In this document: piece by piece, positions 1-55,218 of the stretch | Position numbering within the stretch: the first letter of the stretch is position 1 | Layout: the number at the start of each line of letters is the position of its first letter | Assembly (NCBI GenBank): GCA_000720995.1 | Contig: JOEL01000042.1 | Coordinates: forward strand, 1-55,218 | Length of the DNA: 55,218 nucleotides | Direction: 5' to 3' | Source of the DNA: Streptomyces celluloflavus | GTDB taxonomy: Bacteria > Actinomycetota > Actinomycetes > Streptomycetales > Streptomycetaceae | The notes under the pieces: generated by a model | What the model saw: the letters and a program-made list of their open reading frames with translations, nothing else | What the model was told of the DNA's origin: nothing | Database searches by the model: none | Translations under genes and position numbers: made by a program

Positions 1-53
1 GAGAGCTTCTTCGGCCCCTGAGGGCTTCGAACCCTCCGGATCTGAAAGTCCAT
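1..53 (-). CDS. IS30-family transposase, N-terminal fragment (runs off the window)
   Basis: From ATG at 53 the minus strand reads MDFQIRRVRSPQGPKKLS and then leaves the window. This is the usual opening of Streptomyces IS30-type transposases, just ahead of their helix-turn-helix. Only 17-18 codons are visible, so integrity of the DDE domain cannot be judged. The string GGGTTCGAAGCCC inside it imitates a tRNA T-arm, but the frame explains it. The family call comes from memory of such N-termini. Confidence 0.65.
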   Translation of the reverse strand, partial: MDFQIRRVRSPQGPKKL

Positions 54-92
54 CGCATCCCCTGAACTGGGGTGTTGCGACGACCACTAGAA
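1..92 (-). mobile_element. End of an IS30-family insertion sequence (cut by window edge)
   Basis: The first bases read leftwards as the start of an IS30-type transposase (1-53). The stretch to about 92 is the untranslated end of the element; its minus strand holds GTGGTCGTCGCAACACC, which looks like the terminal region of such elements. The exact outer end and target duplication cannot be fixed because the other end is outside the window. Confidence 0.6.
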
Positions 93-142
93 CCTAAGAG
101 GACAGGTGGCGAGGCGGGCCCTTCGAGTTACGGGGGCGGGGC

Positions 143-1471
143 CTACGCCGCCTTACCCAAACGCACCAGCCGCCGCTCCGCCACCGCCTTGCGGGTCGCG
201 TAGAGCGTGATCGCGGCGGCGCCGACCATGGCGAACAGGCCGAGCAGGACGGTGCCCTCCCAGCCGGCGGCGCGGAAGGCGAGGGCGCCGAGGGCGCCGC
301 CCAGGCTGCTGCCGATGTAGTACGCGCACTGGTAGAGGGCCGACGCCTGGGCGCGGGCCGTCTTGGCGGTGCGGCTGACCGCGGCCGAGGCGACCGCGTG
401 GCCCGCGAAGAAGCCCGCGGTGATCAGGATCAGGCCCGCCAGCACCGCGGCGACGGAGTCGGCCAGGGACAGCAGCAGACCGGCCGCCGTCGTACCGACC
501 GCCAGATAGAGGGCGCCGCGCCGGCCCATCCTTGCGACCAGCTTGCCGGCCACCGCCGAGGAGACCGTACCGACGAGGTAGATCAGGAAGATCGAGCCGA
601 CGAGACCCTGGGGGAGGTTGAAGGGGGCGGCGACGAGGCGGTAGCCGATGACGGTGTAGACCGCGCCGAAGACCGTCATGAAGAGCGCGCCGATGCCGTA
701 CAGCCGGCGCAGCAGCGGATCGGCCAGATGCCCGCCGAGGGTGCGGGCGAGCACCCGCGGGCCCACCGGACGCGCCGCGAAATGCCGGGCCTTGGGGACC
801 AGCAGCCGGAAGACCACCGCGCACACCACCGCCAGCACACCCACCGCACCGAGCGCGGCCCGCCAGCCCCACGCCTGGGCGACCCAGCCGGTCACGATCC
901 GGCCCGACATACCGCCGATACTGTTGCCCGCCACGAACAGGCCGATGGCCGCCACCAGTGCCTTGGCGCGTACCTCCTCCGCCAGGAACGCCATCGCAGA
1001 GGCCGGCAGCCCGGCCAGCGCCACACCCTGGACGGCGCGCAGTGCGATCAGCCAGCCCAGCGACGGTGCGAACGGCACCAGCATGGCGATCAGCGCGGCC
1101 ACCGAGAGGGAGGCGGTCATCATCGTGCGCCGGCCGAGCCGCTCGGAGAGCGCGCTGAGCGGGATCACCGCGAGCGCCAGCCCGAAGGTGGCCGCCGAGA
1201 CGGTCCAGCTCGCCTGGTCGGGGGAGACGCCCAGGTCACCGGAGATGGCCGGCAGCAGCGCCTGCGTCGAGTAGAGGAGGGCGAAGGTGGCGATGCCGGC
1301 CGCGAAGAGGGCGAAGCTCATCCGGCGGTAGCCGGGGCCGCCCGGGTGCAGTTTGCGCGACTCGGGGTCGGCGGCGGTGGCCGGCGCGGAGTCGGGGGCC
1401 GGATCGGAAGAGAACTGGGGGGAGGCGGCCGTGCGGGTGAGGACGGACGCCCCCGTATCAGCGGGAGGCAT
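143..1471 (-). CDS. MFS transporter, drug-efflux type
   Basis: A 442-residue major facilitator. A polar, Ala/Pro-rich N-terminal tail of about 50 residues is followed by about twelve hydrophobic helices. The loop motif SERLGRRTMM (around residue 110) fits the MFS motif A between helices 2 and 3. It probably exports a small hydrophobic compound by proton antiport; the substrate cannot be told from sequence. It is divergent from the LysR gene at 1534, and the gap holds a perfect inverted repeat (1494-1516), so the regulator probably controls both. A start nearer the first helix (MSFALFAAG) is possible. Confidence 0.85.
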   Translation of the reverse strand: MPPADTGASVLTRTAASPQFSSDPAPDSAPATAADPESRKLHPGGPGYRRMSFALFAAGIATFALLYSTQALLPAISGDLGVSPDQASWTVSAATFGLALAVIPLSALSERLGRRTMMTASLSVAALIAMLVPFAPSLGWLIALRAVQGVALAGLPASAMAFLAEEVRAKALVAAIGLFVAGNSIGGMSGRIVTGWVAQAWGWRAALGAVGVLAVVCAVVFRLLVPKARHFAARPVGPRVLARTLGGHLADPLLRRLYGIGALFMTVFGAVYTVIGYRLVAAPFNLPQGLVGSIFLIYLVGTVSSAVAGKLVARMGRRGALYLAVGTTAAGLLLSLADSVAAVLAGLILITAGFFAGHAVASAAVSRTAKTARAQASALYQCAYYIGSSLGGALGALAFRAAGWEGTVLLGLFAMVGAAAITLYATRKAVAERRLVRLGKAA

Positions 1472-1493
1472 GCTTCGAAGGTAGGCTCACCCG

Positions 1494-1516
1494 TTTTATG
1501 CGTCCAATGCATAAAA
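1494..1516. promoter_or_regulatory. Inverted repeat between MFS and LysR genes, probable LysR operator
   Basis: TTTTATGC and GCATAAAA form perfect 8-bp arms around a 7-nt centre. The site is unusually A/T-rich for this genome and contains a T-N11-A core as in LysR-type operators. It lies about where the -35 of the lysR promoter is expected, with CATAAT at 1521-1526 as -10, and 23 bp from the MFS start. This geometry suits autoregulation plus control of the exporter. Confidence 0.6.
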
Positions 1517-1533
1517 AGGCCATAATCGATGCT

Positions 1534-2559
1534 GTGACACATGATCCCAGTTCACGGGCTGCTCTGTCGCAAGCTCGCAACAGAAATGACATGGCAGGGG
1601 CACGACGTAACGGCAGGGGGCCGGCGGAGGCGGCCGAGCCGGCCGAACTGGGGGAGGACTCCTGGGCGCTGACGCTCGCCCCGCGGCTGGCCCAGTTCAC
1701 CGCCGTCGCCCGGCACGAACACGTCACCCGCGCCGCCCATGAACTCGGTATGCCGCAGCCCACCCTCAGCCGCGCCGTCGTCCGGCTGGAGGACGACCTC
1801 GGCGTCGCCCTCTTCGCCCGGCACGGCCGCACCCTCTCGCTCACCCCGGCGGGCCGCGCCTTCCTCGCCGCCGCCGAGCGCGCCCTCACCGACCTGGAGC
1901 GCGCCACCGAATCCGTCCGCGCCGACGCCGACCCCGCCGCCGGCAAGGTCGCCTTCGGCTTTCTGCACACCCTCGGCTCGGAGACCGTGCCCGGCCTCAT
2001 CCGCACCTTCCGGGCCGACCACCCGCGCGTCCGCTTCCAGCTCGTCCAGAACTACGGCGAGGCGATGATCGAGCGGCTGCGCGCCGGTGACCTCGACCTC
2101 TGTCTGACCTCGCCGGTCCCGGACTACCCGGACCTGGTCGCCCGCCGCCTCGACGAACAGAAGCTCCGCCTGGTCGTACCGGACGACCACCGGCTGGCCG
2201 GCCGTAAACGCATCCGGCTCGCGGAGGCCGCCACCGAACTCTTCGTCACCCTCGAACCGGGCTACGGGCTGCGCCGGATCACCGACGCGCTCTGCGCGGA
2301 GGCCGGATTCACCCCCCGGGTGGCGTTCGAGGGGGAGGAGGCCGAGACGCTGCGCGGGCTGGTCGCGGCCGGACTGGGCGTGGCGCTGCTGCCGCCGCCC
2401 GCGGTGCCGCGGCCCGGCGTCGCGGAACTGACCGTGACGGCCCCGCGCGCGGTCCGCGAGATCGGCGTGGCCTGGCTGGACGGCCATCCGGACACGCCCC
2501 CGGTGGCCGCGTTCAAGAAGTTCCTGCTGAGCCGGCGGGGGCTGCTGCTGCCGAGGTGA
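1534..2559 (+). CDS. LysR-family transcriptional regulator
   Basis: The N-terminal winged helix-turn-helix (FTAVARHEHVTRAAHELGM then QPTLSRAVVRLEDDLG) is followed by a type 2 periplasmic-binding-like effector domain. I chose GTG 1534 (341 residues) because CATAAT at 1521-1526 ends 7 nt before it, giving an apparently leaderless mRNA, and no ribosome site precedes the alternatives. The upstream ATG 1498 lies inside the inverted repeat and is unlikely; ATG 1591 is a possible later start. Likely regulator of the divergent MFS exporter, by orientation and shared operator. Confidence 0.85.
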   Translation: MTHDPSSRAALSQARNRNDMAGARRNGRGPAEAAEPAELGEDSWALTLAPRLAQFTAVARHEHVTRAAHELGMPQPTLSRAVVRLEDDLGVALFARHGRTLSLTPAGRAFLAAAERALTDLERATESVRADADPAAGKVAFGFLHTLGSETVPGLIRTFRADHPRVRFQLVQNYGEAMIERLRAGDLDLCLTSPVPDYPDLVARRLDEQKLRLVVPDDHRLAGRKRIRLAEAATELFVTLEPGYGLRRITDALCAEAGFTPRVAFEGEEAETLRGLVAAGLGVALLPPPAVPRPGVAELTVTAPRAVREIGVAWLDGHPDTPPVAAFKKFLLSRRGLLLPR

Positions 2560-2584
2560 CCGGCGGTCCGCCGGCACGTTCCGG

Positions 2585-3352
2585 TCAGTGCCGCAGCGAC
2601 GCGCCGAAACCGGCGGCCAGCGGCATCCGCAGGCCCAGCGGCGGCGGCGCGGCCAGCGCGTCCCGCACCGGCCGGGCGTAGTCCCGGGCGAAGAGTGAGC
2701 CGAGCATGAAGTCGGCCGCCAGGGACAGGACTTCGGAGCGGTGCTGGTGCAGTGAGTGGCCGTCGGAGTGCACCTCGAAGCGGCAGGTGTCGCGGTTGAC
2801 CTTCTTGGCGCGCTCGGCGTAGCGGTAGGAGAGATCGGGGTCGGTGCGCTCGTCGTTCGTGCCGTGGACCAGCAGCACCTGCCGGCCGATGAGCTGCTTC
2901 ACCGGATCGGGGGCGGCGCCGTCCGCACCCGGGTCGGGCAGCCAAGGGGCGATCGCCAGCACGGAGTTGACGGCCGGATGGCCCGCGGCGTGCAGGGCGG
3001 CGCGGCCGCCCATACCCGTCCCGACGAGGCAGACCGGCACTTCGCCGTAGCGGCGTACCACCTCCTCCAGGGCCCACTCCGCGTCCCGTGCGGGGTCCGC
3101 CGCCGATCCGTTCCAGCCGCGGCAGCGGTAGTGCAGGACGTGGGCGGTCAGCCCCTCGGGGCGGCCCGCCTTCGCCAGCCGGGCCGCGAGCGGACGGACC
3201 GCCAGTTTCGTGATCGGCGACGGGCGCCGTACACCGTTCGGTCCGCCCTCCGGCAGGAGGAGCGCGACGCCGCTCACCTCCCCGTCCAACCCGGCCGTTC
3301 CCAGCGGTTTTCCCAGCCGGGCATCGCGCACCGGCAGCGCTTGCTGAGCCAT
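2585..3352 (-). CDS. Alpha/beta hydrolase (dienelactone-hydrolase-like)
   Basis: A 255-residue single-domain alpha/beta hydrolase. A nucleophile-elbow-like GTGMGG lacks the usual Ser (Gly-Thr-Gly-Met-Gly), followed by a strand ending in VHGTND and a late SDGHSLHQH that could supply the acid and His. With the elbow Ser missing, catalysis is uncertain and the substrate unknown. ATG 3352 is chosen over ATG 3388 because the protein then begins right before the conserved part. It is divergent from add. No signal peptide, so cytoplasmic. Confidence 0.75.
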   Translation of the reverse strand: MAQQALPVRDARLGKPLGTAGLDGEVSGVALLLPEGGPNGVRRPSPITKLAVRPLAARLAKAGRPEGLTAHVLHYRCRGWNGSAADPARDAEWALEEVVRRYGEVPVCLVGTGMGGRAALHAAGHPAVNSVLAIAPWLPDPGADGAAPDPVKQLIGRQVLLVHGTNDERTDPDLSYRYAERAKKVNRDTCRFEVHSDGHSLHQHRSEVLSLAADFMLGSLFARDYARPVRDALAAPPPLGLRMPLAAGFGASLRH

Positions 3353-3427
3353 GACGAGAACGATGGCAGAAGGTGGGGTGCGGGCCACCCTGTGGACGGG
3401 TCACTGTTACATATCGTTCGGGGAGAT

Positions 3428-3439
3428 CTACGCGCGTAG
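3428..3439. promoter_or_regulatory. CTACGCGCGTAG palindrome upstream of add (copy 1 of 3)
   Basis: A perfect 12-bp palindrome, 16 bp before the add start and 4 bp before a -10-like TAGAGT (3444-3449). It sits in the -35/-10 spacer, where a bound protein would block polymerase. The same 12 bases occur upstream of deoC (15270) and pnp (20975). Confidence 0.75.
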
Positions 3440-3443
3440 GCGT

Positions 3444-3449
3444 TAGAGT
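3444..3449 (+). promoter_or_regulatory. -10 element of a probably leaderless add promoter
   Basis: TAGAGT lies 6 nt before ATG 3456. Transcription would start at or next to the A of the start codon, and no Shine-Dalgarno sequence precedes the gene. Confidence 0.5.
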
Positions 3450-3455
3450 GCCGAG

Positions 3456-4571
3456 ATGACGAGCGAGACCACCAACCTCCCGAGCAGTGAACACATCCGG
3501 CGCGCACCCAAGGTGCTGCTGCACGATCACCTCGACGGCGGCCTGCGCCCCGGCACCATCGTCGACCTGGCCCGCGAGACGGGTTACGACGGACTCCCCG
3601 AAACCGACCCGGCCAAGCTCGGGGTCTGGTTCCGCGAGGCCGCCGACTCCGGTTCGCTGGAGCGCTATCTGGAGACCTTCGCGCACACCTGTGCCGTCAT
3701 GCAGACCCGCGCGGCCCTGGTCCGGGTGGCGGCCGAATGCGCCGAGGACCTGGCCGCCGACGGCGTCGTCTACGCCGAGGTCCGCTACGCCCCCGAGCAG
3801 CACCTGGAGGGCGGGCTCAGCCTCGAAGAGGTCGTCGAGGCCGTCAACGAGGGCTTCCGGGAAGGCGAGCGGCGGGCCCGCGCCGACGGCAACCGCATCC
3901 GCGTCGGCGCCCTGCTGACCGCCATGCGGCACGCCGCCCGCGCCCTGGAGATCGCCGAACTCGCCAACCGCTACCGCGACTCGGGCGTCATCGGCTTCGA
4001 CATCGCGGGCGCCGAGGCCGGCTTCCCGCCCACCCGCCACCTCGACGCCTTCGAGTACCTCAAGCGCGAGAACAACCACTTCACCATCCACGCCGGTGAA
4101 GCCTTCGGCCTCCCGTCCATCTGGCAGGCGCTCCAGTGGTGCGGCGCCGACCGGCTCGGCCACGGCGTCCGGATCATCGACGACATCGAGGTCGCCGACG
4201 ACGGCTCGGTCACCCTCGGCCGGCTCGCCTCCTACGTACGGGACAAGCGCATCCCGCTGGAGATGTGCCCGACCTCCAACCTCCAGACCGGTGCCGCCGC
4301 CTCCTACGCGGAGCACCCGATCGGGCTGCTGCGCCGCTTGCAGTTCAGGCTCACCGTGAACACCGACAACCGCCTGATGAGCGGCACGGACATGTCCCGG
4401 GAATTCGAGCACCTGGTCAAGACATTTCGATACACGCTCGATGACCTGCAATGGTTCACAGTCAATGCGATGAAATCAGCTTTCATTCCTTTCGATGAAC
4501 GTCTGGCGATGATCAATGACGTGATCAAGCCCGGGTACGCGGAGCTGCGCGCCGAATGGCTGTTCCGGTAG
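3456..4571 (+). CDS. add: Adenosine deaminase
   Basis: Hydrolyses adenosine and deoxyadenosine to inosine and deoxyinosine in purine salvage; cytoplasmic zinc enzyme, 371 residues, full length. Family motifs run in order: metal-binding HDHLDGG near residue 23, FTIHAGEA with the third zinc His and catalytic Glu, GHGVRI with the catalytic His, SNLQTGA, and NTDNR near the C-terminus with the metal Asp. The gene stands alone with a terminator at 4649, a palindromic operator at 3428 and a leaderless promoter. It shares the operator with deoC and pnp, which act later in the same route. Confidence 0.95.
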
Positions 4572-4648
4572 AGCGCCACAGCACCTGCCGTGAACAGTGG
4601 TTCTGACCCTGCGTAAGGGGAATCGACGGACGGCGACAGGGAAATTCG

Positions 4649-4681
4649 AACGGCCGGTGGGATCTTCTGCCGGCCGTTTTT
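4649..4681 (+). terminator. Rho-independent terminator after add
   Basis: AACGGCCGG (4649-4657) pairs with CCGGCCGTT (4670-4678) around a 12-nt loop, followed by a run of T (4677-4681). Confidence 0.8.
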
Positions 4682-4766
4682 CCCCGGCCGTGGCTGATTG
4701 CGGTGGCGGTGACCGCCTCACTAGGTTGCTGTGCCGGTCAAGCCCCCATCACGAGGACGTAATGCG

Positions 4767-5051
4767 ATGAAGCAGGGAACCATCAAGATTCTCGGTGCCG
4801 CCGTGCTCGGCGCCGCCTTCGCCGCCACCGCGGCGGGCACCGCCGCCGCCGCTCCGTCGGTCGACGGGGCCGGCGTCACCAAGGTGCTGGGTGGTCTGCC
4901 GCTCGCGCAGGCCGCCAAGACCGTCTCCGGGGTCACCCGGACCCAGCCGGGCGACGACGGCGTCCAGGGCAACCTCAACCAGAAGGGCAACAGCCTGCTG
5001 GGCGGGTTCCCCACGAACGTGGTCACCAAGGGCCTGCACCTCGGCGGCTGA
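4767..5051 (+). CDS. Small secreted protein
   Basis: A 94-residue protein with a clear signal peptide: MKQ start, hydrophobic Ala/Gly stretch, then AAAAPSVDG with cleavage probably after the Ala run. The mature part is about 65 residues with no Cys and ends LHLGG. Start ATG 4767 has GAGGAC about 9 nt upstream; an in-frame ATG at 4731 would place residues before the signal and is less likely. Its style (short Ala-rich secreted protein ending in Gly) resembles the protein at 11401. Function unknown. Confidence 0.7.
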   Translation: MKQGTIKILGAAVLGAAFAATAAGTAAAAPSVDGAGVTKVLGGLPLAQAAKTVSGVTRTQPGDDGVQGNLNQKGNSLLGGFPTNVVTKGLHLGG

Positions 5052-5123
5052 ACCTGCCGACCTCCCCCGTTCCGTAGGGGACACCCCGTTCTCCCCGCTC
5101 CCGGTTCCGTACGGGACACCCGG

Positions 5124-5170
5124 CCGTGCCCCGGCCGTGCGCCGCCTCTCGCGCACGGACCGGGGCACGG
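5124..5170. terminator. Long GC hairpin between convergent genes
   Basis: CCGTGCCCCGG (5124-5134) pairs with CCGGGGCACGG (5160-5170), with an inner stem CCGTGCGC/GCGCACGG (5135-5142, 5151-5158). It lies downstream of the small secreted protein and of the PspC gene, so it can serve both directions. Just before it, at about 5078-5122, are two imperfect copies of a roughly 20-bp unit containing GTTCCGTA and GGGACACCC. Confidence 0.7.
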
Positions 5171-5250
5171 TCATGAGTACGCCGACGGTCGTTCGTGAGC
5201 AGGCCGGCCGTGCGCGGGACGCCGACGGGCCGCGGGTTCGCTGGGGCGGG

Positions 5251-5457
5251 CTACCAGGCGGTGGAGCCGGCGGTCTCCTCGGAGGGGAGGAGTATCCACA
5301 GGGCCAGGTAGACGAGGCACTGTGTGCCGGGGAGCAGGCACGAGAGCAGGAAGAGCACGCGCATCGTGGCCGGGGTCGTACCGAAGCGGCGGGCCAGGCC
5401 CGCGCAGACCCCGGCGATCATTCGGTTGTGGTGCGGGCGGACCAGTGCGGCGGCCAT
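5251..5457 (-). CDS. PspC-domain small membrane protein
   Basis: 68 residues. The PspC signature is seen as NRMIAGVCAGLARRFG, followed by a hydrophobic stretch (VLFLLSCLLPGTQCLVYLAL) forming one or two membrane helices and a short acidic tail. PspC-domain proteins sit in the cytoplasmic membrane and take part in envelope stress responses. There is no associated pspA here. It follows the VanZ gene on the same strand after 45 bp and may be co-transcribed with it. Confidence 0.85.
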   Translation of the reverse strand: MAAALVRPHHNRMIAGVCAGLARRFGTTPATMRVLFLLSCLLPGTQCLVYLALWILLPSEETAGSTAW

Positions 5458-5502
5458 GGCGGCGACTCCTTTTCGACTCCGTGGGGCGGGTGCCCCGATG
5501 TC

Positions 5503-6054
5503 TCAAAGGTAGGTTCGCGAGCCGGAGAGAACATCGGCCTGCGGGGCCGGACCGACCCTGGTGATCCTCGGGGTCCTGCCGCCGCGGCGCTCCTCCCGGC
5601 GGCGTAGCCGGGACCGCAACCCAGGGACTACGGCCAGGTGCGCCAGTGCTACCCCCACGGTGTTCAGCAGCACCGTGTCGACGTCCGGAACCTGGCCCGG
5701 CACCGCGGTCTGGAGCAGCTCGACGGTCAGCGAGATCATCGCGCCGGCGAAGACGGTACGGGCCAGGGACGCCAGTGGGGAAACGTTCAGGCGCCCGGCC
5801 GCCAGCGGGAGCAGCACCCCCAGCGGCGCCAGCAGCAGCAACCCGCCGCCCAGCTCCCGTACGGCCTCCCACGGACCGTGCGACAGCTCGGCGCTGATCG
5901 ACGCCAGCGGTTCGAGGTTCGGCGCGGGCACCCAGGGCACCGTCCGGGGCCGCAGCATCAGCCAGCCGACGGTCAGCAGATGCGCCACCAGGAGGAGAAG
6001 GCAGGTGACGCGCAAACGGGGGGCGACGGTGCCGCCGGGGCCAAGACGCTGCAC
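5503..6054 (-). CDS. VanZ-family membrane protein
   Basis: 183 residues with GTG start. Four hydrophobic helices and the family pattern of a first helix with LLLVAHLLTVGWLMLRP, then WEAVRELGGGLLLLAPLG, SLTVELLQTAVPGQVPDVDTV and a final helix before a basic tail. VanZ-like proteins are named after a teicoplanin-resistance factor of unknown mechanism; the Streptomyces members have no proven role. It lies between PspC and the afsQ-linked lipoprotein on the same strand, so an envelope-related role is plausible but inferred. Confidence 0.8.
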   Translation of the reverse strand: MQRLGPGGTVAPRLRVTCLLLLVAHLLTVGWLMLRPRTVPWVPAPNLEPLASISAELSHGPWEAVRELGGGLLLLAPLGVLLPLAAGRLNVSPLASLARTVFAGAMISLTVELLQTAVPGQVPDVDTVLLNTVGVALAHLAVVPGLRSRLRRREERRGGRTPRITRVGPAPQADVLSGSRTYL

Positions 6055-6138
6055 ACAGGCCAGGACGCCGGTAGCGGGGGCCGCGGTTCCGCTCCGCCGC
6101 GCCCGTCTTGGCCCGTCTTGCCTGGGGGGTGCCGCGCG

Positions 6139-6813
6139 CTACCGGGGCAGCGGATCGCCCCAGCCCGCGTTCTGGGCGATGTCGGGGTGCGTACGCACCT
6201 CGGCGGAGCAGGCGTAGCGCTCCGGCGCGTCGTCGCCGGGCCCGCCCAGCACGGCCGCGTGCGTCCGCCCCAGCGCCGCCCCCGCACCGTACGTGCACGC
6301 CAGCTGCGCCAGCGCGAAGGACGGCAGATCGTCCGGCCGGATGCTCAGCCGCAGCGCGTCCGCGGGGTCGCCCGCGCGCGGTCCCGCGACCCGCAGGTTC
6401 TGGGGCACCGCGGTGCTGAACCCGGCCGCCTGCTCGGCGGCCGAGGGCTCCTTCTGGAGCTCGGTCAGCAGCGCACGGGCCTCCTGGAGGCGCGCCCCCT
6501 CGGCCGGAGTGCCCTCGGACCGGGCCACGGTCCGCTCCACCTGGACCAGCGCCGAACTGCACACCAGATAGACGGTGACCCGGGCGCCGTCGGGAACGGC
6601 GGTCCCCGTGTCTCCCGCCGGGACCTTGCAGCTCACCCGCGCGGGCGCGCCGCCCGCGTCGACCGGTACGGACGTGCCCCGGACGCCGCAGCCCGCGGCT
6701 GCGAGCGCGAGGGCCGCCAGGGCGACGGCGCGCCGCCACGCGCGTATGGGCGGCCCGCCCGGACCGGTCCGCGGCGCGCGGGTGGCGCGCCGGCTGTGCG
6801 GGGGCCGTGTCAT
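6139..6813 (-). CDS. Lipoprotein of the afsQ operon
   Basis: 224 residues. An Arg-rich N-terminus (twin Arg-like RR near residue 27) and a hydrophobic stretch end in the lipobox LAAAGC, so it is a lipoprotein outside the membrane. The ATG at 6813 overlaps the afsQ2 stop by four bases (ATGA), showing translational coupling. The rest is a globular domain with PDGARVTVYLVCSSALVQVER, suggestive of a GerMN-like fold, but I cannot be sure. By position it matches the conserved lipoprotein gene downstream of afsQ2; it may modulate the sensor. Confidence 0.85.
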   Translation of the reverse strand: MTRPPHSRRATRAPRTGPGGPPIRAWRRAVALAALALAAAGCGVRGTSVPVDAGGAPARVSCKVPAGDTGTAVPDGARVTVYLVCSSALVQVERTVARSEGTPAEGARLQEARALLTELQKEPSAAEQAAGFSTAVPQNLRVAGPRAGDPADALRLSIRPDDLPSFALAQLACTYGAGAALGRTHAAVLGGPGDDAPERYACSAEVRTHPDIAQNAGWGDPLPR

Positions 6814-8675
6814 CGGTCGTCCTCCGTGCCCTCGTCGGCCGCGCGGGAGGCGCCCCGGCCGCCCTCGCGGCCCCGGGTGACGCCGCCGTCCCGCCGGCCG
6901 TCCTGGACCAGCAGGGAGGCGTCCATCGGCAGCCGCAGGGTGAAGACCGCGCCGCCCTCCGGCAGATTGGCGGCGGTGATCTCGCCGCCGTGGATATGCG
7001 CGTTCTCCAGCGCGATCGACAGGCCCAGACCGCTGCCCTCCGACCGGGGCCGGGACGCGCTCGCCTTGTAGAAGCGGTCGAAGACGTGCGGCAGGACCTC
7101 CTGCGGGATGCCGGGGCCGTGGTCCCGTACCCGGATCACCAGATCGCCGCCGCCGGCCCGGCTCGGGCCCTCCGCCGGGCTCCCGCCGACCGGGACGTCC
7201 GGCTCGCCGGGCCCGCCGTCCGCACCGGTCCCGTCCGGAGCCGCCCCGTCGTCGGGGCCGTCCGTGCGGACGCCCGTGCCGCCGTCCGGCACGTCCTCGG
7301 TGTGGACGGAGACCCGTACCGGCGAGCCGCCGTGCTTGAGGGCGTTGCCGATCAGATTCGCCAGGATGACATCGAGGCGGCGCGGGTCGAGGCGGGCCAC
7401 GATGCCGCGGTCCGCGTCCAGATGGACCGCGTCCAGCCAGGCCCGCGCGTCGATACAGGCGGTCACCTGGTCCGCGACATCGACATCGTCCAGCACCAGC
7501 CGGGCCGTCCCCGCGTCGAAGCGGGTGACCTCCATCAGGTTCTCCACCAGGTCGTTCAGCCGCCGGGTCTCGCTGACCACCAGCTGCACGGCGGGCGCGA
7601 TCATCGGATCGAGGGAGTCGGCCTCCTCCTCCAGCACCTCCGAGACCGCGGTGATCGCCGTCAGCGGCGTCCGCAGCTCGTGCGACATATCGGCGACGAA
7701 CCGCCGCGAGGACGCCTCGCGCGCGCTCAGCTCCTCCACCCGCTGTTCGAGCCGCTCCGCCGTGCGGTTGAACGTCCGGGACAGATCGGCCAGCTCGTCC
7801 GTGCCGGTCACCCGCAGCCGGGTGTCGAGGCGGCCCTCGCCGAGCTGCCGCGCCGCGTGGCCGAGCCGCTGTACGGGCCGCAGCACGGTCGTCGCGGCGG
7901 CCTGCGCCAGCAGCGCCGAGCCGACCAGCGCCAGCGCGGTCGCGATCCCCAGCGACCAGGCCAGCGAGTTGAGGTCCTGCCGCTCGGTGGCCAGCGACTT
8001 CATCAGGTAACCGGTCGGGCCGCCGCCGATCACCTTCGCCCCGGCGAGGAGATAGGGGGTGTCCCCGATCACCGTGCGCTGCCAGTACAGATGGTGCGGA
8101 TAGCTGTTCGATTCGTCGACCGGGCGCACCGCGTTGACGGCGGTCCGCAGCGAGGCGGGCACGCTCGTGGGCGTCAGCAGGTCCTCGTTGGTGGTGACCA
8201 CGCAGTCCTTGCCCGCGCTGTCCACTCCGATCAGCAGCACCGCGTAGTTCTGCGGCCCACCCGCCATCTGCCGTGCCGCGTCCCGGAGTTCGGCGCACCG
8301 GGGCCGCAGCGGCAGCGATCGGGTGCTGTCCTCCAGCGACTTGCGGAAGTCCTTGAGCACGGCGTTCTGGGTGCGGTCCAGGACGGTGTTGCGGTTGAGC
8401 CAGTACGCGATACCGGACGCGGAGACCGCGGCGGTCAGCGCGACCAGCGCGAAGACGACGACCAGCCGCAGCCGCAGGCTCGTCCAGCGCAGCAGCCCGG
8501 ACGCCCGCCGCAGCCACCGCACCAGTCGCCGGCCGGCCGCCGCCCCCCTGCGGCCACCGCCGGAGCCGGCCGCGCGCCCCTCAGTCCCAGCCGTGCCCGC
8601 CGTCCCGTCCGTATCCGTACCCCGCGCCTCCGCTGTCCTGTCGTCGCTCCCGCCGGGCGTGACGCGTCCCGTCAC
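6810..8675 (-). CDS. afsQ2: Sensor histidine kinase AfsQ2
   Basis: Membrane sensor kinase that phosphorylates AfsQ1. In order: an Arg-rich leader of about 60 residues, TM1 (LRLVVVFALVALTAAVSASG), extracytoplasmic sensor region, TM2 (SLGIATALALVGSALLA), HAMP, dimerisation/phosphoacceptor box with SHELRTPLTAI, N-box NLIGNALKHG, then G-boxes DHGPGIP and GSGLGLSIA. GTG 8675 overlaps the afsQ1 stop (GTGA), giving 621 residues. This is long for AfsQ2. The excess lies in the leader, in a Gly/Pro/Asp-rich insert of about 50 residues between the N and G1 boxes (around 7170-7300), and in a basic C-terminal tail. Naming rests on operon order and the divergent sigQ. Confidence 0.88.
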   Translation of the reverse strand: MTGRVTPGGSDDRTAEARGTDTDGTAGTAGTEGRAAGSGGGRRGAAAGRRLVRWLRRASGLLRWTSLRLRLVVVFALVALTAAVSASGIAYWLNRNTVLDRTQNAVLKDFRKSLEDSTRSLPLRPRCAELRDAARQMAGGPQNYAVLLIGVDSAGKDCVVTTNEDLLTPTSVPASLRTAVNAVRPVDESNSYPHHLYWQRTVIGDTPYLLAGAKVIGGGPTGYLMKSLATERQDLNSLAWSLGIATALALVGSALLAQAAATTVLRPVQRLGHAARQLGEGRLDTRLRVTGTDELADLSRTFNRTAERLEQRVEELSAREASSRRFVADMSHELRTPLTAITAVSEVLEEEADSLDPMIAPAVQLVVSETRRLNDLVENLMEVTRFDAGTARLVLDDVDVADQVTACIDARAWLDAVHLDADRGIVARLDPRRLDVILANLIGNALKHGGSPVRVSVHTEDVPDGGTGVRTDGPDDGAAPDGTGADGGPGEPDVPVGGSPAEGPSRAGGGDLVIRVRDHGPGIPQEVLPHVFDRFYKASASRPRSEGSGLGLSIALENAHIHGGEITAANLPEGGAVFTLRLPMDASLLVQDGRRDGGVTRGREGGRGASRAADEGTEDDR

Positions 8676-9349
8676 TGCGGGGTGTCCAGCCGGTAGCCGA
8701 CGCCGCGGACCGTACGGATCAGGGTCGGCGAGGACGGTACGTCCTCCACCTTCGCGCGCAGCCGCTGCACACAGGCGTCCACCAGACGCGAATCGCCGAG
8801 GTAGTCGTGCTCCCACACCAGCCGCAGCAACTGCTGCCGGGACAGCGCCTGTCCGGGCCGGCGGCTCAGCTCCAGCAGCAACCGCAGCTCGGTGGGGGTC
8901 AGCTGGAGGTCCTCGCCGTTCTTGGTGACGGTCATCGCCGACCGGTCGATCACCAGCGAACCGAACGTCGCCGAATCGCTGGACTCGCGCTCCCCGCGGC
9001 GCAGCACCGCCCTGATCCGGGCGTCCAGCACCCGCCCCTGGACCGGCTTGACGACATAGTCGTCCGCCCCGGACTCCAGCCCCACCACGACGTCGATGTC
9101 GTCGTTGCGCGCGGTGAGCAGAATGATGGGCAGCTGGTCCGTCCGCCGGATCCGCCGGCACACCTCGAAGCCGTCGATGCCCGGCAGCATCACATCCAGC
9201 ACGATCAGATCCGGACGCTGCTCGCGCAGCAGCTTCAGGCCGTCCTCGCCCGTCGCCGCGGTCACCACACGGTGACCCTGGCGGGAGAGCGAGAGTTCGA
9301 GGGCCGTGCGGATGGCGTCGTCGTCCTCGATCAGCAACAGGAAAGGCAC
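8672..9349 (-). CDS. afsQ1: Response regulator AfsQ1 (OmpR family)
   Basis: 225 residues when started at GTG 9349, right before the receiver domain (acidic pocket EDDD, phosphoacceptor Asp52 in LIVLDVMLPG, Lys in VVKPV). An OmpR winged-helix domain with LQLTPTELRLL and [11 protein letters not shown] follows. AfsQ1 controls nitrogen-linked antibiotic production and sigQ in Streptomyces; it binds GTnAC-N6-GTnAC, and such a site lies at 9451-9466 upstream. An ATG at 9367 is an alternative start. Coupled to afsQ2 and the lipoprotein by 4-base overlaps, forming a three-gene operon. Confidence 0.93.
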   Translation of the reverse strand: MPFLLLIEDDDAIRTALELSLSRQGHRVVTAATGEDGLKLLREQRPDLIVLDVMLPGIDGFEVCRRIRRTDQLPIILLTARNDDIDVVVGLESGADDYVVKPVQGRVLDARIRAVLRRGERESSDSATFGSLVIDRSAMTVTKNGEDLQLTPTELRLLLELSRRPGQALSRQQLLRLVWEHDYLGDSRLVDACVQRLRAKVEDVPSSPTLIRTVRGVGYRLDTPQ

Positions 9350-9450
9350 CCGGCCATTCTGGCCCATGGACACCGGGAGATCGACCGACGGCGCTCTCCC
9401 ACACAAGGCCCCCACCCGCGGTGCCCCCGCGCCGTGCCCCCGGCACCCCT

Positions 9451-9466
9451 GTGACACGGCTGTGAC
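9451..9466. promoter_or_regulatory. AfsQ1 binding box between afsQ1 and sigQ
   Basis: GTGAC-ACGGCT-GTGAC exactly fits the published AfsQ1 consensus, a direct repeat of GTnAC with 6 nt between. It lies in the 226-bp gap between the divergent afsQ1 and sigQ genes. Confidence 0.8.
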
Positions 9467-9575
9467 AGTCGGCGGACAACGCGATGAAACTGCGTTGGCA
9501 CTCTTTTGGTCACCGGGAGAGATCACCGCCCGGCGACACACCGAACGAGCCGGCTCAACCGACGGGGGGCGCGAG

Positions 9576-10421
9576 ATGAACACACTGCACAGCACCACCA
9601 CCAGCGCAGTTATCACGCGTCTCCACGACGGCGCACGGGCCGGTGAGAAGAAGTCCGGTGCCGGCGCGGGCGCCTCCCTGCTGGAGCGGGGCCGGGAGCT
9701 CGGGGGCGGGCGCGGCTGCGCTCGTAACGCCGGGCGTCAGCGGCTGCCCTTCCTGCGGGCGATCGACGCGCCGGCAGGGGGAGCGGACGGGGCCGACGGG
9801 GGAATCCCGGCCCAGCGGGAGACCCACGGGGGGATCCACGGGGAAGCGCAGTACGGGGAGGGCACGGGGGACGGCGGTACCGCGGCGCGGGAGGCGGAGG
9901 CCGAAGCGGCCTTCACCGCCTACGTCCAGGAGCGCCGCGCCTCCCTGTACGCCACCGCCTACCACCTGACCGGCGACCGCCACGAGGCCGAGGACCTGCT
10001 CCAGAGCGCGCTGTTCTCGACCTTCCGGGCGTGGCACCGGATCAGCGACAAGGCGGCGCTCGGGGGATATCTGCGGCGCACGATGACCAATCTGCACATC
10101 AGCGCCTGGCGCCGGCGCAAGCTCAACGAGTACCCGACCGAGGAGCTGCCGGAGACGGCGGCCGACGTGGACGCGATGCGCGGCACCGAGCTGCGCGCCG
10201 TGCTGTGGCAGGCGCTGGCGCGGCTGCCCGAGAACCAGCGCACGATGCTGGTGCTGCGCTACTACGAGGGCCGCACCGACCCGGAGATCGCGGACATCCT
10301 CGACATCAGCGTCGGCACGGTGAAGTCCAGCATCTGGCGCTCCCTGCGCCGGCTGCGCGAGGACCAGGCGCTGAGCTTCGGCCGGGACGAAGAGGAGTCC
10401 TTCGGCGAGCTGGTGGCCTGA
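9576..10421 (+). CDS. sigQ: ECF-like RNA polymerase sigma factor SigQ
   Basis: 281 residues from ATG 9576, with a G-rich ribosome site (GGGGGGCG) just before it. An N-terminal extension of about 110 residues of low complexity (Gly/Ala/Arg) precedes the sigma domains. Region 2 shows LYATAYHLTGDRHEAEDLLQ and region 4 shows LPENQRTMLVLRYYEG with EIADILDISVGTVKSSI (SigE-type helix-turn-helix). No anti-sigma gene is adjacent. In S. coelicolor sigQ is activated by AfsQ1, and the AfsQ1 box at 9451 supports the same here. The gene ends at a convergent terminator before the kinase gene. Confidence 0.9.
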   Translation: MNTLHSTTTSAVITRLHDGARAGEKKSGAGAGASLLERGRELGGGRGCARNAGRQRLPFLRAIDAPAGGADGADGGIPAQRETHGGIHGEAQYGEGTGDGGTAAREAEAEAAFTAYVQERRASLYATAYHLTGDRHEAEDLLQSALFSTFRAWHRISDKAALGGYLRRTMTNLHISAWRRRKLNEYPTEELPETAADVDAMRGTELRAVLWQALARLPENQRTMLVLRYYEGRTDPEIADILDISVGTVKSSIWRSLRRLREDQALSFGRDEEESFGELVA

Positions 10422-10478
10422 AGGCGGGGAGAACCCCGGGGGGACACGGGGGAACGTACGGGGGCGTACGGGGGAAGC

Positions 10479-10518
10479 GGAGCGGGTTCGGACGGCCGGG
10501 GGCGTCCGGACCCGCTCC
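10479..10518. terminator. Hairpin between convergent sigQ and uridine-kinase-like gene
   Basis: GGAGCGGGT (10479-10487) pairs with ACCCGCTCC (10510-10518), extended by CGGAC/GTCCG (10489-10493, 10504-10508) after one mismatched base. Suitable for both directions. Confidence 0.7.
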
Positions 10519-10549
10519 TTCGTGTGTGCCGGGAGCCCGGCCGCCGGGC

Positions 10550-11209
10550 TCAGGAGCGGACGGCCGCGCCGGTCGCGCCCGTCATGTCGGCCGTCCGCGC
10601 GGCCGCTATCCGGGCCAGCGCCTCCGGCGTGGCGCAGGGGTGCGCGCCGAGGGCGGTGTGCCGGGCGACGATCGTCCGCTCGCCGCGCAGCAGCCGCAGC
10701 CCGCGGCGCACCAGATAGGGGGCCGATTTGCGGCCCTCGCGCAGATCCCGGGCCAGCCGCCGGCGGAAGGTGGTGGTGGGGCGGCCGCGCAGGCACAGCG
10801 CGTCGGCCAGCAGCCCCGCGGTGCGGCAGCGGGCGATGACATCGGCCGCGAAGATGCCCTCCGCGATGAACAGCGCGGCCCCGCCGAGGTCCAGTCCGGC
10901 CTCGCCGACGCGGGCGCTGACGGAGATGTCGTACACGGGGACGGCGGTACGGCCCGTACGGCACAGCGCGTCGATCGCGGCGACGGCCGCGCCGGCGTCC
11001 CAGGAGAGCGGGGAGTCCCAGTCGGCGCCGCCGCCGTCCGGCAGCTGTGGCAGCGTCGGATCCGTGCCCTCCTTGTAGAAGTCGTCGAGATTGAGGACGG
11101 GCAGACCGGTACGGGCGGCCAGGGACGTCTTGCCGGAACCCGAGGGGCCGGTCAGCAGGACGACGCGGGCGGCGGGCGGCCGGGCGGGGGACTGGGAGCT
11201 CACGGGCAC
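10550..11209 (-). CDS. Uridine kinase-like P-loop protein
   Basis: 219 residues. Walker A GPSGSGKT at residues 21-28, then PVLNLDDFYKEG, the substrate/Mg Asp motif typical of uridine kinases and phosphoribulokinases, and a lid-like RDLREGRKS segment. Likely phosphorylates uridine/cytidine with ATP or GTP in pyrimidine salvage, in the cytoplasm. It fits the surrounding nucleoside salvage genes, but lacks the CTACGCGCGTAG operator. Another small-molecule kinase remains possible. Confidence 0.75.
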   Translation of the reverse strand: MPVSSQSPARPPAARVVLLTGPSGSGKTSLAARTGLPVLNLDDFYKEGTDPTLPQLPDGGGADWDSPLSWDAGAAVAAIDALCRTGRTAVPVYDISVSARVGEAGLDLGGAALFIAEGIFAADVIARCRTAGLLADALCLRGRPTTTFRRRLARDLREGRKSAPYLVRRGLRLLRGERTIVARHTALGAHPCATPEALARIAAARTADMTGATGAAVRS

Positions 11210-11400
11210 CCATTGTCGGGCATTGAGCCGTGGGGGGTACCCGGGGCGTGCGAGGTGGATCGACGGGCCGGCGTCAACTACGCTACGCAGTCAATCGATT
11301 ACCGGTAGCCGGAATGGCCGATCGACCGCCCGGCTCCCGGGCTCTTCCCGCAGAAGGTCTCCTTCCCGTGGATGCCTTCCGACCCACAGGCAGGTGGCAT

Positions 11401-11793
11401 ATGGCCTCACACGCACGTCCCAAGCTCCGCCGCGTCCCGCGCGGTCTGCTCCGCGCCGGGCTGGCGGTCTCCGCGGCCGGTGCCGCGCTCGCGGCGGGCG
11501 GCGCCGCGGCGCACGCGGCGCCCGTGCCCGCCCCGGCGAGCGCCCCCGGGCCGGTCTCGACGCTGACCGGCCCGCTGGTGCAGGCCGTGGCGAGCGGCGT
11601 CGGGCCGGTCAAGAGCCTCCAGCTGGACCCGCTGGCCAACAGCGCCGCCGATCCGCTCAACAACGCGGTCGGCACCCGGGTCGCCGACTTCAAGCCGGTG
11701 AGCACGACGCTGCTGACCGGTGCCCTGTCGAACGGCGGCGGGCTCAAGGACCTGCCGCTGGTGGGGCAGGTGGTGGGCCTGCTGCCGGGGTGA
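11401..11793 (+). CDS. Small secreted Ala/Gly-rich protein
   Basis: 130 residues from ATG 11401, with AGGTGG just upstream. The signal peptide has a basic start (ASHARPKLRRVPRG), a hydrophobic Ala/Gly core and cleavage near AAHAAPVP. The mature chain of about 90 residues has repeated motifs LTGPLVQAVASG, LDPLANSAADPLNNAVG and ends LVGQVVGLLPG, with no Cys and no membrane anchor. Similar secreted proteins occur across Streptomyces without known function. Monocistronic, ending in the terminator at 11815. Confidence 0.7.
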   Translation: MASHARPKLRRVPRGLLRAGLAVSAAGAALAAGGAAAHAAPVPAPASAPGPVSTLTGPLVQAVASGVGPVKSLQLDPLANSAADPLNNAVGTRVADFKPVSTTLLTGALSNGGGLKDLPLVGQVVGLLPG

Positions 11794-11814
11794 CGGTGCC
11801 CGGCCACCGGGCAG

Positions 11815-11854
11815 CGAAGCGGGGCCCCACCTCAAGAGGTGGGGCCCCGCTTCG
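11815..11854. terminator. Strong bidirectional terminator
   Basis: A perfect 19-bp stem, 11815-11833 with 11836-11854 (arms begin CGAAGCGGGGCC and end CCCCGCTTCG), separated by AA. It lies between the convergent secreted protein and aldehyde dehydrogenase genes. Confidence 0.85.
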
Positions 11855-11880
11855 TTGCCGGTCCGGTCCGCCGGGAGGCG

Positions 11881-12747
11881 TCAGACGCCCATCGGGTGCC
11901 AGACCGTCTTCGTCTCCAGGAAGGCCAGCAGGCGGTCGGTGCCCGGGTCGGCCGCCCAGTCGGCCGGGCCGGGGCGCCGGACGCGCTTGAGGTTGTCCGC
12001 CGCGGCCCGCTCCAGGTCGGTGGCGAGCTCGGCGCCGGCGCCGGTCAGGTCGATCGCGTTGACGTCCTGGTGGGCGGCGAGCGGGGTGGCGAGCTCCGCG
12101 GTGCGGCCCGAGAGGATGTTGACGACGCCGCCCGGGAGGTCGGAGGTGGCGAGCACCTCGGCCAGCGAGAGCGCGGGCAGCGGGGCGTCCTCGGCGGCCA
12201 CCACGACCGCCGTGTTACCGGTGACGATGACGGGCGCGAGCACCGAGACCAGGCCGAGGAAGGACGAGTCCTGGGGGGCCAGGACCGCCACGACACCGGT
12301 CGGTTCGGGGGACGAGAGGTTGAAGTACGGACCCGCGACCGGGTTGGCGGACCCGGCGATCTGGGCGACCTTGTCGGACCAGCCCGCGTACCAGACCCAG
12401 CGGTCGACGGCGGCCTCGACGACCGCCGCGGCCTTGGCCTTCGAGAGCCCCTCCGCGGCGGCGACCTCCGCGGTGAACTGGTCGCGGCGGCCCTCCAGCA
12501 TCTCGGCGACGCGGTAGAGGATCTGGCCGCGGTTGTAGGCGGTGGCGCCGGACCAGCCGCCGAACGCCTTGCGGGCCGCGACGACCGCGTCCCTGGCGTC
12601 CTTGCGGGAGGCGAGCGGGGCGTTGGCGAGCCAGCGGTTCTTGGAGTCGGTCACCTCGTACACCCGTCCGCTCTCGGAGCGGGGGAACGCGCCCCCGAGG
12701 TACAGCTTGTAGGTCTTGAGCACGCTCAAGCGGTCGGACTGGTTCAT
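11881..12747 (-). CDS. Aldehyde dehydrogenase-like protein lacking catalytic residues (ALDH16 C-terminal-domain type)
   Basis: 288 residues of the aldehyde dehydrogenase fold covering only the N-terminal NAD-binding half: YKLYLGGAFPRSESG, ATAYNRGQILYRVAEMLEGR, PTGVVAVLAP, PGGVVNILSG. Where active enzymes have the ELGGK Glu there is IDLTGAG, and no catalytic Cys region follows. Its ATG overlaps the stop of the full-length dehydrogenase (ATGA), so the two are made together. Together the chains total about 780 residues, the size and order of single-chain bacterial ALDH16, whose second domain is also inactive. It is probably a non-catalytic partner rather than a decaying gene. Confidence 0.8.
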   Translation of the reverse strand: MNQSDRLSVLKTYKLYLGGAFPRSESGRVYEVTDSKNRWLANAPLASRKDARDAVVAARKAFGGWSGATAYNRGQILYRVAEMLEGRRDQFTAEVAAAEGLSKAKAAAVVEAAVDRWVWYAGWSDKVAQIAGSANPVAGPYFNLSSPEPTGVVAVLAPQDSSFLGLVSVLAPVIVTGNTAVVVAAEDAPLPALSLAEVLATSDLPGGVVNILSGRTAELATPLAAHQDVNAIDLTGAGAELATDLERAAADNLKRVRRPGPADWAADPGTDRLLAFLETKTVWHPMGV

Positions 12748-14225
12748 CGGTCGCGCTCCCCATCTCGTGCGCCGCGCTCGCTCGTCGGCCCCTCGGCTCC
12801 GGCGAGGTACGCCGCCAGACCGTGCCGGCCGCCCTCGCGGCCGTAGCCCGACTCCTTGTAGCCGCCGAAGGGCGAGGCCGGGTCGAACTTGTTGAACGTG
12901 TTGGACCAGACGATCCCGGCGCGCAGCTTGCTCGCCGTCCACAGCATCCGCGAGCCCTTCTCGGTCCAGATGCCCGCAGAGAGGCCGTAGGGCGTGTTGT
13001 TGGCCTTCTCCACGGCCTCCGCGGGGGTGCGGAAGGTCAGGACGGACAGCACCGGGCCGAAGATCTCCTCGCGCGCGATGCGGTGCGCCTGGGTGACGCC
13101 GGTGAAGAGGGTCGGCGCGAACCAGTAGCCGGTGGTGGGCAGTTCGCAGGCCGGGGCCCAGCGCTCGGCGCCCTCCGCCTCGCCCGCGTCGGCCAGTGCG
13201 GTGATCCGGGCCAGCTGCTCGGCGGAGTTGACGGCGCCGATGTCGGTGTTCTTGTCCAGCGGGTCGCCGACCCGCAGGGTCCCCATCCGGCGCTTGAGGG
13301 AGGCCAGCAGCTCCTCGGCGACCGACTCCTGGACCAGGAGGCGCGAGCCCGCGCAGCAGACGTGCCCCTGGTTGAAGAAGATGCCGTTGACGATGCCCTC
13401 GACGGCCTGGTCGAGCGGGGCGTCGTCGTAGACGATGTTCGCCGCCTTGCCGCCCAGTTCGAGCGTCACCCGCTTGTCCGTGCCGGCGACCGTCCGGGCG
13501 ATGGCCTTGCCGACCTCGGTGGAGCCGGTGAAGGCGATCTTGTTGACGTCCGGGTGCGCGACCAGCGCCGCGCCCGTGGTGCCGTCGCCGGTGAGGATGT
13601 TGACGACGCCCTTGGGCAGGCCCGCCTGGCGGCAGATGTCCGCGAAGAAGAGCGCGGAGAGCGGGGTGGTCTCGGCGGGCTTGAGTACGACGGTGTTGCC
13701 CGTCGCCAGCGCCGGGGCGATCTTCCACGCGAGCATCAGCAGCGGGAAGTTCCAGGGGATGACCTGGCCCGCGACGCCCAGCGGGCGCGGATCGGCGCCA
13801 TAGCCCGCGTGGTCGAGCTTGTCGGCCCAGCCCGCGTAGTAGAAGAAGTGCGCGGCGACCAGCGGGAGGTCGGCGTCGCGCGACTCGCGGATCGGCTTGC
13901 CGTTGTCGAGCGTCTCCAGGACGGCCAGCTCGCGCGAGCGCTCCTGGATGATCCGGGCGATCCGGAAGAGGTACTTGGCGCGCTCGGCGCCGGGCAGCGC
14001 GGACCACGTCCCGAACGCCTTGCGGGCCGCCCGGACGGCGCGGTCGACGTCGTCGGCGGTGGCCTGGGTGTACTCGGCCAGCACCTCTTCGGTGGCGGGC
14101 GAGACGGTCTTGCGGAGTTCCCCGCCCGCGCCCTCGGCGAACTCGCCGTCGATGAACAGCCCGTAGCTCGGCGCGAGGTCGACGACCGCGCGGGACTCGG
14201 GAGCCGGTGCGTACGCGAATGCCAT
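12744..14225 (-). CDS. Aldehyde dehydrogenase, catalytic chain
   Basis: 493 residues, full-length NAD(P)-dependent aldehyde dehydrogenase. Seen: PWNFPLLM (cofactor/oxyanion Asn), KPAETTPLSAL, FTGSTEVGK, general-base Glu in TLELGGKAAN, catalytic Cys in NQGHVCCAGSR near residue 288, EEIFGPVLS, and PFGGYKESGYGREGG near the C-terminus. It lies 2 bp downstream of deoC and overlaps the following ALDH-like gene, so it most likely oxidises the acetaldehyde released by DeoC. The substrate is inferred from context. With its partner it resembles a split ALDH16. Confidence 0.9.
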   Translation of the reverse strand: MAFAYAPAPESRAVVDLAPSYGLFIDGEFAEGAGGELRKTVSPATEEVLAEYTQATADDVDRAVRAARKAFGTWSALPGAERAKYLFRIARIIQERSRELAVLETLDNGKPIRESRDADLPLVAAHFFYYAGWADKLDHAGYGADPRPLGVAGQVIPWNFPLLMLAWKIAPALATGNTVVLKPAETTPLSALFFADICRQAGLPKGVVNILTGDGTTGAALVAHPDVNKIAFTGSTEVGKAIARTVAGTDKRVTLELGGKAANIVYDDAPLDQAVEGIVNGIFFNQGHVCCAGSRLLVQESVAEELLASLKRRMGTLRVGDPLDKNTDIGAVNSAEQLARITALADAGEAEGAERWAPACELPTTGYWFAPTLFTGVTQAHRIAREEIFGPVLSVLTFRTPAEAVEKANNTPYGLSAGIWTEKGSRMLWTASKLRAGIVWSNTFNKFDPASPFGGYKESGYGREGGRHGLAAYLAGAEGPTSERGARDGERDR

Positions 14226-14227
14226 GG

Positions 14228-15256
14228 TCAGTCCACCGTGACGTAGTCGGGGCCGGAGTACCGGCCGGTGCTGAGCTTCTGGCGCTGCATCAGCAGGTCG
14301 TTCAGGAGGCTGGAGGCGCCGAAGCGGAACCAGTCGGCGGTCAGCCAGCGCTCGCCCAGCGTCTCGTTGACCATCACCAGGTACTTGACGGCGTCCTTGG
14401 TCGTCCGGATGCCGCCGGCCGGCTTCACCCCGACCTGGACCCCGGTGCTCTCGTGGAAGTCGCGGACGGCCTCCAGCATGAGGAGGGTGACGGGCGGGGT
14501 GGCGTTGACGGCCACCTTGCCGGTCGAGGTCTTGATGAAGTCGGCTCCCGCGAGCATCGCCAGCCAGGAGGCGCGGCGGACGTTGTCGTACGTCTGGAGC
14601 TCACCGGTCTCGAAGATGACCTTGAGGTGCGCGGCGCTGCCTCCCCCAGTCTCCGACTGGGAGGTGCCCCCAGCCCGTACGCACGCCTCCTTGACGGCCT
14701 TGATCTCCTCGAAGACCGCCATATAGCGGCCCGAGAGGAAGGCGCCCCGGTCGATCACCATGTCGATCTCGTCGGCGCCCGCCGCGACCGCGTCACGCGT
14801 ATCGGCAAGCTTGACCGGCAGCGCGACGCGGCCGGCCGGGAAGGCGGTGGCGACGGAGGCGACCTGGATGCCGGAGCCGCCGAGCGCCTCCTTGGCCGTC
14901 GCGACCATGTCGGGGTAGACGCAGACCGCGGCGACCCGGGGGGCGGTGCGGTCGGTGGGGTCCGGGAGGAGGGCCTTGGCGCACAGCGCCCGGACCTTGC
15001 CCGGGGTGTCCGCGCCTTCGAGGGTCGTCAGGTCGATCATCGAGATGGCGAGATCGATGGCGTACGCCTTCGCCGTCGTCTTGATCGAGCGGGTGCCGAG
15101 GGTGGCGGCGCGGGCCTGGAGGCCGACCGCGTCGACGCCCGGCAGGCCGTGCAGGAAGCGGCGCAGCGCACCGTCGTCGGCGGTCATGTCCGCCATCGAC
15201 GCCAGACGCCCCGCGGCTTCCTTGCCGTATGCGGGAACAGTGATGGGCATGGTCAC
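14228..15256 (-). CDS. deoC: Deoxyribose-phosphate aldolase
   Basis: Cleaves 2-deoxyribose-5-phosphate to acetaldehyde and glyceraldehyde-3-phosphate. 342 residues from GTG 15256, which lies 6 nt after TATGCT, so leaderless; an ATG two codons later (15250) is the other option. The Schiff-base Lys lies in ADFIKTSTGK and the second active-site Lys in VGVKPAGGIRT; VCVYPDMV and DEIDMVID are also conserved. Length suits the longer eukaryote-like DeoC group. First gene of deoC-ALDH-ALDH-like, with the CTACGCGCGTAG operator 14 bp before the GTG. Confidence 0.95.
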   Translation of the reverse strand: MTMPITVPAYGKEAAGRLASMADMTADDGALRRFLHGLPGVDAVGLQARAATLGTRSIKTTAKAYAIDLAISMIDLTTLEGADTPGKVRALCAKALLPDPTDRTAPRVAAVCVYPDMVATAKEALGGSGIQVASVATAFPAGRVALPVKLADTRDAVAAGADEIDMVIDRGAFLSGRYMAVFEEIKAVKEACVRAGGTSQSETGGGSAAHLKVIFETGELQTYDNVRRASWLAMLAGADFIKTSTGKVAVNATPPVTLLMLEAVRDFHESTGVQVGVKPAGGIRTTKDAVKYLVMVNETLGERWLTADWFRFGASSLLNDLLMQRQKLSTGRYSGPDYVTVD

Positions 15257-15262
15257 GAGGGG

Positions 15263-15268
15263 AGCATA
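15263..15268 (-). promoter_or_regulatory. -10 element of the deoC promoter, leaderless
   Basis: On the minus strand TATGCT is followed by six bases and then GTG 15256. The palindrome at 15270-15281 lies one base upstream of it. Confidence 0.5.
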
Positions 15269-15269
15269 T

Positions 15270-15281
15270 CTACGCGCGTAG
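15270..15281. promoter_or_regulatory. CTACGCGCGTAG palindrome upstream of deoC (copy 2 of 3)
   Basis: Identical to the 12-bp palindromes before add and pnp. It abuts the -10 element, so a bound protein would repress the deoC-ALDH operon. Confidence 0.75.
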
Positions 15282-15521
15282 CGGCATGCCACCCCCCGGG
15301 TGCCGCACCAAGGACCGATATGCGCGTAAAGGGAGTGATGGATTTCTGTGCGGTAGCTGTTACACAGCGGCGGAGCCGTCATCACAGGAGCCCCATAGTT
15401 TCTGCCTTGCCGCACCGCGCCACACTGCACCGCGCCACACCGACCGGTTCCCGGTCCCCACGCAGCGGGAGGTGCCCTGCGGTTCCGTCTCACCACGACC
15501 GGAACGCCCCGGGGGTCACAC

Positions 15522-16631
15522 ATGTCCGCTCAGCTCCACCACCGTCCGTCACCGCGCCGTAAGGGCGCCACCCTCGCCCTGCGCGCCGGCGCCGCTGCCG
15601 CCGCGGTGGCGGTGGCCGTCCTCGCCCCCGTCTCCAGCACCTTCGCCGCCACCCCCGCCGCCCCGTCCGCGCCGCGGACCGTCACCGCCGTTCCGGCGGC
15701 CGCCGACGGCGCCCAGCGCTACGCGGGCACACCGGTCTACATCGGCGACGGCATGGTGGCCGTACTGCGCCGCGACCCCGTCACCGGCGGTCCCGAGGCG
15801 TGGATCCGCTACGTCGGCCCGCAGTGGAAGCCGGGGGACGTGTACCTGGTCAAGGTGCTCGGACTGCTGAACCGCACGCACCCCGCCGAACAGTTCAACG
15901 GCGTGTCCGTCCGGCTGGTGGACACGGTGGGCAAGGGCAAGGCTCCGCAGCTGCGGGTCGGCGGCGGCACCGGCGGCCACCGGAGCTACCCGGTGCCGCC
16001 CGCCACCGCCCCGGCCACCGGCGGCGAGCGGACCGGCACCCGGCACGACGCCGGCAAGGCCGCGCACACGACGGGCGGCAAGACCGTGGCCGCGCACACC
16101 GGTTGCACCGCCACCCTGCGCCACGACATCGGCGCCGGCACCATGGCCATCCTGACCATGGGACCGCAGGGCCCCAAGGTGACGTTCGCGGACGCGGACG
16201 GTACGCCGCTCCCCGGCGTCCTCCTGGACCGCGCGCACCCCACCCTGCCCCGGTTCGGCGCGAAGATCATCGACCCGTACGGCGCGCACCCCACGTTCCG
16301 GTACCGGATGCAGGGCGGCGGCTACCCGGCCGGCACCCTCGCCTTCCCCTCGCTCGCCAAGGACTGCGGCACCACCGGACAGCACGGCGCCGGCAACAGC
16401 GGCACGGCCGGGAGCACGGGCAAGGCCACGGACGCCGCCGCACCGGCCAAGCCCGCCGGCGGCCGGACCACGGTGGTGCCCAAGGGCGGCGTCGCGGCCG
16501 GGGCCGAGGGGGTCGGGACGCCCGACAGCACCCCGCTGATCGCGGCGGGCGGGGCCGTCGCCGCGGTCGGCGCCGCGGGCATCGCGTACGCGGTGCGGCG
16601 CAACCGCCGCCCGGAGGGATCGCGGAGTTGA
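15522..16631 (+). CDS. Secreted, C-terminally anchored surface protein next to a sortase
   Basis: 369 residues. Signal peptide with basic start, Ala/Val core and cleavage near STFAATPA. A folded region of about 110 residues (YAGTPVYIGDG, YVGPQWKPGDVYLVKV) leads to a His/Gly/Thr-rich linker, a second region with TGCTATLRHDIGAG, a Gly/Ala/Pro linker, and a hydrophobic helix (PLIAAGGAVAAVGAAGIAYA) closing on a basic tail RRNRRPEG. The C-terminus has sorting-signal architecture but no LPXTG/LAXTG. The sortase starts inside its stop codon, so the two belong together; a plain membrane anchor is equally possible. Confidence 0.75.
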   Translation: MSAQLHHRPSPRRKGATLALRAGAAAAAVAVAVLAPVSSTFAATPAAPSAPRTVTAVPAAADGAQRYAGTPVYIGDGMVAVLRRDPVTGGPEAWIRYVGPQWKPGDVYLVKVLGLLNRTHPAEQFNGVSVRLVDTVGKGKAPQLRVGGGTGGHRSYPVPPATAPATGGERTGTRHDAGKAAHTTGGKTVAAHTGCTATLRHDIGAGTMAILTMGPQGPKVTFADADGTPLPGVLLDRAHPTLPRFGAKIIDPYGAHPTFRYRMQGGGYPAGTLAFPSLAKDCGTTGQHGAGNSGTAGSTGKATDAAAPAKPAGGRTTVVPKGGVAAGAEGVGTPDSTPLIAAGGAVAAVGAAGIAYAVRRNRRPEGSRS

Positions 16632-17278
16632 GCCGCCGCCTCGCGGGGCGTACGGCGGTCCGCGGGCCGGCGGCGGCCGGTCTGCTCCTCCTCGTCCTGG
16701 GCAGTGCGCTGATCGCCTGGGGGCTCATGGACCGCGGCGCCTCGGACGGGGCGCCGCCGGTCCAGGTGCGGGCGGCCGCCGTCCCGCCGCCCGTCCTCGC
16801 CCCGCAGCACGCCACGGCGGCCCCGTTGCCGGCCTCGCCGCCGGTGCGGGTCCGCATCCCCGCCGCGGAGGTGAACACCGGGCCGGTGCCGCGCCTGGGG
16901 CTGGCCGCGGACGGGACGGTCGAGGTGCCCACCGTCGCGCAGGCCGACCGGATCGGCTGGTACGACAAGGGCGTCACACCCGGCGAACCGGGCCCCGCCG
17001 TCCTCATCGGTCACTACGACACCGTCAACGGCCCCGCCGTGCTCCGCGACGTCGGCCGGATCAGGCCCGGCGACCGGATCTCGGTGGACCGCGCGGACGG
17101 TACGACGGCGGTCTTCACGGTCCGCGAGCTCCAGCAGGTGGACAAGGAGAGCTTCCCCACCCAGCGGGTCTACGGCGACACCGACCGCCCCGAGCTGCGG
17201 CTGATCACCTGCGGCGGCGCCCTCGTCGACGGCCACCGGCCGGACAACATCATCGTGTACGCCGATCTGACGCCGTAG
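16628..17278 (+). CDS. Class F sortase
   Basis: 216 residues from TTG 16628, which overlaps the previous stop (TTGA) and has GGAGGG 9 nt upstream. An N-terminal membrane helix (AAAGLLLLVLGSALIAWGL) and Pro/Ala linker lead to the sortase barrel. The catalytic triad is visible: His in LIGHYDT, Cys in LITCGG, Arg in DGHRPDN. It acts on the outer membrane face, joining surface proteins to peptidoglycan or processing them. The partner encoded just before is the likely client, though no classical sorting motif is seen in it. Confidence 0.88.
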   Translation: MSRRLAGRTAVRGPAAAGLLLLVLGSALIAWGLMDRGASDGAPPVQVRAAAVPPPVLAPQHATAAPLPASPPVRVRIPAAEVNTGPVPRLGLAADGTVEVPTVAQADRIGWYDKGVTPGEPGPAVLIGHYDTVNGPAVLRDVGRIRPGDRISVDRADGTTAVFTVRELQQVDKESFPTQRVYGDTDRPELRLITCGGALVDGHRPDNIIVYADLTP

Positions 17279-17337
17279 CGGCGCGCGGCGGGTGGCCCAC
17301 GGCGGGGCGCATCCCCCACGTGGCATCTCCTGCAACG

Positions 17338-17396
17338 GCGTCCGGCGCCGGACGCCCGCCCGAATGATGCCGTAACGCAATGTCCGGCATCCGGAC
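17338..17396. promoter_or_regulatory. Two TCCGG-type inverted repeats upstream of the PH-domain gene
   Basis: GCGTCCGGCGCCGGACGC (17338-17355) is a perfect 18-bp palindrome. GTCCGG-cat-CCGGAC (17382-17396) is a second inverted repeat 20 bp before ATG 17417. The first may end sortase transcription; the second sits at a promoter-like distance and may be an operator. Confidence 0.4.
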
Positions 17397-17416
17397 GGTC
17401 AGGCAGAATCGGCAGC

Positions 17417-18037
17417 ATGACGAGCGAACAGTCCACCCCGCCCCAGCAGCAGTACGCGGAGCGCAGCTACCGCTCGCCCGCGGCCCTGGCCGGCGGCGGA
17501 CTGCTGATCCTGCTCGGACTCTGGCTCGGTGGCGACGCGCTGCTGCGGGGCGTGCCCCAGACCAAGATCATGGCGGCGTTCGCCCTGATCCTCGGCGTGC
17601 CGCTGGTGGCCGCGTACACCCTGCGGCCCCTGGTGCGGGCGGGCGAGGACCGGCTGCTGGTGCGTAATCCGTTCCGTACCATCACGCTGCCCTGGGGCGC
17701 CGTGGACGATCTGCGGGCGGGGTTCTCCGCCGAGGTCTTCACCAGCGGCGGGAAGTACCAGCTGTGGGCCGTGCCGGTGTCGCTGCGCCAGCGCAAGAAG
17801 GCCAACCGGCAGGCGGCGCGCGGCGCGAACCCGCGCGGCCGCTTCGGCCCGCAGGCCGACGCGGGCCCGGCGCCGCGCGCGATGGCCGACCAGACCATGG
17901 ACGAGCTGCGCGAGATCAAGGAGCGGGCCGCGCACCGCGAGAGCGCCAAGGGCGAGCCGGTGGTGCGCTGGGCGTACGGGATCATCGCCCCGTGCGTGGT
18001 CGGCGCGGTCGGACTGATCGTGATGATGGCGCTGTAG
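17417..18037 (+). CDS. Membrane protein with a bacterial PH-like domain
   Basis: 206 residues. Two helices (ALAGGGLLILLGLWLGG, IMAAFALILGVPLVAAYTL), a short PH-like beta domain (EDRLLVRNPFRTITLPWGAVDDLRAG), a charged region (LREIKERAAHRESAKGE) and a last helix at the C-terminus. Widespread in actinobacteria; often annotated PH domain-containing, no defined role. Alone between two hairpins. Confidence 0.75.
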   Translation: MTSEQSTPPQQQYAERSYRSPAALAGGGLLILLGLWLGGDALLRGVPQTKIMAAFALILGVPLVAAYTLRPLVRAGEDRLLVRNPFRTITLPWGAVDDLRAGFSAEVFTSGGKYQLWAVPVSLRQRKKANRQAARGANPRGRFGPQADAGPAPRAMADQTMDELREIKERAAHRESAKGEPVVRWAYGIIAPCVVGAVGLIVMMAL

Positions 18038-18064
18038 GCGGCGGGCGGCCACCGTCCTGTTACA

Positions 18065-18098
18065 TGAAGCGGGCCCCGGAAGACCGGGGCCCGCTTCA
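18065..18098. terminator. Bidirectional terminator
   Basis: GAAGCGGGCCCCGG (18066-18079) pairs perfectly with CCGGGGCCCGCTTC (18084-18097) around AAGA. It lies between the convergent PH-domain and phosphohexomutase genes. Confidence 0.85.
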
Positions 18099-18127
18099 CG
18101 TACGACGGGGCGGCGCGCCCCGGAGGG

Positions 18128-19840
18128 TCAGATGCCGGCCGCCGCCGACAGGTCCGCCTTGACCGCGGCCAGCGCCGCGGCGGCCTGTGCGCGGGCCGCG
18201 GGCAGCGACTGCGCCGAGGCCACCGGGACGACGACCTCCAGATAGCACTTCAGCTTGGGCTCGGTGCCGCTGGGCCGGACCACCACCCGGCCGGCCGTCA
18301 CCCCCGACTCCGGCGAACCGGACAGGTGGTAGCGCAGCCCGTCGGTCGGCGGCAGCGCCGCGGTGCCCCGGGAGAGGTCCTCGGCACCGGTGACCGCCAG
18401 ACCGGCCAGCACCGTCGGCGGCTGCTCGCGCAGCCTGCGCATGGCGTCGGCGATCAGCGACAGGTCCTCGACCCGGACCGAGAGCTGGTCGGTGGCGTGC
18501 AGCCCGAACTTCAGCGCCAGGTCGTCGAGCAGGTCGCTGAGGGTGCGGCCGGACCGCTTGAGCCCGGCGGCCAGCTCCGCGATCAGCAGGGCGGCGGTGA
18601 TGCCGTCCTTGTCGCGGACGCCCGCCGGATCGACGCAGTAGCCGAGCGCCTCCTCGTACGCGTATCGCAGACCGTCCACCCGGGCCAGCCACTTGAAGCC
18701 GGTCAGCGTCTCCTCGTACGGGAGGCCGTCGGCGGCCGCGATCCGCGACAGCAGGGAGGACGACACGATCGTGGTGGCGAAGGTGCCCCGTCGCCCGCCG
18801 TCCCCCGTCTCCTCGCCGGTGCGCAGCTTGCCGGTGAGATGGGCGGCGAGCAGCGCGCCGACCTCGTCGCCGCGCAGCATCCGCCAGCCGTCCGCGGTGG
18901 CGGGGTCCGGTACGGCGACGGCGCAGCGGTCCGCGTCCGGGTCGTTGGCGATCACGATGTCCACGCTGCCCGGGGACAGGGCCCTGGCGGTGGCGAACGC
19001 GAGGTCCATCGCACCGGGCTCTTCCGGGTTGGGGAAGGCGACGGTGGGGAAGTCCGGGTCCGGCTCGGCCTGTTCCGCGACGACCACCGGGGCCGGGAAA
19101 CCGGCCCGCGCGAAGGCGGCGACGAGGGTGTCCCGGCCGACGCCGTGCATCGGCGTGTAGACGACCCGCGCGTCCCGGGGGGAACCCTGGGTCAGCACGG
19201 CGTCCGTACGCGCCAGATAGGCGGCCAGGACGTCGTCACCGAGGGTCTGCCAGCCGGACTCCGGCCGCGGTACGTCGGCCAGCGAGCGGACCGCGGCGAT
19301 CTCGGCGGCGATCTCACCGTCCGCGGGCGGCACGATCTGCGAGCCGTCGCCCAGATAGACCTTGTAGCCGTTGTCCCGCGGCGGGTTGTGGCTGGCGGTG
19401 ACCTCGACTCCGGCGACCGCGCCCAGGTGCCGTATGGCGAAGGCCAGGACGGGGGTGGGCAGCGGGCGGGGCAGCACCGAGGCCCGGAGCCCGGCGCCGA
19501 CCATCACGGCCGCGGTGTCGCGGGCGAAGTCGGCGCTCTTGTGGCGCGCGTCGTAGCCGATGACGACCAGTCCCGTACCGGCGCCGTGGGCCTTCAGATA
19601 CGCGGCGAGACCGGCCGCCGCGCGGATGACCACCGAGCGGTTCATCCGCATCGGGCCCGCGCCCAGCTCCCCGCGCAGCCCGGCGGTGCCGAACTGGAGG
19701 GTGCCGGCGAACCGGGCGGCCAGCTCGGGGAGGTCCTCCGAGCCGATGAGCGCGGACAGTTCCTCCCGGGTCTCCGGGTCGGGGTCCTCGGCCAGCCATG
19801 CCCTGGCCCGGCTGATCAGCTCCGCGGGATCGGTAGCCAC
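18128..19840 (-). CDS. Phospho-sugar mutase, PGM2-like (probable phosphopentomutase)
   Basis: 570 residues from GTG 19840, with AGGAG 7 nt upstream. Alpha-D-phosphohexomutase superfamily: phosphoserine loop TASHNPPRDNGYKVY, metal loop NDPDADRCAV, sugar-binding segment and C-terminal phosphate loop RPSGTEPKLK. The PRDNGYKVY form and length resemble the PGM2/phosphopentomutase branch. Between pnp and deoC, the useful reaction would be deoxyribose-1-phosphate (or ribose-1-phosphate) to the 5-phosphate. Usually labelled phosphomannomutase; the pentose role is inferred from context. Confidence 0.85.
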   Translation of the reverse strand: MATDPAELISRARAWLAEDPDPETREELSALIGSEDLPELAARFAGTLQFGTAGLRGELGAGPMRMNRSVVIRAAAGLAAYLKAHGAGTGLVVIGYDARHKSADFARDTAAVMVGAGLRASVLPRPLPTPVLAFAIRHLGAVAGVEVTASHNPPRDNGYKVYLGDGSQIVPPADGEIAAEIAAVRSLADVPRPESGWQTLGDDVLAAYLARTDAVLTQGSPRDARVVYTPMHGVGRDTLVAAFARAGFPAPVVVAEQAEPDPDFPTVAFPNPEEPGAMDLAFATARALSPGSVDIVIANDPDADRCAVAVPDPATADGWRMLRGDEVGALLAAHLTGKLRTGEETGDGGRRGTFATTIVSSSLLSRIAAADGLPYEETLTGFKWLARVDGLRYAYEEALGYCVDPAGVRDKDGITAALLIAELAAGLKRSGRTLSDLLDDLALKFGLHATDQLSVRVEDLSLIADAMRRLREQPPTVLAGLAVTGAEDLSRGTAALPPTDGLRYHLSGSPESGVTAGRVVVRPSGTEPKLKCYLEVVVPVASAQSLPAARAQAAAALAAVKADLSAAAGI

Positions 19841-20047
19841 GTGATGCTCCTGACGGTGGATGCGGGTGCCTGACGGTCTGACGGTGGTCTGCGGGTGGGG
19901 GAGCGGGCGCCGGACGACCGGGGCCGGGGCCGCGCGGACGGAACACGGGGCGGATGGCGGGGCCGGTCCGCCGGGCGCGGCGGCGGGGCGGGAGCCTACC
20001 GCCGCCGCGCCCGAACACGGGGGATGCAGTCCGGCCACCGGAAGCGG

Positions 20048-20065
20048 TCGGCTTTCGGAAGCCGA
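20048..20065. terminator. Hairpin between pnp and the mutase gene
   Basis: TCGGCTT-tcgg-AAGCCGA (20048-20065), in a stretch rich in further GGCTTCCGG/CCGGAAGCC-like arms. Probably ends pnp transcription on the minus strand. The rest of the 19841-20127 gap shows only GC-rich filler. Confidence 0.5.
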
Positions 20066-20127
20066 CCCGGCCTCCGGAAGCCGCCCCGGCTTCCCGCCTC
20101 CCAGACGTCTTCACCGCCCCGAACGGC

Positions 20128-20949
20128 TCAGAGCTTGCCGAGCACCTGGGCGAGCAGGCTGCCCATCCGGGTCGCGGAGTCGCGGCCGGCCTGGAGCACC
20201 TCCTCGTGGTTGAGCGGTTCGCCCGTCATACCGGCGGCGAGGTTCGTCACCAGCGACAGGCCCAGCACCTCGGCGCCGGCCTCGCGCGCGGCGATGGCCT
20301 CCAGGACGGTGGACATACCGACCAGGTCCGCGCCCAGGGTCCGGACCATCTTGATCTCGGCCGGGGTCTCGTAGTGCGGGCCGGGGAACTGCGCGTAGAC
20401 GCCCTCCTCCAGGCTCGCGTCCACCTCCTTGCACAGCGCGCGCAGCCGCGGCGAGTACAGGTCCGTCAGGTCGACGAAGTTCGCGCCGACGATCGGGGAG
20501 GTGGCGGTGAGGTTGAGGTGGTCGCTGATGAGGACCGGCTGGCCGGGGCGCATGCCCTCGCGCAGACCACCGCACCCGTTGGTGAGCACGACGGTCTTGC
20601 AGCCGGCGGCGACGGCGGTACGGACGCCGTGCGCGACGGCGGCGACCCCGCGGCCCTCGTAGTAGTGCGTACGGCCCAGGAAGACCAGCGCGCGCTTCTC
20701 GCCGACCCGGTACGAGCGGATCGTGCCGCCGTGTCCGGCGACGGCCGGGGCCGGGAAGCCGGGCAGCTCGGTGACCGGGAACTCGTGCTCGGGCGCGCCC
20801 AGCGCCTCGGCGGCCGGGGCCCAGCCGGAGCCCATCACCAGGGCGACGTCGTGGGTCTCGGCGCCGGTGAGCTCGCGCAGGCGTGCGGCGGCGGCGTCGG
20901 CGGCGCCCTGCGGGTCGCGCGCGATGTCCGAAGTAACTGATGCGTTCAC
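20128..20949 (-). CDS. Purine nucleoside phosphorylase
   Basis: Phosphorolysis of (deoxy)inosine and (deoxy)guanosine to base and (deoxy)ribose-1-phosphate. 273 residues, trimeric class: [13 protein letters not shown] phosphate loop, [50 protein letters not shown] and [13 protein letters not shown] are all present. GTG start at 20949, 7 nt after TACCCT and without a ribosome site, so probably leaderless. Operator CTACGCGCGTAG at 20975. Acts between adenosine deaminase and the phosphopentose mutase. Confidence 0.94.
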
Positions 20950-20974
20950 GCGGACGAGGGTAGCCGGTAATTGC

Positions 20975-20986
20975 CTACGCGCGTAG
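20975..20986. promoter_or_regulatory. CTACGCGCGTAG palindrome upstream of pnp (copy 3 of 3)
   Basis: Third exact copy, 25 bp before the GTG start. It covers the region where the -35 should lie relative to the -10-like TACCCT (minus strand 20962-20957). Confidence 0.75.
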
Positions 20987-21036
20987 ATGTCACCGCGCGC
21001 GGCGCCGGGACCGGTCTCCGGTGTTTTTCGGCGGAC

Positions 21037-21086
21037 CGCCGCCCCGGGCGTGTCGCGACACCCGCCCCGACACGCCCGGGGCGGCG
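21037..21086. terminator. Terminator for the gamma-glutamylcyclotransferase-like gene
   Basis: A perfect 19-bp stem (21037-21055 with 21068-21086; arms begin CGCCGCCCCGGG) around a 12-nt loop, 35 bp past the end of the minus-strand gene at 21121. Confidence 0.75.
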
Positions 21087-21120
21087 CCGTACGGACCGGG
21101 CCCCGCCGGGCCTCCCGCCG

Positions 21121-21558
21121 TCAGCAGGGCCGCTTGCGCAGCTCCATCACATAGTCGTGCGGCGCGCCCGCCGACTCCGCGGCGTCCGCGATCTCGCCCA
21201 GATAGCGGGCCGACGGCAGACCGCCCTCGTAGCCGTTGAGGACGTAGGTCCAGGCCGCCTCGTCGCCGTCCAGCGTGTGCACCCGCACCCGCATCCGGCG
21301 GTAGACGTCCAGGCCCACGCCCTCCCAGCGGTCCATGGAGTCCTCGTCCATGGGCGCGATGTCGTAGAGGGCGACGAAGAGCTGGGAGCGGGGGGCCTCG
21401 ACGATCGTCGCCAGCGCGCCTTCCCAGCCCATCTGCTCACCGCCGAAGGTGAGCCGCCAGCCGTTGAGCCAGCCGGTGCCGCGCAGCGGCGAGTGCGGTG
21501 CGCGGCGGGACATCAGCCGCGCGTCGAGGTTGCCGGCGTACGCGGCGTAGAGCGACAT
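21121..21558 (-). CDS. Gamma-glutamylcyclotransferase-fold protein
   Basis: 145 residues. The N-terminal YAAYAGNL corresponds to the glycine-rich phosphate-like loop of the GGCT/AIG2 family, and the C-terminal GYEGGLPSARYL is also typical. The usual catalytic Glu may be one of those in MDEDSMDRWEGVG. It could cleave gamma-glutamyl bonds to 5-oxoproline, but the substrate is open. Start ATG 21558. Divergent from the flavoprotein gene with 147 bp between. Confidence 0.75.
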   Translation of the reverse strand: MSLYAAYAGNLDARLMSRRAPHSPLRGTGWLNGWRLTFGGEQMGWEGALATIVEAPRSQLFVALYDIAPMDEDSMDRWEGVGLDVYRRMRVRVHTLDGDEAAWTYVLNGYEGGLPSARYLGEIADAAESAGAPHDYVMELRKRPC

Positions 21559-21705
21559 GGCTCCGAGGGTACGGGAGGTTATCCGCTGGGCCCGTGGTAC
21601 GGGAGATTCGTACAACGGAGCAGAGGAGCGGCCGGCGGCGTCCGGAAAGGCGGCACACCGGCCCCCGGGGAGAGCGGCGCACAGACGTGCGGGACAATGG
21701 AGTAC

Positions 21706-23142
21706 GTGACTCGGATCGTGATCATCGGTGGCGGACCCGGCGGATACGAGGCGGCCCTGGTGGGCGCCTCTCTCGGCGCGGAGGTGACCGTCGTCGACTG
21801 CGACGGTCTGGGCGGGGCGTCGGTACTCACCGACTGCGTACCGTCGAAGACTCTTATCGCGACGGCCGAGGTGATGACGACCTTCGACTCCTCGTACGAC
21901 GAGCTGGGCATCATCGTCGAGGACGGCGCGTCCGGCGCGGACCGGTCCGCGCGGGTCGTCGGCGTGGACCTCGGCAAGGTCAACCGGCGGGTCAAGCGCC
22001 TCGCGCTCGCCCAGTCGCACGACATCACCGCATCGGTGACCCGGGCCGGCGGCCGGGTCCTGCGCGGCCGCGGCCGGCTGGAGCCCGGCCAGTCGCCGGA
22101 CGGCTCGCGCCGGGTGACGGTGACCGCCGCCGACGGCGCCGAGGAGACGCTGATCGCGGACGCGGTGCTGATCGCCACCGGCGCGCACCCCCGCGAGATC
22201 CCGGACGCGCTGCCGGACGGCGAGCGCATCCTGAACTGGACGCAGGTCTACGACCTGGACGAGCTCCCCGAGGAGCTCATCGTGGTCGGCTCCGGTGTCA
22301 CCGGCGCCGAGTTCGCCGGTGCCTACCAGGCGCTGGGCTCGCGCGTCACCCTCGTCTCCTCCCGCGACCGGGTGCTGCCCGGCGAGGACCCGGACGCCGC
22401 CGCCGTCCTGGAGGACGTCTTCCGGCGCCGCGGGATGAACGTCATGGCCCGCTCCCGCGCCGCCGCGGTCAAGCGCGTCGGCGACCGCGTCGAGGTGACG
22501 CTGGCCGACGGCCGGACGATCTCCGGCACCCACTGTCTGATGGCGGTCGGCTCCATCCCGAACACCGTGGACATCGGCCTGGCCGAGGCCGGCGTCCGGG
22601 TCAAGGAGTCCGGCCACATCTGGACCGACAAGGTCTCCCGCACCACCGCCCCCGGCGTGTACGCGGCCGGCGACTGCACCGGTGTCCTCGCGCTGGCGTC
22701 CGTCGCCGCGATGCAGGGCCGGATCGCGATGTACCACTTCCTGGGCGACGCGGTCACGCCGCTGAACCTCAAGGCCGTCTCCGCGAACGTCTTCACCGAC
22801 CCGGAGATCGCCACCGTCGGCTACTCCCAGGCCGACGTCGACAACGGCCGGATCGACGCCCGGGTCGTCAAGCTCCCCCTGCTGCGCAACCCGCGCGCGA
22901 AGATGCAGGGCATCCGCGACGGTTTCGTGAAGCTCTTCTGCCGTCCCGGTACCGGCATCGTCGTCGGCGGTGTGGTCGTCTCGCCGCGCGCCAGCGAGCT
23001 GATCCACCCCATCTCCATCGCGGTCGACAACAACCTGACGGTCGAGCAGATCGCCAGCGCCTTCACCGTCTACCCGTCCCTCTCCGGCTCGATCGCCGAG
23101 GTCGCGCGGCAGCTGCACACCCGGAAGGGCGCCGACGCGTAG
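21706..23142 (+). CDS. lpdA: LpdA-type NAD(P)H quinone dehydrogenase (flavoprotein disulfide reductase family)
   Basis: FAD-binding GGGPGGYEAAL at the N-terminus, NAD(P) Rossmann motif VVGSGVTGAEFAGAY, FAD motif VYAAGDCTGVL, and a C-terminal dimerisation domain. The redox motif is GGASVLTDCVPSK: the first Cys of CxxxxC is Ser, so no disulfide forms and it cannot be a dihydrolipoamide dehydrogenase. This matches Mycobacterium LpdA (Rv3303c), an NAD(P)H:quinone reductase. GACAAT ends 7 nt before GTG 21706, favouring that start (478 residues); ATG 21697 in the same frame is the usual alternative. Confidence 0.88.
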   Translation: MTRIVIIGGGPGGYEAALVGASLGAEVTVVDCDGLGGASVLTDCVPSKTLIATAEVMTTFDSSYDELGIIVEDGASGADRSARVVGVDLGKVNRRVKRLALAQSHDITASVTRAGGRVLRGRGRLEPGQSPDGSRRVTVTAADGAEETLIADAVLIATGAHPREIPDALPDGERILNWTQVYDLDELPEELIVVGSGVTGAEFAGAYQALGSRVTLVSSRDRVLPGEDPDAAAVLEDVFRRRGMNVMARSRAAAVKRVGDRVEVTLADGRTISGTHCLMAVGSIPNTVDIGLAEAGVRVKESGHIWTDKVSRTTAPGVYAAGDCTGVLALASVAAMQGRIAMYHFLGDAVTPLNLKAVSANVFTDPEIATVGYSQADVDNGRIDARVVKLPLLRNPRAKMQGIRDGFVKLFCRPGTGIVVGGVVVSPRASELIHPISIAVDNNLTVEQIASAFTVYPSLSGSIAEVARQLHTRKGADA

Positions 23143-23321
23143 TGGCGGACGGGGCGCGGGCCGGACGGACCGGGGGAACCGGGAGAGCCGGGAGATGACA
23201 CCGAACGGGCCGGATCGGCCGGGCGTTCGACATATGCGGCATGCATACCACTTTGCCGGGCGCGCCGTGAACAACTTCCGTTAATTGGTGCAACCTGCTG
23301 AAACCAGACGGACGTTGGCGT

Positions 23322-23327
23322 TACTGT
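23322..23327 (+). promoter_or_regulatory. -10 element of a leaderless deoR promoter
   Basis: TACTGT followed by 7 nt and GTG 23335, with no ribosome site. No CTACGCGCGTAG lies in this 190-bp gap. The A/T-rich stretch at about 23265-23300 (CAACTTCCGTTAATTGG) may hold an operator. Confidence 0.5.
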
Positions 23328-23334
23328 CAGTTTC

Positions 23335-24330
23335 GTGTTCGCTGCAGAACGTCGCCAATTGATCCTTGAAATGGTGCGCGCGAACGGAGCCGTCTCGCTC
23401 CGGGAGCTCGCCCGTGTCGTCCAGACCTCCGAAGTCACCGTACGGCGAGACGTGCGTGCGTTGGAGGCAGAAGGGCTGCTCGACCGCCGGCACGGCGGTG
23501 CGGTCTTGCCGGGAGGGTTCACCCGGGAATCCGGGTTCCCGCAGAAATCCCATCTAGCGACCGCGGAGAAGACGGCCATCGCCGACCTCGCCGCCAGCTT
23601 CGTCGACGAGGGCGAGGCCATCGTCGTCGGCGCCGGGACCACCACCCAGGAGCTGGCCCGCCGGCTCGCGCGGGTGCCCGGTCTGACCGTGGTCACCAAC
23701 TCCCTGCTGGTCGCCCAGGCGTTGGCCCACGCCAACCGCGTCGAAGTCGTGATGACCGGCGGCACCCTGCGCGGTTCCAACTACGCGCTGGTCGGCAGCG
23801 GTGCCGAGCAGTCCCTCCAGGGCCTGCGGGTGTCCCGCGCCTTCCTGTCCGGCAGTGGGCTGACCGCCGAGCGCGGCCTGTCCACCTCCAACATGCTCTC
23901 CGCCAGCGTCGACCGGGCGCTGGTGCAGGCGGCGGGGGAGGTGGTGGTGCTCGCCGACCACACCAAGCTCGGCTCCGACACGATGTTCCAGACGGTGCCG
24001 ACGGACGTGATCACGCGGCTGGTCACCGACGAGCCGCCGTGTCACGACGACCGGGCCGCGACCGAGTTGCAGGCCCTGGCCGACCAGGGCGTGCAGATCG
24101 CCGTCACCGCCGGCGGCGGCGGTTCGGGAGCCGGGCAGGGGCCGGGCCGGCCGGGGCAGGAGAGCGCCGCGGGGGACCGCCGGGGCCCGCGGCGGGATGT
24201 GCCGCTGCCGGGCCAGCGGCGCAACCACCCGCCGGGCGGCGGCGGCCCGGCGCCCCAGCTGCGCTCGGCCACCCCGCTGTCGGAGGCGTCGGGCGGCCGG
24301 GTCGCCGATCTGGCTCCGCGGCGGCGCTGA
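23335..24330 (+). CDS. DeoR-family transcriptional regulator
   Basis: 331 residues, GTG start. N-terminal DeoR helix-turn-helix (RRQLILEMVRANGAVSLRELARVVQTSEVTVRRDVRALEAEG, residues 6-47), then the sugar-phosphate sensing domain with GAGTTTQELARRL, VVTNSLLVAQAL, VMTGGTLRGSNYALVG, VVLADHTKLG. After about residue 255 comes a 75-residue Gly/Pro/Arg-rich tail not typical of the family. DeoR proteins usually sense phosphorylated sugars, so this is the nearest candidate to control the nucleoside genes at 3.4, 15.2 and 20.9 kb. That link is only by proximity. Confidence 0.88.
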   Translation: MFAAERRQLILEMVRANGAVSLRELARVVQTSEVTVRRDVRALEAEGLLDRRHGGAVLPGGFTRESGFPQKSHLATAEKTAIADLAASFVDEGEAIVVGAGTTTQELARRLARVPGLTVVTNSLLVAQALAHANRVEVVMTGGTLRGSNYALVGSGAEQSLQGLRVSRAFLSGSGLTAERGLSTSNMLSASVDRALVQAAGEVVVLADHTKLGSDTMFQTVPTDVITRLVTDEPPCHDDRAATELQALADQGVQIAVTAGGGGSGAGQGPGRPGQESAAGDRRGPRRDVPLPGQRRNHPPGGGGPAPQLRSATPLSEASGGRVADLAPRRR

Positions 24331-24363
24331 GGGACCGGACGGGTACGGGCGGCCTTGCGCTGC

Positions 24364-24384
24364 GGGGCCGTGGCGCACGGCCCC
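24364..24384. terminator. Hairpin between convergent deoR and tetR
   Basis: GGGGCCGTG-gcg-CACGGCCCC. A second inverted repeat, CCTCAGCGG/CCGCTGAGG (24384-24410), spans the tetR stop codon. Confidence 0.7.
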
Positions 24385-24385
24385 C

Positions 24386-25069
24386 TCAGCGGCCCTTGAG
24401 ACCGCTGAGGGTGAGGGTCAGCAGCCGGTCGGCCAGCTCCGGGTCGTCCGGCGACTCCTCGGCGGCCAGCGCGATGCCGTTCGTCAGCTGCATCAGATCG
24501 CCGATGTTCACATCGGGGCGTACGGCGCCGGCCCGCTGGGCGCGGGTCAGCAGTGCGCCGCCCGCTTCGCGCATCGGCACGCTGCACCGCGCCATCCCCG
24601 AACTGTCGTCCACCGACGCGGACATCAGCGCGCGCGACAGACCGCGGTAGGTGGTGGCGTGCGTGATGATCGCGCGCAGCCATTCGACCAGCGCCGCACA
24701 CGGCTGCGGCGCGTCCGCCAGCTCCCGGGCCTGCGCCAGCAGCGCGTCCACCTCCCCCTGGAAGACCGCGCCCATCAGGGCCGTGCGGTGGGGGAAGTGC
24801 CGGTAGAGCGTGCCGATGCCGACGCCCGCGCGGCGCGCGATGTCCTCCAGCGACGTGTCCGTGCCGTGCTCGGTGAAGGCGGTACGGGCCACGGTCAGCA
24901 GCCGCTCGTAGTTGCGGCGGGCGTCGGCCCGCATGGGGCGTACGGCGTGTGCCGGGGTCCCGGTGGCGGCGGGCGTCCCCGCTCCCGCCCCCGGCGGCGC
25001 GTGCGCCACCGACGCCTCTGTCGCGGGGCGCTGCCCGGTTTGCCGCTGCCCTGCCGTGTCGGTCGCCAT
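24386..25069 (-). CDS. TetR-family transcriptional regulator
   Basis: 227 residues from ATG 25069 with a strong GAGGGAGGA ribosome site. A disordered N-terminus of about 45 residues is followed by the TetR helix-turn-helix (TSLEDIARRAGVGIGTLYRHFPHRTAL) and a helical ligand domain (AIITHATTYRGLSRALMSA, SGMARCSVPMREAGGALLTRAQRAG). Target unknown; it is divergent from the esterase gene over 333 bp. Confidence 0.85.
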   Translation of the reverse strand: MATDTAGQRQTGQRPATEASVAHAPPGAGAGTPAATGTPAHAVRPMRADARRNYERLLTVARTAFTEHGTDTSLEDIARRAGVGIGTLYRHFPHRTALMGAVFQGEVDALLAQARELADAPQPCAALVEWLRAIITHATTYRGLSRALMSASVDDSSGMARCSVPMREAGGALLTRAQRAGAVRPDVNIGDLMQLTNGIALAAEESPDDPELADRLLTLTLSGLKGR

Positions 25070-25402
25070 CGCCGTCCTCCCTCGACCCGGCCGGTCCCGG
25101 CCCGGTGGGTCCAGGATGCCACTGCGCGCTCGGCCGCCGCCGCCGCTCGGGGCGGCGCCCCCGTGTCCGTGGCCGGACCGCGGCGCCCCGCGGGCACCCC
25201 CGCTCCCCGCGGGACCGGTTGCGGGGCGGCGGCCGGCGGATGAAGCACCGGCGTACCGCGGTGGGCGGGTGCCCGAACACCTCGGCGAGGTCGCAACGCC
25301 GCCGTCCCAAGAGCCATCAAACCTGGCGCAATGAGGTCTTCCGGACGCGTCCGGGACCGCTGGAGAACGCCGTACCCGGCGCCGGGACACTGGGGAAACA
25401 TC
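25070..25402. other. Intergenic region between tetR and esterase
   Basis: 333 bp without a convincing gene. It holds the tetR ribosome site (25072-25082). I see no clean palindrome or terminator; the region before the esterase (from about 25310) is less GC-rich and probably carries its promoter. Confidence 0.4.
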
Positions 25403-26587
25403 ATGGGACTGACCAGCCGAACGCTGTTGTACACCATGGTGGTGGTCGCCGTGGTCTGTGTGGGGCTCACGGTCTGGCAGTGGCCCCGGTTCGCCCGGCG
25501 CGGGCCGCGGGCGGTGTGCGGGCGGCTCGGCATGCTGGTCGCCACCCAGCTGGCCATCGTCGCCGCGCTCGGCCTCGCGGTGAACACCAACTTCCAGTTC
25601 TACGCCTCCTGGAAGGAACTGCTCGGCCTGTACGACGACGCCCCGGCCGCTGCCGGCAAATGGGGTGACGCGGGGCTGGCCGGGCCCGCCGGGGACCCGT
25701 CGAAGGGCCTCGTCCAGGCGTCGGGGCCGGACGGTCTGGACAAGGTGCACGGGCTGCCGACGGGCCCGCCGCAGACGGCCGGCAAGGTGGAGACCGTACG
25801 GATCGTCGGCAAGCGGACCCGGGTCGTGAACCCCGCGTACGTCTATCTGCCGCCGCAGTACTTCCAGCCGCAGTACGCCCGGCAGCGGTTCCCCGTCGTC
25901 GTCGCGCTGAGCGGCTATCCGGGCGGCACGTTCCTGCTGGGGCAGCATCTGCGGCTGCCGCAGACCGCCGCCGGGCTGATCCGGGACGGGAAGATGCAGC
26001 CGACCGTCATCGTGATGCTGCGGCCCACCATCGCGCCGCCGCGCGACACCCAGTGCGTCGACGTGCCGGGCGGGCCGCAGGCCGAGACGTTCTTCGTGCG
26101 CGATGTGCCGGACGCCCTGAAGTCGCACTACCGCGTCGGCCGCGACCCGGGCGGCTGGGGCGTGCTCGGCTACTCCTCGGGCGGCAGCTGCGCCCTCCAG
26201 CTGGCCATGCGCCACCCCCGGACGTACCCCTCGGCGGTGGCCCTCTCGCCCGACTACAAGGTCGCCAACGACGCCACCACCGGCAATCTCTTCGGCGACG
26301 GCAAGGACCGGATACGCCGCAGGCAGGAGCACGACCTGATGTGGCGGCTCAGGGAGCTGCCCGCCCCGCAGGTGAACGTCCTGGTGGGCACCAGCAGCTC
26401 GGGGGAGAAGAACTATCCGGCCGCCCAGGCGTTCCTGGGCGCGGTCAAGGCCCCGATGCGGGCGGACTCCATCGTCCTCGACCACGGCAGCCACAACTTC
26501 GCCACCTGGCGGCGCGAACTGCCCGCGGCGCTCCAGTGGATGGGCAAATCGCTGACCTTCCCGGAGGACGTCGTCGGAACCTCGTAG
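25403..26587 (+). CDS. Membrane-anchored esterase (esterase D / antigen 85-like fold)
   Basis: 394 residues from ATG 25403 (GGGGA about 6 nt upstream). Two N-terminal membrane helices (LLYTMVVVAVVCVGLTVW, LGMLVATQLAIVAALGLAV) put the rest outside the cell. The catalytic domain shows AYVYLPPQYF, VVALSGYPGG, nucleophile elbow GYSSGGS, and late His in LDHGSHNF. This is the PF00756 esterase type that also includes mycolyltransferases; an acyl-ester target in the envelope is plausible. It ends in the terminator at 26612. Confidence 0.82.
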   Translation: MGLTSRTLLYTMVVVAVVCVGLTVWQWPRFARRGPRAVCGRLGMLVATQLAIVAALGLAVNTNFQFYASWKELLGLYDDAPAAAGKWGDAGLAGPAGDPSKGLVQASGPDGLDKVHGLPTGPPQTAGKVETVRIVGKRTRVVNPAYVYLPPQYFQPQYARQRFPVVVALSGYPGGTFLLGQHLRLPQTAAGLIRDGKMQPTVIVMLRPTIAPPRDTQCVDVPGGPQAETFFVRDVPDALKSHYRVGRDPGGWGVLGYSSGGSCALQLAMRHPRTYPSAVALSPDYKVANDATTGNLFGDGKDRIRRRQEHDLMWRLRELPAPQVNVLVGTSSSGEKNYPAAQAFLGAVKAPMRADSIVLDHGSHNFATWRRELPAALQWMGKSLTFPEDVVGTS

Positions 26588-26611
26588 CGGCCACGCCGGA
26601 CGGGGAGCGAA

Positions 26612-26653
26612 CGCGTGGGGCGCCCGGCGGAAATCCGCCGGGCGCCCCACGCG
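26612..26653. terminator. Bidirectional terminator
   Basis: A near-perfect 20-bp stem: arms CGCGTGGGGCGCCCGGCGGA (26612-26631) and its complement (26634-26653). It lies between the convergent esterase and acyl-CoA carboxylase genes. Confidence 0.85.
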
Positions 26654-26670
26654 CGAAGACTCTCGCTACG

Positions 26671-28440
26671 TCAGTCCTTGATCTCGCAGATCACGGCGCC
26701 GGAGCTGAGGGACGCGCCGACCTCGGCGGTCAGCCCCTTGATGGTGCCGGCCCGGTGCGCGTTGAGCGGCTGCTCCATCTTCATCGCCTCCAGGACGACG
26801 ACCAGTTCGCCCTCGGCGACCTGCTGGCCCTCCTCGACGGCGACCTTGACGATGGTGCCCTGCATCGGGGAGGCGAGCGCATCGCCGGAGGCGGCGCTGC
26901 CGGACTTCCGGGCGGCCTTGCGCTTGGGCTTGGCGCCACCGGCGACCGCGGCGCGGGCCAGCGGCATCCCGAGCGAGGAGGGCAGCGAGACCTCCAGGCG
27001 CTTGCCGCCGACCTCGACGACGACCGTCTCGCGGCTGTCCGCCTCGGCCTCGTCCGTACCGGGCGCGGTGAACGCCGGGATCTCGTTCTTGAACTCGGTC
27101 TCGATCCACCGGGTGTGGACCGTGAACGGGTCGGCGGAACCGGTCAGTTCGGGCGCGAACGCCGGGTCCCTGACGACCGTGCGGTGGAAGGGGATGGCGG
27201 TGGCCATGCCCTCGACGGTGAACTCGTCCAGCGCACGGGCCGCGCGCTGGAGCGCCTCCTCGCGGGTGGCGCCGGTGACGATCAGCTTGGCGAGCAGCGA
27301 GTCCCAGGCGGGGCCGATGACGCTGCCGGACTCCACGCCCGCGTCCAGGCGCACACCGGGACCGGTGGGGCCGTCGAAGCGGGTGACGGTGCCGGGGGCG
27401 GGCAGGAAGCCGCGGCCCGGGTCCTCGCCGTTGATGCGGAACTCGAAGGAGTGGCCGCGCCCCGCGGGGTCGTCGTAGCCGAGCTCCTCGCCGTCCGCGA
27501 TCCGGAACATCTCGCGGACCAGGTCGATGCCGGCGACCTCTTCGGTGACCGGGTGCTCCACCTGGAGACGGGTGTTGACCTCCAGGAAGGAGATGGTGCC
27601 GTCCTGGCCGACGAGGAATTCGCAGGTCCCGGCGCCGACGTAGCCGGCCTCCTTGAGGATGGCCTTGGAGGCGCGGTACAGCTCGGCGTTCTGCGCGTCC
27701 GACAGGAACGGCGCGGGGGCCTCCTCCACCAGCTTTTGGTGGCGGCGCTGGAGCGAGCAGTCCCGGGTCGAGACGATGACGACGTTGCCGTGCTGGTCGG
27801 CCAGGCACTGGGTCTCGACGTGCCGGGGGCGGTCGAGGTAGCGCTCGACGAAGCACTCGCCGCGGCCGAAGGCGGCGACCGCCTCGCGGACCGCGGAGTC
27901 GTACAGCTCCGGGACCTCTTCGAGGGTGCGGGCGACCTTCAGGCCGCGGCCGCCGCCGCCGAAGGCCGCCTTGATGGCGATCGGCAGGCCGTGCTCGCTG
28001 GCGAAGGCGACGACCTCGTCCGCGCCGGAGACCGGGTCGGGGGTGCCGGCGACCAGCGGCGCACCGGCGCGCTGGGCGATGTGCCGGGCGGCGACCTTGT
28101 CGCCGAGGTCCCGGATGGCCTGCGGGGGCGGGCCGATCCAGGTCAGGCCCGCGTCGAGGACGGCCTGCGCGAACTCGGCGTTCTCGGAGAGGAAGCCGTA
28201 ACCCGGGTGAATGGCGTCCGCGCCGGAATCGGCGGCGGCCGCAAGGACTTTGGCGATGTCCAGGTAGCTGGTGGCAGGTGTGTCACCGCCCAGGGCGTAC
28301 GCCTCGTCTGCCGCGCGGACGTGCAGGGCGTCCCGGTCAGGGTCGGCATAGACGGCTACGCTCCCGATCCCGGCATCCCGGCATGCACGGGCAACGCGGA
28401 CAGCGATTTCGCCACGGTTGGCGATGAGCACCTTGCGCAC
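26671..28440 (-). CDS. accA2: Acetyl/propionyl-CoA carboxylase alpha chain (biotin carboxylase + BCCP)
   Basis: 589 residues, GTG start with GGGAGGAG upstream. Order: biotin carboxylase N domain ([19 protein letters not shown]), ATP-grasp with [12 protein letters not shown], the catalytic segment [16 protein letters not shown], a linker, and a C-terminal biotinyl domain with EAMKM (biotin Lys) about 35 residues from the end. It carboxylates biotin for the beta chain PccB (40687) and epsilon chain AccE (40421), and is biotinylated by BirA (42410). It supplies malonyl- or methylmalonyl-CoA for fatty acids and polyketides. Symbol follows S. coelicolor usage. Confidence 0.92.
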
Positions 28441-28885
28441 GATGGCTCCTCCCTTGAAACAAGCCGAGTTTAGGGACTGGCGACACCGCGTGCCGACCCG
28501 CTCCCCGGGGTGACCTTGCCCACACGGAGCGTCCGGAGAGCGTTACTGGAGGGCCGTAGTTCCCTGATATCCCAGGGTAGGCCCGGATTTCGCGGTTCCG
28601 GACGAGGCTGTGGTGTGGCCTAGGTCTCGGGGTGTGGCCGTTCAGCGGTTCGTCAATTCTTTGTGGAGTCCCTACGAATGGGCGAAGGAATCTTTGCGGG
28701 CGGCCGTGGCGGGGACGGCGCGCCCGACGACGGCCGGACGCACCCCGCGCAGACCCTTGCCCCGGCCATTACCCGTTAGTAGCGTGCGGGATGTCTTCCG
28801 TACTCGCGGTAACAGGGGCGGGCGGGGGCGGGCAGGGGGTGGCACGCGGCTACGGGGCGCGCGGGCCCCACGACGGCGGAAGTGG
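28441..28885. promoter_or_regulatory. 445-bp divergent control region of accA2 and a membrane protein
   Basis: No gene seen. It has the accA2 ribosome site (28444-28452), a small CCCTG-N6-CAGGG repeat (28562-28577), and an imperfect inverted repeat TTTGTGG-N5-CTACGAA (28660-28678). TCTTTGTGG at 28658 is echoed as TCTTTGCGG about 30 bp on. TTACCCGTTAGTAGC near 28768 resembles the TTAC/GTAA-type sites of acyl-sensing regulators but is not symmetric enough to call. Confidence 0.4.
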
Positions 28886-29389
28886 GTGGGCGGGGTGGCG
28901 GCGCGCAGGCCGGTGGCCTTGGTGACGGCGGCGGTACTGGTCCTGGAGGCGCTCGGGACCGTGCTCCTCAACTGGGTCCTGAGCATCGTCGTGGACCGGC
29001 AGCAGATGTCGCTGGCTGGGCTGGAACCGCACGCGATGTCCGCCGGAGCCTGGCTGGCCGGTCTGCTCTTCGGCCTCTACCTCCTCTGCTGCGCCGTCGT
29101 CCCGCTCCGCGCCGCACTGCGCGACCGCGCCCCCGGCCGCTTCGCCCGCGCCCTGCTGATCAGCTGCGCGGTCGTCAACGGGCTGCTCGGCGCGGTCGCC
29201 TCGGCCCTGGTCGGCTGGCTCGCGTTCGTGGTGCTGATGGCCGTGCTGGGGCTGCTGGTACTGACGCTGGTGGCGTACGGCGCGCCACGGGGCGCGGCGG
29301 ACGGGGCGGGTACGGGCGGCGTGCGCGCGGAGGGCGACGGCGGGCCGGGGGCGGCCGGGGGGCCGCCTGCTGCGCCTACGTCGGCTTGA
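28886..29389 (+). CDS. Hypothetical four-helix membrane protein
   Basis: About 167 residues from GTG 28886 (GGCGGA upstream; GTG 28895 also possible). Helices: VALVTAAVLVLEALGTVLL, WLAGLLFGLYLLCCAVVPL, ALLISCAVVNGLLGAVASAL, WLAFVVLMAVLGLLVLTLVA; then a Gly/Ala-rich cytoplasmic tail. The first loop holds VDRQQMSLAGLEP. Conserved beside accA2 in Streptomyces as far as I recall; no function known. Confidence 0.65.
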   Translation: MGGVAARRPVALVTAAVLVLEALGTVLLNWVLSIVVDRQQMSLAGLEPHAMSAGAWLAGLLFGLYLLCCAVVPLRAALRDRAPGRFARALLISCAVVNGLLGAVASALVGWLAFVVLMAVLGLLVLTLVAYGAPRGAADGAGTGGVRAEGDGGPGAAGGPPAAPTSA

Positions 29390-29493
29390 TGGGGGACGGG
29401 CGGACGGGGGGAGGGGCGCGGGCGTGGTGGGGCCGGGGTCGGAAGGGCGTCAGATTCGGGGCCGGGGGCGTCGGCTCCGGGGGCGTACGGCCG

Positions 29494-30207
29494 TCAGCGC
29501 AGTGCCGCTGTCTCTCGTCGGAGGGCCTCGGTGAGTGGGTCGCGCAGCCGGGCGAAGTCGGTCACCGGGAGGGCGGCGGACACCGCCGTCAGGGCGCCGT
29601 CAGCGGTGCGTACCGGAACCGCGACGCAGGCCATCCCGGACGCCGCCTCCTCCTGTTCGACGGCGATGCCCGTCCGCCGGACCTGCCGTAGCTCGCGCTC
29701 CAGGAGTTCCGGCGAGGTGAGGGTGCGGGTGGTGCGCGGGGCCATTCCGGTGGCCGCGAGGTACTGGCGGCGGGCCGCGCCGGGGAGCGCGGCGAGCAGG
29801 GCCTTGCCGTGCGCGGTGGCGTGCGCGTCGGGGTCCCGGCCGACCGAGAAGGCCGAGCCGGCGGGCGCCGTCACGCCGTCCACCACCGCGATCTCCCCAT
29901 CCCGGTAGGTACTGAAGAAGACGTCCGCGCCGGAGACCCGGCGCAGCCGCAGCAGCACCTCGTGCACCCGCTCGTCGATCCGCAACTGCCGCTGGAAGGC
30001 GCGGTGCAGGGACGGCAGGCGGTAGCCGAGGGTGTACCCGGCGGGCGTACGGGCCAGATGGCCGCGGTCGGTGAGCGCGCCGAGCAGCGCGTAGACGGTG
30101 GACAGGCCGCAGTCCAGCCGGCGGGCCAGCGCCTTGGCGGTGACCGGGCCGGGCGCCTCGGCGACCGCGTCGAGCAGGTCCAGCGCCCGGTCGACGGACT
30201 GCGGCAT
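29494..30207 (-). CDS. IclR-family transcriptional regulator
   Basis: 237 residues from ATG 30207 (GGGAG 7 nt upstream). IclR winged helix-turn-helix (SVDRALDLLDAVAEAPGPVTAKALARRLDCGLSTVYALLGAL) then the effector domain with DVFFSTYRDGEIAVVDG, AHATAHGKALLAAL, GIAVEQEEAASGMACVAVPV. The upstream neighbour on the same strand is the DJ-1/PfpI gene 86 bp away; whether it is the target cannot be seen. Confidence 0.88.
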   Translation of the reverse strand: MPQSVDRALDLLDAVAEAPGPVTAKALARRLDCGLSTVYALLGALTDRGHLARTPAGYTLGYRLPSLHRAFQRQLRIDERVHEVLLRLRRVSGADVFFSTYRDGEIAVVDGVTAPAGSAFSVGRDPDAHATAHGKALLAALPGAARRQYLAATGMAPRTTRTLTSPELLERELRQVRRTGIAVEQEEAASGMACVAVPVRTADGALTAVSAALPVTDFARLRDPLTEALRRETAALR

Positions 30208-30293
30208 GACGGCTCCCTCGGGGTGTGCGGACGGGCGTCCGCGGGCGGTACGACCCACCAGCCTCACACACCCCCGAGGCATCCTCGGAATGC

Positions 30294-30869
30294 TCAGCCC
30301 TCGGCGGACTCCACCGGCGCCTCCTTGCGCAGGACGCGCATGAAGGCGCGCATCCAGTCGGGGTGGTCGTTCCAGGCGCGGGCCGAGACGATATTGCCGT
30401 CCACCACCGCGGACGCGTCCACGAAGGTGCCGCCGCCCATCTCCACGTCCGGCGCGCAGGCGTTCCAGGCGGCGGTGCGGCGCCCCTTGAGCAGGCCGAG
30501 CGGGGCGAGCGCGATCGCCGCGTGGCAGATGTGCGCGACGGGCTTGCCGGTGTCGAAGAAGTGCGTGATCACGCGCCGGAAGTCGGGATCGTTGCGCAGG
30601 TACTCGGGCCCCCGGCCGCCGGGGATCACCACGGCGGCGTACGCGGCCGGATCGACCTCGGACAGCGCGAGATCGGACGGCCAGGAGTGCCCCTCGCGCT
30701 CCACGAACGTGTCGTAGCCCTCGACGAAGTCATGGACGACGAACCGCAGCTTCTTCCTGGACGGGGCCGCCACTCGCACCTCGTACCCCTCCTCCAGCAA
30801 CCGCTGGTAGGGGTAGAAGAACTCCAGGTCCTCGGTGGCGTCCCCGGCGATGATCAGAATCTTGGGCAT
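30294..30869 (-). CDS. DJ-1/PfpI family protein
   Basis: 191 residues from ATG 30869 (GAGGAG 8 nt upstream). Class I glutamine-amidotransferase-like fold: KILIIAGDATEDLEFFYPYQ with the conserved Glu, VVIPGGRGPEYLR, nucleophile Cys in HICHAAIALAPLG (Cys-His pair of the PfpI group), and DASAVVDGNIVSAR. Members act as deglycases, chaperones or proteases; the exact role is unknown. Cytoplasmic. Confidence 0.87.
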   Translation of the reverse strand: MPKILIIAGDATEDLEFFYPYQRLLEEGYEVRVAAPSRKKLRFVVHDFVEGYDTFVEREGHSWPSDLALSEVDPAAYAAVVIPGGRGPEYLRNDPDFRRVITHFFDTGKPVAHICHAAIALAPLGLLKGRRTAAWNACAPDVEMGGGTFVDASAVVDGNIVSARAWNDHPDWMRAFMRVLRKEAPVESAEG

Positions 30870-30950
30870 ATGCGCACTCCTCGCGGTCGCGACGGGATCG
30901 AGCGGTGCCGCCATGATGCGGGTCACCCGGCGCCGGTCCGGAAATCGCGC

Positions 30951-30981
30951 GGGCGTTTTCCGGACCGGCCGGAAAACGCCC
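30951..30981. terminator. Terminator of the HTH-DUF397 operon
   Basis: GGGCGTTTTCCGG (30951-30963) pairs perfectly with CCGGAAAACGCCC (30969-30981) around ACCGG, 35 bp past the DUF397 stop on the minus strand. Confidence 0.75.
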
Positions 30982-31015
30982 GGTCACGGCCGGTGGCGTG
31001 GCCTCGCGCGGCGTG

Positions 31016-31375
31016 TCAGCGCGTGGCGTGGGCGACGAAGGCCGCCCAGGCGCCGGGCGCGACGGTGAGTATCGCCCCGCCGGGGTTCTTGGAATCACGA
31101 ATGTGGACGGCGGCGCCGGGGGCGGCTACCTCGACGCACTCGCCACCGCTGGCGCTGCTGTAACTGGACTTGCTCCAGCCGTAGGCAACTTCGACGCAGT
31201 CGCCGCCGCTGTCATGGCTGTGGCTGGACTTGCTCCAGTCGTAGGCGATCTCGATGCACTGGCCGCCGCTGTCATTGCTGTAGCTGGATTTGTGCCAGTC
31301 GTAGGCGACTTCAATGCACTCGCCGCCGCTTGAACTGCTGTGGCTCGACTTGAACCATCGCAGGGCGCCGCTCAT
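31016..31375 (-). CDS. DUF397 protein with a fourfold tandem repeat
   Basis: 119 residues, ATG overlapping the stop of the HTH gene (ATGA). DUF397 proteins are normally about 60-80 residues with one WxKSSYSxxSGGxCVEVA unit followed by VRDSKxPxGPxLxF and WxAFV. Here the first unit appears four times with exact 20-residue period (W7, W27, W47, W67), and only the last continues into the normal C-terminal half (HIRDSKNPGGAILTV, WAAFVAHATR). DUF397/HTH-DUF5753 pairs (for example BldB/AbaA-like and Scr1-type) act together in development or as antitoxin-like couples. Confidence 0.88.
   Translation of the reverse strand: MSGALRWFKSSHSSSSGGECIEVAYDWHKSSYSNDSGGQCIEIAYDWSKSSHSHDSGGDCVEVAYGWSKSSYSSASGGECVEVAAPGAAVHIRDSKNPGGAILTVAPGAWAAFVAHATR
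31118..31357 (-). repeat. Four 60-bp tandem repeats inside the DUF397 gene
   Basis: Each unit encodes W-x-K-S-S-(H/Y)-S-x-x-S-G-G-x-C-(I/V)-E-(V/I)-A plus two linker residues (YD, YD, YG, then AP). The units differ at several bases, so the duplication is not brand new but is still in perfect register. Confidence 0.88.
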
Positions 31376-32205
31376 AGTTCTCCCGCCAATTGGTGGATTA
31401 GGGCCATGGATTCATCCGGCCCGAGGGCCTGCGCGCGGATCTTCGCATACCGGTGTGAGTACGTGCTCACCTTTGCAGGGTCACTGATCAGCATGCCTTC
31501 GTCCTGTGGCTCCAGGTAGGTCAGATGTTCATGATCTACGGTCTCCAATAGCGTCAACGGTCCTCGATCCCCTGCGTGTTCCCCGCGCAAGCCGCAATTC
31601 AGTGGCAGGACCTGGATGGTCACGTTCCGCCGATCCGCGTATTCGCTGAGCGCACGCATCTGCCTGTGCATGATGCCGGGGTTGCCGATGTCCCGGCGGA
31701 GTACGGCCTCGTCAAGGACCAACTCGATCAGTGCAGTCGGCTCGCGGTCCAACAGCGCCTTGCGGGCCATCCGGGCTTCAACCAGCTCGTCCACCCGGCT
31801 CTCGATCAGCGGAGGGAACCCGCCGTCAATCAGCGCACGGGCGTACTCCTCAGTCTGGAACATCCCGTGGACCACCATCGTTTGGTACGAGCACAAGGTC
31901 AGCGCCGTCATCTCGATCAGCGCGAAGTCCGCGAACTGCCGTGGATACCTGTCCAACTGGATGTACTTCACAGCCTCCCTGAAGATCCCCAACCCCTGCC
32001 CCAGAACCTCCTCCAGTCCCAGCAGCATCTCCTCGCTCGGCGGTTGCGCGCCCGTTTCCATCGCGCTGATCGCGGACCCGGTGTACCCGATCTTCTTGCC
32101 CAGGTTTTCCTGGGTCAGCTTGGCGTGCTGGCGCAGGATGCGGGCGATATCCGCTGCCAGTCGAGTGGCCGTGGGGGCCGCCTTCTTGTTCTCTGCCCGC
32201 GCCAT
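31372..32205 (-). CDS. HTH (XRE) regulator with DUF5753 domain
   Basis: 277 residues from ATG 32205 (AAGGCGGTGA upstream). N-terminal XRE helix-turn-helix (HAKLTQENLGKKIGYTGSAISAMETG, residues about 25-50) followed by the large DUF5753 domain: CSYQTMVVHGMFQTEEYARALI, EARMARKALL, FELVLDE-like IELVLDEAVLR, MRALSEYADRRNVTIQVLPL, VSTYSHRYAKIRAQAL. It partners the overlapping DUF397 protein, forming the pair common and highly duplicated in Streptomyces. It may control the accessory cluster to the right, but it is convergent to nothing obvious. Confidence 0.9.
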   Translation of the reverse strand: MARAENKKAAPTATRLAADIARILRQHAKLTQENLGKKIGYTGSAISAMETGAQPPSEEMLLGLEEVLGQGLGIFREAVKYIQLDRYPRQFADFALIEMTALTLCSYQTMVVHGMFQTEEYARALIDGGFPPLIESRVDELVEARMARKALLDREPTALIELVLDEAVLRRDIGNPGIMHRQMRALSEYADRRNVTIQVLPLNCGLRGEHAGDRGPLTLLETVDHEHLTYLEPQDEGMLISDPAKVSTYSHRYAKIRAQALGPDESMALIHQLAGEL

Positions 32206-32331
32206 CGCGGTCACCGCCTTGATTCCAGTGGGCTCAACTCGGTTCGACGGCAGCCCGCACCCAGCGCACCGTGTTCGCGGATGCACGCTCCGTTATGGAA
32301 AACGCTAGCCCCGGCCACTGACACTTGCGCC

Positions 32332-32784
32332 ATGAATACGGAAAGTGACCGGGCGAATCTCGGCTGGGTGCCCGCCAGCGGGCACCAACTGCGCATGGCG
32401 GGCGTCCACTTCGACGCCGTACGGGTTGACGGGGAGACCGGGCGGGATCTGGCCGACCTGATGGAGCGGCTGACGGGCGGGCGGCCCGGTCCGGTGATCG
32501 CGGAGGCGAACGGCCGGCGGTCGACGTACTTCCTCGTACCGCCCGGGAGTACGGGCCACCGGCCCTGGCCGCGGGAGGCCGAGCGGCTCACCGGCGGGCC
32601 GGGGCGGGTGAGTTACGTCCTCGTGCCCGCCCTGTACGGCTGGACCTGGCCGCTGTCCTGGCGCTGCGTGCCGACGCCGGACGGGCATCTGGTCCACGCG
32701 CTGCTGCTGCGCAACGCGCTCGCCGCCCTGCTGGCGACGGTGGGGCGAGCGGCGCCGGGGACCGTCCGGCCGTTCGGCGGCTGA
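32332..32784 (+). CDS. Hypothetical protein of HTH/DUF397 neighbourhoods
   Basis: 150 residues from ATG 32332. No signal peptide or membrane helix. Pattern: HFDAVRV, LADLMERLTGG, GPVIAEANGRRSTYFLVPPGSTGHRPWP, VSYVLVPALYGWTWPLSWRCVP, HALLLRNALAALL. Proteins with this VIEEANRRxxYFLVPPG layout are often encoded beside HTH/DUF397 pairs in Streptomyces; no activity is known. It is divergent from the HTH gene, sharing a 126-bp control region. Confidence 0.65.
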   Translation: MNTESDRANLGWVPASGHQLRMAGVHFDAVRVDGETGRDLADLMERLTGGRPGPVIAEANGRRSTYFLVPPGSTGHRPWPREAERLTGGPGRVSYVLVPALYGWTWPLSWRCVPTPDGHLVHALLLRNALAALLATVGRAAPGTVRPFGG

Positions 32785-32948
32785 GCGATTTTTCGCATGT
32801 GCGTGCAGTTGCAGCGAATGGCTGGATAGTGTCGTTAGGTGGTCTTGCGTCCCACTTCGTCGGTCAATGACCATAGTGTCTCGCCCATTTGCATCCGGCT
32901 GGCGGACGGCCCTTTCGGCCGTACCTCACGGAGGGGTTCGAGTCATTC
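32785..32948 (+). promoter_or_regulatory. Less GC-rich leader of the accessory cluster
   Basis: Contains two TAGTGT motifs in similar surroundings (GGATAGTGTCG at about 32824 and CCATAGTGTCT at about 32872) that could be -10 elements, a small hairpin ACGGCC-ctttc-GGCCGT near 32906, and GGAGGGG before the 103-residue ORF. Confidence 0.35.
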
Positions 32949-33260
32949 ATGGAGACGGATTCCACCGAAATCGCCGGGACGGCCGCCCTCGCGGGCGCCG
33001 GCTCAGGCCGGGGCGGCACCGGAGAGCCGAGCGCCGTCATCGCTGCGTTGCGTGACCGTTCCCCGGGGCCGCCGCGGTGCGCCGGGCCGGCGCCCCGGCC
33101 GGTCCGCACCCCGCCGGCGGAGCGCGGTACCGACCGGTGGTACGGCATCGCCGCCGGTGGCCGGGCGGCCGTCGCGCAGGTCGTGCGCGGCGAAGCGGTC
33201 ACCGCCGGGCGGCCCGGGGCGCCGACCACGTACCGGCTCTCGCACCAAGACGTCGTCTAA
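32949..33260 (+). CDS. Hypothetical protein, possible gene remnant
   Basis: 103 residues from ATG 32949 (GGAGGGG about 12 nt upstream). Low complexity in the first two-thirds (Gly/Ala, then Pro/Arg), then DRWYGIAAGGRAAVAQVVRGEAVTAG and TYRLSHQDVV. I recognise no family. The same-strand neighbour at 33293 is an internally deleted gene, so this may be another remnant of the cluster, or a real small protein. I considered a precursor peptide, but no leader/core pattern is visible. Confidence 0.4.
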   Translation: METDSTEIAGTAALAGAGSGRGGTGEPSAVIAALRDRSPGPPRCAGPAPRPVRTPPAERGTDRWYGIAAGGRAAVAQVVRGEAVTAGRPGAPTTYRLSHQDVV

Positions 33261-33292
33261 GGACACCCCGCTACGACAGACCGGAAACCCGC

Positions 33293-33517
33293 ATGAAGGA
33301 ACGTCAGAGATATCTGTTCATCCGTATTCTGGAAGCCTCTAACGCGGATTGCTTCATGGGTGAATTCGCGCTCTCCCGCGATACGTTCCGCTTTTCGCCG
33401 ACGGATTTCGCCGAGCTGCCGCCCCGGGCCGGCGACGGTCCGCGCGGGCCCCGCGCGGCCGCCCGATACCGCGACGACGTGGCCGGACTGGGGGCCGTAC
33501 CGCCATGGCAGTACTGA
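33293..33517 (+). CDS. Internally deleted radical SAM protein (BlsE / cytosylglucuronate decarboxylase-like remnant)
   Basis: 74 residues. Positions 6-42 read like the start of a radical SAM enzyme (RYLFIRILEA, then NADCFM, then FALSRDTFRFSPTDFAEL), but the CxxxCxxC cluster motif is S16-x3-C20-x2-G23. Codons 16 (TCT) and 23 (GGT) are each one base from TGT. After residue 42 about 15 low-complexity residues lead to ARYRDDVAGLGAVPPWQY, which resembles the C-terminus of such enzymes. So the middle, some 250-300 residues, is gone but the ends remain in frame. It overlaps the next gene by 13 bp as an intact pair would. It cannot bind a 4Fe-4S cluster. The BlsE link comes from memory and from the BlsD-like neighbour. 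Confidence 0.6.
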   Translation: MKERQRYLFIRILEASNADCFMGEFALSRDTFRFSPTDFAELPPRAGDGPRGPRAAARYRDDVAGLGAVPPWQY

Positions 33518-34440
33518 GCGTGCCGTCCCCCAACGGACCGGTCCGGCAACGCGTCCTGCTGGTGGACGATGCCCGGCAGCTCGACTCGCTGACCGCCCGG
33601 CGCCGGGTCGCCGCCCACCTGGCGGAGCTGGAACTCGTCCACGGGGAGGAGGGGGCGGCGCCGGAGGGCCCGTGCCCGCATGCCGCGCTGGTCTGCGATG
33701 TGCCCGGCGCCGCCCGGGAACTGGCCGAACGGGAGGTGCCGGTGGTGTACCTGCACTCCGGCCACACCGCGGCGGAGCTGCCGGTCACCACGGCGGCGAT
33801 CCGGCAGGTGCACGTACCGGCCTGGCTGCCGGGGCCGAAGCCGGTGAGCCGGGAGGGCGCCCAGCCCACCGGGGTACTGGCGCCCGGCCGCCTCGGACGG
33901 GACCGGAAGCGCTCCGGGAGCCTGCTCCTCTTCTCGGCGTACGGCGTGAGCGGCGGTGCGGCCGAGGTGTACGCGGAGCTGACGCTCCGGCCGCTGGCCG
34001 AGGAGGCGGTACGGCGTACCGGACGGTGCGATGTGGTGTACGACACCGGGGCCGAGGGGGTGCGGGAGGCGCTCGCCCCGGTCGAGGGGGTGCGGGTGCA
34101 CCTGGCCCGGGAGGTGGACGCCGACGCGCTGCACGCCGCGGCCGAGGTGTTCCTCGCGTCGCCGACGCTCACCGCCGTCTCGCTGGCGCAGGCGCGCCGC
34201 GCCCCGCTGACCTTCCTGCCGGCGCTGGGGCCCGGTCAGGAGGACCTGGCCCGCCGTACGGGTCAGGTGGTGCCGGTCGGCACGGTCGGGGACCCCGCGG
34301 AACCGGGCCTGTGGCCGCCGTACGGGCAGGGGACGCGGTCGCCGTGGAGCGCGGTGGACGCGGCCGCGGACGATCTGCGGGGCGCGCAACGGGTCGCCAG
34401 GCGCGTACGTCAACTCGCCCTGGCGCCGACGACGTTCTGA
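33505..34440 (+). CDS. BlsD-like protein (cytosylglucuronate synthase-related, GT-B fold)
   Basis: 311 residues, ATG 33505 overlapping the previous ORF. Looks like a small GT-B-type glycosyltransferase: N-terminal half ends in PVVYLHSGHTAAELP; the C-terminal half begins GSLLLFSAYGVSGGAAEVY and continues DVVYDTGAEGVREAL and FLASPTLTAVSLAQARRAPLTFLPALGPGQEDLA, the nucleotide-sugar half. Such proteins are known as CGA (cytosylglucuronic acid) synthase-related, after BlsD of blasticidin S biosynthesis, which joins cytosine to glucuronate from UDP-glucuronate. Substrate unproven here. It sits between the radical SAM remnant and an ATP-grasp ligase. Confidence 0.65.
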   Translation: MAVLSVPSPNGPVRQRVLLVDDARQLDSLTARRRVAAHLAELELVHGEEGAAPEGPCPHAALVCDVPGAARELAEREVPVVYLHSGHTAAELPVTTAAIRQVHVPAWLPGPKPVSREGAQPTGVLAPGRLGRDRKRSGSLLLFSAYGVSGGAAEVYAELTLRPLAEEAVRRTGRCDVVYDTGAEGVREALAPVEGVRVHLAREVDADALHAAAEVFLASPTLTAVSLAQARRAPLTFLPALGPGQEDLARRTGQVVPVGTVGDPAEPGLWPPYGQGTRSPWSAVDAAADDLRGAQRVARRVRQLALAPTTF

Positions 34441-34720
34441 GCGGGCCCCTGATTCCGTCGATCCCCTGATTCGCCGGTCCGCCGATTCCGCCGGATTTCC
34501 CGGACCTCTCGGTCACCCGGAACCTTCACGAAGTTCGTTCGTCACGACTGTCCGCTGCCGAATCCGTTGCCGAATCCACCGCCGTTGAGCCTGTCGCCGA
34601 GTTCGCCGCCGATTCCGCCATCACGCCTGTGCCATCACGTCCGCCGTCGATCCCGTCATCGATCCCGTCATCGATCCCGTCATCGAGTCTGCCGTCGAGT
34701 TCGCTTGGACCGGAGAACTG
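34441..34720. other. Low-complexity 280-bp gap with short tandem repeats
   Basis: No gene. The stretch is built from variants of GATTCCG, GAATCCG, GATCCCG and GAGTTCG, including three perfect tandem copies of CGATCCCGTCAT (34648-34683). The ligase ribosome site GGAG (34711-34714) is at its end. Reads through as Ser/Pro-rich peptide in one frame and Asp/Gly-rich in another, but with no supporting start site. Confidence 0.6.
34648..34683. repeat. Three tandem 12-bp repeats
   Basis: CGATCCCGTCAT at 34648, 34660 and 34672, flanked by degenerate copies (CGAGTCTGCCGT on the right). Confidence 0.85.
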
Positions 34721-36079
34721 ATGCCCCACACGAATGCCGAGACCGGCCGGATTCCGGCCGCCCGCACCACCCGGCCGGATATCACCGACGAGCCCCCGCC
34801 TGTATGTCCGGTCGGCGCCGGAGAGGCTGTGGACGCGGCGCCGGGCCCCGTCCTGCTGCTGGCGGACGACCGCCCCTGCGCCTTCGGCCGCTACGCGGCC
34901 CGGCGCGGCCCCGAAGAGCTGGTGCTGCTGCGGTTCGAGGACGCGTCCGGCGAGCTGCCGACCGACTACCTGCGCGAGACCGCCCATCTGCCCGCTTTCT
35001 GGATCCGGCAGGACGTACCGCTCGAAACGGAGGCGGCGCGCTATCTGTCGTGGATCGAGGGGCGGTCCGCCCGGCCGACGCGGTTCTGCAACCCCTCCGA
35101 GCCCCGCCAGGACATCGCCCAGCGCTTCGCGCGGTTCGTCGGGCTCCCGCACTTGACGGAACGTCAAGTTCTCTGGGTGCGGGACAAGGCCGCGATGAAG
35201 GACCGGTTCCGGGCCCTGGGCCTGCGCACCGCCGCGTACCAACGGGTCCGCACGGACACCCAGGTGCGGCGCTTCGCGGCCGCCCACGGATGGCCCCTGG
35301 TGCTCAAGCCCGTCGACTCCTTCGCCTGTATCGACACCTTCCTGCTGCACGGCCCCGAGGACCTGCGGGAGGTGGACCTGGCCGCCCGCCGCTGGATGGT
35401 GGAGCAGTACCTGTGCGGTACGGAGTGGGAGGTGTGCGCGCTGGTCCACAACGGCGCGGTGCCGGACGTCTGGCCGAGCGCGCTGCCGTGCCGGCCGCTG
35501 GACACCGTCGACGGCGCGATGAACGCCCACATCAGCGTCGGCAGCGGGCCGGGGCCGGTGACGGATGTGGCGACGCTGGTCCAACGTGTCGTCGGCGGGA
35601 TGCGGATCGATCACGGCTATCTGCACATGGAGTTCTTCGAGATCGACGGCCAGGCGTACGCGGGCGAGGTCGGACTCCGGCCGGCCGGGTGCGAGATCGC
35701 CGCCAACCACGGTCACGCCTACGGATTCGACATCTTCGGCGCCATCCTCGACGTCTACACCGGCCGGCGGCCCGCGCTGGAGTACGGCGAGCGGCGGTGC
35801 GTGGGCGATCTGCTGCTGCCGCTGCCGGCCACCGGAACCGTCAAGGGGATCACCTCGCGGGAGGAGCTGCTGCGGCTGCCGGGGGTCCTCGACGCCGTAC
35901 TGCGGATCGCCCCGGGCGACCGGGTCACCGCCCGCCGCGCCTCGCACAGCTCGTCCGGATACGTCCATATCGAGGGCGATACGGCGGCCGAGGTGGAGAC
36001 GCGTATGCGCGGGGTGCTGGCGCGGTTCCGTATCGAGGTAGTGGCGGATGCGGAGGGTGCGGTGGCGCTGTCCCCCTGA
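34721..36079 (+). CDS. ATP-grasp ligase
   Basis: 452 residues, ATG 34721 with GGAG 6 nt upstream. ATP-grasp carboxylate-amine ligase family (biotin-carboxylase-like). The N-terminal domain has LLLADDRPCAFGRYAA; the central domain has VRDKAAMKDRFRALGL, WPLVLKPVDSFACIDTF (ATP-binding Lys), WMVEQYLCGTEWEV; the metal/phosphate part has HMEFFEIDGQAYAGEVGLRPAG and GHAYGFDIFGA. It would form an amide or peptide bond using ATP. In the BlsD-type setting it could attach an amino acid to a nucleoside core; inferred, not shown. Confidence 0.8.
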   Translation: MPHTNAETGRIPAARTTRPDITDEPPPVCPVGAGEAVDAAPGPVLLLADDRPCAFGRYAARRGPEELVLLRFEDASGELPTDYLRETAHLPAFWIRQDVPLETEAARYLSWIEGRSARPTRFCNPSEPRQDIAQRFARFVGLPHLTERQVLWVRDKAAMKDRFRALGLRTAAYQRVRTDTQVRRFAAAHGWPLVLKPVDSFACIDTFLLHGPEDLREVDLAARRWMVEQYLCGTEWEVCALVHNGAVPDVWPSALPCRPLDTVDGAMNAHISVGSGPGPVTDVATLVQRVVGGMRIDHGYLHMEFFEIDGQAYAGEVGLRPAGCEIAANHGHAYGFDIFGAILDVYTGRRPALEYGERRCVGDLLLPLPATGTVKGITSREELLRLPGVLDAVLRIAPGDRVTARRASHSSSGYVHIEGDTAAEVETRMRGVLARFRIEVVADAEGAVALSP

Positions 36080-36175
36080 ACGCGGGAGGTGAAGACGCGA
36101 CGGCCGGCCCCGTCCGTGGCGGGCGGCGAGTGACGGACAACGAGTACCGAACCAGGAACGGAGCGCTGAACAGCG

Positions 36176-37414
36176 ATGATCGGGATGTTCCGGCGGTTCC
36201 GGCGATTGCTGACCCGTCGGCATGTGGCGGGGCCCGCCTGGTGGAGCGTGGTCTCCCGACTGCCCGTCTACCTCATGTCGCTGGCCACGGTGCTGGTGGT
36301 ACGGGAGCAGGGCGGCAGCTATGCCCAGGCCGGGCTGGTGTCCGCGCTCTACACCGTGGGCATGGCCCTGGGCAGTCCGTTCCTGGCCCGCCGCGCCGAC
36401 CGGGACGGGCGGCGCGGCGTCCTGCTCGCCACCGGTCTGGTCTACCCGCCGGCGCTCGCCGTCCTCGTCTGGGGGACCGGTCCCGGCACCCCCGGCCAGC
36501 TCGTGCTGGCGGTCGTCGCGGGTGCCGCGCTGCCGCCCGCCAACCCGTGCATGCGCTCCCTGTGGGCGCGCCTCCCGCTCCACGAGGAGGAGCGGGAGAC
36601 CGCCTACCTGTGGGAGGCGCTGATCACCGAACTGCTGGCCATCGGCGCCCCGTTGATCCTCGCCGTGCTCATGGCCACCGACTCGGCGGGCACGGCCCTC
36701 ACCACCATCGCCGCGCTGGGCGGCACCGGGGCGCTCGGTCTCGCGCTCACCCCGCTCCCCGGGGAGGCGGGGGAGAAGGGCCACCCGGCGCGTACGGAGC
36801 CCGGTGCCCCGCCCAGCGTGCTGGGGCCGCTGCGCGAACCCCCCATACGCGCGCTGACCGGGGTGATGGTGGTCGCGGCCGTGCCGATCGGCCTGATGAC
36901 GCTGGCCATCCCGGCCTTCGTCGACCGGCACGGCACCCCCGGACATACCGGTGTCGTGTGCGCCTGCTGGGGCATCGGCAGCGCACTGGGCGCCGTGTGG
37001 CTGGGGCGCTCCCAGGCGGAGTGGCCGGTGCACCGGCGGTTCCCCTGGCTGCTGCTGACGTACGCGGCCGGCACCGCGCTGCCGCTGCTGGCCACCTCGG
37101 AATGCACCCTGGGCCTCGCGCTCGCGGTCGGCGGCGCGCCCGTCGCGCTGATCTCGGTGAGCGAAATGGTCCTGGTCAGCACCCTGAACGACAGCCGGCT
37201 GCTGACCGAGGCGTTCACCTGGGCGTCGCTGGCGACCGTCGCGGGCCAGGCGGTGGGGCAGCAACTGGGCGGCCTGCTGGTCGAGCCGCTGGGTCCGCAC
37301 GGTGTGTTCGCGGCCGCCGTCGGTGCGTCACTGGTCACCGCCCTCGGGGCATTCGCCTGCCGCGGCCTGTTCGCCAAGGGGATGCTCGCACCGATCCCGG
37401 CCACGGCGGGCTGA
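36176..37414 (+). CDS. MFS transporter, cluster exporter
   Basis: 412 residues with 12 hydrophobic helices. MFS motif A lies in the first half as SPFLARRADRDGRRGVLL. The middle loop is short, and TSECTLGLALAVGGAPVALIS and LLTEAFTWASLATVAGQAVGQQLGG are typical of small-molecule exporters. It follows the ATP-grasp gene by 96 bp on the same strand, so it probably exports the product of this cluster. The first residues (MIGMFRRFRRLLTRRHVAGPAWWSV when read on) form a basic cytoplasmic start. Confidence 0.82.
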   Translation: MIGMFRRFRRLLTRRHVAGPAWWSVVSRLPVYLMSLATVLVVREQGGSYAQAGLVSALYTVGMALGSPFLARRADRDGRRGVLLATGLVYPPALAVLVWGTGPGTPGQLVLAVVAGAALPPANPCMRSLWARLPLHEEERETAYLWEALITELLAIGAPLILAVLMATDSAGTALTTIAALGGTGALGLALTPLPGEAGEKGHPARTEPGAPPSVLGPLREPPIRALTGVMVVAAVPIGLMTLAIPAFVDRHGTPGHTGVVCACWGIGSALGAVWLGRSQAEWPVHRRFPWLLLTYAAGTALPLLATSECTLGLALAVGGAPVALISVSEMVLVSTLNDSRLLTEAFTWASLATVAGQAVGQQLGGLLVEPLGPHGVFAAAVGASLVTALGAFACRGLFAKGMLAPIPATAG

Positions 37415-37767
37415 CGCGCCCCGGTCCCCCCGGGCGTCTTCCGACCGGTCTCGGCGGAGGAACTTCTGTCGGCGGTACGGGAGTTCTTGGACGGGGCCAT
37501 GGCGCTACCGGTCCCCGTACCGGTCGACGGGCCGCCCCGGCCTGGCGGCGAGCACCGGGCCGGCGAGCCGCCGCTACGACCGCACCGGGCGTCCCGCCCC
37601 GCTCGGCCCGGGGAACTGCCCGACGGGCTCGCCGAGCCGGCCCGGCCGCTCGCCCGGACCCGGCTGCCGCCGGGCGACCGCCGCACGTCGGGCCACGAGG
37701 CGCGCGGTACGCCGCCGGTCGTCGGCGCGTACCGGCAGGAGACCGGGCAGGCCGTCGGCCCCGCCGC
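37415..37767. other. 353-bp gap with a possible gene remnant
   Basis: No intact gene. One plus-strand frame from about 37436 begins VSAEELLSAVREFLDGAMAL, which looks like a real protein start (AEELLxAVREFL as in DUF6285-type proteins), and then becomes Pro/Arg-rich with no further conservation. It has no start codon in a good position. A decayed gene at the right edge of the accessory cluster is the best guess. Confidence 0.35.
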
Positions 37768-38379
37768 TCAGCTCCACAGATCGGTGATCGCGATGTCCAG
37801 ATCGGCGAGCAGCCGGCGCAGCAGCGGCAGGGACAGGCCGATGACATTGCCCGGGTCGCCGTCGATACCGTCGATGAAGGGGGCGGAGCGGCCGTCGAGG
37901 GTGAAGGCGCCCGCCACGGAGAGGGGTTCACCGCTGGCGACATAGGCGGTGATCTCGGCGTCGGTGGGCTCGCCGAAGCGGACGGTGGTCGAGGCGGTGG
38001 CGGAGACCCGGCGGCCGGTCGCGGTGTCGATGACGCAGTGGCCGGTCTGCAGCACCCCCGAGCGGCCGCGCATCGACTTCCAGCGGGCGGTCGCGTCCTC
38101 GGCGTCCACGGGCTTGCCGAGCGCCTGGCCGTCCAGCTCCAGCACCGAGTCGCAGCCGACGACGAGGGCGCCGCCGGCCTCCGGGCGGGCGGCGACCGCG
38201 ACCGCCTTGGCCTCGGCCAGGACGCGGGCCAGCTCGCCCGGCGTCGGAGCGGTGAGCGCGTCCTCGTCCACGCCGCTGACGACGACCTCCGGCGCCAGCC
38301 CGGCCTGCCGCAGCAGACCCAGCCGGGCGGGGGACTGGGAGGCGAGAACGAGACGGCGGGGGCGGGGCTCTTCGGTCAT
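37768..38379 (-). CDS. maf: Maf-family nucleoside triphosphate pyrophosphatase
   Basis: 203 residues from ATG 38379. Hydrolyses non-canonical or dTTP/UTP-type nucleotides to monophosphate and PPi. Motifs: [17 protein letters not shown] at the N-terminus, [10 protein letters not shown], the switch [20 protein letters not shown], and the late [18 protein letters not shown]. Normal length for the family. In S. coelicolor this gene also lies by accE/pccB, which supports the syntenic core resuming here. Confidence 0.92.
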
Positions 38380-38441
38380 GCCGCCATCGTACGGAGCCGC
38401 CCGCGCCGCCCGGCCGGCCGCACCCCCCACTTCCTCTCCCG

Positions 38442-39929
38442 CTACTTCTTCAGCACGGCTTCCATGACCGACTTGGCGATCGGGCCGCCGAGGGCGCCGC
38501 CCATGATCTCCGAGCGCGGGATGTCCATGTCCTTGGGGTCCACGAAGACGGCGACCGCGACCGGGGAGCCGCCGTCCTTGTCCTTGGCGTAGGAGACGAA
38601 CCAGGCGTAGGGGCGCTCGTCCTTGACGTCGGCGCCGTGCTGGGCGGTGCCGGTCTTGCCGCCGACCGTGACGCCGTCGATCTTCGCCTTCTTCGCGGTG
38701 CCGTCCGAGACGGTGTACTCCATCATCTCCTGCACCTTCTTCGCGGTGCCCTCGGAGACGGCCTGCGGGTCCTTCGGGTTCAGCGGGGTCGGCTCGAACT
38801 TCTCGATCGCGGACAGGTCGGGGCCGCGCAGCTCCTCGACCATGTACGGCTTCATCAGCTTGCCGTTGTTGGCGAGCCCGGCGGTGACCATGGCCATCTG
38901 GAGCGGGGTGCTGGTCAGGCTGCCCTGGCCCATACCGGTCAGCGCGGTCTGCGGCTGGTCGAGCTTGGCGGGGTACAGGCTCTCCGCCGAGCGGACGGGC
39001 GTGAACTGCTCCTTGTTGAAGCCGAACTTCTCCGCCGTCTCGCGCATCTTGTCCGTGCCGACCTTGTGCGCGGCGTCCAGGAAGACGTTGTTGCAGGACC
39101 ACTGCATACCGGTCTTCATGGAGACCTTGTCGCACAGCGAGTTGTCGACGTCGTTGCCGACCTGGGTATGGGTCTGCGGGAGGGTGTACGGGGCGGGCGC
39201 GCCGGAGGGGGCGTTGATGTCGGTGACCGCACCGCTCTCCAGGGCCGCCGCCGCCGTGAGGATCTTGAAGGTCGAGCCGGGGGCGTAGGTCTCGCGCAGC
39301 GCGCGGTTGCTCATCGGCTTGCTCTTGTCCTTGTCCAGCGCCAGGAACTTCTCGCTCTCCGCGGTCGTGTTCCCGGCGAAGACGGACGGGTCGTACGAGG
39401 GCGAACTGGCCATCGCGAGGATCTTGCCGCTGCGCGGGTCGATGGCGACCACCGCGCCCTTGGCGCCCTTGAGGCTGGTCAGCCCCTGGTAGGCGGCCTT
39501 CTGCGCCTTCTCGTCGATGGTGGTGATCACATCGCCGCCGCGCGGCTTCTTACCGGTGAGGATGTCCTGGGCCCGGTTGAAGAAGAGCCGGCTGTCCTTG
39601 CCGTTGAGGACCTTCTCGTAGACGCCCTCCAGGAAGTTGGGGCCCTGGCTCTGCGAGGCGTAGCCGGTGATGGGGGCGTACATCGGACCGTCCTTGAACG
39701 TCCGCTTGTACTTGTAGTCGCCCTTGGTCGCCACGGAGCCGGTGATCGGATTGCCGCCGACGATGATGTTGCCGCGCGGGTAGGAGTACGCCTCGATCTT
39801 GACCCGGCGGTTGTTCGTGTCGTTCGCGAGGGAATCGCTCTGGACGAACTGGACCCAGGTCACGCGCACCAGCAGGGCCAGCACCAGGACCCCGCAGAAA
39901 ACGGCAATACGCCTCAGCGGCCGGTTCAT
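38442..39929 (-). CDS. Penicillin-binding protein (FtsI/PbpA-type transpeptidase)
   Basis: 495 residues from ATG 39929 (GGGAG upstream). N-terminal membrane helix ([20 protein letters not shown]), a PBP dimer-type domain with [14 protein letters not shown], then the transpeptidase: Ser-x-x-Lys in APGSTFKI, SxN in WSCNN, KTG in [10 protein letters not shown]. Two Cys (SLCDKV and WSCNN) may form a disulfide. Cross-links peptidoglycan outside the membrane. It resembles PbpA but lies alone between maf and accE, without rodA/ftsW or a kinase. Probably an extra, sporulation- or stress-related copy. Confidence 0.9.
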
Positions 39930-40122
39930 CGCTCTCCCACTCCACACGCGGACATGCGGTCAGCGAGGACACATGGCCGGATTTGCGTTCTTCGAGAGAG
40001 AAAGATGAGTTTCAGCGGCACATGGTTGCGGTGGCGGAATGTGAGGGTTGCCTCCCGCCCGGCGGGAACACCGGGCCACTCCCGCCGAAACGCCCGGCCG
40101 CTTCCGCCGGAATACCGGGCCG
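39930..40122. other. Intergenic region upstream of the PBP gene
   Basis: 193 bp without a gene. The right half (about 40050-40120) has three imperfect copies of a CCGCCGGAA-CCGGGCC type unit, giving overlapping hairpins such as CCCGCCCGGCGGG, likely terminating the small membrane protein gene at 40123. The left half is less GC-rich and probably holds the PBP promoter. Confidence 0.45.
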
Positions 40123-40248
40123 CTACCAGACGAGCAGGACCATCAGCAGCACCGCCGCCACCGCCAGCACGATCCCCAGCCGGCGGAGCTTGATCTGCGC
40201 GTCACGCAGCTCCTCGGGGGGTTCATCGGGCGGATCGGACCACAGCAT
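40123..40248 (-). CDS. Small single-helix membrane protein
   Basis: 41 residues from ATG 40248: MLWSDPPDEPPEELRDAQIK, then LRRLGIVLAVAAVLLMVLLVW as a C-terminal membrane helix. N-terminus in the cytoplasm by the positive-inside rule (basic residues just before the helix). It lies downstream of accE on the same strand, with its own control region holding two perfect palindromes. Conserved small proteins of this shape near accE are plausible in Streptomyces, but I know no function. Confidence 0.6.
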   Translation of the reverse strand: MLWSDPPDEPPEELRDAQIKLRRLGIVLAVAAVLLMVLLVW

Positions 40249-40284
40249 GCCATCGATCCTGCGCCCGTCTCCGGCGGCCGCGCC

Positions 40285-40300
40285 TGAGTACGCGTACTCA
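40285..40300. promoter_or_regulatory. Perfect palindrome TGAGTACGCGTACTCA
   Basis: 16-bp perfect palindrome, 37 bp before the 41-residue membrane protein start (minus strand). Too short and too exposed to be a terminator; an operator is the likely role. No protein is assigned. Confidence 0.55.
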
Positions 40301-40322
40301 GACGGAAGGGCGCGAAGGACTA

Positions 40323-40343
40323 GTCGGTGCACTATGCACCGAC
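40323..40343. promoter_or_regulatory. Second palindrome with GTCGGTGCA arms
   Basis: GTCGGTGCA-cta-TGCACCGAC, perfect 9-bp arms around 3 nt, 22 bp upstream of the first palindrome. Either the accE terminator or a second operator. Confidence 0.5.
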
Positions 40344-40420
40344 CGGTCCGCCCCCGCGCTCCGCCCGCCGGGGCACCTCCGGATTTCCGTAGGTGGCCCC
40401 CGGCGCTCAGCCCCCGGACC

Positions 40421-40636
40421 TCAGCGCGGCCAGTAGCTCGTACGCCAGGCCCGCGGGCCCGGGTGCGGCAGCCGGCGCGCCGGAATCCTGGCCGCCGGAT
40501 CGGACCACTCGTCGCCGGGGTCCGGTCCCGGCACCACGGCGGCCGCGGCCGCCGCCGCCGACGCGCGGGCCCGGACCACCGCGAGAGCGGCGGCCAGTTC
40601 CTCAGGGGTCGGATTGCCCCGTACGACCTTGATCAT
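40421..40636 (-). CDS. accE: Acyl-CoA carboxylase epsilon subunit
   Basis: 71 residues from ATG 40636 (AAGGAGG 8 nt upstream). Typical of actinobacterial AccE/PccE: KVVRGNPTPEELAAALAVV at the N-terminus, an Ala-rich middle, and RLPHPGPRAWRTSYWPR at the C-terminus. The small subunit stabilises and activates the alpha6-beta6 complex. It lies 50 bp after pccB on the same strand. Confidence 0.92.
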   Translation of the reverse strand: MIKVVRGNPTPEELAAALAVVRARASAAAAAAAVVPGPDPGDEWSDPAARIPARRLPHPGPRAWRTSYWPR

Positions 40637-40686
40637 CGGGAACGCCTCCTTGGATGGTTGTCGCCGGACCGCAGCCGGACGCGGGC

Positions 40687-42276
40687 TCAGAGCGGGATGT
40701 TGCCGTGCTTCTTCGGCGGCAGCGCCTCCCGCTTGTTGCGCAGGGTGCGCAGCCCGCGGACGATGTGCCGACGGGTCTCGGACGGCATGATCACCGCGTC
40801 GACGTAACCGCGCTCGGCCGCCACATACGGATTGAGCAGGGCGTACTCGTACTCCTGGATCAGCTCCTGGCGCCTGCGGTCCTGCGCCGCCGGGTCCTCG
40901 ATCGCGGCGAGCGCACGGCGGTGCAGGATGTTCACCGCGCCCTGCGCGCCCATCACCGCGATCTGCGCGGTCGGCCAGGCCAGGTTGAGGTCCGCGCCCA
41001 GGTGCTTGGAGCCCATGACGTCGTACGCGCCGCCGAACGCCTTGCGGGTGATGACCGTGATCAGCGGCACCGTCGCCTCGGCGTACGCGTAGATCAGCTT
41101 GGCGCCGCGCCGGATGATGCCGTCCCACTCCTGGTCCGTACCGGGCAGGAAACCAGGCACGTCCACGAACGTCAGCACCGGGATGTTGAACGCGTCGCAG
41201 GTGCGCACGAACCGCGCGGCCTTCTCGCTCGCGTTGATGTCCAGACAGCCCGCGCACTGCATGGGCTGGTTGGCGACGATGCCCACCGGATGGCCCTCGA
41301 CGCGCCCGAAGCCGGTCAGGATGTTCGGCGCGAAGAGCGCCTGGGTCTCCAGGAACTCGTTGTCGTCCAGAACGTGCTCGACGACGGAGTGCATGTCGTA
41401 GGGCTGGTTCGCCGAGTCCGGGATCAGCGTGTCCAGCTCGCGGTCGGTGTCCGAGACCGCCAGATCGGCCTCCTCCGGGAAGGCCGGCGGCTCGGACAGG
41501 TTGTTGGACGGCAGATACGACAGCAGCGCCTTGACGTACTCGATGGCGTCCTTCTCGTCACCCGCCATGTGGTGCGCCACACCCGACGTGGTGTTGTGCG
41601 TCCGGGCCCCGCCCAGCTCCTCGAAGCCCACGTCCTCGCCCGTGACGGTCTTGATCACATCCGGGCCCGTGATGAACATGTGCGAGGTCTGGTCGACCAT
41701 CACCGTGAAGTCCGTGATCGCCGGCGAGTACACCGCGCCGCCCGCGCAGGGCCCCACGATCAGCGAGATCTGCGGTACCACCCCCGACGCGTGCACATTC
41801 CGCCGGAAGATCTCCGCGAACAGCCCGAGCGCGGCCACCCCCTCCTGGATGCGCGCGCCGCCCCCGTCGTTGATCCCGACGACCGGACAGCCGTTCTTCA
41901 GCGCGAAGTCCATGACCTTGACGATCTTCTCGCCGTAGACCTCGCCCAGCGACCCGCCGAAGACCGTGAAGTCCTGCGAATAGACACAGACCGTGCGTCC
42001 GTCGACCGTGCCGTAACCGGTCACGACACCGTCGCCGTACGGACGGTTCCGCTCGATCCCGAAGCTCGTGGAACGGTGTCGCGCGAACTCGTCCAACTCG
42101 ACGAAGGAGCCCTCGTCGAGCAGCAGCCCGATGCGCTCCCGTGCCGTCAACTTGCCCTTCGCATGCTGCTTTTCCACGGCGCGGGCGGAACCGGCATGCG
42201 TGGCTTCGTCGGTCCGCCGCCGCAGATCTGCCAGTTTGTCCGCGGTCGTGTGGAGGTGTGCTTGCGGTTCGGACAT
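40687..42276 (-). CDS. pccB: Propionyl-CoA carboxylase beta chain
   Basis: 529 residues from ATG 42276 (AGCAGGAG upstream). Carboxyltransferase that moves CO2 from biotin to propionyl-CoA (and acetyl-CoA), giving (methyl)malonyl-CoA. Seen: [19 protein letters not shown], oxyanion GG pairs in [12 protein letters not shown] and [13 protein letters not shown], biotin pocket [13 protein letters not shown], CoA part [26 protein letters not shown]. The selectivity residue lies in the [17 protein letters not shown] region, with Asp as in propionyl-CoA-preferring enzymes. Works with AccA2 (26671) and AccE (40421). Confidence 0.95.
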
Positions 42277-42409
42277 CGGGATGCGGCTCCTGCTCGTCCT
42301 GGACTGGTGCTCGTACGGAGAGTGGTACGTGGGGTGGGCTACCGCCTCGTAGCGTATCGGCGGGACTGCCCCGCGGCAGTGCGTCGTTGACCACACCTAC
42401 GCTGGCCCC

Positions 42410-43306
42410 ATGACGCCCCCACCACCGGAAAACCGGGACAAAGACGACCGTGACGGCGCATCCGCCGACGACCGGGACTCCCGCTGGACCGACCTGGCCC
42501 GCCCGCCCCTGAACACCCGGGCGCTCCGCCGCGCCCTGCTGCGCCCCGGCAGCCTGTGGACCGGACTCGACGTCGTCGCCTCGACCGGCTCCACCAACAC
42601 CGACCTCACCGCACGGGCCGCCGAGGGCCTGGCCGAGGGCACCGTACTGGTCGCCGAGGCCCAGTCGGCGGCCCGCGGCCGGCTGGACCGCCGCTGGTCG
42701 GCGCCGCCCCGCTCGGGCCTGTTCTGCTCCGTCTACCTCGCCCCCCGGGTACCGCTGACCCGCTGGGGCTGGCTGCCGCTGCTGGCCGGCGTCGCCACCG
42801 CCACCGCGCTGACCCGCACCGCCGGCGTCGACACCGCCCTCAAGTGGCCCAACGACCTCCTCGTCACGGTGGACGGCGCCGAACGCAAGACCGGCGGCAT
42901 CCTCGCCGAACGCGCCGGCGACGGCGTCGTCATCGGCATCGGCCTCAACGTCACCCTGGACACCGCCGAACTGCCCGTACCCACCGCGGGCTCGCTGGCC
43001 CTGGCCGGCGCCCACACCACCGACCGCGACACACTCCTACGCGCCGTCCTGCGCTCCCTGGAGGACTGGTACACCCGGTGGCAGACGGCCGACGGCGACC
43101 CGGTGGCCAGCGGCCTCCAGGAGGCGTACGCGGCGGACTGCGCCACCCTGGGCCGCACCGTGCGCGCCGAACTCCCCGGCGACACCGCGATCGTCGGCGA
43201 GGCCGTGGCCCTGGACGGCGACGGCCGCCTCATCCTGGCGACCCCCGACGGCGTCCAGCAGCCGGTCGCGGCCGGCGACATCGTCCATCTCCGCCCGGCG
43301 GACTGA
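42410..43306 (+). CDS. birA: Biotin-[acetyl-CoA-carboxylase] ligase
   Basis: 298 residues. Attaches biotin via biotinyl-AMP to the EAMKM Lys of AccA2. Motifs: STGSTNTDL, biotinyl-AMP loop AARGRLDRRWSAPPRSGLFCSVYL, KWPNDLLV, KTGGILAE, GIGLNV; C-terminal SH3-like domain (AIVGEAVALDGDGRLIL). No N-terminal DNA-binding domain, so not a BirA-type repressor. Divergent from pccB across 133 bp; TACGCT (42398-42403) ends 6 nt before the ATG, suggesting a leaderless mRNA. Confidence 0.94.
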   Translation: MTPPPPENRDKDDRDGASADDRDSRWTDLARPPLNTRALRRALLRPGSLWTGLDVVASTGSTNTDLTARAAEGLAEGTVLVAEAQSAARGRLDRRWSAPPRSGLFCSVYLAPRVPLTRWGWLPLLAGVATATALTRTAGVDTALKWPNDLLVTVDGAERKTGGILAERAGDGVVIGIGLNVTLDTAELPVPTAGSLALAGAHTTDRDTLLRAVLRSLEDWYTRWQTADGDPVASGLQEAYAADCATLGRTVRAELPGDTAIVGEAVALDGDGRLILATPDGVQQPVAAGDIVHLRPAD

Positions 43307-43330
43307 CCCGGCGGACGGAGCGGACGGAGC

Positions 43331-43365
43331 GGCCGGAGGGGCGGCGCCGGTGCGCCCCTCCGGCC
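43331..43365 (+). terminator. Terminator after birA
   Basis: GGCCGGAGGGGCG (43331-43343) pairs with CGCCCCTCCGGCC (43353-43365) around 9 nt. The following 43366-43581 stretch is the cyclase promoter region. Confidence 0.75.
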
Positions 43366-43581
43366 CCTTCCGTGCGCCCCGGGACCGCCGTCCCACGCAA
43401 CGCGAGCCGCCCTCCACCCCTCTTACCAGGCGTAACCAACCGACCCGACGAGCGACAGCGGCGGCACAGGAGAGTGAGCCAGAGCACACCTGCCGTATCG
43501 TTGGGGCGTCCGCCGGGGAGCGGACGACGGGCGAGCAGTGATCGGAAGGGCAGTGCGCAGGGATCGGACAGGGAGCGGGCG

Positions 43582-44781
43582 GTGACCACCGACGACTCGG
43601 GCGCCGCCCCACGCGATACGGACACCACGGACACCGCCGCGGGCGACACCAGCGGCGACCACGTCAAGAGCGGCGGCACGGGCACCCACGCCGCGGCCCA
43701 CGACGCCCCCGCCACCACGGACAACCCCGACGACGACACCATCGCCATCCGCCTGGAACAGCTCATCCTGGGCGCCGACCGCCGCTACACCCCCTTCCAG
43801 GCCGCCCGCAGCGCCGGCGTCTCCATGGACCTGGCCGCCCGCTTCTGGCGCGCCATGGGCTTCGCCGACATCGGGCAGGTCAAGGCGCTCACCGAGGCCG
43901 ACGTACTGGCCCTGCGCCGCCTCGCCGGCCTGGTCGAGGCGGGCCTGCTGAGCGAGGCGATGGCCGTACAGGTCGCCCGCTCCACCGGCCAGACCACCGC
44001 CCGCCTCGCCGACTGGCAGATCGACTCCTTCCTGGAGGGCCTGACCGAGCCTCAGGACACCGGCCTGACGCGCACCGAGATCACCTACCCGCTCGTCGAA
44101 CTGCTCCTGCCCGAACTGGAGGAGTTCCTGGTCTACGTCTGGCGGCGGCAGCTCGCCGCGGCCACCGGCCGGGTCGTCCAGGCCCAGGACGACGCGGAGA
44201 TGATCGACCGCCGGCTCGCCGTCGGCTTCGCCGACCTGGTGGGCTTCACCCGGCTGACCCGTCGTCTGGAGGAAGAGGAACTGGGCGAGCTGGTCGAGGC
44301 GTTCGAGACCACGGCCGCCGACCTGGTGGCCGCGCACGGCGGCCGGCTCATCAAGACGCTCGGCGACGAGGTCCTCTTCTCCGCCGATGACGCCGGCACC
44401 GCCGCCGAGATCGGACTGCGCCTGATCGAGACGATGACGCACGACGAGACGATGCCGGAGCTGCGCGTCGGCATCGCCTTCGGCACGGTCACGACCCGGA
44501 TGGGCGATGTCTTCGGCACCACCGTCAATCTCGCCAGCCGCCTCACGTCGATAGCGCCGAAGGACACGGTGCTGGTGGACGAGGCGTTCGCGGAGGAACT
44601 GGGCCGTACCGGCGACGCGCCGGTCTCCGAGGCGGACGCCGCGGCGGCGGAGAAGGCGGCGAAGGAGGGGGCCGACGGAACGCCGCCGCCCTCCTACCGG
44701 TTCGCGTTGCAGCCGATGTGGCAGCGCCCGGTGCGCGGCCTCGGCGTCGTCGAACCGTGGCTGCTGAGCCGCCGCGGCTGA
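43582..44781 (+). CDS. cya: Class III adenylate cyclase
   Basis: 399 residues from GTG 43582 with AGGGAG upstream. An acidic/Thr-rich N-terminus (about 55 residues) leads to a helical domain (ILGADRRYTPFQAARSAGV, FWRAMGFADIGQVKALTEADV) and a C-terminal cyclase domain. First metal Asp in FADLVGFTRLT, second in KTLGDEVLF, transition-state Asn/Arg in GTTVNLASRL. Makes cAMP in the cytoplasm; in S. coelicolor cya influences germination and actinorhodin. No membrane helices. Same order birA-cya as in other Streptomyces. Confidence 0.9.
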   Translation: MTTDDSGAAPRDTDTTDTAAGDTSGDHVKSGGTGTHAAAHDAPATTDNPDDDTIAIRLEQLILGADRRYTPFQAARSAGVSMDLAARFWRAMGFADIGQVKALTEADVLALRRLAGLVEAGLLSEAMAVQVARSTGQTTARLADWQIDSFLEGLTEPQDTGLTRTEITYPLVELLLPELEEFLVYVWRRQLAAATGRVVQAQDDAEMIDRRLAVGFADLVGFTRLTRRLEEEELGELVEAFETTAADLVAAHGGRLIKTLGDEVLFSADDAGTAAEIGLRLIETMTHDETMPELRVGIAFGTVTTRMGDVFGTTVNLASRLTSIAPKDTVLVDEAFAEELGRTGDAPVSEADAAAAEKAAKEGADGTPPPSYRFALQPMWQRPVRGLGVVEPWLLSRRG

Positions 44782-44902
44782 CATCTGGGGGGCTTGCGCG
44801 GCGCCCGCATCCCGCCGCGTGGGCCACCTGCCGTACCGCGCGGGCCACCTGGCATGATCCCGGGCAACGCAAGGGGCAACGGTCGTTAACCGGGAGGGCT
44901 GT

Positions 44903-45691
44903 ATGGAACGGTTCGGTGAATGGGTCGGCGTGGACCGGCACGGTTTTGTGGCGGAACTCGTCATGGACCGCCCGAAGGCCATGAACGCGGTGTCGACGGC
45001 GATGGCCGACGGCCTGGCGCAGGCGTGCGCCGCGCTGGCCGCCGACGGCTCCGTACGGGCGGTGGTCGTCAGCTCCACCCATGCGCGCGCGTTCTGCGTC
45101 GGCGCCGACCTCAAGGAGCGCAACTCCTTCTCGGACGCGGACCTGCGGCGGCAGCGCCCGCGCACCCGCGCCGCCTACACGGGCGTCCTGGACCTGCCGA
45201 TGCCGACCATCGCGGCGGTGCACGGCTTCGCGCTCGGCGGCGGGTTCGAGCTGGCGCTGGCCTGCGATCTGATCGTGGCGGACGGTACGGCGGTGGTCGG
45301 GCTGCCGGAGGTGTCGGTGGGCGTCATCCCCGGCGGCGGCGGTACGCAGCTGCTGCCGCGCCGGGTGGGCGCGGCCAGGGCGGCCGAGCTGGTCTTCACC
45401 GCGCGCCGGGTGCCGGCGGCCGAGGCCGCGCGGCTGGGCCTGGTCGACGAGCTGGTGGCGGACGGGGAGGACCGCACGGAGGCCCTCGCGCTGGCCGCCC
45501 GGATCGCCCGCAACTCGCCCGTGGGGCTGCGCGCCGCCAAGCGCGCCATGCGGCTCGGCCACGGACTGGATCTCCGTGCCGGTCTGGAGTTGGAGGACGG
45601 CGCCTGGCGCAGTGTGGCCTTCTCCGGGGACCGGGCGGAGGGCGTGGCGGCCTTCAACGAGAAGCGGGACCCGGAGTGGCCGGGGGAGTGA
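44903..45691 (+). CDS. Enoyl-CoA hydratase/isomerase family protein
   Basis: 262 residues from ATG 44903 with GGGAGGG upstream. Crotonase fold: AFCVGADLKERNSFSD (oxyanion region and Asp), GFALGGGFELALACDLIV, catalytic Glu/Gly region in LPEVSVGVIPGGGGTQLLPR, KRAMRLGHGLDL late. Likely hydrates 2-enoyl-CoA in fatty or branched-chain acid breakdown. The usual catalytic Glu positions read E in LPEVSVG and G/I in GVIPGGG, so hydratase or isomerase cannot be fixed. Monocistronic with a hairpin at 45712. Confidence 0.87.
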   Translation: MERFGEWVGVDRHGFVAELVMDRPKAMNAVSTAMADGLAQACAALAADGSVRAVVVSSTHARAFCVGADLKERNSFSDADLRRQRPRTRAAYTGVLDLPMPTIAAVHGFALGGGFELALACDLIVADGTAVVGLPEVSVGVIPGGGGTQLLPRRVGAARAAELVFTARRVPAAEAARLGLVDELVADGEDRTEALALAARIARNSPVGLRAAKRAMRLGHGLDLRAGLELEDGAWRSVAFSGDRAEGVAAFNEKRDPEWPGE

Positions 45692-45711
45692 CCCGGACGG
45701 CGGTCCCGGCC

Positions 45712-45735
45712 GGGGCGCCCGATGGCGGGCGCCCC
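45712..45735 (+). terminator. Terminator after the enoyl-CoA hydratase gene
   Basis: GGGGCGCCC (45712-45720) pairs with GGGCGCCCC (45727-45735) around GATGGC. Confidence 0.75.
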
Positions 45736-46009
45736 GGGCCGCGCACGGCGAAGGAGTGACCGCGCCGGGAGGGGGCGCCAAGGGCTCCGGATGCCCCGGG
45801 ATGCGACCGCGCGAAGCAACAATCACCCCCCAAAGCAAGCCCCCCACGGATCGACCGCACCGAGCTCAGAAGGATCACGTAACCGCCCCATGGCCAGCCG
45901 CCGCAGGGAAGACGTCCCGAGGAAGCCGCCCCCGCGAAGACGCCTGGTGTCGAAGGCGCGCGGAAAGGGGCGAATGGGGTTAAACATTCCTACGCTGTAG
46001 TAGCAGGAT
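45736..46009. other. Intergenic region upstream of the GGDEF gene
   Basis: 274 bp, no gene seen. The last 50 bases are A/T-richer (TTAAACATTCC) with TACGCT at 45991 as a possible -10. Confidence 0.4.
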
Positions 46010-47194
46010 GTGCTCACGGTGACGGAATGTGAGGGTCCGGTGACGGACGAGGGTGCGGGTGCGGGCGACGCGAGGCTGCGGGCCGTGGTGGAGCTGGCGC
46101 AGGCGATGGCGGCCGCGCACACCCCGCGCGAGTCGGCGCATGCCGCGGCGCAGGGGGTGCGGCAGGCGCTGGGAGGTTCCTTCGCGGCGATCTCGAAATG
46201 GGAGCGCGAGCTGGGGAAGCTGCGGGTGCTGGTCAATGTCGGCGAACTCGCCGAAGGGGAGCGGGAGTTCCCGGACGACGAGTCGTACCCGGTGCACGAG
46301 TTCCCGGAGATCGTCGGCTTTCTGCACGAGCGGTGGGCGGGCGGCGGCGGGCCCGACGCCTGGGTGGAGACCGCGGACGGGGAGCGCGCGGACGGCCCCG
46401 GCAACCACCGGCGGGTGGCCGTGCTGCGCCGCCGGGGCCGTGGCTGCTGTGTGGTCGCGCCGATCGTGCTGCACGGCCGGGCGTGGGGCGAGCTGTATGT
46501 CGCGCGCCGCGCCGGGGAGCCGGTCTTCGGCCGGGCGGACGCGGATTTCGCCACCGTGCTCGCCGCCGTGACGGCCGCCGGGATCGCGCAGACCGAGCGG
46601 CTCGCGGAGGCCCGCCGGCTCGCCTTCACCGACGCGCTGACCGGGCTCGCCAACCGCCGCGCCGTGGACATGCGGCTGGACGAGGCGCTGGAGCTGCACC
46701 GCCGGGACGGTGCGGTGGTCAGCCTGGTGGTGTGCGATCTCAACGGGCTGAAGCGGGTCAACGACTCGCGCGGCCATGCGGTCGGCGACCGGCTGCTGGA
46801 ACGATTCGGCTCGGTGCTCTCGCTCTGCGGCGCGATACTGCCCGGCACCCTCGCCGCCCGGCTCGGCGGCGACGAGTTCTGTCTGCTCGCGGTCGGCCCG
46901 GCGGCCGACGAGGTGGTCAAGGTGGCCGGTGAACTCTGCGACCGCGCCGCGGAGTTGGGCCTCGGCGAGGGGGTCGCGGTGGGCGTCGCCTCGACCGGTG
47001 ACCCGATCGGCCCGGTGTACACCGCCCGCCGGCTCTTCCGGCTCGCGGACGCCGCGCAGTACCGGGCCAAGGCGGCGCGGGCCGGGCAGCCGGTCGTCGC
47101 CGGCCGGGAGGGCGGCCCCGAGGACCCGGTCGTACGGCTCGCGGACGCGCCGGAGCGGCAGCCCGCGACGGAGCGGCGGAAGTTCCGGAGGTGA
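46010..47194 (+). CDS. GAF-GGDEF diguanylate cyclase
   Basis: 394 residues. A GAF-type sensory domain (about residues 15-190; AAIWKWERE-like AAISKWERELGKLRVLVNVG, VVAPIVLHGRAWGELYVAR) followed by a GGDEF domain (about 205-360). The active-site motif LGGDEF is intact, with LTGLANRRAVDMRL and VVCDLNGLKRVNDSRGHAVGD. Expected to make c-di-GMP, which controls development through BldD. No membrane helix, so cytoplasmic. Start uncertain: GTG 46010, GTG 46019 or GTG 46040 (the last with GAGGG 4 nt before). Confidence 0.88.
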   Translation: MLTVTECEGPVTDEGAGAGDARLRAVVELAQAMAAAHTPRESAHAAAQGVRQALGGSFAAISKWERELGKLRVLVNVGELAEGEREFPDDESYPVHEFPEIVGFLHERWAGGGGPDAWVETADGERADGPGNHRRVAVLRRRGRGCCVVAPIVLHGRAWGELYVARRAGEPVFGRADADFATVLAAVTAAGIAQTERLAEARRLAFTDALTGLANRRAVDMRLDEALELHRRDGAVVSLVVCDLNGLKRVNDSRGHAVGDRLLERFGSVLSLCGAILPGTLAARLGGDEFCLLAVGPAADEVVKVAGELCDRAAELGLGEGVAVGVASTGDPIGPVYTARRLFRLADAAQYRAKAARAGQPVVAGREGGPEDPVVRLADAPERQPATERRKFRR

Positions 47195-47270
47195 GGCGAT
47201 GGTGGACCGGGCGGGCGGGCCCGTCCGCGCAGGTCACGGTCCGAGTAAGGGGTGGTCCCGAAACTCGGTG

Positions 47271-47299
47271 GTGACATCTGACGATTCAGTCTCTAGGGT
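47271..47299 (+). promoter_or_regulatory. hutH promoter, leaderless
   Basis: GTGACA (47271-47276), 17 nt, then TAGGGT (47294-47299), 7 nt before ATG 47307. Good -35/-10 spacing; transcription would begin at or beside the start codon. Confidence 0.55.
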
Positions 47300-47306
47300 C
47301 CTGAAT

Positions 47307-48851
47307 ATGGATATGCACACTGTGGTGCTGGGGACGTCCGGCACGACCGCACAGGACGTCATCGCGGTGGCCCGCGGCGCGGCCCGGATCGAGCTGTCCC
47401 AGGAGGCCCTCGCGGCCGTCGCCGCCTCCCGCGCCTTCATCGACGACCTCGCCGCCAAGCCGGACCCCGTCTACGGCGTCTCGACGGGCTTCGGGGCGCT
47501 GGCCGTACGCCACATCAGCCCCGAACTGCGGGCGCAGTTGCAGCGCAACATCGTGCGCTCGCACGCCGCCGGTATGGGACCGCGGGTCGAGCGCGAGGTC
47601 GTCCGCGCCCTGATGTTCCTGCGCCTGAAGACCCTGGCGTCGGGGCGCACCGGCGTCCGCCCGCTGGTCGTCGAGACGATGGCCGCCCTGCTCAACGCCG
47701 GCATCACCCCGGTCGTGCACGAATACGGTTCGCTGGGCTGCTCCGGCGATCTCGCCCCGCTCTCGCACTGCGCCCTGACCCTGCTCGGCGAGGGCGACGC
47801 GGAGGGCCCCGACGGCGTCGTACGGCCCGCCGGTGAACTCCTCGCCGCGCACGGCATCGCCCCCGTCGAACTGCGCGAGAAGGAGGGGCTGGCCCTCCTC
47901 AACGGCACCGACGGCATGCTCGGCATGCTCGTGATGGCCTGCGCCGACCTCGCCCGGCTGTTCACCTCCGCGGACATCACCGCGGCCCTCTCCCTGGAGG
48001 CGCTGCTCGGCACCGACAGCGTCCTCGCGCCCGAGCTGCACGCCATCCGCCCGCACCCCGGCCAGGCCACCGCGGCCGCCAACATGCTGAAGGTGCTGGC
48101 CGGTTCGGGCTTCACCGGCCACCACCAGGACGACGCGCCGCGCGTACAGGACGCCTACTCCATCCGCTGCGCCCCCCAGGTCGCGGGCGCCGGCCGGGAC
48201 ACCCTCGACCACGCCCGCCTGGTCGCCGACCGCGAACTGGCCGCCGCCGTCGACAACCCGGTGGTGCTGCCGGACGGCCGGGTCGAGTCCAACGGCAACT
48301 TCCACGGCGCGCCGGTCGCCTACGTCCTGGACTTCCTCGCCGTCGCCGCGGCCGACCTCGGCTCCATCGCGGAGCGCCGTACGGACCGCCTCCTGGACAA
48401 GAACCGCTCGCACGGCCTGCCCGCCTTCCTGGCCGGCGACCCGGGCGTCGACTCGGGCCTGATGATCGCCCAGTACACCCAGGCCGCGCTGGTCAGCGAG
48501 CTGAAGCGGCTGGCCGCGCCCGCGTCGGTGGACTCCATCCCGTCCTCCGCGATGCAGGAGGACCATGTCTCGATGGGCTGGTCGGCGGCGCGCAAGCTGC
48601 GTACCGCGGTCGACAACCTGACCCGCGTCCTGGCCGTCGAGCTCTACGCCGCGACCCGCGCGGTGGAGCTGCGCGACGGTCTGACACCGGCGCCCGCCAC
48701 CCGCGCGGTACTGGCCGCGGTGCGCGCCGCGGGCATCGAGGGCCCCGGCGCGGACCGCTTCCTGGCGCCGGACCTGGAGGCCGCGTACGCGTTCGTACGG
48801 GACGGGAAGCTCGTCGAGGCGGCGGAGTCCGTCACGGGGCACCTGGCCTGA
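47307..48851 (+). CDS. hutH: Histidine ammonia-lyase
   Basis: 514 residues, full length. Deaminates histidine to urocanate, first step of histidine use. The MIO-forming triad is Cys145-Ser146-Gly147 in GSLGCSGDLAPL, where most lyases have Ala-Ser-Gly; the Ser is present so the cofactor should form. Other motifs: YGVSTGFG with the catalytic Tyr, QRNIVRSHAAG, SLEALLGTD, QDAYSIRCAPQ, SNGNFHG, QYTQAALVSELK. Monocistronic; no hutU or hutI nearby, as usual in Streptomyces. Confidence 0.95.
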   Translation: MDMHTVVLGTSGTTAQDVIAVARGAARIELSQEALAAVAASRAFIDDLAAKPDPVYGVSTGFGALAVRHISPELRAQLQRNIVRSHAAGMGPRVEREVVRALMFLRLKTLASGRTGVRPLVVETMAALLNAGITPVVHEYGSLGCSGDLAPLSHCALTLLGEGDAEGPDGVVRPAGELLAAHGIAPVELREKEGLALLNGTDGMLGMLVMACADLARLFTSADITAALSLEALLGTDSVLAPELHAIRPHPGQATAAANMLKVLAGSGFTGHHQDDAPRVQDAYSIRCAPQVAGAGRDTLDHARLVADRELAAAVDNPVVLPDGRVESNGNFHGAPVAYVLDFLAVAAADLGSIAERRTDRLLDKNRSHGLPAFLAGDPGVDSGLMIAQYTQAALVSELKRLAAPASVDSIPSSAMQEDHVSMGWSAARKLRTAVDNLTRVLAVELYAATRAVELRDGLTPAPATRAVLAAVRAAGIEGPGADRFLAPDLEAAYAFVRDGKLVEAAESVTGHLA

Positions 48852-48863
48852 CGGGGCGTCGCT

Positions 48864-48896
48864 TTACGGGCCGGGTGCGCTGCGCCCGGCCCGTAA
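48864..48896. terminator. Bidirectional terminator after hutH
   Basis: TTACGGGCCGGG (48864-48875) pairs with CCCGGCCCGTAA (48885-48896); T-rich before and A-rich after, so usable from both convergent genes. Confidence 0.8.
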
Positions 48897-48927
48897 CCGT
48901 ACGCCGGCGGGCTCGGGCGCCGCTGTC

Positions 48928-49311
48928 TCAGGCGCAGCCGTCGCGGGTGCGGCGGACCGAGTAGCCGACCAGTCCGGCGCCGACGGCGAGGCAGACGGCG
49001 CCGCCGACCACATAGGGCGTGGTGTCGGGGCCGCCCGTGTCGGCGAGGAGTTGTTCGCGGGTGTCCGCGGTGCCGTCGTCGGTCGCCGCGGCGGCCGGTC
49101 CCGCGGGTGCGGACCGCGTCTCGGCGGACCCGGTGGCGGAGCGCTCCAGGCCGGTGGTCGCCCGGCCCTGCTCCGCCGCCGCGCTCGCGCGGGGCCCGGA
49201 AACGCCCGATTCGGGGGCGTCCACGTTCGCATTCGCGGACGGTACGAACCACAAGGCGAGCAGTACCGATCCCGCGGCAGCGGCGGTCAGCAATGGTCGT
49301 CGTGCGGTCAC
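48928..49311 (-). CDS. LAXTG-anchored surface protein (class E sortase substrate)
   Basis: 127 residues. Signal peptide (RRPLLTAAAAGSVLLALWFVP, cleavage near SANA). A Ser/Ala/Thr-rich stalk of about 70 residues leads to the sorting signal LADTGG, helix TPYVVGGAVCLAVGAGLVGYS and basic tail RRTRDG. LAXTG is the motif of Streptomyces class E sortases (as for long chaplins), so the protein should be linked to peptidoglycan. The sortase at 16628 is class F, so another sortase would process it. Confidence 0.82.
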   Translation of the reverse strand: MTARRPLLTAAAAGSVLLALWFVPSANANVDAPESGVSGPRASAAAEQGRATTGLERSATGSAETRSAPAGPAAAATDDGTADTREQLLADTGGPDTTPYVVGGAVCLAVGAGLVGYSVRRTRDGCA

Positions 49312-49418
49312 AGAGCGATCTCCCTTGTGGGTTCGGCGATTTGGCCGTTGACCGCAGATGTTAGTGACCGCCGCGGGTCGCGCGGAAGTCGGGACCGTAC
49401 ATGCCTACGCTCCTGGCC

Positions 49419-49844
49419 ATGAGCAATGGTGAGACATCACGTTTTGTGCGGCTTCACATCGATCTGGTCGTGGAGATCACCGACACCGGCCGGCTGACCG
49501 GCGCCGCCCTCGACCACCTCGACGGCGACCCGACCCTGCCCGAGGAGGAACGCGCGCAGTCGCGGGTGACGGTCCGGGAGGACCCGGCGGAGGCGCTGGC
49601 CCACCTCCTCGACCCGGTCCATCTCGTCACCACCGTGCCGGGCACCGAACTCGCACAGGCTTCCTGGAGCAGCGAGGAGATGACCGACTACGACCCGGAC
49701 ACCGAGTGGGACGCCGCGGAGTGGGGCCTCGCGGACGAGGCGGTGGATGCGGACGAGGCCGACAAGGCCGACGACGCCGACGAGACGGCGGCCGCCGGGG
49801 ACGCGGCGGGCGCGGGGGTGGTCGGCCCGCACCGTACGCGCTGA
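49419..49844 (+). CDS. Hypothetical acidic protein
   Basis: 141 residues from ATG 49419; TACGCT (49406-49411) ends 7 nt before it, so leaderless. ATG 49401 is in frame but precedes the -10. A folded N-terminal part (RFVRLHIDLVVEITDTGRLTGAALDHLD) and DPAEALAHLLDPVHLV is followed by an acidic tail rich in Asp/Ala (EAVDADEADKADDADE). No helix or signal. Unknown function; conserved style next to hutH in Streptomyces. Confidence 0.65.
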   Translation: MSNGETSRFVRLHIDLVVEITDTGRLTGAALDHLDGDPTLPEEERAQSRVTVREDPAEALAHLLDPVHLVTTVPGTELAQASWSSEEMTDYDPDTEWDAAEWGLADEAVDADEADKADDADETAAAGDAAGAGVVGPHRTR

Positions 49845-50102
49845 CCGCACCGGCACCCGCAGCACACCCCCACGCCCCGTACGTCCCTCCATCCCCACCC
49901 CCATGCCCCCCGCGCGGCTGTCCCGCCGTACGGGGGGCGATTGCATGTGCATGCCCGGTGATGGGGGTGAACGCCCGATAAGTGTCCTTCCCCACACTCT
50001 GTGCAGGTGTGGAACGGACGAAACGGAACAGACGTTGATAAGGCGTCGGTCCGGACCGTCTGTGTTCGGTCGTGGACCCGGCGACCGTGGGGATCGGTAG
50101 TG
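49845..50102. other. Intergenic region upstream of the L,D-transpeptidase
   Basis: 258 bp, no gene. Contains TGCATGTGCATGC-like near-palindrome at about 49941 and the ECF-type promoter candidate at 50025. Confidence 0.4.
50025..50050 (+). promoter_or_regulatory. Candidate SigE-type promoter
   Basis: GGAAC (50025-50029), 15 nt, then GTCGGT (50045-50050). This resembles the ECF SigE pattern (GGAAC then GTC/GTT). A second GGAAC lies at 50011. SigE controls envelope genes, and an L,D-transpeptidase is a fitting target. Confidence 0.4.
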
Positions 50103-51341
50103 ATGGAGAAGAGCGTGATGAGGGACAGCAAGCGCCGCAACGGGCTGATAGCCACCGCCGCGCTGCTCGGGGGCGTACTCACGCTCTCGGCGTGCGGCGG
50201 CGGCAGCAGCGAGGCCGCACAGGCAAAGACCAAGCAGGTCGACGCGGCGGCGGCGAAGGCCACGTCCGACGCGAAGATAAAGATCACGCCCAAGGACGGC
50301 ACCGCCGACGCGGGCATCAACAGCGACGCCAAGGTGACCGTCAGCGGTGGCAAGCTCACCGAGGTCACCATGACGGCCGTCGAGTCCAAGAAGGCCGTCG
50401 AGGGCACGCTCTCCGCCGACGGCACCTCCTGGCAGCCCAAGAAGTCCCTGGACCGCTCGACGAAGTACACGGTCAGCGCCCATGCGACGGACGCCCAGGG
50501 CCGCAAGGCGGTGGAGAACGCCACCTTCACCACCGTCTCCCCGGCGCACAGCTTCATAGGCACCTTCACGCCGGAGGACGGTTCGACCGTCGGCGTCGGC
50601 ATGCCGGTGTCGGTCAACTTCGACAAGCCGGTGCAGGACAAGAAGGCCGTCGAGTCCGCGATCAAGGTCGCGTCGAGCAGCAACCAGAAGGTCGTCGGCC
50701 ACTGGTTCGGCGACCAGCGGCTGGACTTCCGCCCCGAGGAGTACTGGAAGGCGAACTCCAAGGTCACCATGGAGCTCGGCCTCGACGGCGTCCAGGCGTC
50801 GCCCGGTGTCCAGGGCGTGCAGCACAAGACCGTCACCTTCACCGTCGGCCACTCGCAGATCAGCACCGTCGACGCCAAGACGCACCAGATGACCGTGGTC
50901 CGCGACGGCAAGACGATCAAGACCATCCCGATCTCGGCCGGCAGCGCGGAGCACCCGACCTACAACGGCAAGATGGTCATCTCCGAGAAGTACCAGCAGA
51001 CCAGGATGAACGGCTCGACGGTCGGCTTCGGCGGCGAGTACGACATCCCCGATGTGCCGCACGCCATGCGCCTGTCGAACTCCGGCACCTTCATCCACGG
51101 CAACTACTGGGGCAAGGGCATCTTCGGCAACTCCAACACCAGCCATGGCTGCATCGGCCTGGCGGACGCCAAGGGGGCCGGTGACCCCGGTACGGACGGC
51201 GCGTGGTTCTTCGCCAACTCGCAGCTCGGCGATGTCGTCCAGATGATCAACTCCCCGGACCGGACCATCAAGCCGGACAACGGCCTCAACGGCTGGAACA
51301 TGAACTGGTCCGAGTGGGTCGCGGGCAGCGCCCTGAAGTGA
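50103..51341 (+). CDS. L,D-transpeptidase lipoprotein
   Basis: 412 residues from ATG 50103; ATG 50118 (with GGAG 9 nt before) is also good. Lipoprotein signal: RRNGLIATAALLGGVLTLSACGGG with the lipobox Cys. Two Ig-like (BIG) domains follow (ITPKDGTADAGINSDAKVTV; FTPEDGSTVGVGMPVSVNFDKPV), then the YkuD catalytic domain with HGNYWG and the nucleophile Cys in SHGCIGL. Makes 3-3 cross-links in peptidoglycan outside the membrane. Mycobacterial LdtMt2-like layout. Confidence 0.93.
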   Translation: MEKSVMRDSKRRNGLIATAALLGGVLTLSACGGGSSEAAQAKTKQVDAAAAKATSDAKIKITPKDGTADAGINSDAKVTVSGGKLTEVTMTAVESKKAVEGTLSADGTSWQPKKSLDRSTKYTVSAHATDAQGRKAVENATFTTVSPAHSFIGTFTPEDGSTVGVGMPVSVNFDKPVQDKKAVESAIKVASSSNQKVVGHWFGDQRLDFRPEEYWKANSKVTMELGLDGVQASPGVQGVQHKTVTFTVGHSQISTVDAKTHQMTVVRDGKTIKTIPISAGSAEHPTYNGKMVISEKYQQTRMNGSTVGFGGEYDIPDVPHAMRLSNSGTFIHGNYWGKGIFGNSNTSHGCIGLADAKGAGDPGTDGAWFFANSQLGDVVQMINSPDRTIKPDNGLNGWNMNWSEWVAGSALK

Positions 51342-51397
51342 CCCGCCCCGTCCCGGCCGCGCGGTGACCCACCGCGACCCGCTGTGACCCGAGGTGA

Positions 51398-51441
51398 CCG
51401 ACGCCCGGTGGTGCCGATATTTGCGGCGCGCCGGGCGTCGG
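51398..51441 (+). terminator. Hairpin downstream of the L,D-transpeptidase
   Basis: CCGACGCCCGG (51398-51408) pairs with CCGGGCGTCGG (51431-51441) around a 22-nt loop with A/T-rich GATATTTG. It reaches to within 8 bp of the next gene's -10, so it may also affect that promoter. Confidence 0.55.
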
Positions 51442-51460
51442 TGCTGCGTACGGTGCGCGG

Positions 51461-52606
51461 ATGGAGAAACTTCCCGGACTTCCCGGAAAAGAACCGGTCA
51501 GGGCGGGCCGGTACGGACATGTGGGCCCGCTGTCCGTGACGGAGATCGACGCCGACGCCTGGTACGACGTCCTGGCCGCCGCCCACCGCCACGACCGGCC
51601 GAACACCCCCGCCCCCGAGCGGGACGCCGAGGCCGGCCGGCTGTACGTCCCCGCGCTGCGCAGCCGCTCGGTTGCCTTCGCGCTGCCGGACCCCGGGGCC
51701 GTCGCCGGGACCGCCGTCGGCTACGCCGGGATAGCCCTGGTCCGCCTCTTCGACTCCGAGGAGAACGCCGCGACCGCCTTCCTCGACACCCTGACCGTCC
51801 ACCCCGGGCGGCGCGGCCGAGGGGTGGGCGGCGCGCTCTGGTCCCAGGTGCGCGCCCTGCTCGTCGCGGAGGGCCGTACGTCGCTCACCAGCCTCGTCCA
51901 TCGGGGCGGCGCGGGCGAACGGTTCGCCACCGGGTGCGGCGCGGAGTGCGCGCTGCCGTTGGTGGCATATGTGCAGACGGTGGCGGGTGCGGTGGACATG
52001 CCGGGTGTGGCGGGTGCGGCGGGTATCTCGGGTACGCCGGGTTCGGATGTGACGGGGGAGCCGGGGGAGCCGAAGGGCTCGGAGGGTACGGAGGATGCGG
52101 AGGGTTCGCGCCTCCTGCCCGACGGCTACCGCTTCGCCGCCTGGAGCGGGCTCGTCCCCGATGAACACGCCGCCACGCACGCCCGCGCCCACAACGCCAT
52201 GCAGGACGCCCCGATCGGCGATCTGGACGAGCAGCACGATCCCTGGGACGCCGACCGGGTGCGCGCCACGACCCGCGTCATCCTCGACCGCGGCGGGATG
52301 ATGCTCACCGTGGCGGCGATCGCCGAGGCGGGCGGCACGGTCGCCGGGTACACCGAACTCGTGCTGCCCACACCGGATTCCGTACGGGCCCTGCAGTACG
52401 ACACCGCCGTCATCCCCGAGCACCGCGGCCGTGGCCTGGGCCGGGCGGTCAAACTGCGGATGCTGGCGTATCTGCGCGCGCGGCGGCCGGGCGTCCGGGA
52501 GATCATGACCACGGTCGCGGAGGGGAACGCGCCGATGCTGGCGGTCAACGCGGCGCTCGGCTACCGCGCCGAGAGCGGCCTCGGCATCTATCAGGTGCGG
52601 ATCTGA
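51461..52606 (+). CDS. Tandem GNAT acetyltransferase
   Basis: 381 residues, ATG 51461 6 nt after TACGGT (leaderless). Two GNAT domains: the N-terminal with LDTLTVHPGRRGRGVGGALWSQV (acetyl-CoA loop RGRGVG) and the C-terminal with YDTAVIPEHRGRGLGRAVKLRM (RGRGLG) and NAALGYRAESGLG. They are joined by a Gly/Ser/Glu-rich linker of about 35 residues (GTPGSDVTGEPGEPKGSEG) encoded by repetitive DNA (51996-52108). Double-GNAT proteins include mycothiol synthase, but the substrate here is unknown. Confidence 0.83.
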   Translation: MEKLPGLPGKEPVRAGRYGHVGPLSVTEIDADAWYDVLAAAHRHDRPNTPAPERDAEAGRLYVPALRSRSVAFALPDPGAVAGTAVGYAGIALVRLFDSEENAATAFLDTLTVHPGRRGRGVGGALWSQVRALLVAEGRTSLTSLVHRGGAGERFATGCGAECALPLVAYVQTVAGAVDMPGVAGAAGISGTPGSDVTGEPGEPKGSEGTEDAEGSRLLPDGYRFAAWSGLVPDEHAATHARAHNAMQDAPIGDLDEQHDPWDADRVRATTRVILDRGGMMLTVAAIAEAGGTVAGYTELVLPTPDSVRALQYDTAVIPEHRGRGLGRAVKLRMLAYLRARRPGVREIMTTVAEGNAPMLAVNAALGYRAESGLGIYQVRI

Positions 52607-52810
52607 GCACAGGTGGGGTGCGGCGCCGAGCGGGCACGGCCCGGCGGTGGCGTTCGGCCACCCCGGCGCAGGCGCCGCGGACGGCCCGGTAACGGCGGCG
52701 CGAGCCACTGGGCAGACGCCGCGAGGAACGGACCACCGGAAGTGCGTGCCGCAGGGCGTGGCCGGAGCCTCCGGACACGGCCCCGCGGCGGCTCTCCGTA
52801 CAGTGAACGG

Positions 52811-54145
52811 GTGAGCGAGCACGGAAAGACCAGTCGGCGCGGCCGGGGCGGACGCCCGCCATCGGCCGCCGACGAACCGCATGACGCACATGAGTCGCGT
52901 GAACTGGACGAACTGATCGCCGACGTGCTCGGCGCCGTCCGCTACGCACCGGACGGCACACCGGCCGAGGACGCCATCGAGGCGGGCGCGTCCCGGCTGG
53001 CCGCGGCCCCGGCGGGCTGGGAGGCGGTCAGCGCGGCCGTCGTCGCGGCCGCCGCGGAGGCCGTCCGGCAGTGCTGGTCGGGCGGCTGGCACCCCGCCGA
53101 CCTGGCGCGGATCGTACGGCGCGAGGCGGCCGACCCGACGATCGTCGCGCTGACCGTCGACGCCATCGCTGCCGAGGCGGCCCGCCCGCCGGCGGCCAAG
53201 TCCGCGCGCGACACCCGCTGGGCCGATCAGCTGCGCGGGCTCGGCGCCGAGGTCTGGTGGGAGTCCGACAGCGGCTATCTCGACGCGCTGGCCCGGCGCC
53301 GCCGCACCTCCCGCTTCGAGACCGCGTACGCCGTGCTGGCGGCGCTGCGCACCCTCGCCAGGCTGCCGCGCATCACCCCGCTCCCGGCCGCCGCCCCGGC
53401 ACCCGCCCGCCCGTCCGGCGGCGCGGGGGCGGCCCGCGCCCTGGGACGCATCCGCGGCCTGCTGGCCAAGGCCGAGGCGACCGACTTCGCCCAGGAGGCG
53501 GAGGCGCTGTCCGCCAAGGCGCAGGAGCTGATGGCCCGCCACAGCATCGACGAGGCTCTTCTGGACAGCGCGGCCGGCGCGGACGGCTCCCCGGGCGGCA
53601 CGGCCGGCGGCCCGACGGCGGTCCGCATCGGCATCGAGGGACCGTACGAACAGGCCAAGGCGCTGCTCCTCGACGCCGTCGCGGCCGCGAACCGCTGCCA
53701 GGCCGTCTGGGCGGCGGACGTCGGCTTCTCCACCGTCGTCGGCTTCGCACCCGACCTGGAGGCGGCCGAGTTGCTCTACACCTCACTGCTGCTCCAGGCC
53801 ACCACCGCGATGAACCGCGCGGGTGACGACCACCACGCCCGCGGCCGCTCCCGCCGCACCCGGGACTTCCGCCAGACCTTCCTCGTCGCGTACGCCGACC
53901 GCATCCGCGACCGCCTCGCCGCCGCCACCGAGACCGCCACGGCCGCCGCCACCGCCGAGGCCGCCGCCACCGCCCCCGATCTGCTGCCGGTGCTGGCCGC
54001 CCGCGAACTGGCCGTCGAGGAAACCACCGGCGCCCTCTTCCCGGACACCGCCCCCGTCCGGCTGCGCGGCATCCACGACGCGGACGGCTGGCACCAGGGC
54101 ACGGCCGCCGCCGACCGGGCACGGTTGAGGCATTCGGCTATGTGA
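52811..54145 (+). CDS. DUF2786-domain protein
   Basis: 444 residues from GTG 52811, 6 nt after TACAGT (52799-52804), so leaderless. The central DUF2786 region is visible as LGRIRGLLAKAEATDFAQEAEALSAKAQELMARHSID (residues about 215-250). It is preceded by an Ala-rich helical domain with GWHPADLARIVRREA and followed by GPYEQAKALLLDAVAAANRCQAVW and GFAPDLEAAELLYTSLLLQ. An Ala/Thr run (ATETATAAATAEAAATA) lies near the C-terminus. Widespread in actinobacteria; role unknown, no catalytic motif recognised. Confidence 0.78.
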   Translation: MSEHGKTSRRGRGGRPPSAADEPHDAHESRELDELIADVLGAVRYAPDGTPAEDAIEAGASRLAAAPAGWEAVSAAVVAAAAEAVRQCWSGGWHPADLARIVRREAADPTIVALTVDAIAAEAARPPAAKSARDTRWADQLRGLGAEVWWESDSGYLDALARRRRTSRFETAYAVLAALRTLARLPRITPLPAAAPAPARPSGGAGAARALGRIRGLLAKAEATDFAQEAEALSAKAQELMARHSIDEALLDSAAGADGSPGGTAGGPTAVRIGIEGPYEQAKALLLDAVAAANRCQAVWAADVGFSTVVGFAPDLEAAELLYTSLLLQATTAMNRAGDDHHARGRSRRTRDFRQTFLVAYADRIRDRLAAATETATAAATAEAAATAPDLLPVLAARELAVEETTGALFPDTAPVRLRGIHDADGWHQGTAAADRARLRHSAM

Positions 54146-54217
54146 GGGAACGGGCCGGGCGGTACGGGGAGCGGGGCCTGGGCCGATGGCCTGCGGGACG
54201 GGGCCCGAGGCCGAAGG

Positions 54218-55078
54218 CTAGGGGACCTCCCGCCACTCCTTCCCCTGTGGCTTCTCCAACGGGGCGAAGTACGTTCCGGGCGGTACCCCGACCGCGCGCC
54301 GGAACGCGGCGACGAAGGCGCTGGGCGAGGCGTACCCGACCCGGGCGGCCACCGCCGCGACCGTCGCACCACCCGCCAGCAGCGGCATCGCGGCCTGGAG
54401 CCGGAGCCGGGTGCGCCACCGCCCGTACGGCATCCCGGTGTCCGCGAGGAACGCGCGGGCCAGCGTCCGGCCGCTCGCCCCCACCCGCGCCCCCCACTCC
54501 GCCAGCGTCCGCCCGTCCGCCGGATCGGCCCGTAGCGCCGCCGCGACCCGCCGCGCCCGGGGGTCCCGCGGCATGGGGGCCAGCACGGTGGCGACCGATA
54601 CCGGGCGCAGCTGATCCAGCACCACGGCCTCGGCCCGTTCGCGGGCCGCCGCGTCCAGGCCGGCGTCCGCCAGGTACGAGATCAGCTCGCGCAGCAGGGG
54701 CGAGACGCCGACGACGGTGGGGACCGGCCAGCCGACCGGGCAGCGCTCCGGAAGGTAGTACAGGCTCCTGGAGAGGGACGGGGCCACGGCCCCCATGGTG
54801 TGCTCGGTACCGGCCGGGATCCACAGGGCCATCGACGGCGGCAGCACCCAGGTGTTCCCCGCGGTCCGTACGGCCAGAACTCCCCTTTCCGCCCAGGCGA
54901 GTTGGTGGTGATCGTGCCGATGCCAGGAGTACCACTGCCCGTCGCCCATCGCGAAGCTCCCGACGACCACGGCGGACTCGCCGACCCCCACCGCGGCGAC
55001 CACCTCGGCCGCGGGCCGTTCGCCCCCGGACTGCCGTCCCCCGCCCTGCCGGCCCAGGGGTTGTCCTTCTGGCGACAT
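54218..55078 (-). CDS. AraC-family transcriptional regulator
   Basis: 286 residues from ATG 55078. N-terminal cupin ligand domain (WYSWHRHDHHQLAWAERGVLAV, ALWIPAGTEHTMG) and C-terminal double helix-turn-helix: ADGRTLAEWGARVGASGRTLARAFLADTGM, then GATVAAVAARVGYASPSAFVAAFRRAVG. Such regulators usually stand divergent from an MFS exporter. Here the divergent position is taken by an IS5-type element beginning about 45 bp upstream, which may have separated or replaced the partner gene. Confidence 0.88.
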   Translation of the reverse strand: MSPEGQPLGRQGGGRQSGGERPAAEVVAAVGVGESAVVVGSFAMGDGQWYSWHRHDHHQLAWAERGVLAVRTAGNTWVLPPSMALWIPAGTEHTMGAVAPSLSRSLYYLPERCPVGWPVPTVVGVSPLLRELISYLADAGLDAAARERAEAVVLDQLRPVSVATVLAPMPRDPRARRVAAALRADPADGRTLAEWGARVGASGRTLARAFLADTGMPYGRWRTRLRLQAAMPLLAGGATVAAVAARVGYASPSAFVAAFRRAVGVPPGTYFAPLEKPQGKEWREVP

Positions 55079-55124
55079 GAATTGTCCCCCTATCGCGTGG
55101 TGGACATGAGACTGTCCTTCCTAA

Positions 55125-55218
55125 GGGTTGTCCCGTAACTGCTGGTCACGGGTGAGATGATCTTGCTGTGTCTGGTGTGATCACGGCGTCGGAGCCGTCT
55201 TGGATAGGCCCGTTCACC
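55125..55218 (+). mobile_element. Left end of an IS5-type insertion sequence (cut by window edge)
   Basis: The terminal GGGTTGTCCCGTAA (from 55125), preceded by CTAA as a possible target site, is typical of IS5-type ends in Streptomyces. The transposase start follows at 55168. The AraC control region at 55079-55124 holds repeated TGTCC (ATTGTCC at 55081, ACTGTCC at 55111). Confidence 0.65.
55168..55218 (+). CDS. IS5-family transposase, N-terminal fragment (runs off the window)
   Basis: From GTG 55168 the frame reads VSGVITASEPSWIGPFT, the standard opening of an IS5-type (IS1647-like) Streptomyces transposase, and then leaves the window. Only 17 codons are seen, so its intactness is unknown. 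Confidence 0.7.
   Translation, partial: MSGVITASEPSWIGPFT

Follow-up and report, generated by a model that had tools for sequence, protein, structure and literature searches.

A palindrome conserved throughout Streptomycetaceae is the putative operator of a PurR-like regulon for nucleic-acid scavenging and purine supply

In Escherichia coli, DeoR controls the deo genes, and the DeoR/CytR deo regulon places pnp, deoC, deoA and nucleoside uptake under common control. Also in E. coli, PurR, a member of the LacI family, uses a palindromic operator for its purine regulon (available part of PMC10912719). In Bacillus subtilis, one factor, PurR, acts through the PurBox on both the de novo purine genes and the hypoxanthine/guanine permeases pbuG and pbuO (available part of PMC8789054). 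NupR of Bacillus thuringiensis, of the GntR/HutC type, is a regulator of nucleoside transport with a 20-bp imperfect nup site (available part of PMC9430930). In-silico regulons for nucleoside utilisation have been described for the LacI-family proteins UriR, AdeR and HpxR; the accessible text of that study names a SCO5692 regulon in Streptomycetaceae, without a function, and no Streptomyces nucleoside regulon was found in it (PMC4052901). The literature that we searched, with most subscription journals outside its scope, yielded no Streptomyces transcription factor for purines or nucleosides, nor the site described below, in agreement with a first-pass annotation of this DNA that knew of no described regulator for it. 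The 12-mer occurs in the text of two papers and its 10-base core in that of eight, none of which, to judge by the titles, deals with Streptomyces regulation.

The site is a 12-bp palindrome, CTACGCGCGTAG, and it is likely the operator of one PurR-like repressor for nucleic-acid scavenging and purine supply across Streptomycetaceae. As in the regulon of Bacillus PurR, purine synthesis and permeases go together, the site being shared by purSQL, purNH, a purine-type permease and genes of nucleoside uptake; the two differ in the operator and in the inclusion here of nucleoside catabolism, nucleotidase-type genes and deoC. Bacillus PurR is of a phosphoribosyltransferase-like type that binds PRPP. 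The E. coli PurR system likewise combines a palindromic operator with a purine regulon, whereas the palindrome here is 12 bp long and its gene set differs. Relative to the DeoR/CytR regulon the operator sequence is different, and purine synthesis, nucleotidase-type genes and add are added, and NupR, unlike the present site, is mainly concerned with nucleoside transport. The palindrome shares with LacI operators the central CpG that is typical of them. In the CN-hydrolase operon described below its centre is TG or GG, which is unusual for LacI.

The window, meaning the whole stretch of 55,218 nucleotides of Streptomyces celluloflavus DNA that was analysed, contains three exact copies of CTACGCGCGTAG, before add, deoC and pnp (Table 1), and a scan of its full length returned no other, just as the first-pass annotation had listed them. 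The spacings to the start codons that it gave (16-25 bp, and 14 bp for deoC) hold at add and pnp, while deoC measures 13 nt. Of the deoC-ALDH-ALDH series that it named, deoC and the first aldehyde dehydrogenase are upheld by Pfam. By context, the phosphohexomutase-family gene after pnp is phosphopentomutase-like. Near add, an MFS transporter gene, assigned by Pfam on the G087 copy, is divergent from a gene for a LysR-type regulator (window:143-2559; L095:13277-15573), the latter being present in 14 of 17 clusters.

Table 1. Palindromes, -10-like elements and genes of the nucleoside cluster in the window.
Feature	Position	Strand	Remarks
CTACGCGCGTAG palindrome of add	3428..3439		16 nt to ATG 3456; exact at 37 distinct family add places
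-10-like TAGAGT of add	3444..3449	+	6 nt before ATG, 4 nt from palindrome; similar TAnnnT in other add promoters
add, adenosine deaminase	3456..4571	+	Pfam A_deaminase 6e-104
Aldehyde dehydrogenase gene after deoC	12744..14225	-	Pfam Aldedh 1.2e-162
deoC, deoxyribose-phosphate aldolase type	14228..15256	-	Pfam DeoC/LacD aldolase 1.6e-21
-10-like TATGCT of deoC	15263..15268	-	1 nt from palindrome; similar in other deoC promoters
CTACGCGCGTAG palindrome of deoC	15270..15281		Gene on minus strand; 13 nt to GTG 15256
Phosphohexomutase-family gene after pnp	18128..20038	-	Pfam PGM_PMM I-IV; start codon uncertain
pnp, purine nucleoside phosphorylase type	20128..20949	-	Pfam PNP_UDP_1 7e-44
-10-like TACCCT of pnp	20957..20962	-	12 nt from palindrome, 7 nt before GTG
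CTACGCGCGTAG palindrome of pnp	20975..20986		Gene on minus strand; 25 nt to GTG 20949
DeoR-type regulator	23335..24330	+	Pfam HTH_DeoR + DeoRC; without palindrome upstream

The 8.68-Mb source genome holds four exact copies in total (reversed control, one), all at nucleoside genes. The whole-genome search that the first-pass annotation had proposed thus added a single copy, on contig C75 outside the window, between genes for a BMP-type substrate-binding protein and an ABC-transporter ATPase; permease and pyrimidine nucleoside phosphorylase genes come next, as in a nucleoside-type ABC transporter locus (nup). A Markov background (orders 1-4, fitted to 152,253 bases of the source genome) leads one to expect 0.0017-0.0029 copies in the window and 0.27-0.45 in the genome, where three and four are seen. 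At up to two mismatches the window has six matches, which is not above shuffles (mean 4.49). As the count in the window is post hoc and a second 12-bp palindrome, CGGACCGGTCCG, likewise occurs three times in it, the case for the site rests on its conservation across genomes. The pattern CTAYNNGCGTAG has five places in the source genome, all at regulon promoters and the fifth at purS, and its reversed control gives 14 forward and 11 reverse matches.

All 101 genomes sampled from the genus have exact copies of CTACGCGCGTAG, two to six each (reversed control, 0-3), as do 100 of 101 from the family; in a sample of the class, 28 of 28 genomes of the same genus and 10 of 268 others carry it, the three genome samples overlapping. 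Among the best 80 of 576 relatives of the PNP protein, all from Streptomyces, an exact copy lies upstream of pnp in every case (80/80), at 25 nt from the start in 67 loci, 24 nt in 11, and 33 and 113 nt in one each. The same loci have an exact copy near the deoC start wherever deoC is in range (65/65). When the 80 pnp loci are aligned, all 12 positions of the palindrome, and the T that precedes it, reach 2.00 bits; the remaining invariant columns fall only in parts of the -10-like element and in the start codon. A chance or structural origin, be it G+C-rich self-complementary DNA, coding constraint or a terminator, would explain the few copies that are coding or terminator-like (L063, L125), but it can practically be dismissed given this exactness at pnp and deoC against an expectation of less than half a copy per genome.

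In G398, the single family genome lacking an exact copy, add has CTACACGCGTAG and deoC has CTACTCGCGTAG. Elsewhere in the family, other genera show, beside exact copies, CTACTCGCGTAG and CTACGCGTGTAG at deoC and, at pnp, CTATGCGCGTAG (read as the reverse complement) and ATACGCGCGTAG. The palindrome thus tolerates single changes, both at its centre and in one of its arms. Outside the family, in seven loci and two further places in G184, the site precedes none of the query genes. Judged by its conservation, the site is real, regulatory and family-wide.

Of the 177 distinct exact sites in the family loci examined, tblastn placed 164 before, or in the first codons of, assigned genes, 157 at nucleoside or purine genes and seven at a recurrent secreted-looking protein. 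By gene there are 53 sites at pnp, 37 at add, 29 at the nup ATPase gene, 22 at deoC, nine at add-type genes of less than 70% identity, seven at the secreted-looking protein, five at purN, and one each at a 5'-nucleotidase-type gene (in G328) and at purS/Q; these counts are not frequencies, the loci having been chosen partly for their extra copies, and are to be read as lower bounds. The purN sites belong to two genera, g127 (4) and g128 (1), and purH is the following gene in each of two scanned loci. At the second, add-type adenosine deaminase gene the palindrome falls in codons 3-7 or nearby at eight distinct places (for example L023:1501 and L092:4283). The 13 unassigned sites comprise two that belong to pnp and add, where the sequence breaks off (L028, L100:86), and 11 at scattered, unrelated places, such as coding or terminator-like positions or near a Cas3 gene. 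The first-pass annotation had named many unrelated copies, or a lack of conservation in related species, as grounds for abandoning a regulon; the search found the opposite, in the share of sites assigned as well as in the conservation at pnp and deoC.

In unannotated loci the genes were called by a GC-frame script, so that starts may be wrong, and "secreted" refers to the look of the N-terminus. The secreted-looking protein has about 390-575 residues and a weak match to ABC_transp_aux only, some members bearing Ig-like or carbohydrate-binding tails, and the exact palindrome stands at its start in several genomes (L145, L154, L155, L157, L158, L163, L168). It may be an enzyme that acts on nucleotides or nucleosides outside the cell. 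Imperfect second copies, tandem or overlapping, accompany the site before this protein (L163:3627-3661, L145:1487-1512) and at a 3'-nucleotidase-type gene (L274:1967-1999). In one genome, three tandem CACTAC-N4-GTAGTG units spaced 17 bp apart lie beside a CopD-type gene (L129:1484-1529) and look like the array of another factor.

Sites with one mismatch number 58 in four genomes (G000, G087, G206 and G267). As a class they are not enriched: with exact copies included, the four genomes have 18, 17, 25 and 14 matches against 23, 29, 19 and 14 for the reversed control. When orthology was judged by flanking similarity, for all except the deoA site (L100:7206), 29 of the 58 fell into eight orthologous groups and the other 29 into none. 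Two of the groups, in the dnaA coding sequence and at the rpoB start, occur in 4/4 genomes each, make up eight of the 29 grouped sites and look like coding constraint. The rpoB copy, GTACGCGCGTAG, overlaps the start codon in all four (L244, L263, L276, L292); its coding part is constrained, its roughly 10 upstream bases less obviously so.

Of the remaining groups, those present in 4/4 genomes are the ones at the 5'-nucleotidase-type gene, at a Xan_ur_permease gene for a purine-type permease, presumably AzgA-like, in the intergenic region between purSQL and lsr2, which is divergent from purS, and within the first codons of a nuclease-like protein with a GmrSD_C domain (Pfam on two). A CN-hydrolase operon has the site in 3/4 genomes and a 3'-nucleotidase-type gene in 2/4; the nucleotidase-type proteins match NCBIfam nucleotidase models below their cut-offs. 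The four genomes differ at purS, where three one-base variants of the word are found, and a fifth genome, G227, carries it exactly, so it is the palindrome and not its flank that is kept; the source genome's purS copy has one mismatch. The CN-hydrolase operon continues with a class-III aminotransferase in G267 and, in G206, with PucR, a second CN-hydrolase, an amidohydrolase that by context is dihydropyrimidinase-like, and a cytosine/purine-type permease, a context that suggests pyrimidine-type catabolism. In G399, CTACGTGCGTAG precedes a CN-hydrolase gene, and deoA in G267 has CTATGCGCGTAG.

One word, exact or with a single mismatch, stands before genes of purine synthesis as well as before those of salvage or uptake, as in a PurR-like regulon. 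A core regulon, in which nucleoside genes share a regulatory site, is strongly supported by the sequence comparisons, and the evidence for a wider target list beyond nucleoside salvage is good. The nucleoside salvage regulon of the first-pass annotation therefore stands in its common site and was drawn too narrowly in its scope, which would also take in purSQL or purNH, the permease, the nucleotidase-type genes and the pyrimidine-type operon.

The arrangement of the promoters bears on how the bound factor would act. The -10-like elements were read by eye, and promoters and transcription starts were deduced from sequence. The genes add, deoC and pnp look leaderless, each having TAnnnT 6-7 nt upstream of its start codon, which fits the earlier description of the palindrome at the core of leaderless-looking promoters with these same elements. 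At add and deoC the palindrome appears just upstream of the -10, inside the -35/-10 spacer, and at pnp, by eye, at the would-be -35 position. Its distance to the -10-like element is about 4 nt at add and at the 5'-nucleotidase-type gene, 1 nt at deoC, 12 nt at pnp and longer at purS and nup, and such variation within the core promoter fits steric repression. An activator would suit the geometry of pnp, purS and nup, where the palindrome is near -35 or slightly farther out, and that of the purine-type permease, where it is more distant still; at add and deoC, however, the palindrome is wedged between -35 and -10, 4 and 1 nt from the latter, and from gene to gene its phase relative to the -10 varies, making an activator unlikely. 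Repression is the probable mode. The common repressor proposed earlier thus has strong support from conservation for its shared site, and the repression itself is what we infer.

The first-pass annotation took the DeoR-type protein of the cluster as the nearest candidate for this repressor. Its gene adjoins pnp in 16 of 17 clusters (the stretch lies outside the data in the 17th), and the 60 residues after its start are identical in 13 family sequences, a constraint that parallels that on the palindrome. Nonetheless, it is improbable that this protein binds the palindrome and senses (deoxy)ribose phosphate in the manner of E. coli DeoR. The lack of a site before deoR itself, already pointed out in the first pass, extends to all 38 deoR upstream rows (34 distinct, 160 bases each), the best match having four mismatches in 16 rows and five in 22. 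An orthologue from another family (G153), with 72% identity over the query and the same SEVTVRRDV segment, is found in a locus without CTAC-N4-GTAG that has AACGACAGATAACGAT and adjoins an ABC-transporter ATPase gene of general sugar type. Of DeoR proteins from outside the family, the nearest have 57-72% identity; their loci, with those of more distant ones 20 in all, are every one without CTAC-N4-GTAG, and in L220-L222, but not in other loci, DeoR adjoins an RbsA-type (general) ATPase gene. NCBIfam's curated DeoR model for E. coli, NF007961, gives the protein 70 bits against a cut-off of 244, and AgaR, its best model, is also below cut-off.

The DeoR protein is better linked to a direct repeat, AACGAC-N4/5-AACGAT, a motif defined post hoc. 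In its general form, AACGA[CTA]-N3-7-AACGA[TC], the repeat occurs at 22 distinct places in 2.2 Mb of DNA, overlaps included: 18 are distinct pnp promoters, in which it starts 40 bp before the palindrome, one is the G153 DeoR promoter and three are elsewhere. It is present in 47 of the 80 pnp loci (best 80 of 576 relatives) and absent from the window's own pnp promoter; AACGAC-N5-AACGAT is seen, for example, at L013:1461 and L104:14201. From these sequences, the repeat is probably the operator of DeoR and the palindrome that of another protein, and DeoR is probably a separate local regulator that would act on pnp through another site. With promoters that lack the palindrome and a different repeat linked to it, DeoR is weakened as a candidate. 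The deoR promoters have a CTGAAA-centred stretch in 35 of 38 rows, with the perfect inverted repeat CTGCTGAAAGCAG in 11 of 38, which DeoR itself or some other factor might recognise.

Two other regulators are encoded behind a site of this kind, the PucR-type protein of the pyrimidine-type operon and a GntR-type protein by a one-mismatch site in G267. Almost certainly neither is the regulator. In six of 19 genomes, the window's among them and each bearing exact sites, PucR has no match at E<=1e-40, and it has a close copy (88-100%) in just three of 19; the GntR-type protein is absent at E<=1e-20 from 11 of 12 genomes. Absence from the genomes compared thus excludes both as general regulators. 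The cluster also has LysR-type, sigma-factor and response-regulator genes, whose usual site types differ from this palindrome. LacI, TetR, GntR and MarR patterns gave no match in 26 loci, in a scan that is weak, the patterns being strict, and a regulator is the first gene in none of the eight conserved one-mismatch groups, as regards autoregulation.

We take SCO4920 to be the S. coelicolor DeoR of this cluster. SCO4920 or the other SCO numbers of the cluster occur in the accessible parts of PMC3224704, PMC4848846, PMC3293853, PMC2714318 and PMC7244524. The first of these has a co-expression module centred on SCO4920, and the targets reported here are not among the genes named in its accessible part. 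The last reports that S. coelicolor has more of adenosine deaminase SCO4901, together with three putative nucleases, than S. lividans, a pattern that would be expected of co-regulated genes.

Given the above, we favour a PurR-like repressor. One dimeric transcription factor, conserved throughout Streptomycetaceae, would bind CTACGCGCGTAG and, covering the -35/-10 spacer or the -35 region, would most likely block RNA polymerase. Its targets would form one metabolic chain, beginning with nuclease-like and nucleotidase-type genes with secretion-type starts, followed by uptake through the nucleoside ABC transporter and a base permease, catabolism by add, pnp, deoC (deoA in one genome) and the pyrimidine-type operon, and purine synthesis de novo by purSQL in Streptomyces and purNH in two related genera. 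By analogy with Bacillus PurR, scavenging and purine synthesis may be released together on purine need or on a nucleoside-derived signal. The chances seem evenly balanced that the protein is a master repressor not described before, which responds to purines, is unrelated to both known PurR proteins and, through a single 12-bp operator that hardly varies, couples extracellular nucleic-acid digestion by nuclease and nucleotidases, uptake of nucleosides and bases, nucleoside catabolism and de novo purine synthesis. Short and nearly invariant, with targets from nucleotidase-type genes to purSQL, the operator offers a ready bait. The site could link the recycling of nucleic acids from lysed mycelium, a part of Streptomyces development, to purine supply, and, should the master-repressor reading be true, dying hyphae would be recyclable by the living colony.
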